Part shown: in pieces, positions 1 to 64,000 of the stretch
How positions within the stretch are numbered: position 1 is the stretch's first letter
Layout of the letters: the number at the start of each line of letters is the position of its first letter
From: Candidatus Omnitrophota bacterium
GTDB taxonomy: Bacteria > Ratteibacteria > UBA8468 > B48-G9 > JAFGKM01
Length of the DNA stretch: 64,000 nucleotides
Assembly (NCBI GenBank): GCA_023819375.1
Contig: JAMWDI010000003.1
Span: 197,634 to 261,633, forward strand
Direction of reading: 5' to 3'
Translations under genes and position numbers: made by a program
Notes under the pieces: generated by a model
What the model was told of the DNA's origin: nothing
The model's database searches: none
What the model saw: the letters and a program-made list of their open reading frames with translations, nothing else

Positions 1-2
1 CT

Positions 3-368
3 GGAATGAAAGAAAGAATGATTTCTTCAAATGGTTTAAGTAAAGATGGGCCAAATTATGGATATAATGGGTACTGTGGATATTGTAGAGGACAATGGGG
101 ATGGCCTACATATCCTGAACAGGGAATGAAAAAAATAAGCAAGGTGAGAGAGCATTCAAAAGCATTTTTAATTGCAGATGTAAGAGCCAATGTTGATATA
201 AGACATATTTTTCCCAGATATAAAATTTATGTTGGAGAAAATTTCAGTAGAAGACATAACAATGGTGTTAATTTTCTTTTTGTTGATAATCATGTAGAAT
301 GGAGAACATGGGAAAAAATTCCTGACCCATCAAAAGATATTATCTTCTGGATTAACTATGCGCAGTAA
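3..368 (+). CDS. Pseudopilin-like H-X9-DG (DUF1559-type) protein, C-terminal part
   Basis: The gene is cut by the left edge: its frame is open to base 3, and the ATG at 6 is probably internal. Near the C-terminus there is a His followed by nine residues and Asp-Asn (RHNNGVNFLFVDNHVE). This is the spacing of the H-X9-DG motif that ends DUF1559 pseudopilin-like proteins of Planctomycetes, Lentisphaerae and relatives, here with DG changed to DN. Family members start with a prepilin cleavage site and one membrane helix, which would lie off the window. The role is unknown, probably surface or secretion related. A gene for a large secreted protein starts 17 bases downstream on the same strand. Confidence 0.7.
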   Translation, partial: GMKERMISSNGLSKDGPNYGYNGYCGYCRGQWGWPTYPEQGMKKISKVREHSKAFLIADVRANVDIRHIFPRYKIYVGENFSRRHNNGVNFLFVDNHVEWRTWEKIPDPSKDIIFWINYAQ

Positions 369-385
369 AAAAAGAGGGAAAACTT

Positions 386-3300
386 ATGAAAAAATTGTTG
401 ATATTATTTGGTATTATAATTTCTGTTTTTGAATGTAGTGGTTTAAACTGGCAAGAAAAAGATGATGTATATATATTAAATAATGGGACTATAGAACTTA
501 CCATATCAAAAAAAAGACCAGGAGAAATAATAGAAATTAGTGTAAGTGGGTTTGAGAGTAGGAATTTTTTTAATAATTACCTTTCCTTTTCACCAAAAGA
601 GAAGGAATATTTATCAACATGGAAATTTTTAAATAAAACAGATACAAAAATTTTTAAAGAAGGCCCTTTTCTTATTTATAGAATTCAACAAGATTGGGGA
701 TTTTTAGAGTTGATTGAAGAGATAAAAATGGAAGAGAACAAAGATTACTTCTTTTTTTCTTATGTTTTTTTACCAAAGACCAAATACTATGTAAAAAGGA
801 TAACAATTCAAATTGGGTCTTCTTTAAAATACAGAGTATTCAGAAGTATTTATGGTCCTTACAAAAAATTGGAAAATACAAAAGAAGGCAAATGGTACAC
901 TTATGGATATGATTTGTGGAAAGGGAACAGGTTTGCAGAGAATAAATGGTTTGCTTTTGAAGGAGAAAATGGAGAAGGAGTATGTTTTGTTTTCCCTGAA
1001 ATAGGTAACTGGAATACATTTATAGGAAAATGGAAATATATCTGGGGTTGTGATCTTCAAGATGGCAGATTTACAATAGAATTTGATACACCTGTTTTAT
1101 ACGAAAGAGAAATAGAAGATGAGATAGGTATAATGGATATGTGTATAGGATTTTATAAGAATAATGCAGAAGAATATGCTTTAAATTTGCTAAAAAAATT
1201 TGAAAAAAAGAAAGAAGAGAAAGTTTTGCCAATTCTTAAAATTAATAAAAAAATAAATATAGATGGAGAGTTAAGTGAAGAAGATTGGACTAAAGGATTC
1301 ATTTTCAAGAATTTTATAAATACACAATTTTTAAGAAAACCTAAAAATGAAACAGAAGTAATTTTTTTATATGATGAAAAAGGGATATATGTAGGATTTA
1401 AATGTTATGATGAAAGAATTGAAGAATTAAAAATGACAAAAACAGAAAGAGATTCAGATATATGGGAGGATGATGATATAGAATTTTTCTTTTATCCAGA
1501 AGGTAAATATTATTATCAGATAGCAATAAATCCAAAAGGAACGATATATGATTCAAAAATAGATAAAGAAACAAGAAAACATGATAAGAGTTGGAATGCG
1601 GATATAAAAGCAAAAACAAAAATAGAAAAGAACTTTTGGCAGGGAGAACTATTTATACCGTGGAAAGATTTAGGCATTGATTACAGAATGTTGGAAGATG
1701 GAGAAATTTTATTAAAAGGAGATGTAGGAAGAGACAAAAAAGAGAAATTTGAAAGTCCAAGGGAGATTTCAAATATTTTCTACAGCCCTGAAAAAAAATG
1801 GCATGAAGTTAAAAATTATGGCTTATTTAAACTGACAAAAGAAGAAGTTTTATCAATGAATATAAAAAATCAAGATAAAGTAATGAATTTACAGGAAAAA
1901 ATTGTTAATATTGAGTTAAAAGGAGGAAAAGACAGATTTTATAATATATTTGTTATGTTTTTAGATGGGAATGACAATGAAGTATTTAGTGGAAATAGAA
2001 TAATAAAAGGTGGCAAAGAAAGACAGATAGATATTCCATTTGAGATACAGAAAGGAGAGGTTGAAAAATTAATATTTGGCATAAAAGATTTTGAAAAAGA
2101 AGAATTAATTTTTAGTTCTATATTACCTGTAATAAGTCCTAAAAAACAAATTCATCAAGCACAACTTTTAAAAAGCGAAAAAAGTTTTGATGTGTTTTTT
2201 GTAAGTCCTAATGTTAAAATAAGGCCTGATGATAATTTTGTTGCAGAAAAGACATCTCCAGAAATAAAAATTTATTCAGCAAAGAATGAATATGAACCAT
2301 TTCAAATTGTGATAAATCCAAAAGAAAACTTAAAGTTAGAGAATATAAATATAAAATTTACAGACCTTGTTGGGAAAGATGGGAAAATAGAAAATAAAAA
2401 CATAAACTGGAGATTGGCAGGATATATAGACATAAAAACACCATCGCCAGTAAAAGGAACATATCCAGGGAAATGGCCAGATCCATTGTTTGTAAAGGAG
2501 AGTTTTTCAATAGAGGAAAGAAGAAATTACCCAATATGGTTTACAATATATGTTCCAAAAGATACTAAAGAAGGCGAGTATAAAGGAGAAATAGAAATAT
2601 TATCAGGAGATAAATCTCTGGTTAAATTTTTCCTTACTGTGAATGTTTGGAATTTTGTCTTACCTGATATTGCTAATTTAAATGTAATTGCAGGTGCTGA
2701 CTTTTTAGGCAAATTAAGGCAGAATATGAAATTTGATAAATTGCTTGAAAACTATAAAAATCATAGAATAGCAAGTTCAAGTTATTTTCATTATGGAGTT
2801 AAACCAGAGGATTATTTTGAAAAGTATAAATTTAAAGAGGGGTTTCTACCTCTACCACTTATGGGTAATAATGTTACGCGAGGTCCAGGACAAACACAAT
2901 TTTCTATTTTTTATGGTAAACCCGTTGATGTAGAAAATGAAGAATTTAAAACTTTTTTCAAGACAAAAGTAAAAGAAGTGGTGGAGGAGATAAAAAGTAA
3001 AAGATTGCTTGATAAATGTTATTTTTATTTGTGGGATGAGCCAGCATGGAATCAATCTGAATGGGTAAGAAAAACATTGGTAGGTCTTGCAAAACTTGTA
3101 AGAGAAGTTGACCCAGAAATAAAGATTTTTATATCATATCCAGAAGGGGTTCCAGGGGAAGAAGGAGAGTTACCGATTGATTTAATAGATATTTGGTGTC
3201 CACCTGTTTCCTGGGGAGTTGGTCCAACAAGATTAAATGAAAAACTTATAACTGATTTTAAAAGCAAAGGCAAGAAATTTTATGTTTATTATAATCGTAT

Positions 3301-3739
3301 TTTTCTTGTAGATTTACCTGCAATAAGTTCAAGAGTAGTACCTTTAATGATGTTTAAATATGGAATAGATGGACTACTTATATGGAGTACAAATTATTAT
3401 ACTTATGCAAAAAATGTAGACCCATGGGACCCAGAAACATGGTATTATATGAAAGGAGATGGAATATTATTATATCCAAATGAGAAATGGGATGATGTTA
3501 TAGATAGTATAAGATGGGAACTATTGAGAGAAGGACTTGATGACTATGATTATTTATATTATTTAAAAGGAGTATTAGAAAAGAAAAAGTTGATAGAAAA
3601 AGAGAAAAAGGAAGGAGAAAAACTTTTAAAAGAAGCATTAAATTTAGTTAAAGATTTCTGGAATTATGAACTTGACTATAAAAAATATGAAGAAATAAGA
3701 TATAAAATAGGAGAATTTTTGAATAAAATAGGGATGTAA
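386..3739 (+). CDS. Secreted CBM9-like plus DUF4091 (GH123-like) protein
   Basis: A 1,117-residue protein with an N-terminal signal peptide (Lys-Lys then a hydrophobic run to about residue 19). Residues about 281-480 resemble a CBM9/DOMON-type carbohydrate-binding domain (starts INIDGELSEEDW, ends near NYGLFKL). The C-terminal third, about 640-1090, matches DUF4091, a TIM-barrel family related to GH123; it has the Asp-Glu pair D884-E885 in LWDEPAW and the family's closing region (LLREGLDDYDYLYYLKG). GH123 enzymes use such a pair for substrate-assisted hydrolysis of N-acetylhexosamine glycans; that activity here is inference. The start is preceded by GAGGG. A second DUF4091 gene follows after 15 bases, so the two are probably co-transcribed. 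Confidence 0.75.
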   Translation: MKKLLILFGIIISVFECSGLNWQEKDDVYILNNGTIELTISKKRPGEIIEISVSGFESRNFFNNYLSFSPKEKEYLSTWKFLNKTDTKIFKEGPFLIYRIQQDWGFLELIEEIKMEENKDYFFFSYVFLPKTKYYVKRITIQIGSSLKYRVFRSIYGPYKKLENTKEGKWYTYGYDLWKGNRFAENKWFAFEGENGEGVCFVFPEIGNWNTFIGKWKYIWGCDLQDGRFTIEFDTPVLYEREIEDEIGIMDMCIGFYKNNAEEYALNLLKKFEKKKEEKVLPILKINKKINIDGELSEEDWTKGFIFKNFINTQFLRKPKNETEVIFLYDEKGIYVGFKCYDERIEELKMTKTERDSDIWEDDDIEFFFYPEGKYYYQIAINPKGTIYDSKIDKETRKHDKSWNADIKAKTKIEKNFWQGELFIPWKDLGIDYRMLEDGEILLKGDVGRDKKEKFESPREISNIFYSPEKKWHEVKNYGLFKLTKEEVLSMNIKNQDKVMNLQEKIVNIELKGGKDRFYNIFVMFLDGNDNEVFSGNRIIKGGKERQIDIPFEIQKGEVEKLIFGIKDFEKEELIFSSILPVISPKKQIHQAQLLKSEKSFDVFFVSPNVKIRPDDNFVAEKTSPEIKIYSAKNEYEPFQIVINPKENLKLENINIKFTDLVGKDGKIENKNINWRLAGYIDIKTPSPVKGTYPGKWPDPLFVKESFSIEERRNYPIWFTIYVPKDTKEGEYKGEIEILSGDKSLVKFFLTVNVWNFVLPDIANLNVIAGADFLGKLRQNMKFDKLLENYKNHRIASSSYFHYGVKPEDYFEKYKFKEGFLPLPLMGNNVTRGPGQTQFSIFYGKPVDVENEEFKTFFKTKVKEVVEEIKSKRLLDKCYFYLWDEPAWNQSEWVRKTLVGLAKLVREVDPEIKIFISYPEGVPGEEGELPIDLIDIWCPPVSWGVGPTRLNEKLITDFKSKGKKFYVYYNRIFLVDLPAISSRVVPLMMFKYGIDGLLIWSTNYYTYAKNVDPWDPETWYYMKGDGILLYPNEKWDDVIDSIRWELLREGLDDYDYLYYLKGVLEKKKLIEKEKKEGEKLLKEALNLVKDFWNYELDYKKYEEIRYKIGEFLNKIGM

Positions 3740-3754
3740 AAAAGAGGAGGGGAT

Positions 3755-6700
3755 ATGAAAAAAATAATGTTTTTTTGTTTTGTAATTTTTTCAAGTATGT
3801 TTATTTCTACTTCAAATTCTCAGGAAAATTTATTGAAAAATGGTAGTTTTGAAATAGATGAGAATAATGATGGAATACCTGATGGATGGAGAATTCGTAG
3901 TGTTCAAGGTTCAACCTGTAAATATGAACTTGATGAAAAAGTTTATCATTCAGGTAAAAGGTCTGGGAAAATTATTTTTGACCCTAAAAGAGAAAGTTAT
4001 GATGAAGGTTATTATGTTTGTGATTTTAAGAATTTTGAAGTAGGTAAAACATATTTATTTTTTGGACATGTAAAGGCAGAAAATTTCAATGGAAGAGCAA
4101 CTTTAAGTATTTCATTTCTGGATAAAAGTAATAAAAGCATTCAGAGTATATCCAAACAAGTAACAATAAAAGACAATCTTGACTGGAAGAAGTTACAAGT
4201 AAAAGGAATTGTTCCTGAAGGTTGTGTAAATATAAGAATTTTTACAGATACATTTGGAGGGCCTGGTGGGATTGTATGGTGGGATAGTTTAGGCATTTAT
4301 GAGATATCTGAAGAAATGAAAGAACAAATAGCAATGGTGATATCTAATTTTGAGAAAGAGGAAGATATGAAATTGTGGAGTCCACAAGGAGTAAAAGTAG
4401 AAAGAACAAAAGAAAATGCTTCAGAAGGCCAATATGCTATAAAAGTTTTTTTTCCTGGCTCTGAAATAGATACTTGGCCTGGAATTTATAAAGAATTTTT
4501 TGTAAAAGAAAGTGATTGGACAAATTTTGATGGATTTGCTTTTGATGTATATAATCCTTCAGATGAAATTGTGAATGTTTATTTAAGAATTGACGATAGA
4601 GATGGAAATAAGACATTTCTCAGTTATGGTTGTCTTCCTCAAAAAGTTACGAAAGTAATTGTTGAAACAGATTCTTTAAGTGACATAAATTTAAAAAGAT
4701 TAAAAGGTATTTTAGTTTATTTAAGAATGCCAAGAAAGGATTATACTTTATTCTTTGATAACTTTAGATTCCTTGGTAAACCTGTTGAAGAAAAGCAGGA
4801 TAAAAAAGTAACAAAACTTGATTTAGAAAAAAAAATTCTTGTTGAAAAAGATTTTACAGAATTGTTCTTTTTAGATAATTTTGAAGACAAAAAAATAAAT
4901 GAAAAATTGTGGCAATTTACAGATGAAGGGATTGAAATTGTAAATAATAAATGTATTTTAAAAGAAAATAGTCAATTAATGAGTAATTTTGTTTATCCTT
5001 ATGGTATTCTTGAAGTAAAATCTGCATTTGAAAAACAACCAACAACTGGAGCCCTTGCTTTTGGCTGGAGAGAAAAATTTGGGGCAAAACCAAGAATAAC
5101 AATTTCAGTTGAAGAATCAAATCCTCAGAAAATAAGATGTTCTATTTACGATGATGAAGGAAATATTAACTGGTGGTATGATTTAATTCCATTTGATACA
5201 AATTACCATATTTACAAAATTGTTTGGGAAAGCAATAATGTTATCAAATTTTACGTTGATGGAGAATTGAAAGTTAAAAATGAAATAAAGGAGAAAATAT
5301 CACCCAGACCAATTACATTTTACAATTTTGATTCAGATGGAATTTTGAGTATTGATTATGTCAGGTTTTATACAAGCAAAGAGATAAAAGAAAATATAGA
5401 TATATTTCAAGTTCAAAAATTTGAAATTCCAAAGTTAAAATTTATTGAGGTTAAATATGTAGACGAAAAACCAATGCCCAAATTGAGTTCAGAAGAAACT
5501 AAAAGGGGTTACATTTTTTTCAAAAGGCCTTATATAGATTTAATTTTTCCTAATACTATTCCTTATGAAGAGGAAATAATGAGGGATAATATTCTGGAGG
5601 TTTTTGTTTCTCCAGGAGAATATGAACCTGTAACGTTTGCAATAAGAGCATTAAAAGATTTGAAAAATTATCAAATTGATGTAAGTGACCTTGTATCAAA
5701 AGAAAGAAATAAAATAACGAAGGAAAATATAAGGATAGGAATTGTGAGGACATTAAACAAAAGAAGGCTTTATAATATCAATTGGTCAAATGAATATATT
5801 AATATTCCTGTTTATATTGAAGAAAGAAATTTAGTTGATATCCCAAAGGATACAAATAAACAAATATGGTTAACAATTAAAATTCCTGAAAATGCAAAAA
5901 CAGGAGTTTACTTTGGAGAAATAAATTTTGCTCCAATTTTAGGTTCAGAAGCAGGAGAAAAAGCAACACTTTACTTGAAAGTTAATGTATTGCCTATAAA
6001 ACTTGAAGAACCAAAAGGGAAACTTTATGGGATGTATTATACATGTAAAAGAAATTCAAAAGCAGAAATACTTAATGATTTTAAAAACATGAAGGAATAT
6101 GGAATGACTACTGTCGGTTTATGTATTCCTTTTAGTCCTGAAGAAGTAATAGAGGAAAAAGATGGTTTTAAGTTTAAATTTAAAGATAATGACAGGTTTA
6201 TTTGGTGCCTTGAATGTTACAAAGAAGTTGGTTTTACTGAACCAATTTTATTATTGAGTGGACCAGATCAATATGCTTACAACTATTTAAGTAGAAGTTA
6301 TTCAGATACCTCTAAAGAGTTTGAAGATAAATTTAAGAAATTCATGCTATCATTTATGGAGGAAGCGAAGAAAAGGAATTGGCCTAAAATGATATTTCAA
6401 CCATTTGATGAGCCATCTTGGCAGTCTCAGGAATTAATGAGAAAAACTTTAAGAGCACTTGTTTTATTAAAAGATTTGGGACTTCCAACAGAAACAGATG
6501 GTCCATTTGATGAATTCATGAAAAAAGCAGAACAGTACTCAGATTATTTGAATATAAATGGTGGGCTTGCACCTTTGGATATATTAAGAGAATTAAAAAA
6601 GAAAGGAAAATTCATTTTAATGTACAATAATGATGTTGAAGGTTATAGACCAGAAGTTATGAGATATTCTGCTGGATATTATATGTGGATTACAGAAATA

Positions 6701-7165
6701 GATGGAGTTTTTAATTGGGAATATCAGGGAATTGGTAAAGATCCATATAATGATTTAAAACATATAAATCCAAACTTTATTTATTGGTATCCGAAAACAG
6801 AAAGAGAGACAGGAGGACCAGCAATAACTTATGAAGCATTTAGAGAAGGAATAGATGATTATAGATATTTATTGACATATAAAAATCTTGTTGAAAAACT
6901 TAAAAACCAATTATCTAAAAATGCTGAATATGCTAACTTTGTGATAGAATCAGAAAGAAAAATAAAAGATCTTTTAAGTAAGATAAAATTTACAACAAGG
7001 ATAAGAGAACAGGCAAAATGGACAGAAGAGTTATTGATAGGCCCAGGAGAGAAAATAATAACAGGTTCATTAAAACTCCCTAATGGTTTAGATTTTAAAG
7101 ATTATGATGAAATTAGAAAAAAAATTATTGATGAAATTATAAAACTACAAAATATTTTGAAATAA
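3755..7165 (+). CDS. Secreted multidomain jelly-roll plus DUF4091 protein
   Basis: A 1,136-residue protein with a signal peptide (cleavage probably near residue 23). Domains in order: a CBM4/9-like jelly roll opening with LLKNGSFE (about 26-185), a second beta-sandwich (about 197-340), a concanavalin/GH16-like domain (about 365-545) in which I see no ExDxxE catalytic motif, and a DUF4091 domain (about 600-1060) with the Asp-Glu pair D885-E886 in PFDEPSW. It differs from the upstream gene in its accessory domains but shares the catalytic-type module. AGGAGG precedes the ATG. The likely role is outer-surface or periplasmic polysaccharide breakdown; the substrate cannot be read from sequence. 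Transcription probably ends in the hairpin region at 7207-7293. Confidence 0.75.
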   Translation: MKKIMFFCFVIFSSMFISTSNSQENLLKNGSFEIDENNDGIPDGWRIRSVQGSTCKYELDEKVYHSGKRSGKIIFDPKRESYDEGYYVCDFKNFEVGKTYLFFGHVKAENFNGRATLSISFLDKSNKSIQSISKQVTIKDNLDWKKLQVKGIVPEGCVNIRIFTDTFGGPGGIVWWDSLGIYEISEEMKEQIAMVISNFEKEEDMKLWSPQGVKVERTKENASEGQYAIKVFFPGSEIDTWPGIYKEFFVKESDWTNFDGFAFDVYNPSDEIVNVYLRIDDRDGNKTFLSYGCLPQKVTKVIVETDSLSDINLKRLKGILVYLRMPRKDYTLFFDNFRFLGKPVEEKQDKKVTKLDLEKKILVEKDFTELFFLDNFEDKKINEKLWQFTDEGIEIVNNKCILKENSQLMSNFVYPYGILEVKSAFEKQPTTGALAFGWREKFGAKPRITISVEESNPQKIRCSIYDDEGNINWWYDLIPFDTNYHIYKIVWESNNVIKFYVDGELKVKNEIKEKISPRPITFYNFDSDGILSIDYVRFYTSKEIKENIDIFQVQKFEIPKLKFIEVKYVDEKPMPKLSSEETKRGYIFFKRPYIDLIFPNTIPYEEEIMRDNILEVFVSPGEYEPVTFAIRALKDLKNYQIDVSDLVSKERNKITKENIRIGIVRTLNKRRLYNINWSNEYINIPVYIEERNLVDIPKDTNKQIWLTIKIPENAKTGVYFGEINFAPILGSEAGEKATLYLKVNVLPIKLEEPKGKLYGMYYTCKRNSKAEILNDFKNMKEYGMTTVGLCIPFSPEEVIEEKDGFKFKFKDNDRFIWCLECYKEVGFTEPILLLSGPDQYAYNYLSRSYSDTSKEFEDKFKKFMLSFMEEAKKRNWPKMIFQPFDEPSWQSQELMRKTLRALVLLKDLGLPTETDGPFDEFMKKAEQYSDYLNINGGLAPLDILRELKKKGKFILMYNNDVEGYRPEVMRYSAGYYMWITEIDGVFNWEYQGIGKDPYNDLKHINPNFIYWYPKTERETGGPAITYEAFREGIDDYRYLLTYKNLVEKLKNQLSKNAEYANFVIESERKIKDLLSKIKFTTRIREQAKWTEELLIGPGEKIITGSLKLPNGLDFKDYDEIRKKIIDEIIKLQNILK

Positions 7166-7206
7166 ATTATTTACAAATTTCCATTAAGATGGGTAAAATT
7201 TAAATT

Positions 7207-7293
7207 GGAAGGGCACTTATAGTTAAAAGTTGGGTTTTTAAAACCCATACCTGAAAGGGTGGAAACCCGAAAGTGCCCTTCCTTAATTTTTTA
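7207..7293 (+). ncRNA. Three-way-junction RNA ending in a T-rich tract (terminator or small structured RNA)
   Basis: A perfect 12-bp stem, 7207-7218 (GGAAGGGCACTT) with 7271-7282, encloses two hairpins. The first is 7231-7247, an almost uninterrupted TGGG...CCCA palindrome. The second is 7257-7268, GGGT/ACCC closed by a GGAA (GNRA) tetraloop. The junction strands are 7219-7230, 7248-7256 and 7269-7270. A T-rich tract follows at 7283-7292, so the outer stem can end transcription of the DUF4091 genes. A plain terminator would not need the two inner hairpins. No known riboswitch consensus was recognised. Part of it (CTGAAA, stem, GAAA) recalls a hammerhead core but does not match it. Confidence 0.6.
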
Positions 7294-7300
7294 GTATTAG

Positions 7301-7329
7301 TTGACATAACTTTAATCATAAGGTAAAAA
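7301..7329 (+). promoter_or_regulatory. Sigma70-type promoter for the ABC exporter gene
   Basis: TTGACA at 7301-7306 and TAAAAA at 7324-7329 are separated by 17 bp and lie just after the three-way-junction RNA. The predicted start near 7336 leaves a leader of about 20 bases before the ATG at 7356. The -35 box is perfect and the -10 box is weak. Confidence 0.55.
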
Positions 7330-7355
7330 TCTTTTAAAATTTTTAGAATTTAAAA

Positions 7356-9515
7356 ATGGAAACAGATGAAATAAAAATAGAGGTAGAAGCAGATTTAGAT
7401 TTATTTGGTAATCCTGCAAAAATAAAAGTATTAGCAACATCTGAAAAATTATATATAATTCCTGAAAAAGGATTTCAAGAAAGAATTTCTTTTGACTTAA
7501 ATAGAATTGAAGGATTTAATATAAGACAAGTTGTTGGTAGTGCCTTTTTACAAATCAAGTTAAATGGAAATTTTATTGATGTTGTTAGATTTACAAATTC
7601 CCACAGATATATTTTTTCTCGCTTTATAATCCAACTTCAAAATTTAAAAGAAGGACTTCCAGTTTCAGAAGAAATTTTAAAACAACCCCATCCTTTGTTA
7701 TGTGAAAAATGTGGTTTCCCTTTACAATCAGAAAATTCAAAATGTCCTAATTGTCTAAAACAGGGAGCTATATTGTCAAGAGTTTTTGAATTACTATCAG
7801 AACATATGAAATGGATTTTTATAATTTTCTTTTTGATGATTATCGGAGTTGGTTTAAGTTTAGTTCCACCAAGGATAACAAAAATTCTTGTAGATGAAGT
7901 TTTAACAACAAAAAGACATGTAGAATGGCTCCCTTATCTTGTTATTATTTTAGTTACTGCAGAATTTTTAAGGGCACAGATAAATATGCTGGTTGGAACA
8001 ATTTCTGCTTCTGTTGGAACTCTTATAACAAACAGTTTAAGAAAAAAGTTATTTAAAAAACTTGAAGAATTATCCTTAAACTATTATGATGTGAATTCTG
8101 TTGGAACAATTATGACAAGATTTTCATCAGACGTTGAAGCATTTCACGGTTTTGTTACTCAAGCAGGACAGGGTTTTCTTCTTAATTTATTCACAATAAT
8201 TGGGATTGGTATTATGCTTTTTTCAATAAATTATCTTCTTGCCTTTTATGTTTTAATCCCAATTCCTTTTGTTGTTTTTGGTACAATATTTTTTTGGAGA
8301 AACATTTATCCAAAGTATTTTATGGTCTGGGATAGTCAGGCTAAACTTTCCACTTTTTTAAATAATGTTCTTTCGGGTATAAAAACAGTTAAAGCATTTG
8401 CGCAGGAAGAAAAAGAGTTTAAAAGGTTTGAATCTTATGCCGATAGTTTAAAAGAAACTGTGAGGACAGTAAATATTAATATTTCAATTTTTAATCCTCT
8501 TATGAGTTTTTTCTTTGGACTTGGTGGTTTAATTGTATGGTATATTGGAGGAAAAAATGTTCTTGCAGGAAAATTAACCCTTGGTGAATTGATGGCATTT
8601 TTAGGATATATAGGAATGTTTTATGCTCCTTTAACTAACCTTACACTTTTGTCAACCTGGTTTAGTAATTTTACATCAGCAAGTCACAGGATTTTTGAAG
8701 TTCTTGATACAGAACCACAAGTTAGAGAGCCAGTTAAAATTATTAAATTAGACAAAATAAAAGGAGCAATAGAATTTAAAAATGTTACTTTTGGCTATGA
8801 TCCTTATCAACCAATTTTAAAAGATGTAAGTTTTAAAATTGAGCCTGGGGAAGTGGTTGGTATTGTTGGAAAAAGTGGGAGTGGTAAAACAACAATTATA
8901 AATCTTTTATGTAAATTTTATGAAGTTCAAAAAGGACAGATTTTAATCGATGGAATTGACATAAAAGAGATACCATCTTCAGAATTGAGAAAACATATAG
9001 GTCTTGTTTTACAGGAGCCATTTTTATTTAGAGGAACAGTTCTTGAAAACATACTTTATGGTAAACCTGATGCTACACTTGAAGAAGTAATATATGCAGC
9101 AAAAATTGCCAATGCTCATGATTTTATTATGAAACTGCCTAATGGATATGACACATTGCTTGGAGAAAGAGGAGCAGGGCTTTCTGGAGGAGAAAAACAG
9201 AGAATAACAATAGCAAGAGCAATTTTGTGTAATCCTGCAATTTTAATTCTTGATGAAGCCACATCTTCAGTTGATACAGAATCAGAAAAGAAAATTCAGG
9301 ATGCTTTATCTTCCTTATGGAAAAACAGGACAACGATTATAGTTGCTCATCGTCTCTCAACTTTAAAAGATGCTGATAAAATAATAGTTGTTGATAATGG
9401 AAGAATTGCAGAGATTGGAACTCATACACAACTTATGGAAAAGAAAGGAATTTATCATAATCTTATTGTTATGCAGACACAACTTGCAAGTATTGATGAG
9501 TCCTTGATAAAATGA
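7356..9515 (+). CDS. ABC exporter (fused permease and ATPase) with PH-like and zinc-ribbon N-terminal domains
   Basis: A 719-residue half-transporter. Residues 1-105 look like a PH-like beta domain; C116, C119, C130 and C133 form a CxxC-x10-CxxC zinc ribbon. An ABC exporter transmembrane domain follows (about 145-450), then the nucleotide-binding domain with Walker A GKSGSGKTT (505-513), signature LSGGEKQR (609-616), Walker B ILILDE ending at D633-E634, and switch His 665. Transporters with this N-terminal region paired with a DUF1854 protein are annotated elsewhere as cyanophycin-metabolism-associated; no cyanophycin gene is seen here and the substrate is unknown. The stop overlaps the DUF1854 start by 4 bases, so translation is coupled. 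No SD sequence is obvious before the ATG. Confidence 0.85.
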   Translation: METDEIKIEVEADLDLFGNPAKIKVLATSEKLYIIPEKGFQERISFDLNRIEGFNIRQVVGSAFLQIKLNGNFIDVVRFTNSHRYIFSRFIIQLQNLKEGLPVSEEILKQPHPLLCEKCGFPLQSENSKCPNCLKQGAILSRVFELLSEHMKWIFIIFFLMIIGVGLSLVPPRITKILVDEVLTTKRHVEWLPYLVIILVTAEFLRAQINMLVGTISASVGTLITNSLRKKLFKKLEELSLNYYDVNSVGTIMTRFSSDVEAFHGFVTQAGQGFLLNLFTIIGIGIMLFSINYLLAFYVLIPIPFVVFGTIFFWRNIYPKYFMVWDSQAKLSTFLNNVLSGIKTVKAFAQEEKEFKRFESYADSLKETVRTVNINISIFNPLMSFFFGLGGLIVWYIGGKNVLAGKLTLGELMAFLGYIGMFYAPLTNLTLLSTWFSNFTSASHRIFEVLDTEPQVREPVKIIKLDKIKGAIEFKNVTFGYDPYQPILKDVSFKIEPGEVVGIVGKSGSGKTTIINLLCKFYEVQKGQILIDGIDIKEIPSSELRKHIGLVLQEPFLFRGTVLENILYGKPDATLEEVIYAAKIANAHDFIMKLPNGYDTLLGERGAGLSGGEKQRITIARAILCNPAILILDEATSSVDTESEKKIQDALSSLWKNRTTIIVAHRLSTLKDADKIIVVDNGRIAEIGTHTQLMEKKGIYHNLIVMQTQLASIDESLIK

Positions 9516-10027
9516 ATGATAAATTAAAATTTTTGACTTCTAAAAATACAAAAATTTTGAAAGGAGAATTTGAAACAATGGATGTATATTTTGTTGAAAC
9601 AGAAACTTTATATAAAAATGTTTTTGCGATTTCCTGTTTTCCAATTAGAGAACCTTTAAAATTTATATCCCTGTTTTATCAGAAGGAAAATGGAGAATTT
9701 GAGGAAATAGGGATAATTAAGGATATTTTTGATTTTTCAGAAAATGAAAGAAGATTAATTTTAAAAACACTGAATAAACATTATTTTTCCTATAAAATAA
9801 TTCGTATTTTTGACATTAAATGGAAATTCGGATTTCTCCTTTTTCATGTATTGACAGACAAAGGGGAAAAGGAATTTTATTTAAAGTGGGAAAGAAGCAA
9901 AACTATTGATTTTGGGAAGAAGGGGAAGATTTTGATAGATGTTTTTGAAGATAGATATTTAATTGAAGATATAGAGTCGTTCTCTCCTATGGAAAAAAAT
10001 ATGTTTAAGAGGTTTATTTATTGGTGA
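9512..10027 (+). CDS. DUF1854 family protein, partner of the ABC exporter
   Basis: A 171-residue soluble protein with no membrane segments. Its pattern fits DUF1854: an N-terminal strand region with [21 protein letters not shown], a central EEIGIIKDI...LKTLNKHYF segment, and a C-terminal half rich in beta strands ([25 protein letters not shown]). DUF1854 genes normally sit directly after an ABC exporter with an extra N-terminal domain, as here, where the two overlap in ATGA. The biochemical role is unknown; a regulatory or accessory subunit of the transporter is inferred from the fixed pairing. Confidence 0.7.
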
Positions 10028-10041
10028 AAGGAAAAAAAAAT

Positions 10042-10458
10042 ATGAAATCATATACAGAATATTTATGGTTTTGTACAGAAAAAAGGATTGAGTTTATAAA
10101 TATTACAGAGAAAGTTGAGGAAGCAGTTAGAAAAAGTGGAGTGAAAGAAGGTATATGTCTTGTTAATGCTATGCATATAACAAGTAGTGTTTTCATAAAT
10201 GACGATGAGAAAGATCTTCATTTTGATTTTATTGAATTTCTTGAAAAACTTGCTCCATATAACCCCTCAAAATATAAACATAATCTTACAGGAGAAACAA
10301 ACGCAGATGCACATTTAAAAAGAACTATAATGGGAAGAGAAGTAGTTGTAGCAATAACAAATGGTAAACTTGATTTAGGACCTTGGGAACAAATATTTTA
10401 CGGTGAATTTGATGGTCAGAGAAAGAAAAGAGTTTTAATAAAAATAATTGGAGAATAA
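10042..10458 (+). CDS. yjbQ: YjbQ/UPF0047 family protein
   Basis: About 138 residues, a full-length UPF0047 (YjbQ-like) protein. Family hallmarks are visible: [13 protein letters not shown], the [30 protein letters not shown] block with its LGPWEQ motif, and a basic C-terminal strand. Members have weak thiamine-phosphate synthase activity in E. coli complementation, but the physiological role is unclear. The frame opens at a TTG at 10021; I chose the ATG at 10042 because GAAAGG lies about 9 bases upstream and the family starts here. It lies just downstream of the DUF1854 gene and is probably in the same transcript. Confidence 0.85.
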
Positions 10459-10644
10459 TTCTTTTAATATGTTGATCTTATAAATAGAAAAAAAATTCTT
10501 TCAAAAAGGTAATATCTTTTTTAATCATGAATTTTCAAAGAGTAAGTGCCGGTCATCAAAATCTCTTTTTTCAAATCAAAAATTAATGTAACATAATTGT
10601 AAATATTGGTAAAAAGATATAAAATAAAATTTAAGACAAGGATA

Positions 10645-11586
10645 ATGAGAGATAAATTTGGAAGAGAAATTGATACATTAAGGATTTCAGTTACAGATAG
10701 ATGTAATTTCTCTTGTCTTTACTGTTCAAAAGAATTCAATAAAATAGAAAAGGAAAAAATCCTTTCTTATGAAGAAATAATAAATATTGTGAAAGTTTTC
10801 ACAAAGTTAGGAATAAAAAAGATAAAATTGACTGGAGGAGAGCCTCTTATTAGGGAAAATATAACATATCTTATAAAAGAAATTTCAAATCTTCCAGAGA
10901 TTGAGGATATTTCATTGACAACAAATGGTTTTTTTCTTTTTGAAAATGTTGAAAAAATTAAAGAGGCAGGGATTAAAAGGATAAATATAAGCCTGGATAC
11001 ACTTGATGAGAAGAAATTTGCAAGAATAACAGGTTTTAAACATCTGGATAGAATAAAGAGAGTTGTTGAAGAAAGTTGTAAAACTTTTAGTTCTGTAAAA
11101 TTGAATGTGGTTATTATAAAAAATATAAATCTTGATGAAATAGAAGATTTTTTGAATTTTGCCAGAGAAAATAAAATGATTTTAAAGTTTATAGAACTTA
11201 TGCCTGTTTATAAAAATCTTTCTTTCTGGAAAGAAAATTTTGTACCTTATAAAGTTGTTAAGAATATTATTGAAAGTTTTGTTTCCATTTTTAAGATTGA
11301 AGAAAGAAGAATAAAAGTTTATAAAGGTGAAAATTTGATTGTAGAATTTGTCTCCCCAGTTAGTGAACCATTCTGTGGAAAGTGTGATAGATTGAGAATT
11401 GATTGTAAAGGTGATCTGTTTTTATGTTTATATGGAAAGCCTGTTTTGAATTTGAAAAAGTTTAATGAAGAGATTTTAAATTTGATTCAGTTTTATATTT
11501 TTAACAGAGAATATAGTTTTAATCCATTTGCTCAAATTTCAGTTAAAAATTATAGGTTTCCAGTTATGAATTGTCTTGGTGGGTAA
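10645..11586 (+). CDS. moaA: GTP 3',8-cyclase MoaA
   Basis: 313 residues. A radical-SAM enzyme that starts molybdenum-cofactor synthesis by converting GTP to 3',8-cyclo-7,8-dihydro-GTP. The SAM cluster motif is C20-x3-C24-x2-C27; the second cluster uses C244, C247 and C261 (CxxC-x13-C). The protein ends in Gly-Gly, which in MoaA is needed for activity. The frame extends upstream to a TTG at 10606, but MRDKFGRxIDTLRIS is the usual family start and an AAGGA lies just before the ATG at 10645. It heads a Mo/formate dehydrogenase gene run; fdhD begins within the stop codon (TAATG). The 186 bases upstream hold no feature I can name. Confidence 0.93.
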   Translation: MRDKFGREIDTLRISVTDRCNFSCLYCSKEFNKIEKEKILSYEEIINIVKVFTKLGIKKIKLTGGEPLIRENITYLIKEISNLPEIEDISLTTNGFFLFENVEKIKEAGIKRINISLDTLDEKKFARITGFKHLDRIKRVVEESCKTFSSVKLNVVIIKNINLDEIEDFLNFARENKMILKFIELMPVYKNLSFWKENFVPYKVVKNIIESFVSIFKIEERRIKVYKGENLIVEFVSPVSEPFCGKCDRLRIDCKGDLFLCLYGKPVLNLKKFNEEILNLIQFYIFNREYSFNPFAQISVKNYRFPVMNCLGG

Positions 11587-12278
11587 TGATTAAAGAGATA
11601 GAAATTTTGAGATATAGAAATAGAGGATTTGAAAAAGTAAATGATAAAGTTGTTGAAGAAATAAATTTTAAAATTTTTGTTAATAAAAAGGAATTTGCAG
11701 TTTTAACAATTTTGCCTGAAAAAATAGAAAGTTTCATTTATGGTTTTCTTTTTACGAATAGTTTAATTGAAAGTGTGAGAGATATTAAAAAACTAAAAAT
11801 TTCTGGAAATATATGTAAAGTTGAAGTTTATAATAAAAGAAAAATAAGTTTTTCTAAAAATTTTGAAAAAGATGATGTTAAAATTTCATCTAAAAAAATT
11901 TTTTCAATTTTGAAGAAATTTCAAAATATGTCAAAAATTTACAGGGATACAGGCGGAGTACATTCTTGTGGAATTTCTGATGGTAATGATATTCTGGTTT
12001 TTGCTGAAGATATTTCAAGACATAATGCTTTTGATAAAGTTGTAGGTGAAGCCATTTTGAAGAATATAAATTTAAGGGATAAGATTGTTTTAACATCGGG
12101 AAGGATTACCTCTGACACTGTTTTTAAAGGGATAAGAATAAAAGTTCCTGTAATTGTTTCAATTTCTGCCCCGAGTTTTTATGCAATTGAGTTAGGGAAG
12201 TTAAATAATATTACATTGATTGGTTTTGCAAGAGGTAAAAGATTTAATGTTTATACTTGTGAATGGAGGATTTTATGA
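11586..12278 (+). CDS. fdhD: FdhD-like formate dehydrogenase sulfurtransferase or chaperone
   Basis: 230 residues from an ATG that overlaps the moaA stop by one base. FdhD carries sulfur from a cysteine desulfurase to the Mo-bis-MGD cofactor of formate dehydrogenase. Family blocks seen: TGGVHSCGI, EDISRHNAFDKVVGEA, VLTSGRITSDTVFKG, VPVIVSISAPS and the C-terminal LIGFARGKRFNVYT. The flexible CGxCG loop that carries the sulfur in E. coli FdhD (C121, C124) is missing; the equivalent stretch is Lys/Ser rich, and only C128 in HSCG lies close. A TTG 15 bases upstream would add MSWWV, which is unlikely. Its place next to fdhA supports the call. Confidence 0.85.
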   Translation: MIKEIEILRYRNRGFEKVNDKVVEEINFKIFVNKKEFAVLTILPEKIESFIYGFLFTNSLIESVRDIKKLKISGNICKVEVYNKRKISFSKNFEKDDVKISSKKIFSILKKFQNMSKIYRDTGGVHSCGISDGNDILVFAEDISRHNAFDKVVGEAILKNINLRDKIVLTSGRITSDTVFKGIRIKVPVIVSISAPSFYAIELGKLNNITLIGFARGKRFNVYTCEWRIL

Positions 12279-12676
12279 TAGATATAGGAAATAAAAAGAT
12301 TTCAAAGAGAAAGACAGTTGCAGAAGGTGAGATTATACTTGATGAAAAAATTATTAAAGATATAAGAGAAGGTAAGGTTGAAAAGGGAGATGTTTTGAAC
12401 TGTGCAAAGATTTCAGGAATTTTGGCAGTTAAAAATACACCATATTTAATTCCTTTTTGTCATCCTGTAAAAATAACAAAAGCAAAAATAGATTTTAAAT
12501 TTTTTTCTAATAAGATTAAAGTTATCTGTGAAGTTGAAGGAATTGATAGGACAGGTTTTGAAATGGAGGCATTAACAGGAGTTTCCATTTCATTGTTAAC
12601 TATTTATGATATGTGTAAAGTTTATAAAAGAGAAATGAAAATAGGTGAAATAAAATTGATTGAGAAGAAAAAATGA
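12275..12676 (+). CDS. moaC: Cyclic pyranopterin monophosphate synthase MoaC
   Basis: About 133 residues. It converts the MoaA product to cyclic pyranopterin monophosphate, the second step of Moco synthesis. The conserved catalytic blocks are present: PFCHPVKI (catalytic His) and FEMEALTGVSISLLTIYDMCK (Met, Asp and Lys of the active site). The ATG at 12275 follows GGAGG by 6 bases and overlaps the fdhD stop in ATGA; an ATG at 12263 would add four residues. It is co-transcribed with moaA and fdhD. No MoaD or MoaE gene follows. Confidence 0.92.
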   Translation: MIDIGNKKISKRKTVAEGEIILDEKIIKDIREGKVEKGDVLNCAKISGILAVKNTPYLIPFCHPVKITKAKIDFKFFSNKIKVICEVEGIDRTGFEMEALTGVSISLLTIYDMCKVYKREMKIGEIKLIEKKK

Positions 12677-13590
12677 AAGGTTTTGTTTATTCTGTAAATG
12701 TTGGAAAAAGGAAGGGAGAGGGTAAAGTGCAAATGGAAAGAATTATTCTTGTTGAAAATTATGGGGTAGAGGGTGATTGTCATGCTGAAAAAAATTCTTA
12801 TAGACAGGTGAGTTTACTTTCCTGGGAAAGAATGAATGAGGAATTTTTCTGTTTGAAAAGAAAGGGAGAGTTGAAACCTGGAATGTTTGCTGAAAATATA
12901 ACAACAGAAAAGATTGATTTAAGGAAACTTGAAATTGGAGATAGGTTAAAAATTAATGAGGTAATAATTGAAATTTCAGAAATTGGGAAGAAATGTCATA
13001 ATTGGTGTGATATATATAAAAAAGTTGGTAAATGTTTGATGCCAAAGGAGGGAATATTTGGAAGAGTAATTAAAGGTGGAGAAATAAGAAAAGGTGATAT
13101 TATTGAAGTTATACCAAAGATAGATGCAGGGATTTTAACTATAAGTGATGGTTGTTATTTTGAAAAAAGGGAAGATAAAAGCGGAAGATATCTGATTGAG
13201 AAGTGTAAAGAAAGAGAATGGAAGGTTTTGAAATATGAAATTGTGCCGGATGAAAAAGATGTTATAAAAGAGAAGTTGATAGAGTTTTCAAAGGTATGTG
13301 ATTTGATTTTGACGACTGGAGGGACAGGAATAACAGAGAGAGATGTAACTCCTGAGGCGACAAAAGAAGTTATAGAAAAGGAAATTCCTGGAATATCTGA
13401 AATTTTAAGGATTAAGGGCTTTGAAAAAACAAAGTTTTCGGTTATTTCAAGAGGAATTTGTGGTATTAAGGGAAAAACACTTATAATAAATTTGCCGGGT
13501 AGCCTAAATGCAGTTTCTTATTCTTTTGAAATTTTAGATGATATAATAACACATTCAATTGAAATGATAAGGGGATTTCCTCATGAGTGA
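12673..13590 (+). CDS. MOSC domain fused to MogA-type molybdopterin adenylyltransferase
   Basis: 305 residues with two domains. Residues about 1-148 are a MOSC domain with the typical Cys-rich IGKKCHNWCDIYKKVGKC and PKEGIFGRV blocks; MOSC proteins act in sulfur or Moco handling. Residues about 152-303 are a MogA/MoaB domain with TTGGTGITERDVTPEA and INLPGSLNAV, which adenylates molybdopterin before Mo insertion by MoeA. It overlaps moaC by 4 bases and the next gene by 8. Such fusions occur in anaerobes; in this cluster it supplies the MogA step. Confidence 0.88.
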   Translation: MKGFVYSVNVGKRKGEGKVQMERIILVENYGVEGDCHAEKNSYRQVSLLSWERMNEEFFCLKRKGELKPGMFAENITTEKIDLRKLEIGDRLKINEVIIEISEIGKKCHNWCDIYKKVGKCLMPKEGIFGRVIKGGEIRKGDIIEVIPKIDAGILTISDGCYFEKREDKSGRYLIEKCKEREWKVLKYEIVPDEKDVIKEKLIEFSKVCDLILTTGGTGITERDVTPEATKEVIEKEIPGISEILRIKGFEKTKFSVISRGICGIKGKTLIINLPGSLNAVSYSFEILDDIITHSIEMIRGFPHE

Positions 13591-14035
13591 AAAGGATGTA
13601 AGAGAAATTGTTGGAGAAATTAAAAGGAAGAATTTGTCATACCTTGAAATATTGCAGTATATTCAAGAAAAATATAATTATGTTCCTGTTGATTTGCTTA
13701 AAAAAATATGTAAAGAACTTGAAATTCCAAAAAGCAAAATTTTTGGAATTTTAACTTTTTATGCTCAATTTTCAACACAGGAAAGAGGGAAATATTTAAT
13801 AAGAGTCTGTGATGGAACTGCTTGTCATGTGAAAGGAGGAAGTAAAATCATTAATATGTTGAAAAAGGAATTTGATCTTGAGGATGGGAAGACAACAGCC
13901 GACAAAAAATTTACATTACAGATTGTTGCTTGTCTTGGTAGTTGTTTTATGGCTCCTGTTTGTATGGTGAATTCAAGTTATTATGGAAATATGGATGAGA
14001 ATAAATTTAAAAAAATACTTAAAAATTTGAAATGA
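13583..14035 (+). CDS. NuoE/HylC-like [2Fe-2S] subunit of the formate dehydrogenase complex
   Basis: 150 residues. A helical N-terminal region precedes a thioredoxin-fold [2Fe-2S] domain with ligands C76, C81, C117 and C121 (CDGTAC and CLGSC). Such 24-kDa-type subunits pair with NuoF-like flavoprotein subunits in NAD-dependent formate dehydrogenases, hydrogenases and complex I. It overlaps the genes on both sides, and the next two encode the NuoF-like and catalytic subunits, so it is assigned to this complex and not to complex I, of which no membrane subunits are present here. Confidence 0.88.
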   Translation: MSEKDVREIVGEIKRKNLSYLEILQYIQEKYNYVPVDLLKKICKELEIPKSKIFGILTFYAQFSTQERGKYLIRVCDGTACHVKGGSKIINMLKKEFDLEDGKTTADKKFTLQIVACLGSCFMAPVCMVNSSYYGNMDENKFKKILKNLK

Positions 14036-17034
14036 GGTTTAAAAAATTATCTGAATTCAAGGATTATTGTGAAAAATTAAAAAAAGAAGAGAATGAAATT
14101 CCCAAAATAAAAGTTTGTATAACTGGTTGTAGAGCTGCTGGTTCTATTGAAATTTTTGAAAAGTTTAAAGAGAAAATAGAGAATTCAAAAAAAATAAAAC
14201 TTGTGCCAACTGGATGTCAGAAGTTTTGTTCTGGGGGACCTGTTGTTAAAGTTGAGTTTGATGGTAGTTCTGTTTTATATGAAAAAGTTTCATTGAAGGA
14301 TGTTGATAAAATATTGAAAAAGACAGAAAAAAAAGAAATAGTTGATGAATTAGTTTTAAAGAATGAAAATTTTTTAAAAAATCAAACATTTAAAGTTCTT
14401 AAACTCTGTGGTGAAATAAATCCTCTTGATGTTGATGATTATATAAAAAATGGGGGTTTTTCTTCTTTTCTTAAAGTTATTGAAGAATATACACCTGAAA
14501 AAGTTATTGAAGAGTTAAAAAAATCAAAATTGAGAGGAAGGGGAGGGGCTGGTTTTCCAACCTATTTAAAATGGGATATTGTTAGAAGAAAAGAAAGTGA
14601 TGAAAAATTTGTAATTTGTAATGGAGATGAGGGAGATCCAGGAGCTTTTATGGACAGGACATTACTTGAAGGTGTTCCGTTTCAAGTTATTGAAGGGATG
14701 CTTATATGTGCTTACACAATTGGTGCTAAAAATGGTTATTTTTATGTAAGGGCAGAATATCCAATTGCTATTGAACATATTGAAAAAGCAATTAATATCT
14801 TATATGATATTGGCCTTTGTGGAAAAAATATCCTTGGAACTTCCTTTTCTTTTGATATTGAACTTAAAAAAGGAGCAGGTGCTTTTGTTTGTGGTGAAGA
14901 GACTGCTTTAATTGCCTCTATTGAAGGAAAAAGGGGAATGCCAAGACCGAGGCCACCATTTCCTGCTGAAAAAGGATTGTTTGAAAAACCGACATGTATA
15001 AATAATGTTGAAACATTTGCAAATATTCCGATTGTTATAAAAGAGGGTGGCGAAAATTTTTCAAAAATAGGAACAGAAAGAAGTGGTGGAACAAAAATAT
15101 TTTCACTTGCAGGAAAAATAAAAAATACTGGACTTGTAGAAGTTCCTCTTGGGACTCCTTTATGGAAAATTATATATGAAATAGGAGGTGGCCCTCTTGA
15201 AGGAAGAAAAATAAAAGGGGTTCAGACAGGTGGCCCTTCTGGAGGATGTATTCCAATTGAACTATTTAACACTCCTGTTGATTATGAAACATTTGCCTTC
15301 CTTGGTTCAATTATGGGTTCTGGTGGGATGATTGTAATAGATGATAAGGTATGTATTGTTGAACTTGCAAGATATTTTCTCGACTTTGTTCAGAAAGAAT
15401 CATGTGGAAAGTGTATTCCTTGTAGAATTGGAACAAAAAGAATGCTTGAAATATTTGAGAAAATTATAAGTGGAAAAGGTGAAAAAGAAGATTTAGAAAA
15501 ACTTGAAGAATTAGGAAATTATATAAAAGAAAATAGTTTATGTGGACTTGGTCAAACAGCGCCTAATCCTGTATTAACCACTATCAAATATTTTAGAGAT
15601 GAGTATCTTGAACATATTTATCTTAATTATTGCAAAAGTGGACAATGTAAAAATTTAACTTATGCTCCATGTACAAATTCATGTCCTGCTGGAGTTGATG
15701 TTCCTGCATATATTGAAGCGATTGAAAATGGCGATTTTATTAAAAGTTATGAAATTATATGTAAGGATTTACCATTTCCATCCATTTGTGGTAGAGCATG
15801 TTATGCTCCATGTGAAAATATGTGTAGGAGAAAAGATATAGATAAAGAGGTTGGCATAAGAATTCTTAAAAAATTTGTTTGTGATTATGCATGGGAAAAA
15901 GGGTTATCTGTTAAGAATTTTACAAAATTTAAACCACAAATAAACAAAAAAGTTGCAGTTATAGGTGGAGGGATTTCTGGTTTAACCTGTGCATATTTTT
16001 TATCAAGAGAGGGAATTAGAGTTGATATATATGAAAAAGAAAAAGATTTAGGAGGTGTGGTTAAAAATTGCATTCCAGAATTCAGATTGCCAGAAAAAAT
16101 TGTAAAAAAAGAAATAGAGGATATTTTGAATGACAGGATAAAAGTTTATTTTAATAAAATTCTGGGGAAAAATATTGAAATTTCAGAACTTGAAAAGAAA
16201 TATGATGCCATTTATATCTCTATTGGAACAGAAACAAGAAGTATTGAAAAATTAAAAAATGTCTATGATGGTGTTGAATTTTTAAGAAAAGTAAAAAGTG
16301 GCAAGATTAAAAAGTTGAAAGGAAAAATTGGTATTATTGGTGGAGGGAATGTTGCTATTGATTGTGGCAGAACTGCTAAAAGATTGGGAGCAAAAGATGT
16401 TTATATAATTTATAGAAGAACTGAAGAAGAAATGCCTGCCCATAAGTTTGAAATAATTGAAGGTAAAATGGAAAAAATCAAATTTTATTATCTTCTTTTA
16501 CCTGAAAAAATGGAAAATGAAGATGGGAAAGTTAAAGTTATATTAAGAAAAATGAAAATAGCAGATGAATTGGATAAAGACGGAAGAAGAAAAATAATGC
16601 CTACAGAAGAAAAAATTGTTCAATATTTTGATTGTTTGATTTATGCTATTGGACAGAAAACAGAATTAAATAAATTTTTTGAGTATAATGAGATAAATAA
16701 ATTTTATAATAGAGTTGAAGGAAGGAAAATATTCATTGGAGGTGACTTTTTGAGGGGTCCTTCTTCAATAATTGATGCAATTGGAGATGGGAAAAAAAGT
16801 GCTTTTTTAATCATAGAATATTTAACAGGAAAGAAAATGGAAAAATTTTGGATGAAAAAAATTGAAAAGGAGATGATCAAACCAGAAAAAATAGAAGAGT
16901 ATCCAAAACAAAGTGCAAAATTTTTGAGTTTAAAAGAAAGATTGAAAAGTTTTAAAGAAGTTGAGAAGAATATTAGTAAAAAACAGGCAATAATTGAAGC
17001 AAAAAGGTGCTTAAAATGTCATCTGGAAAAATAA
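14032..17034 (+). CDS. NuoF/HylB-like flavoprotein fused to GltD-type NAD(P) oxidoreductase
   Basis: 1,000 residues. Domains: a small thioredoxin-like ferredoxin domain (about 1-105, with ITGC and PTGCQKFC), a NuoF-type FMN/NADH domain with GRGGAGFPT near 168-176, an SLBB region, and a [4Fe-4S] site C458/C461/C464/C504. From about residue 540 a GltD-like part begins, with an N-terminal Fe-S helical domain (CTNSCPAGVDVP), FAD motif GGGISG near 645-650 and NAD(P) motif IGGGNVAID near 770. It should carry electrons from formate dehydrogenase to NAD and, through the second flavin module, possibly NADP or ferredoxin. Two pyridine-nucleotide modules on one chain suggest bifurcation or transhydrogenation, which is inference. 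It overlaps fdhA. Confidence 0.85.
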   Translation: MRFKKLSEFKDYCEKLKKEENEIPKIKVCITGCRAAGSIEIFEKFKEKIENSKKIKLVPTGCQKFCSGGPVVKVEFDGSSVLYEKVSLKDVDKILKKTEKKEIVDELVLKNENFLKNQTFKVLKLCGEINPLDVDDYIKNGGFSSFLKVIEEYTPEKVIEELKKSKLRGRGGAGFPTYLKWDIVRRKESDEKFVICNGDEGDPGAFMDRTLLEGVPFQVIEGMLICAYTIGAKNGYFYVRAEYPIAIEHIEKAINILYDIGLCGKNILGTSFSFDIELKKGAGAFVCGEETALIASIEGKRGMPRPRPPFPAEKGLFEKPTCINNVETFANIPIVIKEGGENFSKIGTERSGGTKIFSLAGKIKNTGLVEVPLGTPLWKIIYEIGGGPLEGRKIKGVQTGGPSGGCIPIELFNTPVDYETFAFLGSIMGSGGMIVIDDKVCIVELARYFLDFVQKESCGKCIPCRIGTKRMLEIFEKIISGKGEKEDLEKLEELGNYIKENSLCGLGQTAPNPVLTTIKYFRDEYLEHIYLNYCKSGQCKNLTYAPCTNSCPAGVDVPAYIEAIENGDFIKSYEIICKDLPFPSICGRACYAPCENMCRRKDIDKEVGIRILKKFVCDYAWEKGLSVKNFTKFKPQINKKVAVIGGGISGLTCAYFLSREGIRVDIYEKEKDLGGVVKNCIPEFRLPEKIVKKEIEDILNDRIKVYFNKILGKNIEISELEKKYDAIYISIGTETRSIEKLKNVYDGVEFLRKVKSGKIKKLKGKIGIIGGGNVAIDCGRTAKRLGAKDVYIIYRRTEEEMPAHKFEIIEGKMEKIKFYYLLLPEKMENEDGKVKVILRKMKIADELDKDGRRKIMPTEEKIVQYFDCLIYAIGQKTELNKFFEYNEINKFYNRVEGRKIFIGGDFLRGPSSIIDAIGDGKKSAFLIIEYLTGKKMEKFWMKKIEKEMIKPEKIEEYPKQSAKFLSLKERLKSFKEVEKNISKKQAIIEAKRCLKCHLEK

Positions 17035-19739
17035 AGATATATATTGATGGAAAATTGATTGAGTGTGATAAAAACAAGACAATACTTGAAGTCGCTCTTG
17101 AAAATAATATAGAAATTCCACATTTGTGTTATGATAAAAGATTACTACCAAATGGAAGTTGTAGGTTATGTATTGTTGAGGTTGAAGGTGAAAAAAGACC
17201 TGTTGCTTCTTGTACTTACCCTGTTTTTGAAGGGATGAAAGTTTATACAAATACAGAAAAAATTATAAATTTTAGAAAATTAACATTACAACTTATTGTT
17301 TCTGATCATCCACTTGATTGTATGACATGTGAAAAAAGTGGAGATTGTTTACTTGAAAAATATGCTTATGAATATGGGATTAAAGAAGTAAAGTATTATG
17401 GTGAAAAAGCAAAAAGAAAAATGAAAGATGGAAGTCCTTTTATTGTAAGAGATTATGAGAAATGTATATTGTGTGGTAGATGTATAAAGGTATGTGAAGA
17501 AATAGTTGGAGTAAATGCGATTGATTATAAAAATAGAGGATTTGTAACTGAAATAAATAGTGGATTTGATGAATCACTTAAAGATACAGAATGTCTTTTC
17601 TGTGGAAATTGTATAGATATTTGTCCTGTTGGTGCTTTAAGAGAAATAAGTGCAGAAAGAAAGGGAAGGGATTGGGAATATAAAAAAATTAAAACGATAT
17701 GTCCTTATTGTGGAGTTGGATGTGGAATAGTTGTATATGTAAAGAATAATGAAATTGTGAAAATAAAAGGAGATAAAGAAAGTCCTGTAAATAACGGTTT
17801 TTTGTGTATTAAGGGAAAGTTTGGATTTGATTATGTTAACTCAAAAGATAGATTAAAAAAACCTCTCATAAAAGAAAATGGGAATTTTAAAGAAGTAGAT
17901 TGGGAAAAAGCAATTGATTTTATTTATGAAAAATTAAAATTTTATAAAGACAATTATGGCTCTGATTCAATTGCAGGACTTTCATCTGCAAAATGCACAA
18001 ATGAAGAAAATTATATCTTTCAGAAGTTTTTTAGATGTGTTTTAAAATCAAATAATATAGATCATTGCGCTCGTCTTTGTCATTCCTCAACAGTTGTAGG
18101 ACTTTCTCAAACAATTGGTTCTGCTGCCATGAGTAATTCACTTGAGGAAATAGAAAAATATTCTGATTGTATAATTATAACAGGAACAAATATCACAGAG
18201 ACACAACCAGTTACATCTTACAGAATAAGAAAAGCAAAAGAAAGAGGAGCCAAAATTATTGTTATAGATCCAAGAGAGATAGAAATTTCAAAGATAGCAG
18301 ACATATATATTCAACCGAGATATGGGACAGATGTAGTTTTATTTAATGGTATTGCGAAGATTATAATTGATGAGAAACTTTATAATGAAGAATTTATTAA
18401 GGAAAGAGTTGAAAATTTTGATGAATATAAAGAATTTATTGAAAAATTTGATTTATCTCTTGTTGAAAAAATTTCAAATGTAAAAATAGAGGATTTGAGG
18501 AAAGTTGCATATCTATATTCAAAATCAAAAGCAAGTGTAATTATCTGGTCAATGGGCATTACTCAACATATAACAGGAACTGAAAATGTTTTTTGTTTAT
18601 CAAATCTTGCTTTATTAACAGGTCAAATTGGCAAAAAAGGTTCAGGCCTTGCTCCTTTAAGAGGGCAGAATAATGTTCAGGGTGCTTGTGATATGGGTTG
18701 TCTTCCTGAGTTTTATCCTGGATATAATTCAGTTAATAACAGGAAAACAATTGAGAGGTTTGAAAATTTATGGAATGAAAAAAATTTGCCAGATAAAGTT
18801 GGACTTACAGTTGTTGAAATTTTTGAAAACATTTTGAAAGGAAAAATTAAATGTCTTTATATTATGGGAGAAATGCCTTTAATTTCGGAACCAGATATTT
18901 TGCATATCAAAGAAGCATTAGAAAAAGTTGAATTTTTAATTGTTCAAGATATTCTTTTTACCGAGATATGTGAATATGCTGATGTAATTTTACCTGCACT
19001 TTGTTCTTTTGAAAAAGAAGGTACATTTACAAATACAGAAAGAAGAGTTCAAAAGATTACAAAATGTATTGGAAATTTTACATGTGCAAAACCAGATTGG
19101 TGGATAATAAATGAAATTGCAAGAAAATTTGGATATGAGTGGGGATATAATGATGTTTGGGATATTTTAAAGGAAATAAATAATGTTGTTGAGATTTACC
19201 AAGGAATTACGCCTGAAAGAGTTAAAAATGATGAAAAAATTCAATGGCCTTGCTTTTCAAAAGAAGATAAAGGGACAGAAACACTTCATATAGGAAGATT
19301 TAAGAGAGGAAAAGGCCTTCTTAAAATTGTTGAATATAAAGAACCTTTTGAATTGCCAGATAAGGATTATCCATTTCTTTTGACTACAGGCAGAATACTT
19401 CAGGAGTATCATTCAAGAACTATGACAGGTAAAGTGAAAGGTATAGAAGAAATTGTTGGTGAGGAATTTTTGATGATGAATGAAGAAGATGCAAAAGAGA
19501 ATAATATTAAAGAAGGGGAAAAAATTAAAGTTGTTTCAAGAAGAGGAGAAGTTGTATTAAAAGTAAAATTGAGTAAAAAATTGCAAAAAGGAACAATATT
19601 TATTCCATTCCATTTTTATGCAAATATATTGACTCATACAAAACTTGATCCATACTCAAAAATCCCAGAATTTAAAATATGCAGTGTCAAAATAAAAAAA
19701 TTTGAAAAATTAAAAAATTCACGTATAATAAATGTATAA
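17016..19739 (+). CDS. fdhA: Formate dehydrogenase catalytic subunit, cysteine type, with NuoG-like N-terminus
   Basis: 907 residues from ATG 17016; AGGTG upstream fits, and a GTG at 17007 is the alternative. N-terminal NuoG-like region: a [2Fe-2S] ferredoxin, a His-Cys3 [4Fe-4S] site (HPLDCMTCEKSGDC) and two [4Fe-4S] sets (CILCGRC, CLFCGNCIDIC). The Mo-bis-MGD catalytic part opens with the [4Fe-4S] motif CPYCGVGC at C229. The active-site position, Sec140 in E. coli FdhF, is C355 followed by His 356 (ARLCHSSTVVG), so this is a selenium-free enzyme. It should oxidise formate to CO2 or run in reverse, in the cytoplasm since no Tat signal is seen. Last gene of the run. Confidence 0.9.
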   Translation: MSSGKIKIYIDGKLIECDKNKTILEVALENNIEIPHLCYDKRLLPNGSCRLCIVEVEGEKRPVASCTYPVFEGMKVYTNTEKIINFRKLTLQLIVSDHPLDCMTCEKSGDCLLEKYAYEYGIKEVKYYGEKAKRKMKDGSPFIVRDYEKCILCGRCIKVCEEIVGVNAIDYKNRGFVTEINSGFDESLKDTECLFCGNCIDICPVGALREISAERKGRDWEYKKIKTICPYCGVGCGIVVYVKNNEIVKIKGDKESPVNNGFLCIKGKFGFDYVNSKDRLKKPLIKENGNFKEVDWEKAIDFIYEKLKFYKDNYGSDSIAGLSSAKCTNEENYIFQKFFRCVLKSNNIDHCARLCHSSTVVGLSQTIGSAAMSNSLEEIEKYSDCIIITGTNITETQPVTSYRIRKAKERGAKIIVIDPREIEISKIADIYIQPRYGTDVVLFNGIAKIIIDEKLYNEEFIKERVENFDEYKEFIEKFDLSLVEKISNVKIEDLRKVAYLYSKSKASVIIWSMGITQHITGTENVFCLSNLALLTGQIGKKGSGLAPLRGQNNVQGACDMGCLPEFYPGYNSVNNRKTIERFENLWNEKNLPDKVGLTVVEIFENILKGKIKCLYIMGEMPLISEPDILHIKEALEKVEFLIVQDILFTEICEYADVILPALCSFEKEGTFTNTERRVQKITKCIGNFTCAKPDWWIINEIARKFGYEWGYNDVWDILKEINNVVEIYQGITPERVKNDEKIQWPCFSKEDKGTETLHIGRFKRGKGLLKIVEYKEPFELPDKDYPFLLTTGRILQEYHSRTMTGKVKGIEEIVGEEFLMMNEEDAKENNIKEGEKIKVVSRRGEVVLKVKLSKKLQKGTIFIPFHFYANILTHTKLDPYSKIPEFKICSVKIKKFEKLKNSRIINV
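19702..19729 (+). promoter_or_regulatory. Promoter inside the 3' end of fdhA for the GntR regulator
   Basis: TTGAAA at 19702-19707 and TATAAT at 19724-19729 are 16 bp apart. The predicted start near 19736 would give the regulator its own short leader. Confidence 0.45.
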
Positions 19740-19751
19740 AAGGAATTTAAA

Positions 19752-20900
19752 GTGAAAGAAAAGATAATAGAAATTTTAAAAAGTGGACTAAAGAGAAATA
19801 TCCCTATTCCCCTTTATTATCAAATAGAAAAGACGATAAAAGAATTAATTTTGGATGGAAAAATTAAAGAGATGGACTTTCTTCCTGGAGACTTAGAATT
19901 ATCAAAACAATTAGGTGTAAATTCAAGGACCGTTTGGCGCGCCTATCAAAATTTACAAAAAGAAGGATACATAAAAAGGATACCAAGGAAGGGAACTTTC
20001 GTAATTTATAAAAGGAATAAAATTTCTCATTCAATTGGTTTCTTTTATTTTTCAGAAGCAGAAGAGATTATGGTAAAAAGGGCAGAATATATGCAGAGAT
20101 TTTTATCACAATATGGATATGACTTAAAAATTTTCCCTTTTGATTATAATTTCTATAAAGAAGTTAATTTACCAAAATTTATAGAAGAGAAGGATTTAAA
20201 AGGTGGTATTTTTGTAGCACTTGATTATGTTGAATGTAGAGATAATTTTTTAAGGTTAGAGGAGATTAAATTCCCTCATGTTAGATTGGGGAATATGTAT
20301 TTTTTAGAGGAACTTAAGTATCCTCTTATATGTGGGAATGAAGGTAAAAAGGTTAAAGATGTTCTTAATTATTTAAATAAATTAGGTCATAAAAAAATAG
20401 GATATGTATCATCAAAGGAAAAAGGAGCAGGTGTAGAAGAATATTTCAAATTTTATGAAAAAAGAGATTTTAAGCAAAATTGGTTTTTAAATTTAAATTT
20501 TTCAGGTTCTAAAAAAGATTATAAAAAATTACCAACTTCTCACATAGCGAGAGGTTATCTTGAAACAAATATAGATTTAACAGCAATTATAGTAGAATAC
20601 CCTTTATTTGCGATTGATTTGATAGAAGAATGTAAAAAAATAGGGATTAAAGTTCCAGAAGATATTTCAATAATAGCATTGAGAGATACAGAAGAAATTT
20701 TATATTATAGTCCATCAATAACAACTATGAAGTTGTCTGATAAAAAACAGGCAGAAAAGGCGTGTGAGATATTATTAAAGGTAATGAATAATGAATGGGA
20801 TTTTAAAAGAAAAATTATTATGGTTAATTATGAATTTGTAGAGAGAGAAACATCAACGAAAAAAGAAAAATTATTAGAAAAAGAGGGAGTGGAAGCATAA
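19752..20900 (+). CDS. GntR-family regulator with a LacI-like sensor domain
   Basis: 382 residues starting at GTG 19752, with AAGGAA upstream. Residues about 17-90 form a GntR winged helix (IPLYYQIEKTIKELI, DLELSKQLGVNSRTVWRAYQNLQKEGYI, RKGTFV). The rest (about 95-365) resembles a periplasmic-binding-protein/LacI-type effector domain, including LNYLNKLGHKKIGYVSS and the closing VPEDISIIALRD. This AraR-like architecture usually senses a sugar. The nearest downstream gene encodes a secreted LamG protein, so control of carbohydrate genes is inferred; a link to formate metabolism is less likely. Confidence 0.85.
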   Translation: MKEKIIEILKSGLKRNIPIPLYYQIEKTIKELILDGKIKEMDFLPGDLELSKQLGVNSRTVWRAYQNLQKEGYIKRIPRKGTFVIYKRNKISHSIGFFYFSEAEEIMVKRAEYMQRFLSQYGYDLKIFPFDYNFYKEVNLPKFIEEKDLKGGIFVALDYVECRDNFLRLEEIKFPHVRLGNMYFLEELKYPLICGNEGKKVKDVLNYLNKLGHKKIGYVSSKEKGAGVEEYFKFYEKRDFKQNWFLNLNFSGSKKDYKKLPTSHIARGYLETNIDLTAIIVEYPLFAIDLIEECKKIGIKVPEDISIIALRDTEEILYYSPSITTMKLSDKKQAEKACEILLKVMNNEWDFKRKIIMVNYEFVERETSTKKEKLLEKEGVEA

Positions 20901-20906
20901 AAAAGT

Positions 20907-20934
20907 TTTACTTTAATAGAACTCTTTTTATAAT
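20907..20934 (+). promoter_or_regulatory. Promoter upstream of the LamG protein gene
   Basis: TTTACT at 20907-20912 and TATAAT at 20929-20934 are 16 bp apart, in the gap after the GntR gene. The start codon lies about 50 bases downstream, leaving room for an operator. Confidence 0.45.
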
Positions 20935-20986
20935 GCGAGATAGTAAAAAATATTTGAAAGTGAAAATTTGTTGTTGAAGGGTAATT

Positions 20987-21799
20987 ATGAAACATATTCT
21001 TTTAACCTCAATTTTATTAATTATTTCAGTTTTTGGGGGAGAAAATTATAAATTGGGATATATACAATATCCTGTAAATGGTAATATATCTGAAGAGGAA
21101 GGTACAGTAGAAATGTGGATAAAGCCAAAGAAAGATCCATATTTACCTGCATTCGGAAAAAATAATTCTTGGTATTCAATATTAATTTTTCAGGTCGTTC
21201 CAAGTAAAAAATATGGTTCCCCTGGTTTTTCATTCATATGGTCTCCTACACTTGGACTTAACTTTTATGGTTCATATCTTGATGAAGAGGGAAAATCAAT
21301 TTCTTACAAAAACTCACCAAATACAGAAAATTTAAAACCTAAGTGGAATGTAGATGAATGGAAACATATAGCGGTAAGATGGAAGGGAGAAGAAATAAGT
21401 TTGTTTGTAGATGGTGAAAAACTTGTATCAAGAAAAATTGATAGAAAACTTATTATTGATAAAAATGGCTGGATTATAATTGGCAGAGGAGTGCATGATT
21501 TTGTTATAGATGAATTTTGTATATCGGGAAAGGCAAGAAGTGATGAAGAAATAAGAGAAAGGATGAAAAAGCCATTAGTAGTTGATGAATATACTCTTTT
21601 GCTTGATAATTTTGAAAAATTTGAAGAGAAAAATACAGTGGCAGTAACAATATCTGGTTTTTCAGGAGAAAAAGGAGGCAAATTAGATGAAATGATAATA
21701 AGGGAAGATAAAGAAAAACAAGTACCAATAGAAAAAAGTTATGAAATAGTTGAGGGGAAGTTTGGTAAAGGTTTAAGGTTTAAAACAATTGAATTTTAA
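20987..21799 (+). CDS. Secreted LamG/concanavalin A-like domain protein
   Basis: 270 residues with a signal peptide (hydrophobic to about residue 17). Residues about 33-190 form one LamG-type lectin domain with the usual landmarks EGTVEMWIKP, EWKHIAVRWKGEEISLFVDGE and FVIDEFCISGKARSDEEI. The C-terminal 80 residues are charged, without a recognised domain. A carbohydrate-binding or adhesion role is inferred from the fold. Its neighbour is a sugar-type GntR regulator. GAAGGG precedes the ATG. Confidence 0.75.
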   Translation: MKHILLTSILLIISVFGGENYKLGYIQYPVNGNISEEEGTVEMWIKPKKDPYLPAFGKNNSWYSILIFQVVPSKKYGSPGFSFIWSPTLGLNFYGSYLDEEGKSISYKNSPNTENLKPKWNVDEWKHIAVRWKGEEISLFVDGEKLVSRKIDRKLIIDKNGWIIIGRGVHDFVIDEFCISGKARSDEEIRERMKKPLVVDEYTLLLDNFEKFEEKNTVAVTISGFSGEKGGKLDEMIIREDKEKQVPIEKSYEIVEGKFGKGLRFKTIEF

Positions 21800-21815
21800 T
21801 TATAAAAAAATTTAA

Positions 21816-21977
21816 AAATGCAAAAGCCAAAAAACATATTTAGGTTGTTTGAGACGGTATAAATATGAAGTATTTTTAGAATTTAAAGAAGAAGGATATG
21901 ACCAAATTCCAATTGGAAGTATTTACAGTTTTAAAAAAATTTCAAAAACTCAGGATAGAATATTTAATAGTTATTAA
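21816..21977 (+). other. Possible small ORF or gene remnant between the LamG gene and mobA
   Basis: A frame open from 21816 to the TAA at 21975-21977 encodes a protein-like stretch (for example YKYEVFLEFKEEGYDQIPIG). The only plausible start is a TTG at 21849, giving 42 residues, and no SD is visible. It may be a remnant, an unusual small gene or chance. The rest of the gap, 21800-22011, holds nothing else I recognise. Confidence 0.25.
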
Positions 21978-22011
21978 AGAAGGTAAAAATTTCTTTTATT
22001 CCTTAACATAA

Positions 22012-22605
22012 ATGGATGCAATCATTTTGGCGCGTGGTAAAAAAAGTAAGAGATTAAATTTAAATAAAGCATTTATTAAGGTGGGTAGTAAAAAAATTAT
22101 TGAGATAATACTTGAGAAAATAAATCCAATTTTTGAAAATGTTTATATTGTATCTTTAAAACCTGAAAAATTTGAGGTTTATCAAACGAGAAAAATTAAA
22201 ATTTTAAAAGATGAAATAAAATGTGGACCTCTTGGAGGAATATATATAGGACTTTTAAACTCAAATTCCCGATATAACTTTGTTTTTGCAGTTGATATGC
22301 CTTTTATAAATGTTGATTTCGTAAAATATGTAATGAAAATTAAGAAAAACTATGATGTTCTTGTTCCTGTTTATAATGGAAAAATTCAGGTTTTACATGC
22401 AATTTACAGTAAAAAAATAATTCCTGTTATTCAAGAAACTTTAAATGAGGGAGAATATGAAGTGAAAACAATTTTATACAGAGTTAAAGTAAAATATATA
22501 CAGGAAACCGAAATTGAAAAATTTGGGGATCCTCAAATTTTGTTTTTTAATTTGAATACATATAAAGATTATGAGTTTATTCAAAAGTACCTAAAGATTT
22601 CTTAA
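22012..22605 (+). CDS. mobA: MobA-like molybdenum cofactor guanylyltransferase
   Basis: 197 residues, the usual MobA size. MobA joins GMP to Mo-molybdopterin to give the bis-MGD cofactor that formate dehydrogenase needs. Recognisable parts are the N-terminal nucleotide-binding loop, KCGPLGGIYIGLLNS, the metal-binding AVDMPFI and the C-terminal FFNLNTYKDY. The loop is divergent: LARGKKSKRLNLNK in place of LAGGxxRRMGxxDK. Fourteen residues align without gaps, but a Gly, the MG pair and the Asp are changed. The stop is directly followed by the moeA ATG. Function is inferred from this pairing. Confidence 0.8.
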   Translation: MDAIILARGKKSKRLNLNKAFIKVGSKKIIEIILEKINPIFENVYIVSLKPEKFEVYQTRKIKILKDEIKCGPLGGIYIGLLNSNSRYNFVFAVDMPFINVDFVKYVMKIKKNYDVLVPVYNGKIQVLHAIYSKKIIPVIQETLNEGEYEVKTILYRVKVKYIQETEIEKFGDPQILFFNLNTYKDYEFIQKYLKIS

Positions 22606-23814
22606 ATGGAAAATTTATTAACAATAGAAGAGGCAAGACAGATTGTTTTAAAAGAAACAAGGATTTTAGGAGTTGAAAAAATAAAGATATTAAATGGAAT
22701 AGGAAGAGTTATTGCAGAAGATATCATTTCACCCTTTGATATGCCACCTTTTAGAAGAAGTGCAATGGATGGATATGCAATTAGATTTGAAGATTTGGAA
22801 TTTACAAATATATTTGAAGTGATTGATGAAATAAAAGCAGGAGAAGTTAAAAATATAAAATATGAAAGAGAAAAATGTGTATCTATAATGACAGGAGCAA
22901 AAATTCCAGATTGCTTTGATACAGTTGTTAAGTTTGAAGATACAGAAGAGTTTTTTGAGGATGAAAAAAGAAAAATAAGGATTTTAAAGAAAATAAAAAA
23001 AGGAGAAAATATTGCTGAAAAGGGAGAGGATTTTAGGAAAGGAGATATTCTTATAAAAAAGGGTTCAATTGTTGATAGTGCTAGTATTGCTATTATTGCT
23101 TATTGTGGAATTGGAGAAATTTTGGTTTATAAAAGACCAAAAGTTGGAATTATTGCGACAGGAGATGAGATTAAAAAAATTGGGGAAGAATTGAAAGAAG
23201 GGGAAATATATGATTGTAATTCCTATTCAATTTATGGACTTGTTTTAAAATATGGGGGTGAAGGTGAAATACTTGGAATAGCAAGAGATAATAAGAAATC
23301 ATTAAAGTATTATATAAAAAGGGGATTAAATAAAGATATTTTAATCCTATCTGGTGGAGTAAGTGAAGGCAAATATGATTTTGTTGTTGATGTTTTTAAT
23401 GAAGTTGGTATTGAGATGAAATTCTGGAAAGTTGCTGTAAAACCAGGAAAACCTACATTTTTTGGGAAGAAAGATAATTGTCTAATTTTTGGACTTCCTG
23501 GGTATCCTGTTTCTGCATACATTAATTTTGAAAATTTAATTAGACCTGCAATTTTAAAAATGCAAGGAGCAAATAATATTGAAAGGTTTAAATTATGCGG
23601 AATTTTAACAGAAGATGTGGAGAATAAAGGAGATAGAGATGAGTTTTTAAGAGTGATAGTTAAAGTTGAAAATGGAGAGAATATTGTAGTACCTTATAAA
23701 AAACAGAAATCAGGAACTTTTACATCAATTACAGAGACAAATGGGATTTTGTTTTTGAAAAAAGGAGGAAAGATAAAAAAAGGAGAAAAAGTAATCGTTG
23801 AAATTTACAGATGA
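22606..23814 (+). CDS. moeA: Molybdopterin molybdenumtransferase MoeA
   Basis: 402 residues, full length. MoeA inserts molybdate into adenylated molybdopterin. Seen: the N-terminal LTIEEARQIVL and MPPFRRSAMDGYAIR, the MTGAKIPDCFDTVVKFEDTE block, the MogA-like domain with IIATGDEI and LSGGVSEGKYD, and the KPGKPTFFGKK and FGLPGYPVSAYINF motifs, then the C-terminal beta domain. It follows mobA with no gap. The DUF498-type gene converges on its end 18 bases away with no strong terminator hairpin visible. Confidence 0.93.
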   Translation: MENLLTIEEARQIVLKETRILGVEKIKILNGIGRVIAEDIISPFDMPPFRRSAMDGYAIRFEDLEFTNIFEVIDEIKAGEVKNIKYEREKCVSIMTGAKIPDCFDTVVKFEDTEEFFEDEKRKIRILKKIKKGENIAEKGEDFRKGDILIKKGSIVDSASIAIIAYCGIGEILVYKRPKVGIIATGDEIKKIGEELKEGEIYDCNSYSIYGLVLKYGGEGEILGIARDNKKSLKYYIKRGLNKDILILSGGVSEGKYDFVVDVFNEVGIEMKFWKVAVKPGKPTFFGKKDNCLIFGLPGYPVSAYINFENLIRPAILKMQGANNIERFKLCGILTEDVENKGDRDEFLRVIVKVENGENIVVPYKKQKSGTFTSITETNGILFLKKGGKIKKGEKVIVEIYR

Positions 23815-23832
23815 AGTAAATTGATTTTTTTA

Positions 23833-24189
23833 TTAACAAGTTAGATGGAAAGCCCCAATAATTATTTTATCTGGATATTTCTCTATATATTCATTCCATA
23901 ATTTAATAGCAGAACTTGTTGGTAAAATGTGAAATTCAATATTTTTATCAGTTAGAATTTTTTTTACTTCTTCTGATACTTTCATAAGACCTGGGGTTCC
24001 TTGACCAAAGATTATTATTTCAGGATTAAACTTCCAGATTTTTTCAAGGTCTTCCAAGCATACATTATGGCCTTCTTTTCTCCACCATTTTTCTATGCCA
24101 GTTGGAAGAACTAATACATCATGATGATAAACTTTATCTTCAATTTCAATAGACCCAAAAAAATATTTTTTGACTTTCATCTTTTTCAT
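23833..24189 (-). CDS. Mth938/AAMDC-like (DUF498) protein
   Basis: 118 residues on the minus strand. The sequence fits the Mth938-like fold: an N-terminal beta region (YFFGSIEIEDKVYHHDVLVLP), a central FNPEIIIFGQGTPGLMKVSEEVKKIL, and the closing FHILPTSSAIKLWNEYI. The biochemical role of the family is unknown; the human homologues are AAMDC and NDUFAF3. Start at 24189, with AAGGT five bases upstream; a second ATG nine bases in is possible. It is divergent from the FAD oxidoreductase gene. Confidence 0.75.
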   Translation of the reverse strand: MKKMKVKKYFFGSIEIEDKVYHHDVLVLPTGIEKWWRKEGHNVCLEDLEKIWKFNPEIIIFGQGTPGLMKVSEEVKKILTDKNIEFHILPTSSAIKLWNEYIEKYPDKIIIGAFHLTC

Positions 24190-24195
24190 TTTACC

Positions 24196-24225
24196 TTAAA
24201 ACATATTTGAAAAGCAATGTATAAT
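24196..24225 (+). promoter_or_regulatory. Possible promoter for the FAD oxidoreductase gene
   Basis: A perfect TATAAT at 24220-24225 with a weak TTAAAA at 24196-24201, 18 bp apart, lies in the 107-base divergent gap. The predicted leader is about 65 bases. Confidence 0.35.
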
Positions 24226-24296
24226 ATAATTTTATTGCAGGAAATATCTGTTCAGAAGTAAAATATTGAAATTTAAAAAACAACATAGGGGGTAAA

Positions 24297-26501
24297 ATGG
24301 AAAAAAGGTATCAACTTGTTGTATGTGGAGGAGGATTGGCGGGAGTTTGTGCTGCTATTGCTGGAAAACGGCTTGGACTTTCTACATGTATAATTCAGGA
24401 TAGACCTGTTTTTGGTGGAAATGCAAGTTCTGAAATAAGAGTAAATATTGGTGGTGCTTGTTCTTTTAATGCTTGGGCAAGAGAAACAGGAATTATAAGT
24501 GAGATTTTTCTTGAGGAAAGAAAAAGAAATTATGAATATCATAGAACAACCTGGAACAATGGAATTCTTGATATTGTTTTGTATGAATTTTTGAGAAATG
24601 AAGGTGTTGATATGTATTTAAATACTTCGGTTCGTAAAGCAATTATGAAATCAAAAGAAGAAATTGAAGGAGTTTTCTGTGTTCAACTTGGGACTGAAAA
24701 GGAATTTATTATTTATGGTGATTATTTTGTTGACGCAACTGGTGATGGAGTTGTTGGATTTAGTGCTGGAGCAGAATTTAGAATAGGAAGAGAGAGTAAG
24801 TATGAATTCAATGAAGAACTTGCACCAGAAAAGGAGGATATGGGTATAATGGGGAATTCTTTACTTTTTTTTGTTAGAGATGTTGGAAGACCTGTTAAAT
24901 TTATTCCTCCTGAATGGGCAGTAAAATATGAAAAGGATGATATATGCTTGAAAATGAGATATCATGAAGATTTACCTGGATACTGGTGGATTGAAATAGG
25001 ATATCCTTTTGATCCAATTTATGATAATGAAAAAATAAAGCATAATTTAGTTTCACATGTTTTAGGTGTATGGGACCATTTAAAAAATTCAGAAGAACAT
25101 AAAGAAAAATTTAAAAATTTTGTTCTTGAATGGGTGAGTATGGTTCCTGGAAAAAGAGAATCAAGAAGATTTATAGGTGATTATATTTTAAATGAAAATG
25201 ATATTAAAAAAAGAAAAAAATTTGAAGATGCTATTGCTTATGGTGGATGGTTTATTGATTTACATATACCAGGTGGGATTTTGGCAAAAGACCAACCACC
25301 TGAACCTTCACATGTCTTTGATATGGAAAAACATAATGAAGAAATGGATAAAAGATTTGTATATGTTTACCAAATACCTTATAGATGTGTTTATTCAAAA
25401 AATATTAAAAACTTGTTTTTTGCAGGAAGAAATATAAGTGTTACTCATGTTGCTCTTGGAACAACGAGACTAATGGGAACTTGTAGTATAATTGGGCAGG
25501 CAGTTGGAACATCTGTTTATTTATGTGAGAAATATAATTTGAAACCAAGAGAGATTTATGAAAAAGGTTATTTTAAAGAATTACAACAAATTCTATTGAG
25601 AGAAAGTTGTTTTATTCCTGATGTTAAAAATGAGGATAGAAATGATTTATGTTTAAATTCAAAAATTTATTCTTCATCACAGAGACCTTTAAAATTTGAA
25701 AAAATAAATGGTGAAATTAAACTTGAAATGCCTATTGGCGAAAAATTACCACTTATTGGAAATGTTGAAAAGATAAAGTTAAAAGGGAAAATTTTAAAAG
25801 ATACAGTTTTGAAATTTCATTTAAGAAGTTCTTATGATCTTTGGGATTTCAGTTCAGAAGAGGATATTCTATATAGAGAAGTTAAAGTGAAAAAAGGAGA
25901 TGAAGATATTGTTATTGATATAAATAGAGAGTTTGATAAAGGAATATACTGGTTTTATTTTGAAAAGAATGAGGATGTAATTTTAAAAATAACAGATGAA
26001 ACTCTACCAGGTGTTTCTTTAATTTTTAAACCAAGACAATTATGGAGATTTAGGACTTGGACTATAAGTAGAAGTTTATATTTTGAAATTATTCCAGAAA
26101 TTTATCCTTTTGGGCCTGAAAATATAATAAGTGGTGTCTCAAGACCTGAAAAATGGACCAATGTTTGGATATCAGATAAAAATATGCCTCAATGGATTGA
26201 AATTGAGTTTGAAGATGAAAAAGAGTTTAATTTTATTCAATTTATTTTTGATGCTGATATTGATAAAGAATATACTCACATACCACCTTTTTACATTCCA
26301 GCAAATCTTCCTGAAAGATTTAAAGTTTATGTTGAAAAGGAAGGAAAATGGAAGGAAATTTTAAATGTAAATGGAAACACTCAGTATTTTTGTAAATTTA
26401 AATTTGAAAATCAAAAAAGTAAAAAAATTAAAGTTGAATTTCTTTCAACTAATGGAAGCCAGTATGTCTATGTTTATGAAATAAGAGTTTATAGAAAATA
26501 A
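24297..26501 (+). CDS. FAD-dependent oxidoreductase with a discoidin-like C-terminal domain
   Basis: 734 residues. The N-terminal two thirds match the FAD_oxidored family (PF12831): dinucleotide loop CGGGLAGVCAAIAGKRLG near residues 9-26, GGNASSEIRVNIGGAC, the second FAD motif DYFVDATGDGVVGFSAGAEF, and KNLFFAGRNISVTHVALGTTRLMGTC. The last 130 residues are a beta-sandwich resembling F5/8 type C domains (WTNVWISDKNMPQWIEIEFED). No signal peptide is evident. Such fusions are frequent in polysaccharide-degrading Planctomycetes and Lentisphaerae, with unknown substrates. GGGGG precedes the ATG. Confidence 0.78.
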   Translation: MEKRYQLVVCGGGLAGVCAAIAGKRLGLSTCIIQDRPVFGGNASSEIRVNIGGACSFNAWARETGIISEIFLEERKRNYEYHRTTWNNGILDIVLYEFLRNEGVDMYLNTSVRKAIMKSKEEIEGVFCVQLGTEKEFIIYGDYFVDATGDGVVGFSAGAEFRIGRESKYEFNEELAPEKEDMGIMGNSLLFFVRDVGRPVKFIPPEWAVKYEKDDICLKMRYHEDLPGYWWIEIGYPFDPIYDNEKIKHNLVSHVLGVWDHLKNSEEHKEKFKNFVLEWVSMVPGKRESRRFIGDYILNENDIKKRKKFEDAIAYGGWFIDLHIPGGILAKDQPPEPSHVFDMEKHNEEMDKRFVYVYQIPYRCVYSKNIKNLFFAGRNISVTHVALGTTRLMGTCSIIGQAVGTSVYLCEKYNLKPREIYEKGYFKELQQILLRESCFIPDVKNEDRNDLCLNSKIYSSSQRPLKFEKINGEIKLEMPIGEKLPLIGNVEKIKLKGKILKDTVLKFHLRSSYDLWDFSSEEDILYREVKVKKGDEDIVIDINREFDKGIYWFYFEKNEDVILKITDETLPGVSLIFKPRQLWRFRTWTISRSLYFEIIPEIYPFGPENIISGVSRPEKWTNVWISDKNMPQWIEIEFEDEKEFNFIQFIFDADIDKEYTHIPPFYIPANLPERFKVYVEKEGKWKEILNVNGNTQYFCKFKFENQKSKKIKVEFLSTNGSQYVYVYEIRVYRK

Positions 26502-26582
26502 ATGAGATAGAACCAAGTGACTTTTTCTTATTAAAAAGATTGTAAAAAAATAATATTGATTTTTTTGAGGGAAGGGAAAATA

Positions 26583-26612
26583 TTGACAGATTGACTATAA
26601 AAAGTATATAAT
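26583..26612 (+). promoter_or_regulatory. Strong promoter for tRNA-Gly, tRNA-Thr and tuf
   Basis: TTGACA at 26583-26588 and TATAAT at 26607-26612 are 18 bp apart and the tRNA begins 12 bases after the -10 box. No other good promoter lies before the first tuf gene, so it probably drives tRNA-Gly, tRNA-Thr, tuf and rpmG. Confidence 0.75.
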
Positions 26613-26623
26613 ATTTTAATAAA

Positions 26624-26695
26624 GCGGGAATAACTCAGCGGTAGAGTGCGACCTTGCCAAGGTCGAAGTCGCGGGTTCGAATCCCGTTTCCCGCT
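26624..26695 (+). tRNA. tRNA-Gly(GCC)
   Basis: Cloverleaf with acceptor stem GCGGGAA/TTCCCGC, D loop AGCGGTAGA, anticodon loop TTGCCAA (anticodon GCC), T loop TTCGAAT and discriminator T. CCA is not encoded. It heads a tRNA-tRNA-tuf transcript, an arrangement known from tufB operons. Confidence 0.95.
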
Positions 26696-26732
26696 CTTTT
26701 TGACTTTTGTTTTTTTTATTTTATAATATTAT

Positions 26733-26804
26733 GCTGCTGTGGCTCAGGGGTAGAGCACGTCCTTGGTAAGGACGGGGTCATGGGTTCGAATCCCATCAGC
26801 AGCT
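26733..26804 (+). tRNA. tRNA-Thr(GGT)
   Basis: Cloverleaf with acceptor stem GCTGCTG/CAGCAGC, anticodon loop TTGGTAA (anticodon GGT), T loop TTCGAAT and discriminator T; CCA is not encoded. It ends 24 bases before the tuf start, as in classical tRNA-Thr-tufB clusters. Confidence 0.95.
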
Positions 26805-26807
26805 ATT

Positions 26808-28031
26808 TAACAAAAAGGAGGTATAGATATGGCTAAGGAGAAATTTATAAGGACCAAGCCTCATGTGAATGTAGGTACGATAGGTCATGTAGATCATGGT
26901 AAGACGACGTTAACCAGTGCGATAACTTTAGTATTAGAGAAAGCGAACAAAGCCAAGTTTATGAAGTATGAGGAGATAGACAAAGCGCCGGAGGAGAGGG
27001 AGCGTGGGTTAACGATAAACATAGCGCATATAGAGTATGAGACGGAGAAGAGGCATTATGCGCACATAGATTGTCCTGGGCATGCTGATTATATAAAGAA
27101 CATGATAACGGGTGCAGCGCAGATGGATGGAGCGATATTAGTAGTTAGTGCGCCTGATGGTCCTATGCCTCAGACACGAGAGCACATATTATTAGCCAGG
27201 CAAGTAGATGTTCCTTATATGGTAGTATTTATGAACAAGATGGACATGGTAGAGGATTCAGAGCTTGTTGAGTTAGTTGAGTTAGAGGTGAGGGAGTTAT
27301 TAAGCAAGTATGGATTTCCTGGGGATGAGATTCCCATAATAAAGGGTAGTGCATTAAAGGTATTAGAGTGTGGATGTGGAAAGAGGGAGTGTCAGTGGTG
27401 TGGTAGGATATGGGAGTTAATGGATGCGATAGATAATTACATACCTGAGCCAGTTAGGATAATAGACAAGCCATTTTTACTTGCTGTAGAGGATGTATTC
27501 AGTATAACAGGGAGAGGGACTGTAGCGACAGGCAGGATAGAGAGGGGTAGAGTGAAGGTAGGAGATGAGGTAGAGATAGTTGGTTTAAGTCATGAGATAA
27601 AGAAGAGTGTAGTTACTGGGCTTGAGATGTTTAGGAAGGAGTTAGATGAAGGTGTAGCAGGGGACAATGTAGGTATTTTATTAAGAGGGATAGAGAAGGA
27701 TGAGGTAGAAAGGGGTATGGTTGTAGCTGCGCCTGGTAGTATAACACCGCATACACATTTTAAAGCGCAGGTATATGTATTAAAGAAAGAGGAAGGAGGT
27801 AGGCACACTCCGTTTTTCAGTGGGTATAGGCCACAGTTTTATATAAGGACCACTGATGTGACAGGAGAGATAAAGTTGCCAGAAGGGGTTGAGATGGTTA
27901 TGCCTGGTGATAATCTTGAAATGGAAGTGAAATTAATATATCCTGTTGCGCTTGAGAAAGGACAGAGATTTGCTATAAGAGAAGGAGGAAAAACAGTAGG
28001 TGCAGGTGCTGTAACTGAAATAATTGAGTAA
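26808..28031 (+). repeat. 1,224-bp direct repeat, copy 1 (RBS plus whole tuf gene)
   Basis: Bases 26808-28031 match 41759-42982. I saw no difference on reading both copies. Identity begins 21 bases before the ATG, including the AAAAAGGAGG ribosome site, and stops exactly at the stop codon; flanks differ on both sides. The pattern is that of gene conversion between tuf copies. Confidence 0.9.
26829..28031 (+). CDS. tuf: Elongation factor Tu, copy 1
   Basis: 400 residues. EF-Tu brings aminoacyl-tRNA to the ribosome. Motifs: [10 protein letters not shown] (P loop), [12 protein letters not shown], and domain 2/3 signatures much like Thermus EF-Tu. Residues 181-191 hold a Cys-rich insertion, C181-x-C183-x4-C188-x2-C191, where most bacterial EF-Tus have an acidic or basic loop; it could bind zinc. 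Codon use differs from the neighbours: GAG, AAG, GCG, ACG and AGG dominate until about base 27,900, after which GAA and AAA return. A very strong AAAAAGGAGG site precedes it. It sits between tRNA-Thr and rpmG. Confidence 0.98.
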
Positions 28032-28044
28032 TAAGGTAAAAAAA

Positions 28045-28194
28045 ATGAGAGAAATAGTTTCTCTTGTGTGTTCAGAGTGTAAAAATAAAAATTATTATAC
28101 AACAAAAAACAAAAAGGTAAAAAAGGAGAAATTGCAGTTAAATAAATATTGTCCATCTTGTAAAAAACATACTTTACACGTAGAAGGAAAATAA
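28045..28194 (+). CDS. rpmG: Ribosomal protein L33, zinc form
   Basis: 49 residues. Large-subunit protein L33 with two CxxC pairs (CSEC and CPSC), the zinc-binding form. It starts 13 bases after the tuf stop with AAGG upstream and is followed by the tRNA-Trp promoter. Order tuf-rpmG-tRNA-Trp-secE-nusG is widely conserved, which supports this short gene. Confidence 0.93.
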
Positions 28195-28207
28195 AATTTT
28201 TAAAATA

Positions 28208-28236
28208 TTGACATTGAAAAATAAAAAAAGTATAAT
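28208..28236 (+). promoter_or_regulatory. Consensus promoter for tRNA-Trp, secE, nusG, rplKAJL and rpoBC
   Basis: A perfect TTGACA (28208-28213) and a perfect TATAAT (28231-28236) are separated by 17 bp. It is the best promoter in the window. tRNA-Trp starts 28 bases after the -10 box. Confidence 0.85.
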
Positions 28237-28263
28237 ATTTTTTTGTCAGATAGTTATCAAAAT

Positions 28264-28337
28264 AGGCCTGTAGCTCTAATTGGAAGAGCGGCGGACTCCA
28301 AATCCGTAGGTTGGAGGTTCGAGTCCTCCCAGGCCTG
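28264..28337 (+). tRNA. tRNA-Trp(CCA)
   Basis: Cloverleaf with acceptor stem AGGCCTG/CAGGCCT, anticodon loop CTCCAAA (anticodon CCA), T loop TTCGAGT and discriminator G as in bacterial tRNA-Trp. CCA tail not encoded. It lies just before secE, its usual position. Confidence 0.96.
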
Positions 28338-28353
28338 TTTGACAGAAATTTTA

Positions 28354-28539
28354 ATGAGAGATAAAATAAAAAATTATTTAAATGAAGTAAGAGGAGAATT
28401 AAAAAAAGTAACCTGGCCAGAAAAAAGAATTTTGAGAAATTCAACAATTATTATTGTTGTTTTTATGATTATAATGGGAATTTATTTTGGAATTGTTGAT
28501 GTTATTTTTGCAAAATTAATAAGTTTAATAATAAGGTAA
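28354..28539 (+). CDS. secE: Protein translocase subunit SecE
   Basis: 61 residues. SecE clamps SecY in the inner-membrane protein channel. It has the amphipathic family motif YLNEVRGELKKVTWPEKRI followed by a single hydrophobic segment (about residues 31-52). The frame runs upstream into tRNA-Trp, so the ATG at 28354 is the real start. nusG begins six bases after it. Confidence 0.95.
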   Translation: MRDKIKNYLNEVRGELKKVTWPEKRILRNSTIIIVVFMIIMGIYFGIVDVIFAKLISLIIR

Positions 28540-28544
28540 AAAAA

Positions 28545-29078
28545 ATGGGCAGATGGTATATTTTACACGTAAGAACTGGGCAAGAGGAAAAAATAAAAAA
28601 ATTGCTTGAAAATAGAGTTAACGAAGATACACAGAAGATAAAACAGATTATTATTCCTACTGAAAAAATTCTTGAAGTAGAAAAAGGTGAGAAGAAATCC
28701 AAAAATAAAAGATTTTGGCCAGGATATATATTGATAGAAATTGAGGATGAATTTGATAATGAAATTGTATGGCACAAAATAAGAACTACACCAGGTGTTT
28801 TTGGATTTCTTGGGGCAGGTGAAACCCCAGTTCCACTTAAAGAAGAGCAGGTATCTGCAATTTTAAAGGAAATAGAAGAAAGAAAGAGTAAACCAGCACC
28901 AAAGGTTGAATTTAAAGTAAATGATAGAATTGAAATAATAGATGGACCATTTGTTGGTTATACAGGTATTGTAGAAGAAGTTTATCCTGATAAGGAAAGA
29001 ATTAAAGTTAGTGTCTCAATTTTTGGAAGATCTACCTCTCTTGAATTAAATTACTGGCAGGTAGAGAGGATTACTTAA
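28545..29078 (+). CDS. nusG: Transcription termination/antitermination factor NusG
   Basis: 177 residues. NusG binds RNA polymerase and couples it to Rho or the ribosome. The N-terminal NGN domain ([42 protein letters not shown]) and the C-terminal KOW domain ([22 protein letters not shown]) are both complete. In order after secE, before rplK. Confidence 0.97.
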
Positions 29079-29091
29079 AGGAGTTAATAAT

Positions 29092-29520
29092 ATGGCAGAA
29101 AAAAAAGTTAAAGCAGTTGTAAAATTACAAATTCCTGGTGGACAGGCAACCCCTGCTCCTCCAGTTGGGCCTGCACTTGGGCAGCATGGAGTGAACATTA
29201 TGGAATTCTGTAAACAGTTTAATAATGTTACAAAAGGTAAAGAAGGAACAACAATTCCAGTAGTAGTGACTATCTATGAAGATAGAAGTTTTACATTTAT
29301 TACTAAAACTCCTCCAACCTCTGAATTAATAAAAAAAGCAGCAAAGATTGTAAAAGGTTCATCTGCACCTAACAGAGAAAAAGTTGCTAAAATAACGAGA
29401 AAACAGTTAGAGGAAATAGCAAAAATTAAACTACCGGATTTAAATACAAAGGATTTACAAAAAGCAATTAAAATAATAGAGGGGTCATGTAAAAGTATGG
29501 GAGTAGAAGTTGTCGATTAA
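29092..29520 (+). CDS. rplK: Ribosomal protein L11
   Basis: 142 residues. L11 forms the GTPase-associated centre with 23S rRNA. The N-terminal [19 protein letters not shown] and C-terminal [22 protein letters not shown] motifs are intact. GGAG precedes the ATG; it is 13 bases after nusG and 11 before rplA. Confidence 0.97.
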
Positions 29521-29531
29521 AAGGAGAGTAT

Positions 29532-30239
29532 ATGTCAAAAAGATATAATGCATTACTTGAAAAAGTTGATAGAACAAAACTTTATACTTTAGATGAAGCA
29601 ATTACGGTTTTAAAAGACTTACATTCTGCAAAATTTGATGAAACAGTAAATCTTTCAATAAAACTAGGGATTGATCCTAAAAAACTACAACAACCAGTTA
29701 GAGGAACAGTTGTTTTACCACATGGAACTGGGAGAAATGTGAGAGTTCTTGTTTTTGCTAGTGGAGAAAATGTAAAAAAAGCACAGGAAGCAGGTGCAGA
29801 TTATGTTGGTGGTAGTGAACTTGTTGAGAAAATAAAAAATGGATGGCTTGATTTTGATTATGTAATTGCAACTCCTGATATGATGAAAATTGTTGCACCA
29901 TTAGGAAAAATATTAGGACCACGCGGTCTTATGCCAAATCCTAAAACTGGAACTGTGACTGAAAATGTAGATATAGTTGTAAAAGAAGCAAAAAGAGGAA
30001 AAGTTGATTTTAAAATGGATAAAGATGGCAATATACATATGGGAGTTGGAAAAATTTCTTTTCCTGAAAAGGCATTGAAAGAAAATATCCTTTCTGCTCT
30101 TTCTGCAGTTTTAAGTGTGAAACCACAAGGTGTAAAAGGAACATATATAAAAACAATTCATTTGTCACTTACAATGTCCCCATCTGTAAAACTTAATGTC
30201 CAAAAAGTCATTCAAGAATTGAAAGGGAGTATTGTATGA
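29532..30239 (+). CDS. rplA: Ribosomal protein L1
   Basis: 235 residues, full length. L1 forms the mobile stalk at the E site. The GRNVRVLVFA, LGPRGLMPNPKTGTV and GKISFPEKALKEN blocks are typical. Its stop overlaps the rplJ start in ATGA, so rplJ is translationally coupled to it. Confidence 0.97.
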   Translation: MSKRYNALLEKVDRTKLYTLDEAITVLKDLHSAKFDETVNLSIKLGIDPKKLQQPVRGTVVLPHGTGRNVRVLVFASGENVKKAQEAGADYVGGSELVEKIKNGWLDFDYVIATPDMMKIVAPLGKILGPRGLMPNPKTGTVTENVDIVVKEAKRGKVDFKMDKDGNIHMGVGKISFPEKALKENILSALSAVLSVKPQGVKGTYIKTIHLSLTMSPSVKLNVQKVIQELKGSIV

Positions 30240-30757
30240 AGAAATGGACAAAGAAAAGAAAAAGAGAAGTTGTTGAAATGTTGACAAAAGAGATAAAAAA
30301 TAGTAAAATAAGTATTTTAGGTAATTTTTCTGGTCTAAATGTAGCAGAGATGGAAAAAATAAGGGATGCAGTTAAGCAAAATGGTGGGAATATAATGGTT
30401 TTGAAAAATAACTTGCTTGAAATTATTTTCAAAAATTTAAGTAAAGATGAGAGTATATCTAAATTTATAAGTGGTCCTACTTTTATTGTCTGGAGCAAAG
30501 AAGAAAAAGAAATTGAAATAATAAAGTCATTACTCAATTTTCAGAAAGACACAGGAAAAATTGAAATTAAAGGGGGTTTGTTGTATAATGAAATAGTTGA
30601 TAAAGCAAAAATAGAAGAAATAAGTAAATTGCCAGGTAAAAAAGAACTGGAAGCAAAAGTAATTTATTTACTAAAAAGCCCTTCTGTAAGGTTAATTTAT
30701 TCACTTAAAAGTCCAATTTTAAGAGTTATAAACGTTTTAAAAAATTTAAACAAATAA
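30236..30757 (+). CDS. rplJ: Ribosomal protein L10
   Basis: 173 residues. L10 anchors the L7/L12 stalk: [25 protein letters not shown] at the rRNA-binding end and C-terminal helices for L12 binding. It overlaps rplA by 4 bases, so there is no room for the separate L10(L12)4-binding leader used for autoregulation in E. coli. Confidence 0.95.
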
Positions 30758-30770
30758 GAAAGGAGTAAAA

Positions 30771-31160
30771 ATGGAAAGAAATATTGTAGATGAAATTGTT
30801 GAAAAAATTGAAAAATTGACAGTGGTGGAAGTGGCAGAACTTGCAAAAAAACTTGAAGAAAAATTTGGAGTAAGTGGAATGGTTCCTGCTATGGGTATGG
30901 TTCAAGCAGTTACTACTCAACCAGAAGCAACAGTTCAGAAAGAAGAAAAAACAACGTTTGATGTTATTTTGAAAAGCGCAGGATCAAATAAAATACAGAC
31001 AATAAAAGAAGTAAGAGCAGTAACAAATCTTGGATTAAAAGAAGCAAAAGATTTAGTTGAGTCATTGCCCAAGCCTATAAAAGAAAAAGTTAGTAAAGAA
31101 GAAGCAGAGGAGATTAAGAAAAAGTTTGAAGCAATAGGTGCAGAGGTAGAAATCAAATAA
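30771..31160 (+). CDS. rplL: Ribosomal protein L7/L12
   Basis: 129 residues. N-terminal dimerisation helices, an Ala/Val/Thr/Gln-rich hinge near residues 40-60, and the C-terminal domain [20 protein letters not shown] with [17 protein letters not shown], which recruits translation factors. AAAGGAG lies just upstream. A 70-base AT-rich gap, with no clear attenuator, separates it from rpoBC. Confidence 0.97.
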
Positions 31161-31230
31161 AATTATCTTAATAAAAAATTGATAAAAAGAAAGGGTTTTC
31201 TAAAAAATTTATTTTTAAATAGGAGAAAAA

Positions 31231-34200
31231 ATGGAAAGGAAGGATGTTTTTGTAGAAATTCCTGACCTTTTATATATTCAAAAGAAATCTTATGAAGAAT
31301 TTTTACAGAAAGATGTTCCTCCTGAAAAAAGAAAGATAAAAGGTTTAGAGGAAGTTTTTAGGAAGGTATTCCCTATAGAAAGTGATGATAACCTTTTGAA
31401 ATTAGAGTATGTTTCTTATTCTCTTGATGATCCAGCACATACGATTAAAGAGTGTGTAGAAGAAAAACTTACTTATGAGGCAAAACTTAAAGTTAAATTT
31501 AGACTTCATATAAATAGAAAAACAGAGGATGGGAAAATTGAAAATGTTCGTATAAAAGAGCAGGATGTATATGTTGGTGGAATACCTTTGATGACAGAAA
31601 ATGGTAGTTTCATTATAAATGGAGTTGAAAGGGTTGTTGTAAACCAACTTTTAAGATGTCCAGGGGTTTATTTTAAAGAAGAAGAGGAAATAATTGGTCA
31701 GAAAACATTATATTCAGCAAAGGTTTATCCATCAAGAGGTATTTGGATTGAGATATATATAGACCATCATGAAACACTTTGGGTTCTAATAGGTAAAAAG
31801 AAAATTCTCTTAACTACATTTTTGAAAGCACTTGATGCTGAAGAAGAAACAATAAAAGAAGTTTATGGTGACATTAACAATATGCCTGAAAATTCACCAT
31901 TAAGAATAACACAGTTGAAAGATTCAACAAAAGATAGAGAGGATGCATTAAAATATATTTATACAGAATTGAGGCCTGGGTATTCTCCAATTTTAAGAGA
32001 GGCAGAAAAATTTTTTAAATCATTATTTTTCACTGATGAAATATATGACCTTTCTGAAGCAGGAAGATCTCAGATTAACAGAAAACTTGGACTCAATCTT
32101 AAAGAAAGACATCTTACAAAACTTGATATTATTAAAATAGTGAAATATCTCCTTTCACTTTATGAAAAAAAGGAAGGTGAAGTTGATGATATTGACCATC
32201 TTAAAAATAAAAGAGTAAGGACTTCAGCAGAAATTATTAGAGAACATGTATATGAGGGTTTAACCAGATTAGCAAGATATTGTAAAGAAAAAATGGCACT
32301 TGTTGATAAAACGAAGATAGAGGATGTCACGCCTCAGGAATTAATAAATTATAGAATTTTTGCTAATGTTGTAAATGATTTCTTTGCAAGAAATCAACTT
32401 TCTCAATTTTTAGACAAAACAAATCCACTTGCAGAGATAACACATAAGAGAAGAGTTACTGCAGTTGGAGAAGGTGGAGTTAAGGAAAGAAAAAGAGCAG
32501 GCTTTGAAGTAAGAGATGTTCATTATACTCATTTCGGGAAAATATGCCCAATTGAAACACCTGAAGGTGCAAATATTGGATTGATAAATTCACTTACAGT
32601 ATATGCAAAAGTTGATGAATTAGGATTTTTGAGATCTCCCTATTATAAAGTTGAAAATGGTTATGTTAAAACTGATGAAGTAGTTTATTTAAGTGCAGAT
32701 GAAGAAGAAGAATACAACATAGCACCTTCAGATGTTCCATATGATGAAAAGACAAAAAGAATAATTCCTGAAAAGGTAATGGTAAGAAGTAAAGGAGGAG
32801 ATTTTATAGAAGTAAAAAGAGAAGAAATCCATTATATTGGAGTTTCTCCAATTCAGACTGTTGGAGTAAGTGCTTCTTTAATTCCATTTCTTGAACATGA
32901 TGATTCAAACAGGGCTTTAATGGGTTCTAACATGCAAAGGCAAGCAGTTCCACTTATTAGACCTGAAAGTCCAATAGTTAAAACTGGTATGGAAAAATAT
33001 GTTGTTAGAGATGCAGGAGTTGTAATAAGAGCGAAAAATCCAGGAGTAGTTGAATATGTTGATGCAGAGAAAATAATCATTAAAAGAGATAATCCTGGAA
33101 TATTCCCATGGGAAGAAAAAGATATCTATTATTTGAAAAAATTTGTTAAAACAAATCAGGATACCTGTTTCCATCAGAGACCACTTGTAAATGTTGGAGA
33201 TAGAGTTGAAGAGGGGCAGATTTTGACAGATGGACCTGCTGTTTCAAGAGATGGAGAACTTTCACTTGGTAGAAATTTACTTGTTGCTTTTATGCCGTGG
33301 CATGGATACAATTATGAGGATGCAATTTTGATAAGTGAAAGGTTGGTTAAAGATGATGTTTTCACTTCAATACATATAAAAGAATTTGAAGTTGAGGCTA
33401 GGGACACAGAACTTGGTCCAGAAGAGATTACAGCAGATATTCCTAATGTTCCAGAGGAACAACTTGCAAATTTAGATGAAGAGGGAATAGTGAAAATAGG
33501 TACAGAAGTAGAACCAGATGATATACTTGTTGGAAAAATTACACCGAGAGGAGAAGCAGAACTTACACCAGAAGAAAAACTTTTAAGAGTAATTTTTGGT
33601 GAAAAATCAAAAAATGTATTGAATACATCTGAAAAAGTTCCTCCGGGGATAAAAGGTGTAGTCATAAATGTAAGGAAATATAAGAGAAGAGAAGACATGT
33701 CTGAAGAGGAAATCAAAAAAGAGATTGAAAAAGTTCAGAAAAACTTTAAAAACAAGGAAAAGATTGTTAGAGAAATCATAACTGCAGAGATAAAAAAACT
33801 TCTTGAAGTTTACAAAATCAATCTTAAAGTTACTTCAACTGTAAGTGGATGGAAAAAGTTAATAAATAAAGTTCCAGATGAAGTAAGGGAAAAACTATTG
33901 AAAATAATTGAAATTGGAGAAAAAGAAATTGAAAAGATTGAAACCCAACTTCAAGAAGAAGAGGCAAAAATAAAGAAAGGAGTTGAATTAGAACCAGATG
34001 TAAGAATGAAAGTAGTTGTTGAGGTTGCAATAAAGAAGAAGATAGCAGTTGGAGATAAGATGAGCGGAAGACATGGAAATAAAGGTGTTATTGCAAAAAT
34101 TTTACCTGAAGAAGATATGCCTTTCCTTGAAGATGGAACTCCTGTTGATATTGTTTTAAATCCTCTTGGAGTACCTTCAAGAATGAATGTTGGACAGATA

Positions 34201-37200
34201 TTAGAAACTCATCTTGGGTGGGCTTTAAAGACATTGGGATACAGTTTGGAAGTCCCTGTTTTTAAGGGTTTAAAAGAATTAGAAATAAAACATCTCTTGA
34301 AGTCTGCAGGATTACCTGAAAGTGGAAAAACAATACTTTATGATGGACAAACTGGAGAACCTTTTGCACAACCAGTTACTGTTGGTTATATGTATATGAT
34401 GAAGTTAATACACCTTGCAGATGAAAAAATTCATGCAAGATGTACAGGTTCATATTCTCTAATTACACAACAGCCTCTTGGTGGAAGAGCACAATTTGGA
34501 GGCCAGAGATTTGGAGAAATGGAAGTTTGGGCTCTTGAAGGTTATGGTGCTGCTTATACCTTAAGAGAAATGTTAACTGTTAAAAGTGATGATACTGAAG
34601 GAAGAAAATTGATGTATGATGCAATTGCAAAAGGGCTTGATTATAAAGGAGAAAATATTCCAGAATCCTTTAAGGTTTTAAAGAAAGAACTTCAAGGCCT
34701 TGGTTTTGATTTGAAAGAAACAGAAAAGATATTTGAGGATGGAAAGAAAAGACCTGTTGTAAGTATAAGAATTGCTACTCCAACAACTATTCGTTCCTGG
34801 TCTTACGGAGAGGTAAAGAAAGCAGAAACATTAAATTATAGAACTTTAAGGCCTGAAAGAGATGGCCTTTTCTGTGAAAAGATTTTTGGGCCTGAAAGAG
34901 ATTATGAATGTGCTTGTGGAAAATATAAAAAATTGAGATATAAAGGAATTATTTGTGATAGATGTGGAGTAGAAGTGACAACAAGAAAAGTAAGAAGAGA
35001 AAGAATGGGACATATAGAACTTGCTACTCCTGTTTCTTATGTTTGGTTATTTAAGAGCACTTCTAACTGGCTTGGACTTCTTCTTGATCTTTCTCAGGCA
35101 GAACTTGAAATGGTTATTTATTATGAGAGATATATAGTTGTTGATCCTGGCAATGTGCCTGAATTGAAAGAAAAAATGTTACTTACTGAAAAAGAATATC
35201 AGGAATATAAAGAAAAATATGGAAATAAGTTTAAGGCTGGGATTGGTGCAGAAGGTCTTCAGGAATTACTTAAAAAGATAGATCTTGTAAAACTTGAAGA
35301 GGAAATTAAAGAAGAATTGAAGAAAAAGAAAAATTATGAAAAAAGAAGTGAACTTATTAAAAAATTGAGAATGGTACAGGGATTAATAAAGACACAGGTG
35401 AAGCCAGAATATCTTGTAACCAATATTATTCCTGTAATTCCACCAGATTTAAGACCACTTTTACCACTTGATGGTGGAAGATTCGTTGCTTCTGACTTGA
35501 ATGACCTTTATCAGAGGGTAATTAATAGAAATAACCGTCTTAAGAAACTTATTAAATTACAGACACCAGATATTATTGTAAGAAATGAAAAAAGACTGCT
35601 TCAAGAAGCAGTTGACGCATTAATGGATAATGGAAGACATGGAATGCCAGTTTTGGGTAAAGGGAAAAGACCGTTGAAATCTCTTGCTGATGCTTTGAGA
35701 GGTAAACAAGGAAGGTTTAGACAAAATCTTCTCGGTAAACGTGTTGATTACTCTGGTAGGGCCGTAATTGTCGTCGGTCCTGAGCTGAAATTAAATGAAT
35801 GTGGAATACCAAAAGAAATGGCTTTGGAACTTTTCAGTCCATTTGTTTTAAGAGAATTTAGAAAGAAAGAATATTTCCATACTCCTGGAAGCGCAAAAAG
35901 AGCAATAAGGGAAAATAGACCTGAAGTTTGGGAAGTTCTTGAAAAAGTTATTAAAAACCATCCAGTCCTTTTAAATAGACAACCAACTTTACATAGATTA
36001 AGTATTCAGGCATTTGAGCCAAAGTTAATTGAGGGAAATGTAATAGCAATTCATCCACTTGTTTGTCCTGCTTATAATGCTGATTTTGATGGAGATACTA
36101 TGAGCATTCATGTTCCTCTAACACCAGAAGCAATACTTGAAGCAGAACTTCTAATGAAAGCGACAACTCATATACTTTCTCCAGCAAATGGTAAACCCGT
36201 TGTTACACCTACAAGAGATATAGTGATGGGTTGTGCTTATCTGACATATATGAGTGAAGAAGCAGAATATCCTAAGGTTATTTCAAGTTTTGATGAGGCA
36301 AAATATTTGAACTATATAGGTGAAATTGAATTGCATAGACCAATTAAAGTTAAAAATGAGTATGGAAGAATTATAACAACAACTGTTGGTAGAATAATCT
36401 TTAATGAGATTATACCTCCAGAAATTCCATTTAAAAATGAAGTGTTTGAATCTTCAGGACTTGAAAAACTTATAGATGAAATATTTACAAAATGTGGATA
36501 TGAAAAAACAGTAGAGTTTTTAGATGCTTGTAAAGAACTTGGATTTTACTATTCAACAATAAGTGGAGTAACAATTGGAATAGATGATCTTATAGTTCCT
36601 GAAATAAAATGGGAATTGATAAAGGAGGCGAAAGAAGAAGTTGAGAAAATAGAAAAGATTTATAAAAAAGGGATAATTTCAGAAGGTGAAAAATATAATA
36701 GAAAAATTGATATATGGACATCTGTAACAAATGAATTGATGGAACAGGTTATGAATACAATTAAAAATGATACAGGAATAAGTCCATTTAGAATTAATCC
36801 AATCTTCTTAATGGTTTCATCAGGAGCAAGAGGTAACAAAACCCAAGTTGCACAATTGATGGGAATGAGAGGATTAATGATAAGACCAACAAAGAAACTT
36901 ACAGGTGGTATAGGAGAAATTATAGAAACTCCTGTTATATCTAATTTCAAAGAAGGACTTTCTGTTCTTGAATATTTCATTTCAGTTCATGGGGGCAGAA
37001 AGGGACTTGTTGACACTGCATTAAAAACTTCTGACGCAGGATATTTAAGCAGACGTCTTGTAGATGTTGCTCATTCTGTAATTGTTAGAGAAGAAGATTG
37101 TGGAACATTAGAAGGTATATATGCAAGTCCTTTAATTGAAGGTGATGAAGAAATAATTTCATTGAAGGAAAGAATCGTTGGAAGAGTTGCTTTTGATGAT

Positions 37201-38766
37201 ATTACAACAATACTTGGAGAAGTTATTGTTAAAGAAGGCGAAGTTATAGATGAAGAAAAGGCTGATAGAATAATAAAAGCAAAAGAAGAGGGTCTTTTAC
37301 TTACTGATAAAATAAAAATTAGATCAGTTTTGACATGTAAAACTGAAAAGGGAGTGTGTGCGAAATGTTATGGATGGGATTTATCAAGAAAGAAACTTGT
37401 TAATATTGGAGAGGCAGTAGGTGTTATAGCAGCACAATCTATTGGTGAACCTGGAACACAATTAACTTTGAGAACTTTCCATACAGGTGGAGCAGCATCA
37501 AGAGGTGTTGGTCCATCATCTATAAGAAGTAAATCAGAAGGAATAATTAAATATTGTGAGGATTTAAAAGTTGTTAAAAATAGGGATGGTAAAAATGTTG
37601 TATGTCAAAGAGAAGGAAGTATTGTTATAGTTGATGAAAAAGATAGGGAACTTGAGAGATATACTTTAAGAGTTGGTTCCATAATTAATGTAGAAAACAA
37701 TAGTAAAGTCAAAAAAGGACAAATAATTGCTGAATGGGATCCTTATTCTATCCCTGTAATTGTTGATAAAGGTGGAATAATTAAGTTTAAAGATGTAGAA
37801 ATAGGAAAAACAGCAAAAGAAGAAAGGGATTCTCAAACACAAATAGAGAGGCTGGTTATTATTCCACATAAAGAAGAAAAGGAACCTCAGATTATTCTTG
37901 TAGATGAAAAAGGAGAAAAAGTTGGTATTTATCACTTACCAATAGGAGCACATATAATTGTAAAGGAAGGAGACAAGGTTTTACCTGGAGACATTGTCGC
38001 AAAAACACCAAGAACAGTAAGAAGGGTTCAAGATATAACAGGAGGACTTCCAAGGGTTTCAGATTTGTTTGAAGCAAGGACTCCTAAAAATCCAGCAATA
38101 TTAACAGAAATAGATGGATATGTAAAAATTGAGACAGAAAAAGGAGGTAGAAAAGTTAAAGTTTATAATCCAGAGACTAAGACGGAAAAAGAGTATTTAA
38201 TTCCTTATGGTAAAACACTTGTTGTGAGTGATGGTGATTATGTTTTGGCAGGGACAGAATTGACAGATGGATTTAAAGTTTTATCAGATATTTTAAGAAT
38301 CCAGGGAGAAAAGAAAGTTATGGAATATCTTTTGAATGAAATACAGAAAGTTTATAGAGTTGAAGGTGTAAAGATAAATGATAAACATATTGAAATAATA
38401 ATCAGACAAATGTTATCAAAAGTCAGAGTTGAAGACCCAGGAGATACATTTTTACTTGAAGGAGAAGAAAAGAACCGTTATGAAATTGAAAAAATAAATG
38501 AATCTTTACCAAAGGGTAAAAAACCTGCAACTTATAAACCTCTTGTTTTGGGTATTACACGTGTTGCTTTGAGTAGTGATAGTTTCATTTCTGCTGCCTC
38601 TTTCCAAGAAACCATGAAAGTTCTTACAGATGCAGCAGTTTTAGGGAAAGAAGATACGCTTGAGGGTTTGAAAGAAAATGTAATACTTGGTAGACTAATA
38701 CCAGCAGGAACAGGGATTATTGAAAAGAAAGAGGAAGCAGTTGAAGAAAAAATTTATGCAAAATAG
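31231..38766 (+). CDS. rpoBC: Fused RNA polymerase beta and beta-prime subunit (RpoBC)
   Basis: 2,511 residues in one uninterrupted frame. Beta spans about 1-1165, ending ESFKVLKKELQGLGFD. After about 12 linker residues, beta-prime begins near 1178 (SIRIATPTTIRSWSYGEV). No in-frame ATG or GTG with an SD lies at the junction, so the chain is a true fusion. Beta-prime has its zinc finger (CACGKY, CDRCG), the catalytic NADFDGD with D1618, D1620 and D1622 (followed by T instead of the usual Q), and the second zinc site (CKTEKGVCAKC). In the rifampicin region of beta, THKRRVTAVG has Thr 410 at the E. coli S531 position, and TPEGAN has Ala 447 for the usual Pro. Fusions are known in Helicobacter and Wolbachia. 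Confidence 0.97.
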   Translation: MERKDVFVEIPDLLYIQKKSYEEFLQKDVPPEKRKIKGLEEVFRKVFPIESDDNLLKLEYVSYSLDDPAHTIKECVEEKLTYEAKLKVKFRLHINRKTEDGKIENVRIKEQDVYVGGIPLMTENGSFIINGVERVVVNQLLRCPGVYFKEEEEIIGQKTLYSAKVYPSRGIWIEIYIDHHETLWVLIGKKKILLTTFLKALDAEEETIKEVYGDINNMPENSPLRITQLKDSTKDREDALKYIYTELRPGYSPILREAEKFFKSLFFTDEIYDLSEAGRSQINRKLGLNLKERHLTKLDIIKIVKYLLSLYEKKEGEVDDIDHLKNKRVRTSAEIIREHVYEGLTRLARYCKEKMALVDKTKIEDVTPQELINYRIFANVVNDFFARNQLSQFLDKTNPLAEITHKRRVTAVGEGGVKERKRAGFEVRDVHYTHFGKICPIETPEGANIGLINSLTVYAKVDELGFLRSPYYKVENGYVKTDEVVYLSADEEEEYNIAPSDVPYDEKTKRIIPEKVMVRSKGGDFIEVKREEIHYIGVSPIQTVGVSASLIPFLEHDDSNRALMGSNMQRQAVPLIRPESPIVKTGMEKYVVRDAGVVIRAKNPGVVEYVDAEKIIIKRDNPGIFPWEEKDIYYLKKFVKTNQDTCFHQRPLVNVGDRVEEGQILTDGPAVSRDGELSLGRNLLVAFMPWHGYNYEDAILISERLVKDDVFTSIHIKEFEVEARDTELGPEEITADIPNVPEEQLANLDEEGIVKIGTEVEPDDILVGKITPRGEAELTPEEKLLRVIFGEKSKNVLNTSEKVPPGIKGVVINVRKYKRREDMSEEEIKKEIEKVQKNFKNKEKIVREIITAEIKKLLEVYKINLKVTSTVSGWKKLINKVPDEVREKLLKIIEIGEKEIEKIETQLQEEEAKIKKGVELEPDVRMKVVVEVAIKKKIAVGDKMSGRHGNKGVIAKILPEEDMPFLEDGTPVDIVLNPLGVPSRMNVGQILETHLGWALKTLGYSLEVPVFKGLKELEIKHLLKSAGLPESGKTILYDGQTGEPFAQPVTVGYMYMMKLIHLADEKIHARCTGSYSLITQQPLGGRAQFGGQRFGEMEVWALEGYGAAYTLREMLTVKSDDTEGRKLMYDAIAKGLDYKGENIPESFKVLKKELQGLGFDLKETEKIFEDGKKRPVVSIRIATPTTIRSWSYGEVKKAETLNYRTLRPERDGLFCEKIFGPERDYECACGKYKKLRYKGIICDRCGVEVTTRKVRRERMGHIELATPVSYVWLFKSTSNWLGLLLDLSQAELEMVIYYERYIVVDPGNVPELKEKMLLTEKEYQEYKEKYGNKFKAGIGAEGLQELLKKIDLVKLEEEIKEELKKKKNYEKRSELIKKLRMVQGLIKTQVKPEYLVTNIIPVIPPDLRPLLPLDGGRFVASDLNDLYQRVINRNNRLKKLIKLQTPDIIVRNEKRLLQEAVDALMDNGRHGMPVLGKGKRPLKSLADALRGKQGRFRQNLLGKRVDYSGRAVIVVGPELKLNECGIPKEMALELFSPFVLREFRKKEYFHTPGSAKRAIRENRPEVWEVLEKVIKNHPVLLNRQPTLHRLSIQAFEPKLIEGNVIAIHPLVCPAYNADFDGDTMSIHVPLTPEAILEAELLMKATTHILSPANGKPVVTPTRDIVMGCAYLTYMSEEAEYPKVISSFDEAKYLNYIGEIELHRPIKVKNEYGRIITTTVGRIIFNEIIPPEIPFKNEVFESSGLEKLIDEIFTKCGYEKTVEFLDACKELGFYYSTISGVTIGIDDLIVPEIKWELIKEAKEEVEKIEKIYKKGIISEGEKYNRKIDIWTSVTNELMEQVMNTIKNDTGISPFRINPIFLMVSSGARGNKTQVAQLMGMRGLMIRPTKKLTGGIGEIIETPVISNFKEGLSVLEYFISVHGGRKGLVDTALKTSDAGYLSRRLVDVAHSVIVREEDCGTLEGIYASPLIEGDEEIISLKERIVGRVAFDDITTILGEVIVKEGEVIDEEKADRIIKAKEEGLLLTDKIKIRSVLTCKTEKGVCAKCYGWDLSRKKLVNIGEAVGVIAAQSIGEPGTQLTLRTFHTGGAASRGVGPSSIRSKSEGIIKYCEDLKVVKNRDGKNVVCQREGSIVIVDEKDRELERYTLRVGSIINVENNSKVKKGQIIAEWDPYSIPVIVDKGGIIKFKDVEIGKTAKEERDSQTQIERLVIIPHKEEKEPQIILVDEKGEKVGIYHLPIGAHIIVKEGDKVLPGDIVAKTPRTVRRVQDITGGLPRVSDLFEARTPKNPAILTEIDGYVKIETEKGGRKVKVYNPETKTEKEYLIPYGKTLVVSDGDYVLAGTELTDGFKVLSDILRIQGEKKVMEYLLNEIQKVYRVEGVKINDKHIEIIIRQMLSKVRVEDPGDTFLLEGEEKNRYEIEKINESLPKGKKPATYKPLVLGITRVALSSDSFISAASFQETMKVLTDAAVLGKEDTLEGLKENVILGRLIPAGTGIIEKKEEAVEEKIYAK

Positions 38767-38775
38767 GAGGTTAGA

Positions 38776-39165
38776 ATGCCGACAATAAATCAATTAATAA
38801 GAAAAAAGAGAAAGCCAAAAAAGAGGAAATCAAAGTCAACTGCTCTTGAAAAAAATCCTTTTAAAAAAGGTGTATGCCTTTATGTAAGGACAATGACGCC
38901 CAAAAAACCAAATTCTGCTTTAAGAAAAATAGCAAAAGTTCGTCTTACAAATGGAAAAGAGGTTATTGCTTACATCCCAGGAATAGGTCATAATCTTCAA
39001 GAACATTCAATTGTTCTTGTAAGAGGAGGAAGAGTTAAAGATTTACCAGGTGTAAAATATCATATAGTAAGAGGTGTATATGATGCAAGTGGAGTTGAAA
39101 ATAGAAAAAAATCAAGATCTAAATATGGAACTAAAAAGCCAAAAGAGACAAAAAAGGAGGGTTAA
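38776..39165 (+). CDS. rpsL: Ribosomal protein S12
   Basis: 129 residues. S12 lies at the decoding site. The loops [15 protein letters not shown] and [14 protein letters not shown] keep the lysines of streptomycin-sensitive strains. Starts 9 bases after rpoBC with AGGAGG, so the str genes continue the rpoBC transcript. Confidence 0.97.
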
Positions 39166-39168
39166 ACA

Positions 39169-39639
39169 ATGCCAAGGAGGAAAAGAGCAGAGAAAAGAGA
39201 GATAAAACCAGATCCTAGATATAATGATTATGAAGTCGCAAAATTTGTGAATAAATTAATGTGGGATGGCAAAAAATCTCTTGCTTATAAAATCTTTTAT
39301 ACTGCAATGGATATAATAAAAGAAAAAACAAAAGAAGATCCTCTTGTTGTATTTAAAAGAGCCCTTAATAATGTTAAACCAAAACTTGAGGTAAGACCGC
39401 GAAGAGTTGGAGGTGCTACTTATCAGATACCTATGGAAGTTCCACCCCATAGAAGTTTGTCTTTGGCAATTAGATGGATTGTTGAATCTGCTCGGGCAAG
39501 AAAAGGAAAGCCTATGGCACTTCGTCTTGTAGACGAAATTTTAGAAGCCGCAAGAGGTGAAGGTCCAAGTGTGAAAAAGAAAGAGGATACCCATAAAATG
39601 GCAGAAGCCAATAGAGCATTTGCACATTATAGATGGTAA
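39169..39639 (+). CDS. rpsG: Ribosomal protein S7
   Basis: 156 residues. S7 nucleates the 30S head. [19 protein letters not shown] at the start and [18 protein letters not shown] at the end match the family. Three bases after rpsL, with GGAGG inside the rpsL end. An intrinsic terminator follows it. Confidence 0.97.
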
Positions 39640-39651
39640 TAAATTTTTTTG

Positions 39652-39684
39652 ACCCGGTTCTTAAATGAACCGGGTTTATTTTTT
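39652..39684 (+). terminator. Intrinsic terminator between rpsG and fusA
   Basis: A 9-bp GC-rich stem, ACCCGGTTC (39652-39660) with GAACCGGGT (39667-39675), has a 6-base loop and a T-rich tail to 39684. It should end or thin the rpoBC-rpsLG transcript before fusA. Confidence 0.85.
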
Positions 39685-39694
39685 GGAATAAAAA

Positions 39695-41752
39695 ATGATA
39701 GATAAAATTAGAAATATCGGGATAATAGCGCATATAGATGCAGGTAAAACTACAACAACAGAGAGATTTCTTTTTTATACAGGAAAAACATACAAAATAG
39801 GAAGTGTTGATGAAGGAACTGCTGTGATGGATTGGATGGAATTAGAAAAAGAAAGAGGCATAACTATTACAGCAGCATGTACTACTTGTTTTTGGAAGGG
39901 CTATAAGATAAATATAATTGATACTCCAGGACATGTTGATTTTACTGTTGAAGTTGAAAGATCTTTAAGAGTTCTTGATGGAGCAATAGGTATTTTTTGT
40001 GCAGTTGCAGGAGTTCAGCCACAGTCTGAAACTGTATGGCGTCAGAGTGAGAAATATAAAGTTCCAAGGATTATTTTTGTTAATAAAATGGATAGAATTG
40101 GAGCAGACTTTTTTAGAGTACTGGAAGATATTAAAAAGAAACTTAATTCTAATCCATTAATACTTGTTGTTCCAATAGGAAAAGAAGATGAGTTTTCAGG
40201 TTTGATAGATCTGGTAGAGGGGAAAGTTATTAAATATAATTCTGAATTTGAAACAGATGCTGAGGTAAGTGAAGTAGATGATGAATTTAAAGAAATTTTT
40301 GAAAAGTATAGAAAAGATATGATTGAGCAACTTGCAGAAATAGATGAAAGAATTATGGAAAAATATTTAAATGGAGAAGAAATTTCAAAAGAATTATTAA
40401 AGGAAGCAATAAGAAAGGCAACTCTTGAAAGGAAAATCTTTCCTGCTTTTTGTGGATCTGCTTTGAAAAATAAAGGTGTTCTTCTGCTTCTTGATGCAAT
40501 ATGTAATTATTTGCCTTCTCCACTTGATAGAGGAGAAATCCCTTGTGTAAATCCTATAACTGGAAAAAGAGAAACAAGAAAACCATTGACTGATGAAAAA
40601 TTTTCAGGGCTGATTTTTAAAGTTTACAATGATATCTATTTTGGAAAAATTTTATATACAAGAATTTACTCAGGGAAAATTAAAAAGGGAGAAACTGTTT
40701 TAAATTCAACAAGAGATAAAAAAGAAAAAATTTTAAAAATTCTTGAAGTTCATGCAAATAAATATTCAGAAAAAAGTGAAGCATCAATTGGTGAAATTGT
40801 TGGTTTGATTGGTTTAAAAAATACATTTACTGGAGATACTATTTGTGATGAAAATTATCCAATTATTTATGAATCAATAAATTTTCCAGAACCTGTAATT
40901 TATTCGGCAGTTGAACCAAAAGTGAAAAGTGATTATGAGAAAGTTTATGAAACACTTAAAAAAATCCTTGAAGAGGATCCAACTTTAAAAATGAAAATTG
41001 ACGAAGAGACAGGACAGATTATTCTTATGGGAATGGGAGAGTTACAGATAGAAATTGTTGTAGAAAGATTAAAAAGAGAATATAAAATACCTGTTCGTCT
41101 TGGGAAACCCGAAGTTGCTTATAGAGAAACAATTAGTCAGATATGCGAAGGAGTGGGTGAATTTTCTGGAATTATTGGTGAAAAACTTAATTATGGGTAC
41201 GTTGTTTTAAGACTTGAACCAGGGGAAAAGGGAGAAAAATTTAAATTTTTTAATCTTGTTGATAAATCAAAATTGCCACTTGAATTTATTCCAAGCATAG
41301 AAGAAGGAATAAGGGAATGTTTAGAAGTTGGTATTTATGGATTTCCTATAATAGACATTAAGGTTTTTCTTGTAGATGCTATTTATAATAAAGAAAACTC
41401 AACATCCATAGGATATAAAATTGCATCTTCAATTGCTTTTAAAAATGCATATAAAAATGGGGCTCCTGTTATTCTTGAACCAATTATGAGAATTGAAATA
41501 TTGACTCCTGAAGAATTTATTGGTGATGTATTAAATGATTTTGTGATGAGAAACGGAAAAGTTTTAAATGTTGAAATTCATGGAAATACAGGTATTATAA
41601 ATGGTAATGTCGCCTTGAAAAAAGTTTTTGGTTATTCAACTGTGTTGAGATCGTTGACACAGGGACGTGGAAGTTTTATAATGGAACCATATTATTATGA
41701 AGTTGTTCCTGAGGAGGAATTTAAAAAAATAGTTGGCATTACAACCCATTAA
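39695..41752 (+). CDS. fusA: Elongation factor G
   Basis: 685 residues. EF-G drives ribosomal translocation. GTPase motifs [21 protein letters not shown] and NKMD are intact, as are domain IV and the SLTQGRGSF region. Two sites differ from the usual sequence: MGELQIEI in domain III (Q451 where His is normal) and [11 protein letters not shown], where Asp is normal before AVAG. No good SD is seen (only GGAATAAAAA), and the gene begins just after the terminator with no recognisable promoter. Conserved place between rpsG and tuf. Confidence 0.95.
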
Positions 41753-41758
41753 ATTCTA

Positions 41759-42982
41759 TAACAAAAAGGAGGTATAGATATGGCTAAGGAGAAATTTATA
41801 AGGACCAAGCCTCATGTGAATGTAGGTACGATAGGTCATGTAGATCATGGTAAGACGACGTTAACCAGTGCGATAACTTTAGTATTAGAGAAAGCGAACA
41901 AAGCCAAGTTTATGAAGTATGAGGAGATAGACAAAGCGCCGGAGGAGAGGGAGCGTGGGTTAACGATAAACATAGCGCATATAGAGTATGAGACGGAGAA
42001 GAGGCATTATGCGCACATAGATTGTCCTGGGCATGCTGATTATATAAAGAACATGATAACGGGTGCAGCGCAGATGGATGGAGCGATATTAGTAGTTAGT
42101 GCGCCTGATGGTCCTATGCCTCAGACACGAGAGCACATATTATTAGCCAGGCAAGTAGATGTTCCTTATATGGTAGTATTTATGAACAAGATGGACATGG
42201 TAGAGGATTCAGAGCTTGTTGAGTTAGTTGAGTTAGAGGTGAGGGAGTTATTAAGCAAGTATGGATTTCCTGGGGATGAGATTCCCATAATAAAGGGTAG
42301 TGCATTAAAGGTATTAGAGTGTGGATGTGGAAAGAGGGAGTGTCAGTGGTGTGGTAGGATATGGGAGTTAATGGATGCGATAGATAATTACATACCTGAG
42401 CCAGTTAGGATAATAGACAAGCCATTTTTACTTGCTGTAGAGGATGTATTCAGTATAACAGGGAGAGGGACTGTAGCGACAGGCAGGATAGAGAGGGGTA
42501 GAGTGAAGGTAGGAGATGAGGTAGAGATAGTTGGTTTAAGTCATGAGATAAAGAAGAGTGTAGTTACTGGGCTTGAGATGTTTAGGAAGGAGTTAGATGA
42601 AGGTGTAGCAGGGGACAATGTAGGTATTTTATTAAGAGGGATAGAGAAGGATGAGGTAGAAAGGGGTATGGTTGTAGCTGCGCCTGGTAGTATAACACCG
42701 CATACACATTTTAAAGCGCAGGTATATGTATTAAAGAAAGAGGAAGGAGGTAGGCACACTCCGTTTTTCAGTGGGTATAGGCCACAGTTTTATATAAGGA
42801 CCACTGATGTGACAGGAGAGATAAAGTTGCCAGAAGGGGTTGAGATGGTTATGCCTGGTGATAATCTTGAAATGGAAGTGAAATTAATATATCCTGTTGC
42901 GCTTGAGAAAGGACAGAGATTTGCTATAAGAGAAGGAGGAAAAACAGTAGGTGCAGGTGCTGTAACTGAAATAATTGAGTAA
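41759..42982 (+). repeat. 1,224-bp direct repeat, copy 2 (RBS plus whole tuf gene)
   Basis: Second copy of the repeat at 26808-28031, about 15 kb away in the same orientation. It begins 7 bases after the fusA stop and ends exactly at the tuf stop codon; the next two bases lead into the S10 promoter. Recombination between the copies could delete or duplicate the rpoBC segment. Confidence 0.9.
41780..42982 (+). CDS. tuf: Elongation factor Tu, copy 2
   Basis: 400 residues, identical to the copy at 26829-28031, including the Cys-rich insertion at 181-191 and the unusual codon style. This is the str-operon position (after fusA, before rpsJ), so it is probably the ancestral site; the copy near tRNA-Thr corresponds to tufB. 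The identical nucleotide sequence points to recent conversion. Confidence 0.98.
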
Positions 42983-42984
42983 AC

Positions 42985-43013
42985 TTGACATTAAATTTAA
43001 ATTAAGGTAAAAT
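42985..43013 (+). promoter_or_regulatory. Promoter for the S10 cluster
   Basis: TTGACA at 42985-42990 and TAAAAT at 43008-43013 are 17 bp apart, starting two bases after the tuf stop. The predicted start is near 43020 and rpsJ begins at 43047. It resembles the ABC-gene promoter, which also has AAGG directly before the -10 box. Confidence 0.7.
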
Positions 43014-43046
43014 AAAAATTTTAAGAAAAATTCTATAGGTGTAAAA

Positions 43047-43358
43047 ATGGAAGGGAAGAAAATTAGAATAAAATTGAAATCTTATGACCATAGATTGCTT
43101 GATAAGTCGGTAAAGGAAATTATAGAGATTGCAAAAGCAACAGGAGTAAGAATTAATGGACCTGTTCCTTTACCGACAAAAAGAGAAGTTTATACAGTTT
43201 TAAGATCTCCACATGTTAATAAAAAAAGTAGAGAACAATTTGAACTTAAGATACATAAAAGATTGATTGATATAATTGAACCAACGCCAAGAACTGTTGA
43301 TGAACTAAGTAAGTTAAGTTTACCTGCTGGAGTAGAAGTTGAAATGAAGTTGAGTTAA
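43047..43358 (+). CDS. rpsJ: Ribosomal protein S10
   Basis: 103 residues. [49 protein letters not shown] and KRLIDII are typical. S10 also acts in antitermination as NusE. First gene of the S10 cluster, 64 bases after tuf, behind a good promoter. Confidence 0.97.
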
Positions 43359-43368
43359 GGAGTGTAAA

Positions 43369-44010
43369 ATGACTATCGGAATTTTAGGTAAAAAATTGAA
43401 GATGACACAAATTTTTAAAGAAGACGGAGAAGTAATTCCAGTTACTTTAATTGAATTTAAAGAGGGATATGTTGTTGATTTAAAAACTCCTGAAAGGGAT
43501 GGTTATACAGCATTAAAAGTTGGGTTTGAAGAAGTGAGTGAAAAAAAATTAACAAAGCCACAACTGGGTTATTTGAAGAAAAGGAATTTACCACCATTAA
43601 AAATTTTAAAAGAATTTAGGGTAGATAATGAAGAAATAAACAACTACAAAATTGGAGATAAAATCACAATAGATATTTTTAAAGAAGGAGAACTTGTTGA
43701 TGTAACTGGCAAGAGTATAGGAAAGGGATTTCAAGGAGTTGTAAAAAGACATGGATTTCATGGAGGACCTGCAACTCATGGTTCAATGTCTCACAGAGCA
43801 CCTGGTTCAATAGGTTCTACAACACCACAAAGAGTTCCAAAAGGTAGAAGAATGGCAGGGCATATGGGAAATGAAACAGTTACAATTCAAAATCTTCAAA
43901 TAGTTAAAATATTAAAAGATGAAAAAATATTAATGATAAAAGGAAGCGTTCCAGGACCTTCTAACGCGTATCTGATTATTAAAAAAGCAAAGAAGGTGAA
44001 AAATGGCTAA
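43369..44010 (+). CDS. rplC: Ribosomal protein L3
   Basis: 213 residues. The GILGKKLKMTQIF start and the loop KGFQGVVKRHGFHGGPATHG near the peptidyl transferase centre match L3. GGAG precedes it; it overlaps rplD by 8 bases. Confidence 0.97.
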   Translation: MTIGILGKKLKMTQIFKEDGEVIPVTLIEFKEGYVVDLKTPERDGYTALKVGFEEVSEKKLTKPQLGYLKKRNLPPLKILKEFRVDNEEINNYKIGDKITIDIFKEGELVDVTGKSIGKGFQGVVKRHGFHGGPATHGSMSHRAPGSIGSTTPQRVPKGRRMAGHMGNETVTIQNLQIVKILKDEKILMIKGSVPGPSNAYLIIKKAKKVKNG

Positions 44011-44650
44011 GATAAATATTTATGATTTGGAAGGAAATATTGTTGGTGAAAAAGAAATTAGTGACGACATTTTAAAAGGTCCAATTAATAAAGATGTTTT
44101 GTATTATTATACTGTAAGTTATCTTGCAAATCAGAGACTTGGAACACATTCAACAAAAACAAGAGGAGAAGTTAGTGGTGGTGGAAGAAAACCATGGAGA
44201 CAAAAGGGAACAGGAAGAGCAAGAGTTGGTTCAATCAGGAATCCAATATGGCGTCATGGTGGAATTGCTTTTGGTCCAAAACCGAGAGATTATTATATAC
44301 GGTTGCCTAAAAAGGTAAGAAGAAAAGCACTTATAGAATCTTTAAGGGACAAATTAATGGAAAATAAAATTGCATTTTTAAAACTTAAAAATATAGAAAT
44401 TCCTAAAACGAAAATATTTGACAACTTTTTGAAAAAAGTTGGTTTCAAAAATGAAAAAATTTTGTTCATTTTTAAAAATTCAGATGACAGAAAAAATTTT
44501 ATTCTATCGGTTCGAAATTTGCCACTCGTTAAATATGACTATATAAATAGAATAAATGCATATGAAATACTTGAAAGTGACAGATTGATTTTTGAAGAAG
44601 AACTTGGTGAAGATTTGAAAACTTATTTAGAAGGAGGGAAAATTGTTTGA
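44003..44650 (+). CDS. rplD: Ribosomal protein L4
   Basis: 215 residues. The exit-tunnel loop (TRGEVSGGGRKPWRQKGTG, ARVGSIRNPIWRHGG) is intact. In E. coli L4 represses its own operon; no L4-binding leader was recognised before rpsJ. Overlaps rplC and rplW by 8 bases each. Confidence 0.96.
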   Translation: MAKINIYDLEGNIVGEKEISDDILKGPINKDVLYYYTVSYLANQRLGTHSTKTRGEVSGGGRKPWRQKGTGRARVGSIRNPIWRHGGIAFGPKPRDYYIRLPKKVRRKALIESLRDKLMENKIAFLKLKNIEIPKTKIFDNFLKKVGFKNEKILFIFKNSDDRKNFILSVRNLPLVKYDYINRINAYEILESDRLIFEEELGEDLKTYLEGGKIV

Positions 44651-44924
44651 TCCGTATAAAATAATTAAACATCCAATAATAACAGAAAAATCTACTCTTT
44701 TAGAGAAGGAAAATAAATATGTTTTTTGTGTGGATAGCAAAGCCAATAAAAATCAGATTAAAAAAGCAATAGAGGAGATATATAAAGTAAAGGTGGAAAA
44801 AGTTTTTGTTATAAATGTTCCACCTAAAAAAAGAAGATATAGATTTTTTATTGAAGGTTATAAGTCAGGATTTAAAAAAGCAATTGTTAAATTGAAAGAA
44901 GGAGAAAAAATTGCCATTACGTAA
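44643..44924 (+). CDS. rplW: Ribosomal protein L23
   Basis: 93 residues starting at TTG 44643 inside the rplD end, after [25 protein letters not shown] and the basic [11 protein letters not shown] loop fit L23, the docking site for SRP and trigger factor. Overlaps rplB by 14 bases. Confidence 0.96.
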
Positions 44925-45735
44925 ATTAAAACCGGTTACTCCTGGACAAAGACATACTATTTTGCAGGATTTTTCTGATATTACAAAAAAGGAACCAGAA
45001 AAATCACTTGTTTTTGGTTTGAAAAAAACTGGTGGAAGGAATAATACAGGAAGAATAACTGTAAGACATAGAGGTGGTGGCCATAAAAGACTTTATAGAA
45101 TAATTGATTTTAAAGGAAGAATTGGATATGAGGCTATTGTTAAAAGTATAGAATATGATCCAAATAGAAATGCAAGAATTGCTCTTATAACATATACAGA
45201 TGGAGTAAAAAGTTATATCATAGCACCTCTTGGTCTTAAAGTTGGTGATAGAATTAAATGTGGAGAAGATGCAGAAATAAAAGTTGGAAATAGATTACCG
45301 TTAAAGAATATTCCAGAAGGAACACAAATTTATAATATAGAATTAATCCCGGGGAAAGGTGGACAAATTGCAAGAAGTGCAGGAACATTTGCAACTTTGA
45401 TGGTAAAAGGAGAAAAATATGCACAAGTTCGTTTGCCATCTGGAGAAATAAGACTATTTGATTTAAGATGTTATGCTTCAATAGGACAGGTTAGTAATCC
45501 TGAATATAAATATATTTCTTTAGGAAAAGCAGGAAGATCAAGGTGGCTTGGTATAAGACCAACAGTTAGAGGAGTTGCAATGAATCCTGTTGATCATCCT
45601 ATGGGAGGAGGGGAAGGAAAAGGTAAGGGTCATCAATCACAAAGTCCAACAGGCGTTCCTGCAAAAGGATATAAAACAAGGAAAAAGAGGAAACCATCTG
45701 ATAAATTTATAGTTCAAAGAAGGGGAAAGAAATGA
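44911..45735 (+). CDS. rplB: Ribosomal protein L2
   Basis: 274 residues from a TTG start (GAAGGAG lies upstream and [15 protein letters not shown] is the normal beginning). [12 protein letters not shown] and the C-terminal [18 protein letters not shown], with the functional His, are present. L2 is needed for subunit joining and peptidyl transfer. Confidence 0.97.
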
Positions 45736-46013
45736 GGTCTAAAAAGAAAGGCCCTTATGTAGATAGTAAACTTTTAGAGAAAGTAATGAAACTTAAAGAA
45801 AAAGGGAAAAAGGAGATAATAAAAACTTGGTCAAGAGCAAGTACAATTATTCCTGAATTTGTTGGACACACTTTTGCAGTTCATAATGGAAGAACTTTTG
45901 TAAATGTATATGTGACAGAAAATATGGTAGGTCATAGACTTGGAGAATTTGCACCTACAAGAACTTTTAGAGGCCATGGTGCTCATACTGAAAGAGCAAG
46001 AGAAAAGAAATAA
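45732..46013 (+). CDS. rpsS: Ribosomal protein S19
   Basis: 93 residues. [17 protein letters not shown] and [24 protein letters not shown] are typical. Overlaps rplB in ATGA and sits 13 bases before rplV. Confidence 0.97.
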
Positions 46014-46026
46014 AAAGGATTAGAAA

Positions 46027-46362
46027 ATGGAAGTGACTGCAATTGCAAGATATGTAAGAATTAGTCCAAGAAAATTAAGAACAATAATTGAACTTGTAAA
46101 AGGGAAAGAGGTAAATGATGCAATTGGTATTTTGAAGAATCTGCCTAAAAAAGGAGCAAGAATTCTTGAAAAAGTTATAAAAAGTGCAGAAAATAATGGT
46201 AAACAGAAAGCAGAGGGAGTTGAATGGAAAATAAAAAATATAATAGTTGATGGTGGTCCAATGCTTAAAAGATATAGAGCCGCACCAATGGGTAGAGCAG
46301 TGATGGTAAGAAAGAGAACATCCCATATAAAAGTAATTCTTGAAAGTAAAGGAGAAAAATAA
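46027..46362 (+). CDS. rplV: Ribosomal protein L22
   Basis: 111 residues. ARYVRISPRKLRTIIELVKGK and the tunnel loop GPMLKRYRAAPMGRAV match L22. The rpsC ATG follows the stop directly. Confidence 0.96.
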   Translation: MEVTAIARYVRISPRKLRTIIELVKGKEVNDAIGILKNLPKKGARILEKVIKSAENNGKQKAEGVEWKIKNIIVDGGPMLKRYRAAPMGRAVMVRKRTSHIKVILESKGEK

Positions 46363-47028
46363 ATGGGACAGAAGGTTAATCCTATTGGCTTAAGAATAGG
46401 AATTGTTGAAAACTGGAGAAGTAATTGGTTTGCTAATAAAAAAGAATTTAAAGAGATGCTTAAAGAGGATATTTTGATAAGAGATTACATAAAAAAGAGA
46501 TATCCGAGAGGATCTATTTCAAAAATAGAAATTGAAAAAACAGATAAAATCAGAATAAGAATTTACACACCAAGGCCGGGAGTTGTTCTTGGAAGAAGAG
46601 GGGCAGAAATAAATCGTTTAAGAGATGAATTATACGAAATGTTTAAAAAACAAATTACCATTGATTGTATAGAAGTTAATCCTCCTGGACTTTCTGCACA
46701 ATTTCTTGCAGATTCAATAGTATTGCAGTTGGAAAAGAGAGTGCCACACAGACAAGCAATAAAAAAAGCAATGGATCTTGCAATACAATCAGGAGCAAAA
46801 GGCGTAAAAGTTAGAATTTCTGGTAGAATAGGTGGAGTTGAAATTGCGAGAAGTGAACAATATATTGTTGGAAAGGTTCCTTTACATACATTGAGAGCAA
46901 AAATTGATTATGCTACATCTACTGCCTTTTTAAGAAGTGGAACAGTTGGAGTGAAAGTTTGGGTCTATCTTGGAGAAATATTAGAAGAAAAGGAGGAAAA
47001 GGATGCCGTTGATGCCCAAAAGAGTTAA
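46363..47028 (+). CDS. rpsC: Ribosomal protein S3
   Basis: 221 residues. [20 protein letters not shown], the KH domain ([20 protein letters not shown]) and the C-terminal [13 protein letters not shown] block are complete. Overlaps rplP by 26 bases. Confidence 0.97.
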
Positions 47029-47422
47029 ATATAGAAAAATGCAAAGAGGCAGAACAAAGGGACAAGCAAGTAGAGGTAATAAACTTTTTTATGGTGAATA
47101 TGGATTGAAAATTCTTGAACCTGGTTGGCTTACTGCTCAACAAATAGAAGCAGCAAGAATTGCTATAACTCATTATTTGAAATCAAGAGGAAAATTGTGG
47201 ATAAGAGTTTTTCCTGATAAACCTGTTACTAAAAAACCAGCAGAAAGCAGAATGGGGAAAGGAAAAGGAGATGTTGAAAAATGGGTTGCTGTTGTTCTCC
47301 CTGGAAGAATAATTTTTGAAATATCTGGTGTTTCAGAAGAACTTGCAAAAGAAGCCTTAAGAAGAGCATCTCATAAAATTCCATTTAAATCAAAGATTGT
47401 TTCTCGTTCTTTAATTAGTTAA
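47003..47422 (+). CDS. rplP: Ribosomal protein L16
   Basis: 139 residues. [18 protein letters not shown] and [22 protein letters not shown] fit L16. The ATG at 47003 is six bases after AGGAGG inside rpsC; an ATG at 47012 is the alternative. A promoter-bearing gap of 62 bases follows, a rare break in this cluster. Confidence 0.96.
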
Positions 47423-47425
47423 TTT

Positions 47426-47454
47426 TTGCAATTATTTTAAAACTATGTTATAAT
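47426..47454 (+). promoter_or_regulatory. Internal promoter between rplP and rpmC
   Basis: TTGCAA at 47426-47431 and a perfect TATAAT at 47449-47454 are 17 bp apart in the only sizeable gap of the S10-spc run. The start near 47461 lies 24 bases before the rpmC ATG. Confidence 0.7.
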
Positions 47455-47484
47455 AATTTTTTGTCTTTTAAAAGGGTAAAATCA

Positions 47485-47694
47485 ATGAAAAAGGAAGAAA
47501 TTAAAAAATGGAGAGAAGCGTCAAAAGAAGAGATAGAAAATAAAATTTTAGAACTTAAAAGGAAACTTTATGAATTAAAAAATCAACTGCTTATAGGGCA
47601 GTTGAAAAACTATTCACAAATTAAAGAAATAAAAAAAGATATTGCGCGATTAAAAACTATTTTAAGAGAAAGAGAATTAGGGGTTAAAAAATGA
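47485..47694 (+). CDS. rpmC: Ribosomal protein L29
   Basis: 69 residues. The two-helix hairpin [28 protein letters not shown] and [15 protein letters not shown] is typical of L29. The frame starts upstream at TTG 47461, but that is the predicted transcript start; the ATG at 47485 gives the normal length. Overlaps rpsQ in ATGA. Confidence 0.95.
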
Positions 47695-48008
47695 AAAAAT
47701 ATATAGAAAAAATTGGAGTTGTTGTCAGTGATAAGATGGATAAGACAAGAGTTGTTATGGTTGAGTTTATGACACAACATCCACTTTATAAAAAAACAAT
47801 TAGGAAGAGAAGAAAATTTATGGCACATGATGAAGATAATGCTACAAAAGTAGGAGATATAGTAAGAATTATTCAAACAAGACCATTGAGTAGACATAAA
47901 AGATGGAAAATTCTTGAAATTTTGGGCAGGAAAGAAGATATTTTAGAAAAGGTGAAAAAAGAAGGAGAGCCAAGTGGTACAACTGAGAACAATGCTTCAA
48001 GTGGCTGA
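47691..48008 (+). CDS. rpsQ: Ribosomal protein S17
   Basis: 105 residues. [35 protein letters not shown] and [15 protein letters not shown] match S17. The C-terminal tail of about 20 residues is charged and longer than usual. Overlaps rplN by 35 bases. Confidence 0.95.
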
Positions 48009-48342
48009 TAATACAGGGGCTAAAAAAATAATGGTTATAGGATTTATTGGTAGTTCTAAAAAAAGATATGCTTATGTAGGAGATATTGTTGTTTGTAGTG
48101 TTAAAGATGCAATTCCTGATGGTATAGTGAAAAAGAAAGAAAAAGTAAAAGCAGTTATTGTTAGAACAAAAAAAGAAATAAAAAGAAAGGATGGCTCTGT
48201 AATAAGATTTGATCACAATTCTGCAGTTATAATAGATAATGAAGGAAATCCGAGAGGAACAAGAGTTTTTGGGCCTGTTCCGAGAGAATTGAGAGAGAAA
48301 AACTTTACAAAGATAATTTCTCTTGCGCCGGAGGTTCTATAA
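47974..48342 (+). CDS. rplN: Ribosomal protein L14
   Basis: 122 residues from a GTG start, chosen because [17 protein letters not shown] matches the usual L14 beginning; GGAG lies upstream. [29 protein letters not shown] is the family signature. First gene of the spc segment. Confidence 0.96.
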
Positions 48343-48343
48343 A

Positions 48344-48673
48344 ATGAAATATAAATTAAAAAAGGGTGATATTGTTCAGGTAATTAAAGGTAAAGATAAA
48401 GGGAAAAAAGGCAGAATTTTAAAGATCTTTAGAGAAGAAGGAAGAGTCCTTGTTGAAGGTGTAAATTTTGTTAAGAAACATATGAAACCCAGATCTGTTG
48501 ATAAACAAGGTGGAATAATTTTAGTTGAGAAACCAATTTCAATTTCAAATGTAAATTATTTCTGTTTGAAATGTAGCAAACCGACAAGATTAGGTATTAG
48601 GTTTCTTGAAGATGGAACAAAGGTAAGATATTGTAAAAAATGTAAAGAAGTTGTTGAGGAGAAGGAGAAATAG
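48344..48673 (+). CDS. rplX: Ribosomal protein L24
   Basis: 109 residues from ATG 48344, with GGAGG upstream; an in-frame TTG at 48323 lies inside rplN. KKGDIVQVIKGKDKGKKGRILKIF is the KOW motif. The C-terminal part carries CLKC and CKKC pairs that could bind zinc. Confidence 0.95.
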   Translation: MKYKLKKGDIVQVIKGKDKGKKGRILKIFREEGRVLVEGVNFVKKHMKPRSVDKQGGIILVEKPISISNVNYFCLKCSKPTRLGIRFLEDGTKVRYCKKCKEVVEEKEK

Positions 48674-48675
48674 TT

Positions 48676-49224
48676 ATGGAGGAACCAAGATTGAAAAAAT
48701 TGTATAAAGAGGAAGTTATTCCAAAATTGATGGAAAAATTTAAATACAAAAATAAATTACAGGTTCCAAAAATTTTAAAAATAGTTTTGAATATGGGAAT
48801 TGGAAGAGATGGAAAAGACGCAAAAGCAGTTGAGGCGGCTCAAAGAGAATTAACTTTAATTGCTGGACAAAAAGCAGTTTTGACAAAAGCAAAGAAATCA
48901 ATAGCAGGTTTCAATGTAAGGAAAGGGAACATTGTTGGGGTTATGGTAACTTTAAGAGGGAATAGAATGTATGAATTTCTTGATAGATTAATAACAGTTG
49001 CTTTACCAAGGATAAGAGATTTTGAAGGTTTACCAAAAAGTTCTGTTGATGGGAGAGGTTCATATACTATAGGGATAAAAGAACATGTTATATTCCCAGA
49101 AGTTGATTATAATACAATATATAAAGTTCAAGGTATGAATGTAACAATAGTAACTTCAGCAAAAACACCAGAAGAAACAATTGCACTTCTCAAAGAAATT
49201 GGTTTACCCATAAGGGAGGGTTAA
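48676..49224 (+). CDS. rplE: Ribosomal protein L5
   Basis: 182 residues. [25 protein letters not shown] and [21 protein letters not shown] match L5, which binds 5S rRNA. GGAGAAATAGTT precedes the ATG. Confidence 0.97.
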
Positions 49225-49225
49225 G

Positions 49226-49411
49226 TTGGCGAGAAAATGTTTTTTTGAAAAGATGAAAAAAGAGCCGAAATATAAAGTAAGAAAAAGAAATAGATGCTGG
49301 AGATGTGGAAGACCAAGAGGTTATTTGAGGAAATTTGGAATATGTAGAATATGTTTTAGAGAACTTGCTGGAAAGGGTGAAATACCAGGAGTAAAAAAGG
49401 CAAGTTGGTAA
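49226..49411 (+). CDS. rpsZ: Ribosomal protein S14, zinc form
   Basis: 61 residues from a TTG start after GGGAGG. The short, zinc-binding S14 with [10 protein letters not shown] and CRICFREL. One base after rplE. Confidence 0.96.
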
Positions 49412-49422
49412 AGGAGGAATCT

Positions 49423-49818
49423 ATGACAATGACTGATCCAATTGCAGATATGCTTACAAGGATTAGAAATGCAAATGCTGTTTCAAAAACTTATGTAGAT
49501 GTTCCTTATAGTAAGTTTAAAGAAGAAATATTGAAAGTTTTAAAAGAAGAAAAATATATAAAAGATTATGAAGTAATTCAAGAAAATTCAAAAAAAATCT
49601 TGAGAGTTTATCTACTTTATTATGGTAAAAGAAAGGCAATAACAGAAATAAAAAAAATAAGTACACCTGGAAGAAGAATTTATGTTTCAAAGGATAAGAT
49701 ACCAGTTATAAAAAATAATTATGGTATTGCAGTTTTAACAACTTCAAAAGGCGTGATGAGTAACAAAAAAGCCAAAGAACTTGGAATTGGTGGAGAATTG
49801 TTATTTTATGTCTGGTAA
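49423..49818 (+). CDS. rpsH: Ribosomal protein S8
   Basis: 131 residues from ATG 49423, six bases after AGGAGG; the frame opens at a TTG inside rpsZ. TDPIADMLTRIRNANAV and the C-terminal LTTSKGVMSNKKAKELGIGG match S8. Confidence 0.96.
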   Translation: MTMTDPIADMLTRIRNANAVSKTYVDVPYSKFKEEILKVLKEEKYIKDYEVIQENSKKILRVYLLYYGKRKAITEIKKISTPGRRIYVSKDKIPVIKNNYGIAVLTTSKGVMSNKKAKELGIGGELLFYVW

Positions 49819-49830
49819 AAAGGACCAAAA

Positions 49831-50397
49831 ATGGCAAGATTAGGTAAAAAGCCAGTTGAAATTCCAGAAGGAGTAAATGTAAAAATTGAAAATGGCATTA
49901 TTTATGTTGAAGGAAAAAATGGCAAACTTTCACAAAAAATATTTCCTAATTTAAGTGTTGTTATAGAAGATAAAAAAATTTTTGTTAGGAATGAAGTAGA
50001 TCCAAAAAACAAAAAATTATATAGAAAAACAGATCAACTACATGGACTTTTGAGAAGTTTAATTTTTAATATGGTAAAAGGTGTAACTGAGGGTTATGAA
50101 AAAATACTTGAAATTCATGGAGTTGGTTACAAAGGAGAAGTTAAGGGGAACAGGCTTATTCTTACACTTGGATTTACTCATCCAGTAGAAGTAGAGATAC
50201 CAGAAGGTATAAAAGTTGAAGTAAGTAAAAATACTGTAATTTTTGTTAGAGGAGCGGATAAACAAAAAGTGGGAGAATTTGCTGCAACAATAAGGAGAAT
50301 TTGTCCACCTGATTCATATAAAGGAAAAGGAATAAGATATAGAGGAGAATATGTAAGATTGAAACCAGGAAAAGCAGCAGTAGGAGCAACAAAATGA
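49831..50397 (+). CDS. rplF: Ribosomal protein L6
   Basis: 188 residues, both L6 domains present. [19 protein letters not shown] and the closing [23 protein letters not shown] are typical. Overlaps rplR in ATGA. Confidence 0.97.
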
Positions 50398-50777
50398 AAT
50401 TGACAAAAGAGGAAAGAAGAAAAAGAAGACATTTGAGAGTAAGGAAAAAAGTGAAAGGAACACCTGAGAGACCGAGATTATGTGTCTTCAGAAGTTTGAA
50501 ACATATATATGCATCTTTGATAGATGATACAGTTGTTCCTAACAGAGTAATTACAACAGTTTCAAGTTTATCAAAAGAGTTTAAAGAAAGAACCAAGGAT
50601 TTAAAGGGTGTACATGGTGGAAACGTTAAAGGAGCAGAAATTGTTGGTGAAATTGTTGCCAAAAAAGCATTAGAACTTGGTATTGAAAAAGTAGTTTTTG
50701 ATAGAGGAGGTTATAAATATACTGGTAGAGTAAAAGCACTTGCTGAATCTGCAAGAAAAGGAGGTCTAAAATTTTAG
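50394..50777 (+). CDS. rplR: Ribosomal protein L18
   Basis: 127 residues. [22 protein letters not shown] and the C-terminal [24 protein letters not shown] match L18, which binds 5S rRNA with L5. Confidence 0.97.
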
Positions 50778-50791
50778 AAAAAGAAACTTTA

Positions 50792-51265
50792 ATGGAGGGA
50801 GTTGAAGAAAAACAGATTGTTATTGAAATTAGGAGAGTTACAAAAGTTACTAAAGGTGGCAAAAATTTAAGTTTTAGAGCAGTTGTAGTTGTTGGTAATG
50901 GAAAAGGGAAAGCGGGATTTGGTGTTGGTAAAGCAAACGAAGTTCCAGAGGCAATAAGAAAAGGTATTGAACAGGCAAGAAAGAATATGATAGAAGTTCC
51001 ATTAAAAGGTTCAACTATACCGCACAGTGTAGAAAGTAAATTTGGCGCTTCTAAAGTCATTTTAAAACCTGCAAGTAAAGGTCATGGTATGGTTGCAGGG
51101 AGAACAATAAGAGCATTTTTAGATGTTTGTGGTATAAGGGATATCATATGTAAATGTCTTGGTTCAACAAATCCAATAAATGTTCTTAATGCAACAGTTA
51201 AAGCATTACAAAAAATAAAAATTAAAGGAGAAGAAGATGAAACTTCATCAGTTGAAACCACCTAA
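50792..51265 (+). CDS. rpsE: Ribosomal protein S5
   Basis: 157 residues. RVTKVTKGGKNLSFRAVVVVG, GFGVGKANEVPEAIRKG and GRTIRAFLDVCGI fit S5. It overlaps rplO by 29 bases, which leaves no place for rpmD (L30), the usual next gene. Confidence 0.97.
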   Translation: MEGVEEKQIVIEIRRVTKVTKGGKNLSFRAVVVVGNGKGKAGFGVGKANEVPEAIRKGIEQARKNMIEVPLKGSTIPHSVESKFGASKVILKPASKGHGMVAGRTIRAFLDVCGIRDIICKCLGSTNPINVLNATVKALQKIKIKGEEDETSSVETT

Positions 51266-51686
51266 AGGAGCTAAACATAAGAAAAAACGGCTTGGGAGAG
51301 GTGATTCGTCAGGGCATGGTGGAACTTCAACAAGAGGTCATAAAGGACATAAAGCAAGAAGTGGTTATAGGTTACCATTTAATTTTGAAGGTGGCCAGAT
51401 GCCTCTTGTAAGAAGATTGCCAAAAAGAGGCTTTACTCATTTAAAACCATATAAAATAGAAATAGTTAATTTAGGACAGATAGAAAAAAAATTTAATGAA
51501 GGAGAAGAAGTAAATCCAGAAACTTTAAAAAATAAAGGACTTATTAAAAAAGGAGAATTTGTTAGAATTCTTGGCGAAGGTACTTTAACAAAAAAACTTA
51601 TATTTTTTGCTCATCATTTTTCTAAAAAAGCAAAAGAGAAAATTGAAAAAGTTGGAGGGGTTGCTAATTTGATAAAGGATAAATAA
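51237..51686 (+). CDS. rplO: Ribosomal protein L15
   Basis: 149 residues. LHQLKPPKGAKHKKKRLGRG, SGHGGTSTRGHKGHKARSG and GGQMPLVRRLPKRGF match L15. AAAGGAG precedes the ATG; secY begins one base after the stop. Confidence 0.97.
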   Translation: MKLHQLKPPKGAKHKKKRLGRGDSSGHGGTSTRGHKGHKARSGYRLPFNFEGGQMPLVRRLPKRGFTHLKPYKIEIVNLGQIEKKFNEGEEVNPETLKNKGLIKKGEFVRILGEGTLTKKLIFFAHHFSKKAKEKIEKVGGVANLIKDK

Positions 51687-51687
51687 A

Positions 51688-53001
51688 ATGTTTGAAGGTT
51701 TTAGAGATACTTTTAAAATACCTGATTTAAAAAGAAGAATAGGAATTACTATTTTGCTTTTAACAGTTTATAGATTTGGTTGTTATATTCCTGTCCCAGG
51801 AATTAATGGTAAAGAACTTGCTAAAATTTTTGAAGGCTCAGGAAATACTTTATTTGCTCTTGCCGATCTTTTTTCAGGAGGGGCATTAAGTCAGGCAACA
51901 ATTTTTGCTCTTGGGATTATGCCATATATAAGTGTTTCAATTGTTTTAGAACTTCTTGCTTCTATAGTTCCATATTTTGAAAATATGTTAAGAAGTGGAG
52001 TTGAAGGAAGAAGAAAACTTACACAACTTACAAGAATTGGCACAGTTGGTTTATGCATTTTTCAGGGGATGGCGGTAAGTATTTTACTTGAAAATCCTGA
52101 ACATTTTGGTGGCGTAGTGATAGTTGCAAATCCAGGATGGTTATTCAGAGTAGTTACAACTTTAACTTTAACTGCTGGAACTGTTTTTCTTATGTATCTC
52201 GGAGAACAGATAACAGAGAAAGGAATAGGAAATGGTATTTCTCTTATCATAACCACAAGTATTATTTCTAGGATGCCGGTAGCCTTTCATAGAATGGCTG
52301 GACTTGTTGTTTCAGGTGAAGTCAATTTTTTAGTTGTTATAATTCTTTGTGCTTTAATTTTTGGAGTAGTTGCAGCAGCAATAATTGTTAATGAGAGTGA
52401 AAGAAGAATACCAATACAATATGCAAAAAGGGTAATTGGAAAAAGAATATATGGTGGACAAGCAACATATTTACCAATTAAGTTAAATCAAGGTGGGGTT
52501 TTACCTTTAATTTTTGCAATTGCAATTTTAACTTTTCCAGCAACAATTCTTTCTTTTACTGAAAATAAATTTTTAATTAAAATGGCGACAATTTTAAATC
52601 CAGAAGGAATATGGGGTATGATTCTTTATGCAGGATTGACAATTTTCTTTTGTTATTTTTATGCTGGAATTATCTTTAACCCAGATAATATTGCAGAGGA
52701 CTTACAAAAATATGGTGGATTTATTCAAGGTATAAGACCTGGAAAATCAACTGCTTTATATCTTGAAAGAATTGTCAATAGATTAACATTACCAGGTTCT
52801 CTAATGCTTGCAGGTATTGCTCTTTTCCCTTATATTATAAGACACATTTATAAAAAAATTCCATATATTGTAGCAAACATCTTTGGAGGAATTGGACTTC
52901 TTATAGTTGTTTCTGTTCTTATTGAAACCATTAGACAGATTGAAGCACATCTACTTTTGAGACATTATGAAGGATTTATTAAAAAAGGCAAGATAAAATG
53001 A
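51688..53001 (+). CDS. secY: Protein translocase subunit SecY
   Basis: 437 residues with about ten hydrophobic segments. Typical parts: PDLKRRIGITILLLTVYRFG, the plug region, ALGIMPYISVSIVLELL, ERRIPIQYAKR, and the cytoplasmic loops used by SecA and ribosomes (GGFIQGIRPGKSTALYLERI). It forms the inner-membrane channel with the SecE encoded at 28354. Overlaps adk in ATGA. Confidence 0.97.
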   Translation: MFEGFRDTFKIPDLKRRIGITILLLTVYRFGCYIPVPGINGKELAKIFEGSGNTLFALADLFSGGALSQATIFALGIMPYISVSIVLELLASIVPYFENMLRSGVEGRRKLTQLTRIGTVGLCIFQGMAVSILLENPEHFGGVVIVANPGWLFRVVTTLTLTAGTVFLMYLGEQITEKGIGNGISLIITTSIISRMPVAFHRMAGLVVSGEVNFLVVIILCALIFGVVAAAIIVNESERRIPIQYAKRVIGKRIYGGQATYLPIKLNQGGVLPLIFAIAILTFPATILSFTENKFLIKMATILNPEGIWGMILYAGLTIFFCYFYAGIIFNPDNIAEDLQKYGGFIQGIRPGKSTALYLERIVNRLTLPGSLMLAGIALFPYIIRHIYKKIPYIVANIFGGIGLLIVVSVLIETIRQIEAHLLLRHYEGFIKKGKIK

Positions 53002-53642
53002 AAAAAATTTTAATTTTACTTGGGCCTCCAGGAGTTGGAAAGGGAACAGTGGGAGAAAAATTAAGTGAAATATTAAGAATACCTCTTATTTCAACAGGAG
53101 ACTTATTAAGAGAACATATAAAAAAGAAAACAGAATTGGGTTTGAAAGCAAAAGAATATATGGAAAATGGATACCTTGTTCCTGATGATATTGTTGTTTC
53201 TGTTTTGGTAGAGAGAATAAGAGAAGATGACTGTAAAAATGGCTTTATACTTGATGGTTTTCCAAGAAATATAAATCAAGCAGAAATTCTTGAAAATTTT
53301 ATAAATAAGGAAAATGTTAAAGTAATTTATTTAACTGCTGATGATGAATTTCTTGTTAATAGACTTTCAAATAGAAGAATATGTGAAAATTGTGGTGCCA
53401 TATATCATTTAATAAATATTCCTCCAAAAGTAAACGGAATTTGTGACAAATGTGGTGGTAAATTAGTTCAGAGAGAGGACGATAAAGAAGATGTTGTAAG
53501 AAATAGATTGAAAGTCTATCATAGTGTTACATCTCCATTATTGGATTATTATAGAAATAGAAGAAAATTTTTTGTTGTTCCTGGTGATGGGAAATTAGAG
53601 GAAACTATTTCAAATATTTTAAAAATTGAAGAAGATGCTTGA
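52998..53642 (+). CDS. adk: Adenylate kinase with a four-cysteine LID
   Basis: 214 residues. P loop GPPGVGKGTVGEKL, ISTGDLLRE, and DGFPRNINQAEIL are standard. The LID carries CENCG and CDKCG, the zinc-binding form typical of Gram-positive and thermophilic enzymes. It interconverts ATP, ADP and AMP. It lies between secY and map, the usual place. Confidence 0.97.
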   Translation: MKKILILLGPPGVGKGTVGEKLSEILRIPLISTGDLLREHIKKKTELGLKAKEYMENGYLVPDDIVVSVLVERIREDDCKNGFILDGFPRNINQAEILENFINKENVKVIYLTADDEFLVNRLSNRRICENCGAIYHLINIPPKVNGICDKCGGKLVQREDDKEDVVRNRLKVYHSVTSPLLDYYRNRRKFFVVPGDGKLEETISNILKIEEDA

Positions 53643-54369
53643 TAAAAAGGAAATAGAGATGGTTAGAACTGCCTGTAAAAAGGCAAGGGAGATAATAGAA
53701 GAATTAAAGGAACTTCTATGTGATGGTATTTCAACTTATGAACTTGAATTAAAAAGCATAGAACTTATGAAAACGAAAAAAGTAGTTTCTGCTTTTAAGG
53801 GTTATAATGGGTACCCTGCTAATATATGCATATCAGTTAACTATGAAGTTGTTCACGGATTGCCTAAAATTGGTAAAATATTAAAAGAAGGAGATATAGT
53901 CAGTTTAGATGTCGGAGTGATTTATAAAGGGTATTATGGTGATTGTGCCGATACTTTTCCTGTTGGCAAAGTTGAGGTAAAATATATAAAATTAATAGAA
54001 GTAGCAAGAAAAGCGTTTAAAAAAGCATTAAAAGAAGTATATGCAGGTTCAAAAACTGGTAATATTGGATTTGTAATTGAAAATTTTGTACAAAAATATG
54101 GTTTTTCAGTTGTTAGAGATTTTGCAGGTCATGGAATAGGGAAAAAATTACATGAAAGACCCGAAATTCCAAACTTTGGGAAGAGAGGAGAAGGAGATAT
54201 TTTATACGAAAATCAAATTATAGCGATAGAACCAATGATAGCGGAAGGAACTGGAGAAACAGAAATACTTGAAGATGGATGGACTGCAGTAACAAAAGAC
54301 AGAAAATATTCATCACATTATGAAAATTGTGTTTTAGTTAAAAAAGATGGATATGAAATACTGGGTTGA
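53635..54369 (+). CDS. map: Methionine aminopeptidase, type I
   Basis: 244 residues from ATG 53635, overlapping adk by 8 bases; an in-frame TTG at 53626 is the alternative. Metal ligands are visible in [22 protein letters not shown] (two Asp), [18 protein letters not shown] (His), IEPMIAEG (Glu) and HYENCVLV (Glu). HGLP is also present. It removes N-terminal Met. Confidence 0.96.
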
Positions 54370-54371
54370 AA

Positions 54372-54587
54372 ATGGGAAAAGAAGAAAAAATTACATTTGA
54401 AGGAGTAATAAAAAAAGTTTTGCCAGCAACAAACTTTGAAGTAGAACTTGAAAATGGACATACAGTTATTGCGCATTTATGTGGAAAAATGAGAATGAAT
54501 TATATAAAAATAGTTCCAGGCGATAAAGTTATTGTTGAAATTTCTCCATATGATCTTAAAAGAGGAAGAATTATTAAAAGATTGTAA
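54372..54587 (+). CDS. infA: Translation initiation factor IF-1
   Basis: 71 residues from ATG 54372; a TTG at 54366 overlaps the map stop. The OB fold is recognisable in [42 protein letters not shown] and [10 protein letters not shown]. Followed by rpmJ, as in many bacteria. Confidence 0.97.
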
Positions 54588-54598
54588 AGGAGTAAAAA

Positions 54599-54724
54599 AT
54601 GAAAGTAAGAGCATCTGTTAAAAAAATATGTCCAAAATGTAAAATTATAAGAAGAAAAGGAGTTGTAAGGGTTATATGTAGTAATCCACAGGATGGTCCA
54701 AAACATAAACAAAGACAAGGTTAA
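54599..54724 (+). CDS. rpmJ: Ribosomal protein L36, zinc form
   Basis: 41 residues: [19 protein letters not shown], then VICSNPQ and PKHKQRQG. The three Cys and one His of the zinc-binding form are present. A few extra residues (QDG) before PKHKQRQG make it longer than the usual 37-38. AAAGGAG lies upstream; GGAGG for rpsM follows directly. Confidence 0.95.
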
Positions 54725-54735
54725 GGAGGTAAATT

Positions 54736-55155
54736 ATGGCAAGAATACTTGGCGTTGAAATTCCAGATAATAAAAAAGTTAAGATTGCTTTAAGATATAT
54801 CTATGGAATTGGAGACGCAAGAGCAATGGAAATAGTTAAAAATACAGGTATAGATGGTGAAAAAAGAGTGAAGGAATTAACAGAAGAGGAACTTGGAAGG
54901 ATAACTTCTTTTATTCAGAAAAATTACAAAATAGAAGGTGATTTAAGACAGGAAATTGCTCAAAATATAAGAAGACTGATAGATATAAATTGTTATAGAG
55001 GAATAAGACATAAACTTTCTTTACCAGTGAGAGGACAAAGAACTAGAACAAATGCAAGGACTAGAAAAGGGCCAAGAAAAACTGTTGGTGTTATAAGAGA
55101 TAAAGCAGCAAGAAAAGCATTAAGGCAGAAATTAAAGGAAGAAAAACAGCAATGA
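54736..55155 (+). CDS. rpsM: Ribosomal protein S13
   Basis: 139 residues. [25 protein letters not shown] and the basic [25 protein letters not shown] tail fit S13. A longer Lys/Gln-rich end follows. GGAGG precedes the ATG. First gene of the alpha segment. Confidence 0.97.
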
Positions 55156-55164
55156 GGAGGTAAA

Positions 55165-55554
55165 ATGGCAAGGAAATATGTTAAAAAAAGAAAAAAGAAG
55201 ATGAACGTCCCGCGTGGGATTGCACATATTAAGGCTACATTTAATAATACAATTATAACTATAACAGATCAAGAAGGACATGTCTTACTTTGGGGAAGTG
55301 CTGGGACTGTTGGTTTTAAAGGTACAAGAAAAGGAACTCCTTTTGCAGCACAACTTGCAGCAGAAAGTGTTGCCAAAAAAGCACAGGCACTTTTAAATAT
55401 GAAGGAAGTAGATGTTAGAGTTAAAGGACCAGGTCCTGGAAGAGAGACAGCAATAAGGGCTTTACAAAGCGCAGGTTTAAATGTTGTTTCAATAAAAGAT
55501 GTAACTCCAATACCACATAATGGTTGTAGACCACCTAAAAGAAGGAGAGTTTAA
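55165..55554 (+). CDS. rpsK: Ribosomal protein S11
   Basis: 129 residues. [22 protein letters not shown] and the closing [18 protein letters not shown] are typical. The SD is GAGGAGG. Confidence 0.97.
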
Positions 55555-55571
55555 GAAGGAGGATAAAGAAA

Positions 55572-56192
55572 ATGGCGAAATATATGAAACCTTTATGTAA
55601 GGTATGTAGAAAATATGGGATTAAACTCTATCTTAAAGGTAAAAGATGTGAAAGTGATAAATGTGCTGTGGATCCGAGAAGAAAAAAGATACGTTTAATT
55701 AAACCCAAAAAACTTTCAGAATATGGAATGCAATTAAGGGAAAAGAATAAAGTTAAAATTTATTATGGAGTTTTAGAAAGACAGTTCAGAAGATATTTTG
55801 AAATAGCCAAAAAGCATAAAGGAGTCACAGGAGAAGTTCTTTTGCAGTTACTTGAAAGAAGACTTGATAATGTAATTTATAGAGCCAATTGGGTTTATTC
55901 AAGAAGAATGGCTAAACAACTTATAAATCATGGTCATATACTTGTAAATGGGAGAAAAAATGATAGACCAGGTTATTTAGTTGAAGTAGGAGACATTATT
56001 CAACTAAAGCCTACAAGTAAATGTGTTAAAATTGTGAAAGAGTGTATTGAAGATTATAAATCACGACCAATTCCTTCATTTATGAAAGTTGACAAAGAAA
56101 ATTTAAAAATTGAAATTTTGAGATATCCAACAAGAGATGAAGTTTCAATCCCTGTTGATGAACAATTAATTGTGAATTTTTATTCTAAATAA
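55572..56192 (+). CDS. rpsD: Ribosomal protein S4, zinc form
   Basis: 206 residues. An N-terminal zinc site (CKVCRKYG...CESDKC) marks the C+ form. The S4 RNA-binding domain is LERRLDNVIYRANW with RRMAKQLINHGHILVNGRK. In E. coli S4 represses the alpha operon; no leader pseudoknot was recognised before rpsM. Confidence 0.97.
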   Translation: MAKYMKPLCKVCRKYGIKLYLKGKRCESDKCAVDPRRKKIRLIKPKKLSEYGMQLREKNKVKIYYGVLERQFRRYFEIAKKHKGVTGEVLLQLLERRLDNVIYRANWVYSRRMAKQLINHGHILVNGRKNDRPGYLVEVGDIIQLKPTSKCVKIVKECIEDYKSRPIPSFMKVDKENLKIEILRYPTRDEVSIPVDEQLIVNFYSK

Positions 56193-56210
56193 AATTAAGA
56201 GAGGTGGAAA

Positions 56211-57191
56211 ATGAAAAAATTTGTTTTTCCTTCAAAATTTGTATGGGAAAAAGAAACTTATAGGGAAAATTATGGAAAATTAATAATTGAACCTCTTGAG
56301 AGAGGATATGGAGTTACAATTGGTAATGCTTTAAGAAGAGTTTTGCTTTCTTCAATTGAAGGTGTTGCAATTACTGGACTTAGAATAGATGGGGTTTTGC
56401 ATGAATTTACACATGTTGAAGGAATGAAAGAAGATGTTGTGGATATTGTTCTTAATATAAAACAAATTGCTTTGAAACCAATTATAAAAGAATATCCCCA
56501 TTTAGTAGTTGTTGAAATTGAAGGTAAAGATGAAATTTGTGCTGGCGATTTGATAAATGATGGTTCTGTTGAAGTGATAAATAAAGATCTTCATATAGCG
56601 ACTGTAAATCCTGATAAAAAGTATAAATTTGAACTTGAAATTACAAAGGGATTTGGTTATCTTCCTGTTGAAAAAATGAAACTTATGTTAAAAAATGTTC
56701 CTATAGGAACAATTCTTATAGATGGTCTTTATTCTCCTGTAAGGAAAGTGACATTTCATGTTGAAAATACAAGAGTTGAACAGTTTGTAGATTATGAAAA
56801 ACTTATTCTTGAGGTGTGGACAACAGGAGCAGTAACGCCATATGATAGTGTAAAATATGCCTGTGAACTTTTAAGTAAAGAATTTCAACTTATTTTTGCA
56901 AATCAGGAAATTGGTGAAAAGGAAGTTGTTGCTGAGGAAAAAGAAGAAGTTAAGGATGAACTTGATATTCCAATAACAGATTTAAAACTTTCTACAAGAA
57001 TAAATAATGCTCTTGAAAATAGAGGAATAAAAACATTAAGAGATCTTTTAAATACACCAAAAGAAAGATTAGAAGAAATGAAAAATCTTGGGAAAAAATC
57101 AATAGAAGAAATAGAACAGGCTCTTGAAAAGAGAGGATATAAATTAAAAACTTTTGCAGAACTTGCTGAAGAGAAAAGGGAGAAAAAATGA
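56211..57191 (+). CDS. rpoA: RNA polymerase alpha subunit
   Basis: 326 residues. The N-terminal domain has EPLERGYGVTIGNALRRVLLSS and GLRIDGVLHEFTHVEGMKEDV; after an acidic linker (about 232-250) the C-terminal domain DLKLSTRINNALENRGIKTLRDLL and GKKSIEEIEQAL is complete. GAGGTGG precedes the ATG. Overlaps rplQ in ATGA. Confidence 0.97.
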   Translation: MKKFVFPSKFVWEKETYRENYGKLIIEPLERGYGVTIGNALRRVLLSSIEGVAITGLRIDGVLHEFTHVEGMKEDVVDIVLNIKQIALKPIIKEYPHLVVVEIEGKDEICAGDLINDGSVEVINKDLHIATVNPDKKYKFELEITKGFGYLPVEKMKLMLKNVPIGTILIDGLYSPVRKVTFHVENTRVEQFVDYEKLILEVWTTGAVTPYDSVKYACELLSKEFQLIFANQEIGEKEVVAEEKEEVKDELDIPITDLKLSTRINNALENRGIKTLRDLLNTPKERLEEMKNLGKKSIEEIEQALEKRGYKLKTFAELAEEKREKK

Positions 57192-57535
57192 GGCATAAAA
57201 GAGATGTTAAAAAACTTGGAAGAAATAAATCACACAGAAAAGCACTTATGAGAAATATGACTATTAGTTTTTTTCAAAATCAAAAAATTATTACAACAAA
57301 TGCTAAAGCAAAACAATTAAGGAGAATTGTTGAGAGATTGATAACACTTGCTAAAAGAGGAACACTTGCGGATTATAGAAGAATAAATCAATTTTTAAAT
57401 CATCCTCAAACTGTAAAGAAAATAATTGATATTTCCAAGAAATATGTTGATAGAAACGGAGGATATACACAAATATATAAAATTGGTTTTAGAAGGGGAG
57501 ATAGTGCTGAAAAAGTAATGATAAAACTGGTTTAA
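57188..57535 (+). CDS. rplQ: Ribosomal protein L17
   Basis: 115 residues. LGRNKSHRKALMRNMTISFF, TTNAKAKQLRRIVERLITLAKRG and the closing RRGDSAEKVMIKLV match L17. rpoZ begins five bases later. Confidence 0.97.
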   Translation: MRHKRDVKKLGRNKSHRKALMRNMTISFFQNQKIITTNAKAKQLRRIVERLITLAKRGTLADYRRINQFLNHPQTVKKIIDISKKYVDRNGGYTQIYKIGFRRGDSAEKVMIKLV

Positions 57536-57539
57536 AAAA

Positions 57540-57749
57540 ATGGGAAACAGAAATTTAAAACTTCTTGATCTTATTGATAAGGAAGAAAATATCTACGATG
57601 TAATAATGGAAATAGCCAAGAGATGTCATGAATTAATGGCTGGTGCTGTTCCTAAAATTGAAGTCAAAAAAGATGAAAATTTGATTCAAATAGCGATAGA
57701 AGAGTATATTCAGAAAATAAAAAGTAAAAAAGGTATAAAAAATGAATGA
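57540..57749 (+). CDS. rpoZ: RNA polymerase omega subunit
   Basis: 69 residues. Small helical protein with LLDLIDKEENIYDVIMEIAKRCHEL and IQIAIEEYIQ, which fits the RpoZ/Rpb6 pattern. Omega helps beta-prime fold; its place right after rplQ is supportive. Overlaps pilT by 8 bases. Small size limits certainty. Confidence 0.8.
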   Translation: MGNRNLKLLDLIDKEENIYDVIMEIAKRCHELMAGAVPKIEVKKDENLIQIAIEEYIQKIKSKKGIKNE

Positions 57750-58842
57750 TTTTTTTTCTCTTCTAAAATTAATGAAAGAAAAAGATGCATCTGATTTACA
57801 TCTTAAATGTGGTAGAAAACCAGTTTTGAGAATAAGAGGCGAACTCTTTGAAGTAGAAGAATGGGAAAGTCCCTTAACAAAAGAATACCTGTGGAAAATT
57901 ATTGATATAATTATGCCTGAAGACGAAAAAGAAACTTTTAAAAAAGAGAAGGAATCTGACTTTGCCTATGATAATCCAGAAGTAGGAAGATATAGAGTAA
58001 ATGCATTTTGGCAAAGAGGATATCCTGGGTTGGTATTAAGAAGAATAAAAGACAGAATTCCTACATTAGAAGAACTTAATTTGCCTCCAGTTATAAGAAA
58101 AATTGCTCTTTATGAAGAAGGACTTGTTCTTGTTACTGGACCAACTGGTTGTGGGAAATCTACAACGCTTGCTTCTATGATAGAAATAATAAATAACGAA
58201 AAAGTTAAACATATAGTTACAATTGAAGATCCTATAGAATATCTATATACAGATAAAAAATCAATTATAAACCAAAGAGAAGTTGGAATAGACACTTTAT
58301 CATTTGCTTCTGCTTTAAAACATGTGTTAAGAGAAGATCCAGATATAATTTTAATTGGTGAATTAAGAGATGTTGATACTTTTCAGGCAGCAATAAGTGC
58401 TTGTGAAACAGGCCACCTTGTTTTTTCAACTTTACATACAATTGATACTATAACAACAATTACAAGAATACTGGATTTTTTCCCTTCAAGTCAGCATGAA
58501 CAGGTTAGAAAAATTCTTTCCTATCATTTAAAAGCAACAATATGTCAAAAACTTGTTCCCAAAAAGGACAATTCAGGTCTTGTTCCTGTTTGTGAGATTA
58601 TGATAGTTACTCCAATGATTTCAAAACTAATTCAGGATAACAAATTGAATAAATTATATTCAGCAATGTCAGCAGATAAAGAAGAAGGTATGCTTACCTT
58701 CAATAAACATCTTGTTCAACTAATTCAAAATGATATTATTACCCCTGAGGTAGGATTTTCTGTTTCTCCATCTCCTCACACTCTTGAAATGAACTTGAGA
58801 GGAATATATCTTGATGAGGAAACAAAAATTATTGGAGAATGA
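57742..58842 (+). CDS. pilT: Type IV pilus retraction ATPase PilT
   Basis: 366 residues. Start DFFSLLKLMKEKDASDLHLKCG, Walker A GPTGCGKS (133-140), Asp box EDPIEYLY, and Walker B region DPDIILIGELRD followed by ACETGHLVFSTLHT match PilT. PilT depolymerises type IV pili to power twitching or DNA uptake. It is translationally coupled to rpoZ, an odd place for a pilus gene; no other pilus gene is adjacent, though a pseudopilin-like gene ends at base 368. Confidence 0.93.
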   Translation: MNDFFSLLKLMKEKDASDLHLKCGRKPVLRIRGELFEVEEWESPLTKEYLWKIIDIIMPEDEKETFKKEKESDFAYDNPEVGRYRVNAFWQRGYPGLVLRRIKDRIPTLEELNLPPVIRKIALYEEGLVLVTGPTGCGKSTTLASMIEIINNEKVKHIVTIEDPIEYLYTDKKSIINQREVGIDTLSFASALKHVLREDPDIILIGELRDVDTFQAAISACETGHLVFSTLHTIDTITTITRILDFFPSSQHEQVRKILSYHLKATICQKLVPKKDNSGLVPVCEIMIVTPMISKLIQDNKLNKLYSAMSADKEEGMLTFNKHLVQLIQNDIITPEVGFSVSPSPHTLEMNLRGIYLDEETKIIGE

Positions 58843-59524
58843 TTTTTTAAACCTCTATAAAGTCCTATTTTTAATTCTTTTTCTAACATTTCTTGCTTCT
58901 ATTTCATCTCTAATTAAAATCAAGTTTAAAACATTAGAACAAGAAGTTGTCTTTTCTGGAATTTTAACTTTTTTGGTTGAACTTGGAATTATTTTATATC
59001 TATTTCATTCCTATACCTTTTATTTTATTTCACTTTTCAAAAGAGAATTCAAAAGAAGTTTTTTGATAGGAATTTTACTTTATTTTTTTCTCATTCCTAT
59101 TCTATCAGTTTTAACTCTTTTCATTTTTTATATATTTAAAAAAGCAAAAATAGAACCATCTCCTCAAAAGATTATTTTTCTTTATTTGAAAATAAAGTCA
59201 ATACCAATTTTAGTTTTTCTTTTCTTTTTATCTTCTATTGTTGCACCATTTTTTGAGGAAATAATTTTTAGAGGATTTCTTTATTCTGCCTTTAAATCAA
59301 GATTTTCAGTTCCTTTTTCTATATTTATAAGTTCTTTAATTTTCTCCTTGCTTCATGGTGATATTTTTGTTTTTCATGGAATTTTTCTTTTGGGTATCTT
59401 TCTCGCATATATATTTGAGAAAACAGAAAATTTATGGATATGTATTGGAATTCATTTTGCAAACAATTTTTTTTCCAATCTTGCAATTTTTTTTGTAAAA
59501 TTTTTTAATTTATATCAAATTTAA
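58814..59524 (+). CDS. CPBP-family intramembrane metalloprotease
   Basis: About 236 residues and six to eight hydrophobic segments. The CPBP (Abi/CAAX protease) motifs are present: FFEEIIFRGFLY (EExxxRG), FSLLHGD and a C-terminal GIHFANN. These inner-membrane glutamate/histidine metalloproteases have diverse roles; the substrate is unknown. The start is uncertain: ATG 58814 overlaps pilT by 29 bases, TTG 58832 is an alternative, and neither has a clear SD. Confidence 0.8.
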   Translation: MRKQKLLENDFLNLYKVLFLILFLTFLASISSLIKIKFKTLEQEVVFSGILTFLVELGIILYLFHSYTFYFISLFKREFKRSFLIGILLYFFLIPILSVLTLFIFYIFKKAKIEPSPQKIIFLYLKIKSIPILVFLFFLSSIVAPFFEEIIFRGFLYSAFKSRFSVPFSIFISSLIFSLLHGDIFVFHGIFLLGIFLAYIFEKTENLWICIGIHFANNFFSNLAIFFVKFFNLYQI

Positions 59525-59537
59525 AAAAGGAGAAAAA

Positions 59538-60479
59538 ATGTTGTGGGGTTATTTAATTCATCTCGGTTATAATATGTGGGAAGATCATGGGCCAGAACAT
59601 AGAGTTCATCCAGATGAAAAAATAGATTATCTTCCAAGAACAAAATTAAGATGCAAAGAGGACGTTTGGGACTATATTGTTGAGAAATTACCAGAATATG
59701 GAGTAAATTTACTTGTTATAGATTTAGGAGAGGGGCTTAAATATGAAAGTCATCCTGAACTTGCTATTGAAGGTTCTTGGAGTGTTGAAAAATTTAAAAA
59801 TAAATTAAAAAGAATTAGAGATTTAGGCATAGAACCAGTTCCAAAACTAAATTTTTCAACTGCACATGATGTTTGGCTTGGAAAATATTCAAGAATGGTT
59901 TCAACTGATATTTATTATAAAGTATGCAGTGATTTAATAAGTGAAGTTATTGATATATTTGACAAACCTAAATTTTTTCATCTTGGAATGGATGAAGAAA
60001 CATATGAACACCAGAAAGGACTTTTATATGCTGTGGTAAGACATGGAGATTTATGGTGGAATGATCTTTATTTTTTAATAAATGAAGTTAAAAAGAAGAA
60101 AGTAAGGCCTTGGGTTTGGAGTGATTACCTGTGGAGACATGAAAATGAATTTGTTGAGAAAATGCCTAAAGATGTTATTCAAAGCAATTGGTATTATGGA
60201 TTAGATTTTGATCTGAATAACGAAAAAATTAGTGTATATTTAAATGCCTATTTAAAACTTGATAAGTATGGATATAAACAAATACCAACAGGAAGTAATC
60301 ATGCACATTTTGAAAATTTTGAAAAGACAGTTGAATTTTGTAAGAAAAATATATCCTCAGAAAATTTACTTGGCTTTTTACAGACAGTATGGCGTCCAAC
60401 TGTTAAGGAATGGCTTGAAAACCATATTAAAGCACTTGAAGGTGTTAAAAGAGGCAAAGAGCTTTGGATGAAGATATAG
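59538..60479 (+). CDS. GH20-like TIM-barrel glycosidase-type protein
   Basis: 313 residues, no signal peptide visible. Barrel features include VNLLVIDLGEGLKYESHPELA at the N-terminus, PVPKLNFSTAHDVWLG, and FFHLGMDEE with D152-E153, comparable to the HxGGDE catalytic Asp-Glu of GH20 beta-hexosaminidases; later WVWSDYLWR and IQSNWYYG resemble barrel strands. It is shorter than true GH20 enzymes and lacks their N-terminal domain. AAAGGAG precedes the ATG. Its end overlaps the convergent AraC gene by 35 bases. Hexosaminidase activity is inference. Confidence 0.6.
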   Translation: MLWGYLIHLGYNMWEDHGPEHRVHPDEKIDYLPRTKLRCKEDVWDYIVEKLPEYGVNLLVIDLGEGLKYESHPELAIEGSWSVEKFKNKLKRIRDLGIEPVPKLNFSTAHDVWLGKYSRMVSTDIYYKVCSDLISEVIDIFDKPKFFHLGMDEETYEHQKGLLYAVVRHGDLWWNDLYFLINEVKKKKVRPWVWSDYLWRHENEFVEKMPKDVIQSNWYYGLDFDLNNEKISVYLNAYLKLDKYGYKQIPTGSNHAHFENFEKTVEFCKKNISSENLLGFLQTVWRPTVKEWLENHIKALEGVKRGKELWMKI

Positions 60480-61251
60480 GTTTTAATTTTTTTCTATATT
60501 TTCCAGGTGTGATTTTATAATACTCCTTAAATTTTTTTGTAAAATAATATACATTTTTAAATCCACATAAGCGAGCAATTTCCTTAATGGATAAGTTTTG
60601 ATTTTTTAAAAATTCATTTGCCTTTTTCATTCTTATTTTATTCAAATAATCAAAAATATTTTGTCCAGTTAAATTTTTATACCTCCGGCAGAGATATTGA
60701 GGATTTAGATTAACAAATTGTCCTATAAAAGAAAGGGTTATTTTTTTATCATAGTTTGTCTCAAGTAATTCATTAATATGGTTGATTTTGTCCCTTTGAT
60801 AATTATTAAGATTTTTCAAAATTTCAGTTAAAGTTTTCAAAAAGAGAATCAAAAATTTTTCTACTTTATTTCTTCTCTCAAGTATGTAATAACCAAGGAT
60901 ATTTTTGAAACAAAATTTTATTTTTTCGCTTTCTTTCACATTTTGTAAAAGTATCTTTAGTGCAATTTTAGGTAATAGAAATTTTTTAACTTCATTTTCA
61001 TCAAAAACTATTTTCATACTGTAATTATTCATAAAAACTCTATTATCAAAATCTTTTTCTGCTTTATGTCGTTTATATGGAGGTATTATAAATAAACAAT
61101 TTTTTTCAATTCTTTCCCAATGATCATCAAGTAAATACCTTCCTTTCCCTTTAAGATAAAAATCAATTTGCCATATATCAGAGTGATAATGAAGATCAAA
61201 TCCTGTCCAGTTTTCCCCTCTTATTTCTGCAACATGGACTAATTTCATCAT
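60445..61251 (-). CDS. AraC-family transcription regulator
   Basis: 268 residues on the minus strand. The N-terminal part is cupin-like (DLHYHSDIWQIDFYLKGKGRYLL, FIIPPYKRHKAEKD), usual for sugar sensing. The C-terminal part is the AraC double helix-turn-helix (LSFIGQFVNLNPQYLCRRYKNLTGQ and SIKEIARLCGFKNVYYFTKKFKEYYKITPGKYRKK). Two adjacent ATGs (61251 and 61248) lie just after a TATAAT box, so the mRNA may be leaderless. It probably controls nearby secreted or glycosidase genes; targets are not shown. Confidence 0.9.
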   Translation of the reverse strand: MMKLVHVAEIRGENWTGFDLHYHSDIWQIDFYLKGKGRYLLDDHWERIEKNCLFIIPPYKRHKAEKDFDNRVFMNNYSMKIVFDENEVKKFLLPKIALKILLQNVKESEKIKFCFKNILGYYILERRNKVEKFLILFLKTLTEILKNLNNYQRDKINHINELLETNYDKKITLSFIGQFVNLNPQYLCRRYKNLTGQNIFDYLNKIRMKKANEFLKNQNLSIKEIARLCGFKNVYYFTKKFKEYYKITPGKYRKKLKPISSSKALCLF

Positions 61252-61255
61252 TTAA

Positions 61256-61283
61256 ATTATAAAATAGAATTTTAAAAAGTCAA
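61256..61283 (-). promoter_or_regulatory. Promoter abutting the AraC gene start (leaderless candidate)
   Basis: On the minus strand TTGACT (61283-61278) and TATAAT (61261-61256) are 16 bp apart. The -10 box ends 4 bases before the first ATG and 7 bases before the second, so the normal start distance falls on the start codons. No SD is present. Confidence 0.6.
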
Positions 61284-61302
61284 TATTTTATAAAAATTTT
61301 AA

Positions 61303-61330
61303 TTGAAAAAATTAACTTTTGTACTAAAAT
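61303..61330 (+). promoter_or_regulatory. Promoter for the secreted protein gene at 61354
   Basis: TTGAAA at 61303-61308 and TAAAAT at 61325-61330 are 16 bp apart, pointing right in the 102-base divergent gap. The predicted leader is about 17 bases and has no clear SD. Confidence 0.4.
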
Positions 61331-61353
61331 TTTTAAAGTAAAAAATAAGAAAA

Positions 61354-62667
61354 ATGATACAAAATTTTAAAATATTTAAAATTGAAATTTCAGCAATTCT
61401 CTTTTTCGTGAATTTTTTCTCTTTTTCCGATGTAAACTTTAAAATAGAGATAGATCAAAATTTGTTTAAAATTAAAAATTATGTAAAAAACCCCTCTTTT
61501 GAAGAAGATTATGGATGGTCTGTATATTCAAATGAATACGTAGATGGAAAGTCCCAAGCAGCAAAAATATCTGAAGGAACAGGGAGAACAGAGAAAGAAA
61601 AATATTCTGGAAATTATAGTTTTAAAATTACCGGAAAAAGAAACTTTAATACTGGAATATATCAAAGAATTGATTTTGAACCGCCAATAAATAAGGGTAA
61701 ATATCTATATTTAAGTTATAGAATAAAAACAAAAGGAACGATTCACGAAGGTGGTAATATAGGAATTTCTATAAAAGCATTTTTTACAGATGGGACGAAC
61801 ATTTATATCCCTGGATTATCAATACCAAAAGGCATTTATAATTTTGAAGAGTTGAAGTTTAAATATGAAATTCCCAAGGATATAAAGAATATCATACTTT
61901 ACTGCATATATTATAATCAAGAAGGGGAAATTTATTATGACGATATATTTTTGACGATTGTAGATAAGATTAAAACAAAATTTGAAGTAAGTGGAAAAAA
62001 CTTGAAAAGAATAAGGATTTACAGCGGAACCGATTTAATAAAAGATACTGAAAACATAAAGAAAGGAGTAAATCATTATGAAGATGAAATTGAAATATTG
62101 CCTCTTGTAGATTATCTTTTTGAAATAGAAGACTATGAAGGAAAAATTTACAGGAAAACCTATCCAGAAAAAAAAGTTCTTATAAAAGAAGGAGAAATGA
62201 ATTTGACAATGGGAGAGGAAAGAATAGATGTTAATGAAGAAAAAATTTACTATTTTAATGTAAAAAAGAAAGAGGATAAGAAATATATTATTGAACTTAA
62301 ATGTAGATTAGAAACACTCTCTAAAAATGCAGGTATTGGTGGACACAATCCTGCTCTTGTCATTTTTATTAATGAAGAGAGATTGAAATTTGATAGAGTG
62401 ATTAATAGGAAAGATAAATTTACAATGGCAGATGGAAGAATATGTTCAACTGGTAATGATGTCTTTACAGTTTATTACTCATCCCATTTTATCTTTCCTC
62501 CAGAAGACAATCCATATTTTCCAGTAGATATTCCAGAGAATGACCCATATACATATAAATTTGACATAACAGACATTTTAAAAGATGGAGAAAATAAAGT
62601 GAAGATTCAAAATAAATCACAATTGAGAGCATTAATAATAAAGGATTTAAAAGTAATAGAGAAATAA
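61354..62667 (+). CDS. Secreted protein with CBM4/9-like jelly-roll domain
   Basis: 437 residues with an N-terminal hydrophobic signal region (about residues 11-26). Residues about 42-205 resemble a CBM4/9-type jelly roll (KNPSFEEDYGWSV, SGNYSFKITGKRNF, YYNQEGEIYYDDIFLTI). The C-terminal half is beta-rich with a closing FDITDILKDGENKVKI strand pair as in galactose-binding folds; no catalytic motif is seen. It may bind glycans alongside the following gene, which starts 12 bases downstream after AGGAGAG. Confidence 0.65.
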   Translation: MIQNFKIFKIEISAILFFVNFFSFSDVNFKIEIDQNLFKIKNYVKNPSFEEDYGWSVYSNEYVDGKSQAAKISEGTGRTEKEKYSGNYSFKITGKRNFNTGIYQRIDFEPPINKGKYLYLSYRIKTKGTIHEGGNIGISIKAFFTDGTNIYIPGLSIPKGIYNFEELKFKYEIPKDIKNIILYCIYYNQEGEIYYDDIFLTIVDKIKTKFEVSGKNLKRIRIYSGTDLIKDTENIKKGVNHYEDEIEILPLVDYLFEIEDYEGKIYRKTYPEKKVLIKEGEMNLTMGEERIDVNEEKIYYFNVKKKEDKKYIIELKCRLETLSKNAGIGGHNPALVIFINEERLKFDRVINRKDKFTMADGRICSTGNDVFTVYYSSHFIFPPEDNPYFPVDIPENDPYTYKFDITDILKDGENKVKIQNKSQLRALIIKDLKVIEK

Positions 62668-62679
62668 AAAAGGAGAGAT

Positions 62680-64000
62680 ATGAAAAGAATGATAATGTTT
62701 TTGATTTTAATAAGCGGTTTTATATTTTCACAGGATTTAGTTTATATAGAGCCGAAAGAAGTAAAGCAGATTGACTATAAAGTAGAGATAAAGGAGACAG
62801 GAGCGATAAGAGTTGAATTAAAAGGGAGCCAATACATAATAACAAGTGAGTTTTCAATACCAGAAGGGATATGGGCGAGATTAGACAAAGACAGGATAGA
62901 GAACTTAAAGAATGTAAAGATAGAGAAGGATAAGATAAAGGGAGAGACAGAATATTATGAGATAGAAAGGAGCATCAAGAGACATAAAGAGTGCATAGAG
63001 GTGATAGATAAGATAAAGAATAAGAAAGATGAGTTAATACCTGTAATGATAAGACATAAAGTAGAGATACCAGATGCAAAAGAGCATTATTTAGGTGGAT
63101 TAAGGATATATTTAAAGAGGGGTGTATCAAATGAGCCAGCGAATCCAACGACGATAGTAATAACAGAGACGGGTTCAATAGGGCTTTTACCATTAAGTGA
63201 TGTATTTAGGGTTCATGTTCAGAATTTTGTATCAGGGAGTATATATGGTATAGGAGATAATGAATTAGTAATAAGGCCGAATACAGAATATACAGCAAGA
63301 TGGGCGATATTTGTAAGAGAAGATAAAGGTTATTTTTCAATTATTAATGCTATAAGAAGATTTTTTGATACAAATTTTACTATTCCTGGGAGTTTTTGTT
63401 TTTTTACTTCAAGGACAAAGGCATATCATGAAAAGGATAAAGAAACTCTTATGGCCAGATTTAATACTTCTATTCTTGCTACTTCAGATATGTCAGAAGA
63501 AGAAATGAGAAAATATTTCACAAATAAAAATGCATACTTTATAACTTTTCCTTTTAATAGAACAGCAAGTGGAATAGATACTCAAAATAAATCACTTTAT
63601 TTTCAACAGACAAATATAGATTTTGTAAAATCAATAATTGAAAGAATAAAAAAAGCATATCCTAATGGAAAAATATTGCCATATTTTCATAGTTTCATAG
63701 ATACAACATCCAATGCAAAAGAGAAATATAAAGATGCAATAACACTTTTACCAGATGGAACACAGGCAGATTATGGAGAGCCAATATATCCTATATTTTT
63801 CCCAACACTTGAAAATTCATTTGGAAAAACATTAGAAAAACTTATAGACATATTACTTGATGTTTATGGAGCAGATGGAATATACTGGGATGAATTTGAA
63901 TATTCAAGGGTTAAATATCATTATGGTCAACCTCACGATGGATATAGTGCGGATATAGATCCAAAGACATTTAAGATAACAAGGTTAAAGAGTTCAGTTA
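62680..64000 (+). CDS. Secreted protein of unknown family, 3' end beyond the window
   Basis: An open frame of 440 codons runs off the right edge. It starts MKRMIMFLILISGFIFSQD, a signal peptide, after AGGAGAG. Residues about 20-215 are charged and beta-rich with a possible sugar-processing N-domain; later parts read like a TIM barrel (ITFPFNRTAS, ILPYFHSFIDT) with an acidic DGIYWDEFEYS motif near residue 400 that could be catalytic. Family not recognised. Codon use in about 62750-63310 is rich in GAG, AAG, GCG and ACG like the tuf genes, then changes to the local GAA/AAA style. Confidence 0.6.
   Translation, partial: MKRMIMFLILISGFIFSQDLVYIEPKEVKQIDYKVEIKETGAIRVELKGSQYIITSEFSIPEGIWARLDKDRIENLKNVKIEKDKIKGETEYYEIERSIKRHKECIEVIDKIKNKKDELIPVMIRHKVEIPDAKEHYLGGLRIYLKRGVSNEPANPTTIVITETGSIGLLPLSDVFRVHVQNFVSGSIYGIGDNELVIRPNTEYTARWAIFVREDKGYFSIINAIRRFFDTNFTIPGSFCFFTSRTKAYHEKDKETLMARFNTSILATSDMSEEEMRKYFTNKNAYFITFPFNRTASGIDTQNKSLYFQQTNIDFVKSIIERIKKAYPNGKILPYFHSFIDTTSNAKEKYKDAITLLPDGTQADYGEPIYPIFFPTLENSFGKTLEKLIDILLDVYGADGIYWDEFEYSRVKYHYGQPHDGYSADIDPKTFKITRLKSSV

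What the first reader, a model, noticed from the sequence alone, without database searches (positions are those of the whole stretch)
26829..63310. Distinct codon style shared by tuf and the first half of the last gene
In tuf up to about 27,900, and again in about 62750-63310, Glu, Lys, Ala, Thr and Arg codons favour G-ending forms (GAG, AAG, GCG, ACG, AGG) while ATA, TTA and GTA stay A-ending. All other genes favour GAA and AAA. Both style changes occur inside reading frames. For tuf, high expression could explain it, but not in a truncated secreted protein gene. A common cause may be that both are multi-copy sequences shaped by biased gene conversion.
Basis: partly seen in the sequence, partly recalled or inferred. 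Interest (0 to 1): 0.6.

Follow-up and report, generated by a model that had tools for sequence, protein, structure and literature searches.

The report
Codon signature of gene-converted repeats
In this bacterium and its relatives, DNA stretches kept identical in two places of the genome use a distinctive set of synonymous codons that stops near the edges of the shared stretch, which suggests that copying between duplicates leaves a recognisable and non-standard mark.

Summary
The window contains a second, identical tuf (41780-42982) with the same style. The last gene's styled part (about 62740-63279) lies inside a 651-bp tract (62678-63328) that is 100% identical to a second locus at the start of contig C2. 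A codon model trained only on tuf genes of other genomes was run over all 1,539 ORFs. It found five families clearly above background: tuf, this gene, a gene with 159-bp internal direct repeats, a decayed transposase with two copies, and one single-copy gene. Four of the five are exact repeats (Fisher p = 5e-12). The same scan of about 600 kb of a genome from another family found only tuf and a GH123-like gene, whose style starts 8 codons after the point where it becomes identical to its neighbour paralog. The signature is not GC bias: G rises over A, C does not rise over T, ATA/GTA/TTA rise, and the A/G choice depends on the next base. Expression, tRNA supply and foreign origin do not explain it. 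Long-term biased gene conversion of an unusual, strand-asymmetric kind fits best, but the molecular source of the bias is unknown. Many exact repeats lack the style, so duplication alone is not sufficient.

The parts
26829..28031 (+). tuf copy 1 (EF-Tu, 400 aa), upstream of tRNA-Trp, nusG, rplKAJL and fused rpoBC
26832..27893 (+). style domain of tuf copy 1 (score 211 with a model trained on other genomes' tuf); the last ~45 codons return to background style
26808..26828 (+). 21 nt before the ATG (ribosome-binding region) also identical between the two tuf copies; identity ends at the stop codon
41759..41779 (+). 21 nt before the ATG of tuf copy 2, identical to copy 1
62680..63999 (+). last gene (440 aa, signal peptide-like start, no Pfam, NCBIfam or PDB match); runs off the end of contig C8; second copy at C2:2-1300 (-)
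62678..63328 (+). exact identity tract (651 bp) with the copy on contig C2
62740..63279 (+). style domain of the last gene, inside the identity tract (20-codon bins; best-scoring segment 62746-63279)
63399..63715 (+). approximate stretch where the two copies are clearly diverged (the first differences begin at 63329 and 63370); background codon style
63716..63830 (+). second identical patch (approximate edges), background style; read as a recent conversion tract
63874..64000 (+). copies identical again up to the contig end (approximate start); style reappears in 63940-64000 (LLR +8.1), consistent with a further repeat beyond the contig

Best explanation
Shown: a small set of sequences present as exact copies (tuf, this gene's 5' half, internal repeats of a coiled-coil gene, a decayed rve-type transposase; in a second genome tuf and a GH123-like gene) shares one synonymous signature, which starts and stops near the edges of the shared sequence. 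Inferred: these sequences have long been homogenised by gene conversion, and the conversion is biased. When copies differ at a synonymous site, the version with G rather than A on the coding strand tends to win. The preference is strongest before A or C and absent after T, where A wins over T or G. Over many conversions this pushes third positions to an equilibrium that single-copy genes never reach. The coding-strand asymmetry, and the fall of the signature toward the 3' end of tuf, suggest that the biased step is tied to transcription (a strand-specific lesion, nick or mismatch-correction step). That last step is speculative.
For: Two identical tufs, and a 651-bp exact tract in the last gene, with style ending inside or at the tracts. 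An unbiased scan with a model trained on other genomes' tuf gave only five families above 16, four of them exact repeats (p = 5e-12 by ORF). In the C3 gene the two 159-bp units score 0.64 and 0.67, the spacer 0.46, the flanks 0.18 and 0.17. In G025, a different family, the only non-tuf hit starts at about codon 457, and its neighbour paralog becomes identical at codon 449 and runs off the contig there. The single-copy homologs of the last gene (C7 and genome G001) have ordinary style. The two-copy tufs of the order keep the style although about 129/400 third positions differ between G000 and G015, so the force is active rather than a relic. Where the copies have drifted 2.9% apart (G020) the style is weaker, 0.54. 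G006's tuf is vertical (90% aa) but ordinary beyond codon 40, and only one copy was found. The next-base rule is shared by unrelated repeats (.85/.82/.49/.51 before A/C/G/T in tuf.70/.70/.38/.48 in the other repeats; background flat at .13-.17).
Against: 24 of 31 ORFs with at least 40 codons in exact repeats lack the style, notably the C7 regulator pair with 303 such codons; these have to be called recent. One styled gene (C11:34205-36352) is single copy in the assembly. Two identical tufs occur without the style in other lineages, for example G048 (L196). Ser TCY to AGY and ATT to ATA shifts are hard to derive from a simple mismatch bias. No conversion event was observed directly. Copy number in G006 is not settled, because the region after fusA is missing from its assembly.
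Confidence: 0.6

Rival explanations
1. Translational selection: the style is the optimal codon set of highly expressed genes, and tuf shows it because EF-Tu is abundant.
For: tuf is normally among the most expressed genes (general knowledge). The style is kept across the order. The A/G choice depends on the next codon's first base, which can be a translational context effect.
Against: Ribosomal proteins and fusA show background usage (GAG 0.16, ATA 0.45 and 0.36). The same style sits in a decayed transposase and in parts of secreted or GH-like genes, and it starts and stops inside reading frames at repeat edges. The tRNA set has CNN anticodons for Val and Leu (CAC, CAA) as well as Glu, Lys, Ala, Thr and Arg, so it does not predict GTA/TTA next to GAG/AAG. 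G006's tuf, presumably as highly expressed, lacks it.
Confidence: 0.12
2. Selection made more effective: the codons are weakly preferred everywhere, and concerted evolution spreads preferred codons in duplicates faster than in single-copy genes.
For: Fits the multi-copy restriction and the codon-phase character (residual preferences across codon boundaries differ from those within codons). The idea that conversion spreads optimised codons appears in PMC6053082.
Against: Single-copy abundant genes show no trace of the same preference. Two-copy conversion should raise selection efficacy only modestly, yet GAG goes from 15% to 82%. A broken transposase should not be under such selection.
Confidence: 0.13
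3. Chi-like or lesion-initiated drive: one copy is protected (or spared breaks) by G-rich coding-strand motifs, so conversion replaces the other copy; the style is an accumulation of such motifs. This is a sub-model of the best explanation.
For: Explains the restriction to repeats, the strand asymmetry (AG, GA and GG enriched while CT and TC are depleted) and the 5'-to-3' decline along tuf.
Against: Once codon usage is fixed, no word of 4-6 bases stands out strongly (z at most about 5), so no discrete Chi motif is visible.
Confidence: 0.2
4. Foreign origin: styled segments came from a donor whose whole genome has this style.
For: Transposases and secreted-protein genes are often transferred; related transposases in other species carry the style too.
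Against: tuf sits at the same two syntenic sites throughout the order, amino-acid identities group by family, and the style survives heavy synonymous turnover. No sampled member of the order has it as its genomic norm.
Confidence: 0.05

Closest known systems
GC-biased gene conversion in bacteria (Lassalle et al. 2015, PMC4450053)
   Same: Recombining sequences shift at synonymous sites in a way that tRNA-optimal codons do not explain; the effect is strongest at third positions.
   Different: Here only A to G on the coding strand shifts, C does not rise over T, ATA/GTA/TTA increase, and the effect depends on neighbouring bases. It concerns duplicates within one genome, and the size (GAG 15% to 82%) is far larger.
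Concerted evolution of duplicate tuf genes (PMC6053082: 29 orders; Salmonella model PMC5485169)
   Same: Two tuf copies at conserved, separate sites are kept identical, with identity ending near the ends of the gene.
   Different: Those sources concern similarity and tract length. In the passages read I found no codon signature tied to converted sequence; PMC6053082 only mentions spread of optimised codon usage as a possibility.
Repeat-induced point mutation (RIP) of fungi (from general knowledge)
   Same: A process that acts only on duplicated sequence and leaves a context-dependent signature with sharp edges.
   Different: RIP raises AT by C to T changes and destroys genes. Here G rises, proteins stay intact, and the copies stay identical rather than diverging.

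Membership tests
Concerted evolution of tuf duplicates | Two copies in one genome more alike than orthologs between species | tested here: met
   Copies identical in G000, G002, G003, G023; 1 difference in G025; 19/648 in G020; 163-169 differences between species of the family
Concerted evolution of tuf duplicates | Conserved distinct genomic contexts, excluding independent recent duplication | tested here: met
   tRNA-Thr/tuf1/tRNA-Trp/nusG and fusA/tuf2 order kept in G000, G002, G003, G023 and G025; partly visible in G012 and G020
GC-biased gene conversion | Composition shift confined to recombining or converted sequence | tested here: met
   7 of 8 styled ORFs hold exact repeats; style edges close to repeat edges; but 24 exact-repeat ORFs are unstyled
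GC-biased gene conversion | Both G- and C-ending codons rise (strand-symmetric) | tested here: not met
   NNR G 0.16 to 0.60 in pooled non-tuf domains; NNY C 0.13 to 0.13; fourfold C stays at or below 0.08 in tuf, transposase and last-gene domains
GC-biased gene conversion | AT-ending codons decline | tested here: not met
   ATA 0.42 to 0.90, GTA 0.28 to 0.59-0.69 in tuf and the last gene, TTA 0.43 to 0.60-0.86
GC-biased gene conversion | Mismatch repair machinery present | tested here: met
   MutL domain in 25/28 and MutS_I in 26/28 genomes of the order, including G000
Translational codon bias of highly expressed genes | Shared by ribosomal proteins and elongation factors | tested here: not met
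   rplKAJL and fusA at background
Translational codon bias of highly expressed genes | Preferred codons match the tRNA genes | tested here: not met
   46 tRNA genes found; CNN anticodons also present for Val and Leu, where A-ending codons are preferred
Repeat-induced point mutation | C to T changes in duplicated DNA, raising AT and inactivating genes | tested here: not met
   G rises and the tuf and last-gene reading frames are intact

The most novel reading that the evidence does not exclude
Several bacterial lineages (this order, and judging by tuf also Scalindua and some Aquificota and Nitrospirota bins) have a strand-asymmetric, neighbour-dependent conversion drive, linked to transcription or lesions. 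It rewrites synonymous sites of any sequence kept in two or more recombining copies, and its footprint can be read as a recorder of long-term gene conversion.
Probability: 0.35. Interest if true: 0.85.

Novelty: new variant of a known kind. Interest (0 to 1): 0.72.

Why it matters
Whether gene conversion biases base composition in bacteria is debated and is usually tested with weak genome-wide GC trends. Here the contrast is about five-fold, has sharp edges inside genes, and goes in a direction that standard GC bias and tRNA selection do not predict. If general, the signature would let one find converted or collapsed repeats from codon usage alone (it pointed to a repeat cut off by a contig end in G025). 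It would also mean that codon usage of duplicated genes cannot be taken as evidence of expression or foreign origin.

Tried and rejected
tRNA supply: the set is complete, so it does not explain GTA/TTA next to GAG/AAG. Expression: ribosomal proteins and fusA are at background. A Chi-like motif: no discrete word remains once codon usage is fixed. Strand-symmetric base rules: complementary dinucleotides behave oppositely (AG and GA up, CT and TC down). HGT of tuf: synteny and amino-acid identities are vertical. Loss of mismatch repair as the cause: MutS and MutL are present. High identity alone: the 90-97% identity bin shows no shift (0.163 against 0.144 in unique sequence). A named organism: the search of named genomes returned no member of the order, best match 80% aa. 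Literature searches gave no report of such a signature, within an open-access library only.
Full report
WHAT WAS CLAIMED AND WHAT IS THERE. Both are correct. In tuf (26829-28031) GAG is 36/44, AAG 20/29, GCG 13/17 and AGG 15/20. G3 is 0.33 against 0.07-0.21 in the other ORFs, while C3 stays at 0.05. The window holds a second tuf at 41780-42982, identical over all 1203 bases. Identity begins 21 nt before the ATG and stops at the stop codon. The last gene runs off the end of contig C8. A second copy lies at the start of contig C2 on the minus strand, 100% identical over the first 649 bases of the query. The exact run is window 62678-63328, 651 bp. Beyond it the pair is a mosaic of diverged and identical patches, as left by repeated gene conversion.

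GENOME-WIDE TEST. I read the 13 contigs of the genome as stretches and joined them. The share of G among A/G-ending codons is 0.146 +/- 0.052 per ORF; tuf tops the list at 0.69. To avoid circular choice I trained a codon model, with the next base as context, on tuf genes of nine other genomes of the order, and scanned all 1,539 ORFs for best segments. The 99.5th percentile is 19.8. Only five families exceed 16: tuf x2 (211), the last gene and its C2 copy (69.3, window 62746-63279), C3:318391-318828 (59.5), C11:35645-36070 (50.6), and a 1.7-kb two-copy transposon gene on C6 and C8 (29.4). A relative of the last has an rve integrase-core domain, and here its reading frame is broken. The C3 hit spans two 159-bp direct repeats inside one gene: the units have 0.64 and 0.67, the spacer 0.46, the flanks 0.18 and 0.17. 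Of 8 styled ORFs, 7 contain exact repeats of at least 40 codons, against 24 of 1,530 unstyled ORFs (Fisher p = 5e-12). These ORFs are not independent (pairs count twice), but by family it is still 4 of 5.

INDEPENDENT REPLICATE. The same scan gave tuf x2 (215), one other gene (138), then 17. The other gene is a 1,154-aa GH123_N-containing protein with ordinary style up to about codon 440 and the signature after that. Its neighbour paralog becomes identical to it at codon 449 and runs off the contig 126 nt later; the 150 nt before are 55% identical. The style step and the start of the repeat therefore coincide within about eight codons.

THE SIGNATURE. In the styled repeats of G000 other than tuf, twofold NNR codons go from 0.16 to 0.60 G, while twofold NNY codons stay at 0.13 C. 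ATA rises from 0.42 to about 0.9; TTA and GTA rise; TCT is 0 of 30 against 0.31 expected. The A/G choice depends on the base after the codon: G in 0.85, 0.82, 0.49 and 0.51 before A, C, G and T in ten tufs of the order, and in 0.70, 0.70, 0.38 and 0.48 in the non-tuf repeats of G000, against a flat 0.13-0.17 in the background. AG, GA and GG are enriched but CT and TC depleted, so the effect is tied to the coding strand. No 4-6-base word remains strongly enriched once codon usage is fixed.

PERSISTENCE AND NATURAL EXPERIMENTS. In nearly all sampled members of the order tuf has the style (0.51-0.88, neighbours 0.19-0.50), and where two copies are assembled they are identical or nearly so, although about 129 of 400 third positions differ between G000 and G015. 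The synteny of the two loci is conserved. In G020 the copies differ by 2.9% and the style is weaker (0.54). In G006 a vertically inherited tuf has ordinary style (0.22) except in its first 40 codons, and only one copy was found, but the region after fusA is missing from that assembly. Pooled tufs show 0.77 in the first 20 codons, up to 0.86 near codon 150, and 0.18 in the last 20. Single-copy homologs of the last gene are ordinary. Outside the order, tuf of Scalindua (two copies, 2 differences) and of bins labelled Aquificota, Zipacnadia and Nitrospirota shows a similar shift; those of Firmicutes, Sporomusa and an Atribacteria-labelled bin with two identical copies do not.

EXPLANATION. Shown: the signature marks a subset of exact repeats and steps near their edges, in two genomes. 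Inferred: long-lasting gene conversion with a bias for coding-strand G over A. It is not the classical GC bias, because C does not gain and A-ending codons of three amino acids do. Translational selection is unlikely: ribosomal proteins and fusA are at background, the tRNA set is complete and does not predict the pattern, and a broken transposase carries it. MutS and MutL are present, so mismatch-repair models remain open. Strand asymmetry and the 3' decline point to a transcription-linked step, which is speculation.

LIMITS. 24 of 31 exact-repeat ORFs lack the style, including a 303-codon pair on C7; I read these as recent duplicates but could not date them. C11's styled gene is single copy in the assembly. 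Other phyla have identical tufs without the style. The genomes are draft, so repeats may be collapsed and copy numbers are uncertain.

NOVELTY. Concerted evolution of tuf is known (PMC6053082, PMC5485169), and GC-biased conversion in bacteria has been proposed (PMC4450053). I found no report of a strand-asymmetric, context-dependent codon signature confined to converted repeats (open-access library only).

Noticed in passing
window 31231-38766: rpoB and rpoC are fused into one 2,511-aa reading frame (all Rpb2 then all Rpb1 domains in one protein); single long matches suggest the fusion is shared across the order.
   Followed up: partly
window 27366-27420 and 42317-42371 (approximate): EF-Tu carries a cysteine-rich insert ([17 protein letters not shown]) in the G domain, possibly a metal-binding knuckle.
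   Followed up: no
G000 contig C11:35645-36070 (-): A 142-codon style domain inside a 716-codon gene that is single copy in the assembly; its best paralogs are only 24-28% identical. Possibly a relic of a lost or unassembled second copy.
   Followed up: partly
G000 contig C7:473-1719 and 9730-10972: Two copies of a GntR/LacI-like regulator gene, 95% identical with 303 codons in exact repeats, without any style: the main counterexample.
   Followed up: partly
G000, for example C7:1603-2406, C9:226271-227086, C10:2-724: A family of some 40 prepilin-like genes shares a near-identical 5' segment (GFTLIELLVVVAIIAILAAMLLPALS); several contigs end in these segments, and their repeated part is slightly richer in G-ending codons than the rest.
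   Followed up: partly
G000 contigs C3:115000-122500 and C8:57300-60800: Two large CRISPR-like repeat arrays, one next to cas-like genes.
   Followed up: no
L208 (Candidatus Scalindua sediminis), L197, L201, L207: tuf of other phyla with the same kind of shift (G share 0.70-0.91 against 0.31-0.62 in flanks, ATA up); in Scalindua two copies differ at 2 sites.
   Followed up: partly
G000 contig C6:131-1836 and C8:149130-150848: A two-copy decayed insertion sequence (rve-type relatives in G003, G007, G016 and G026, which also show the style).
   Followed up: partly
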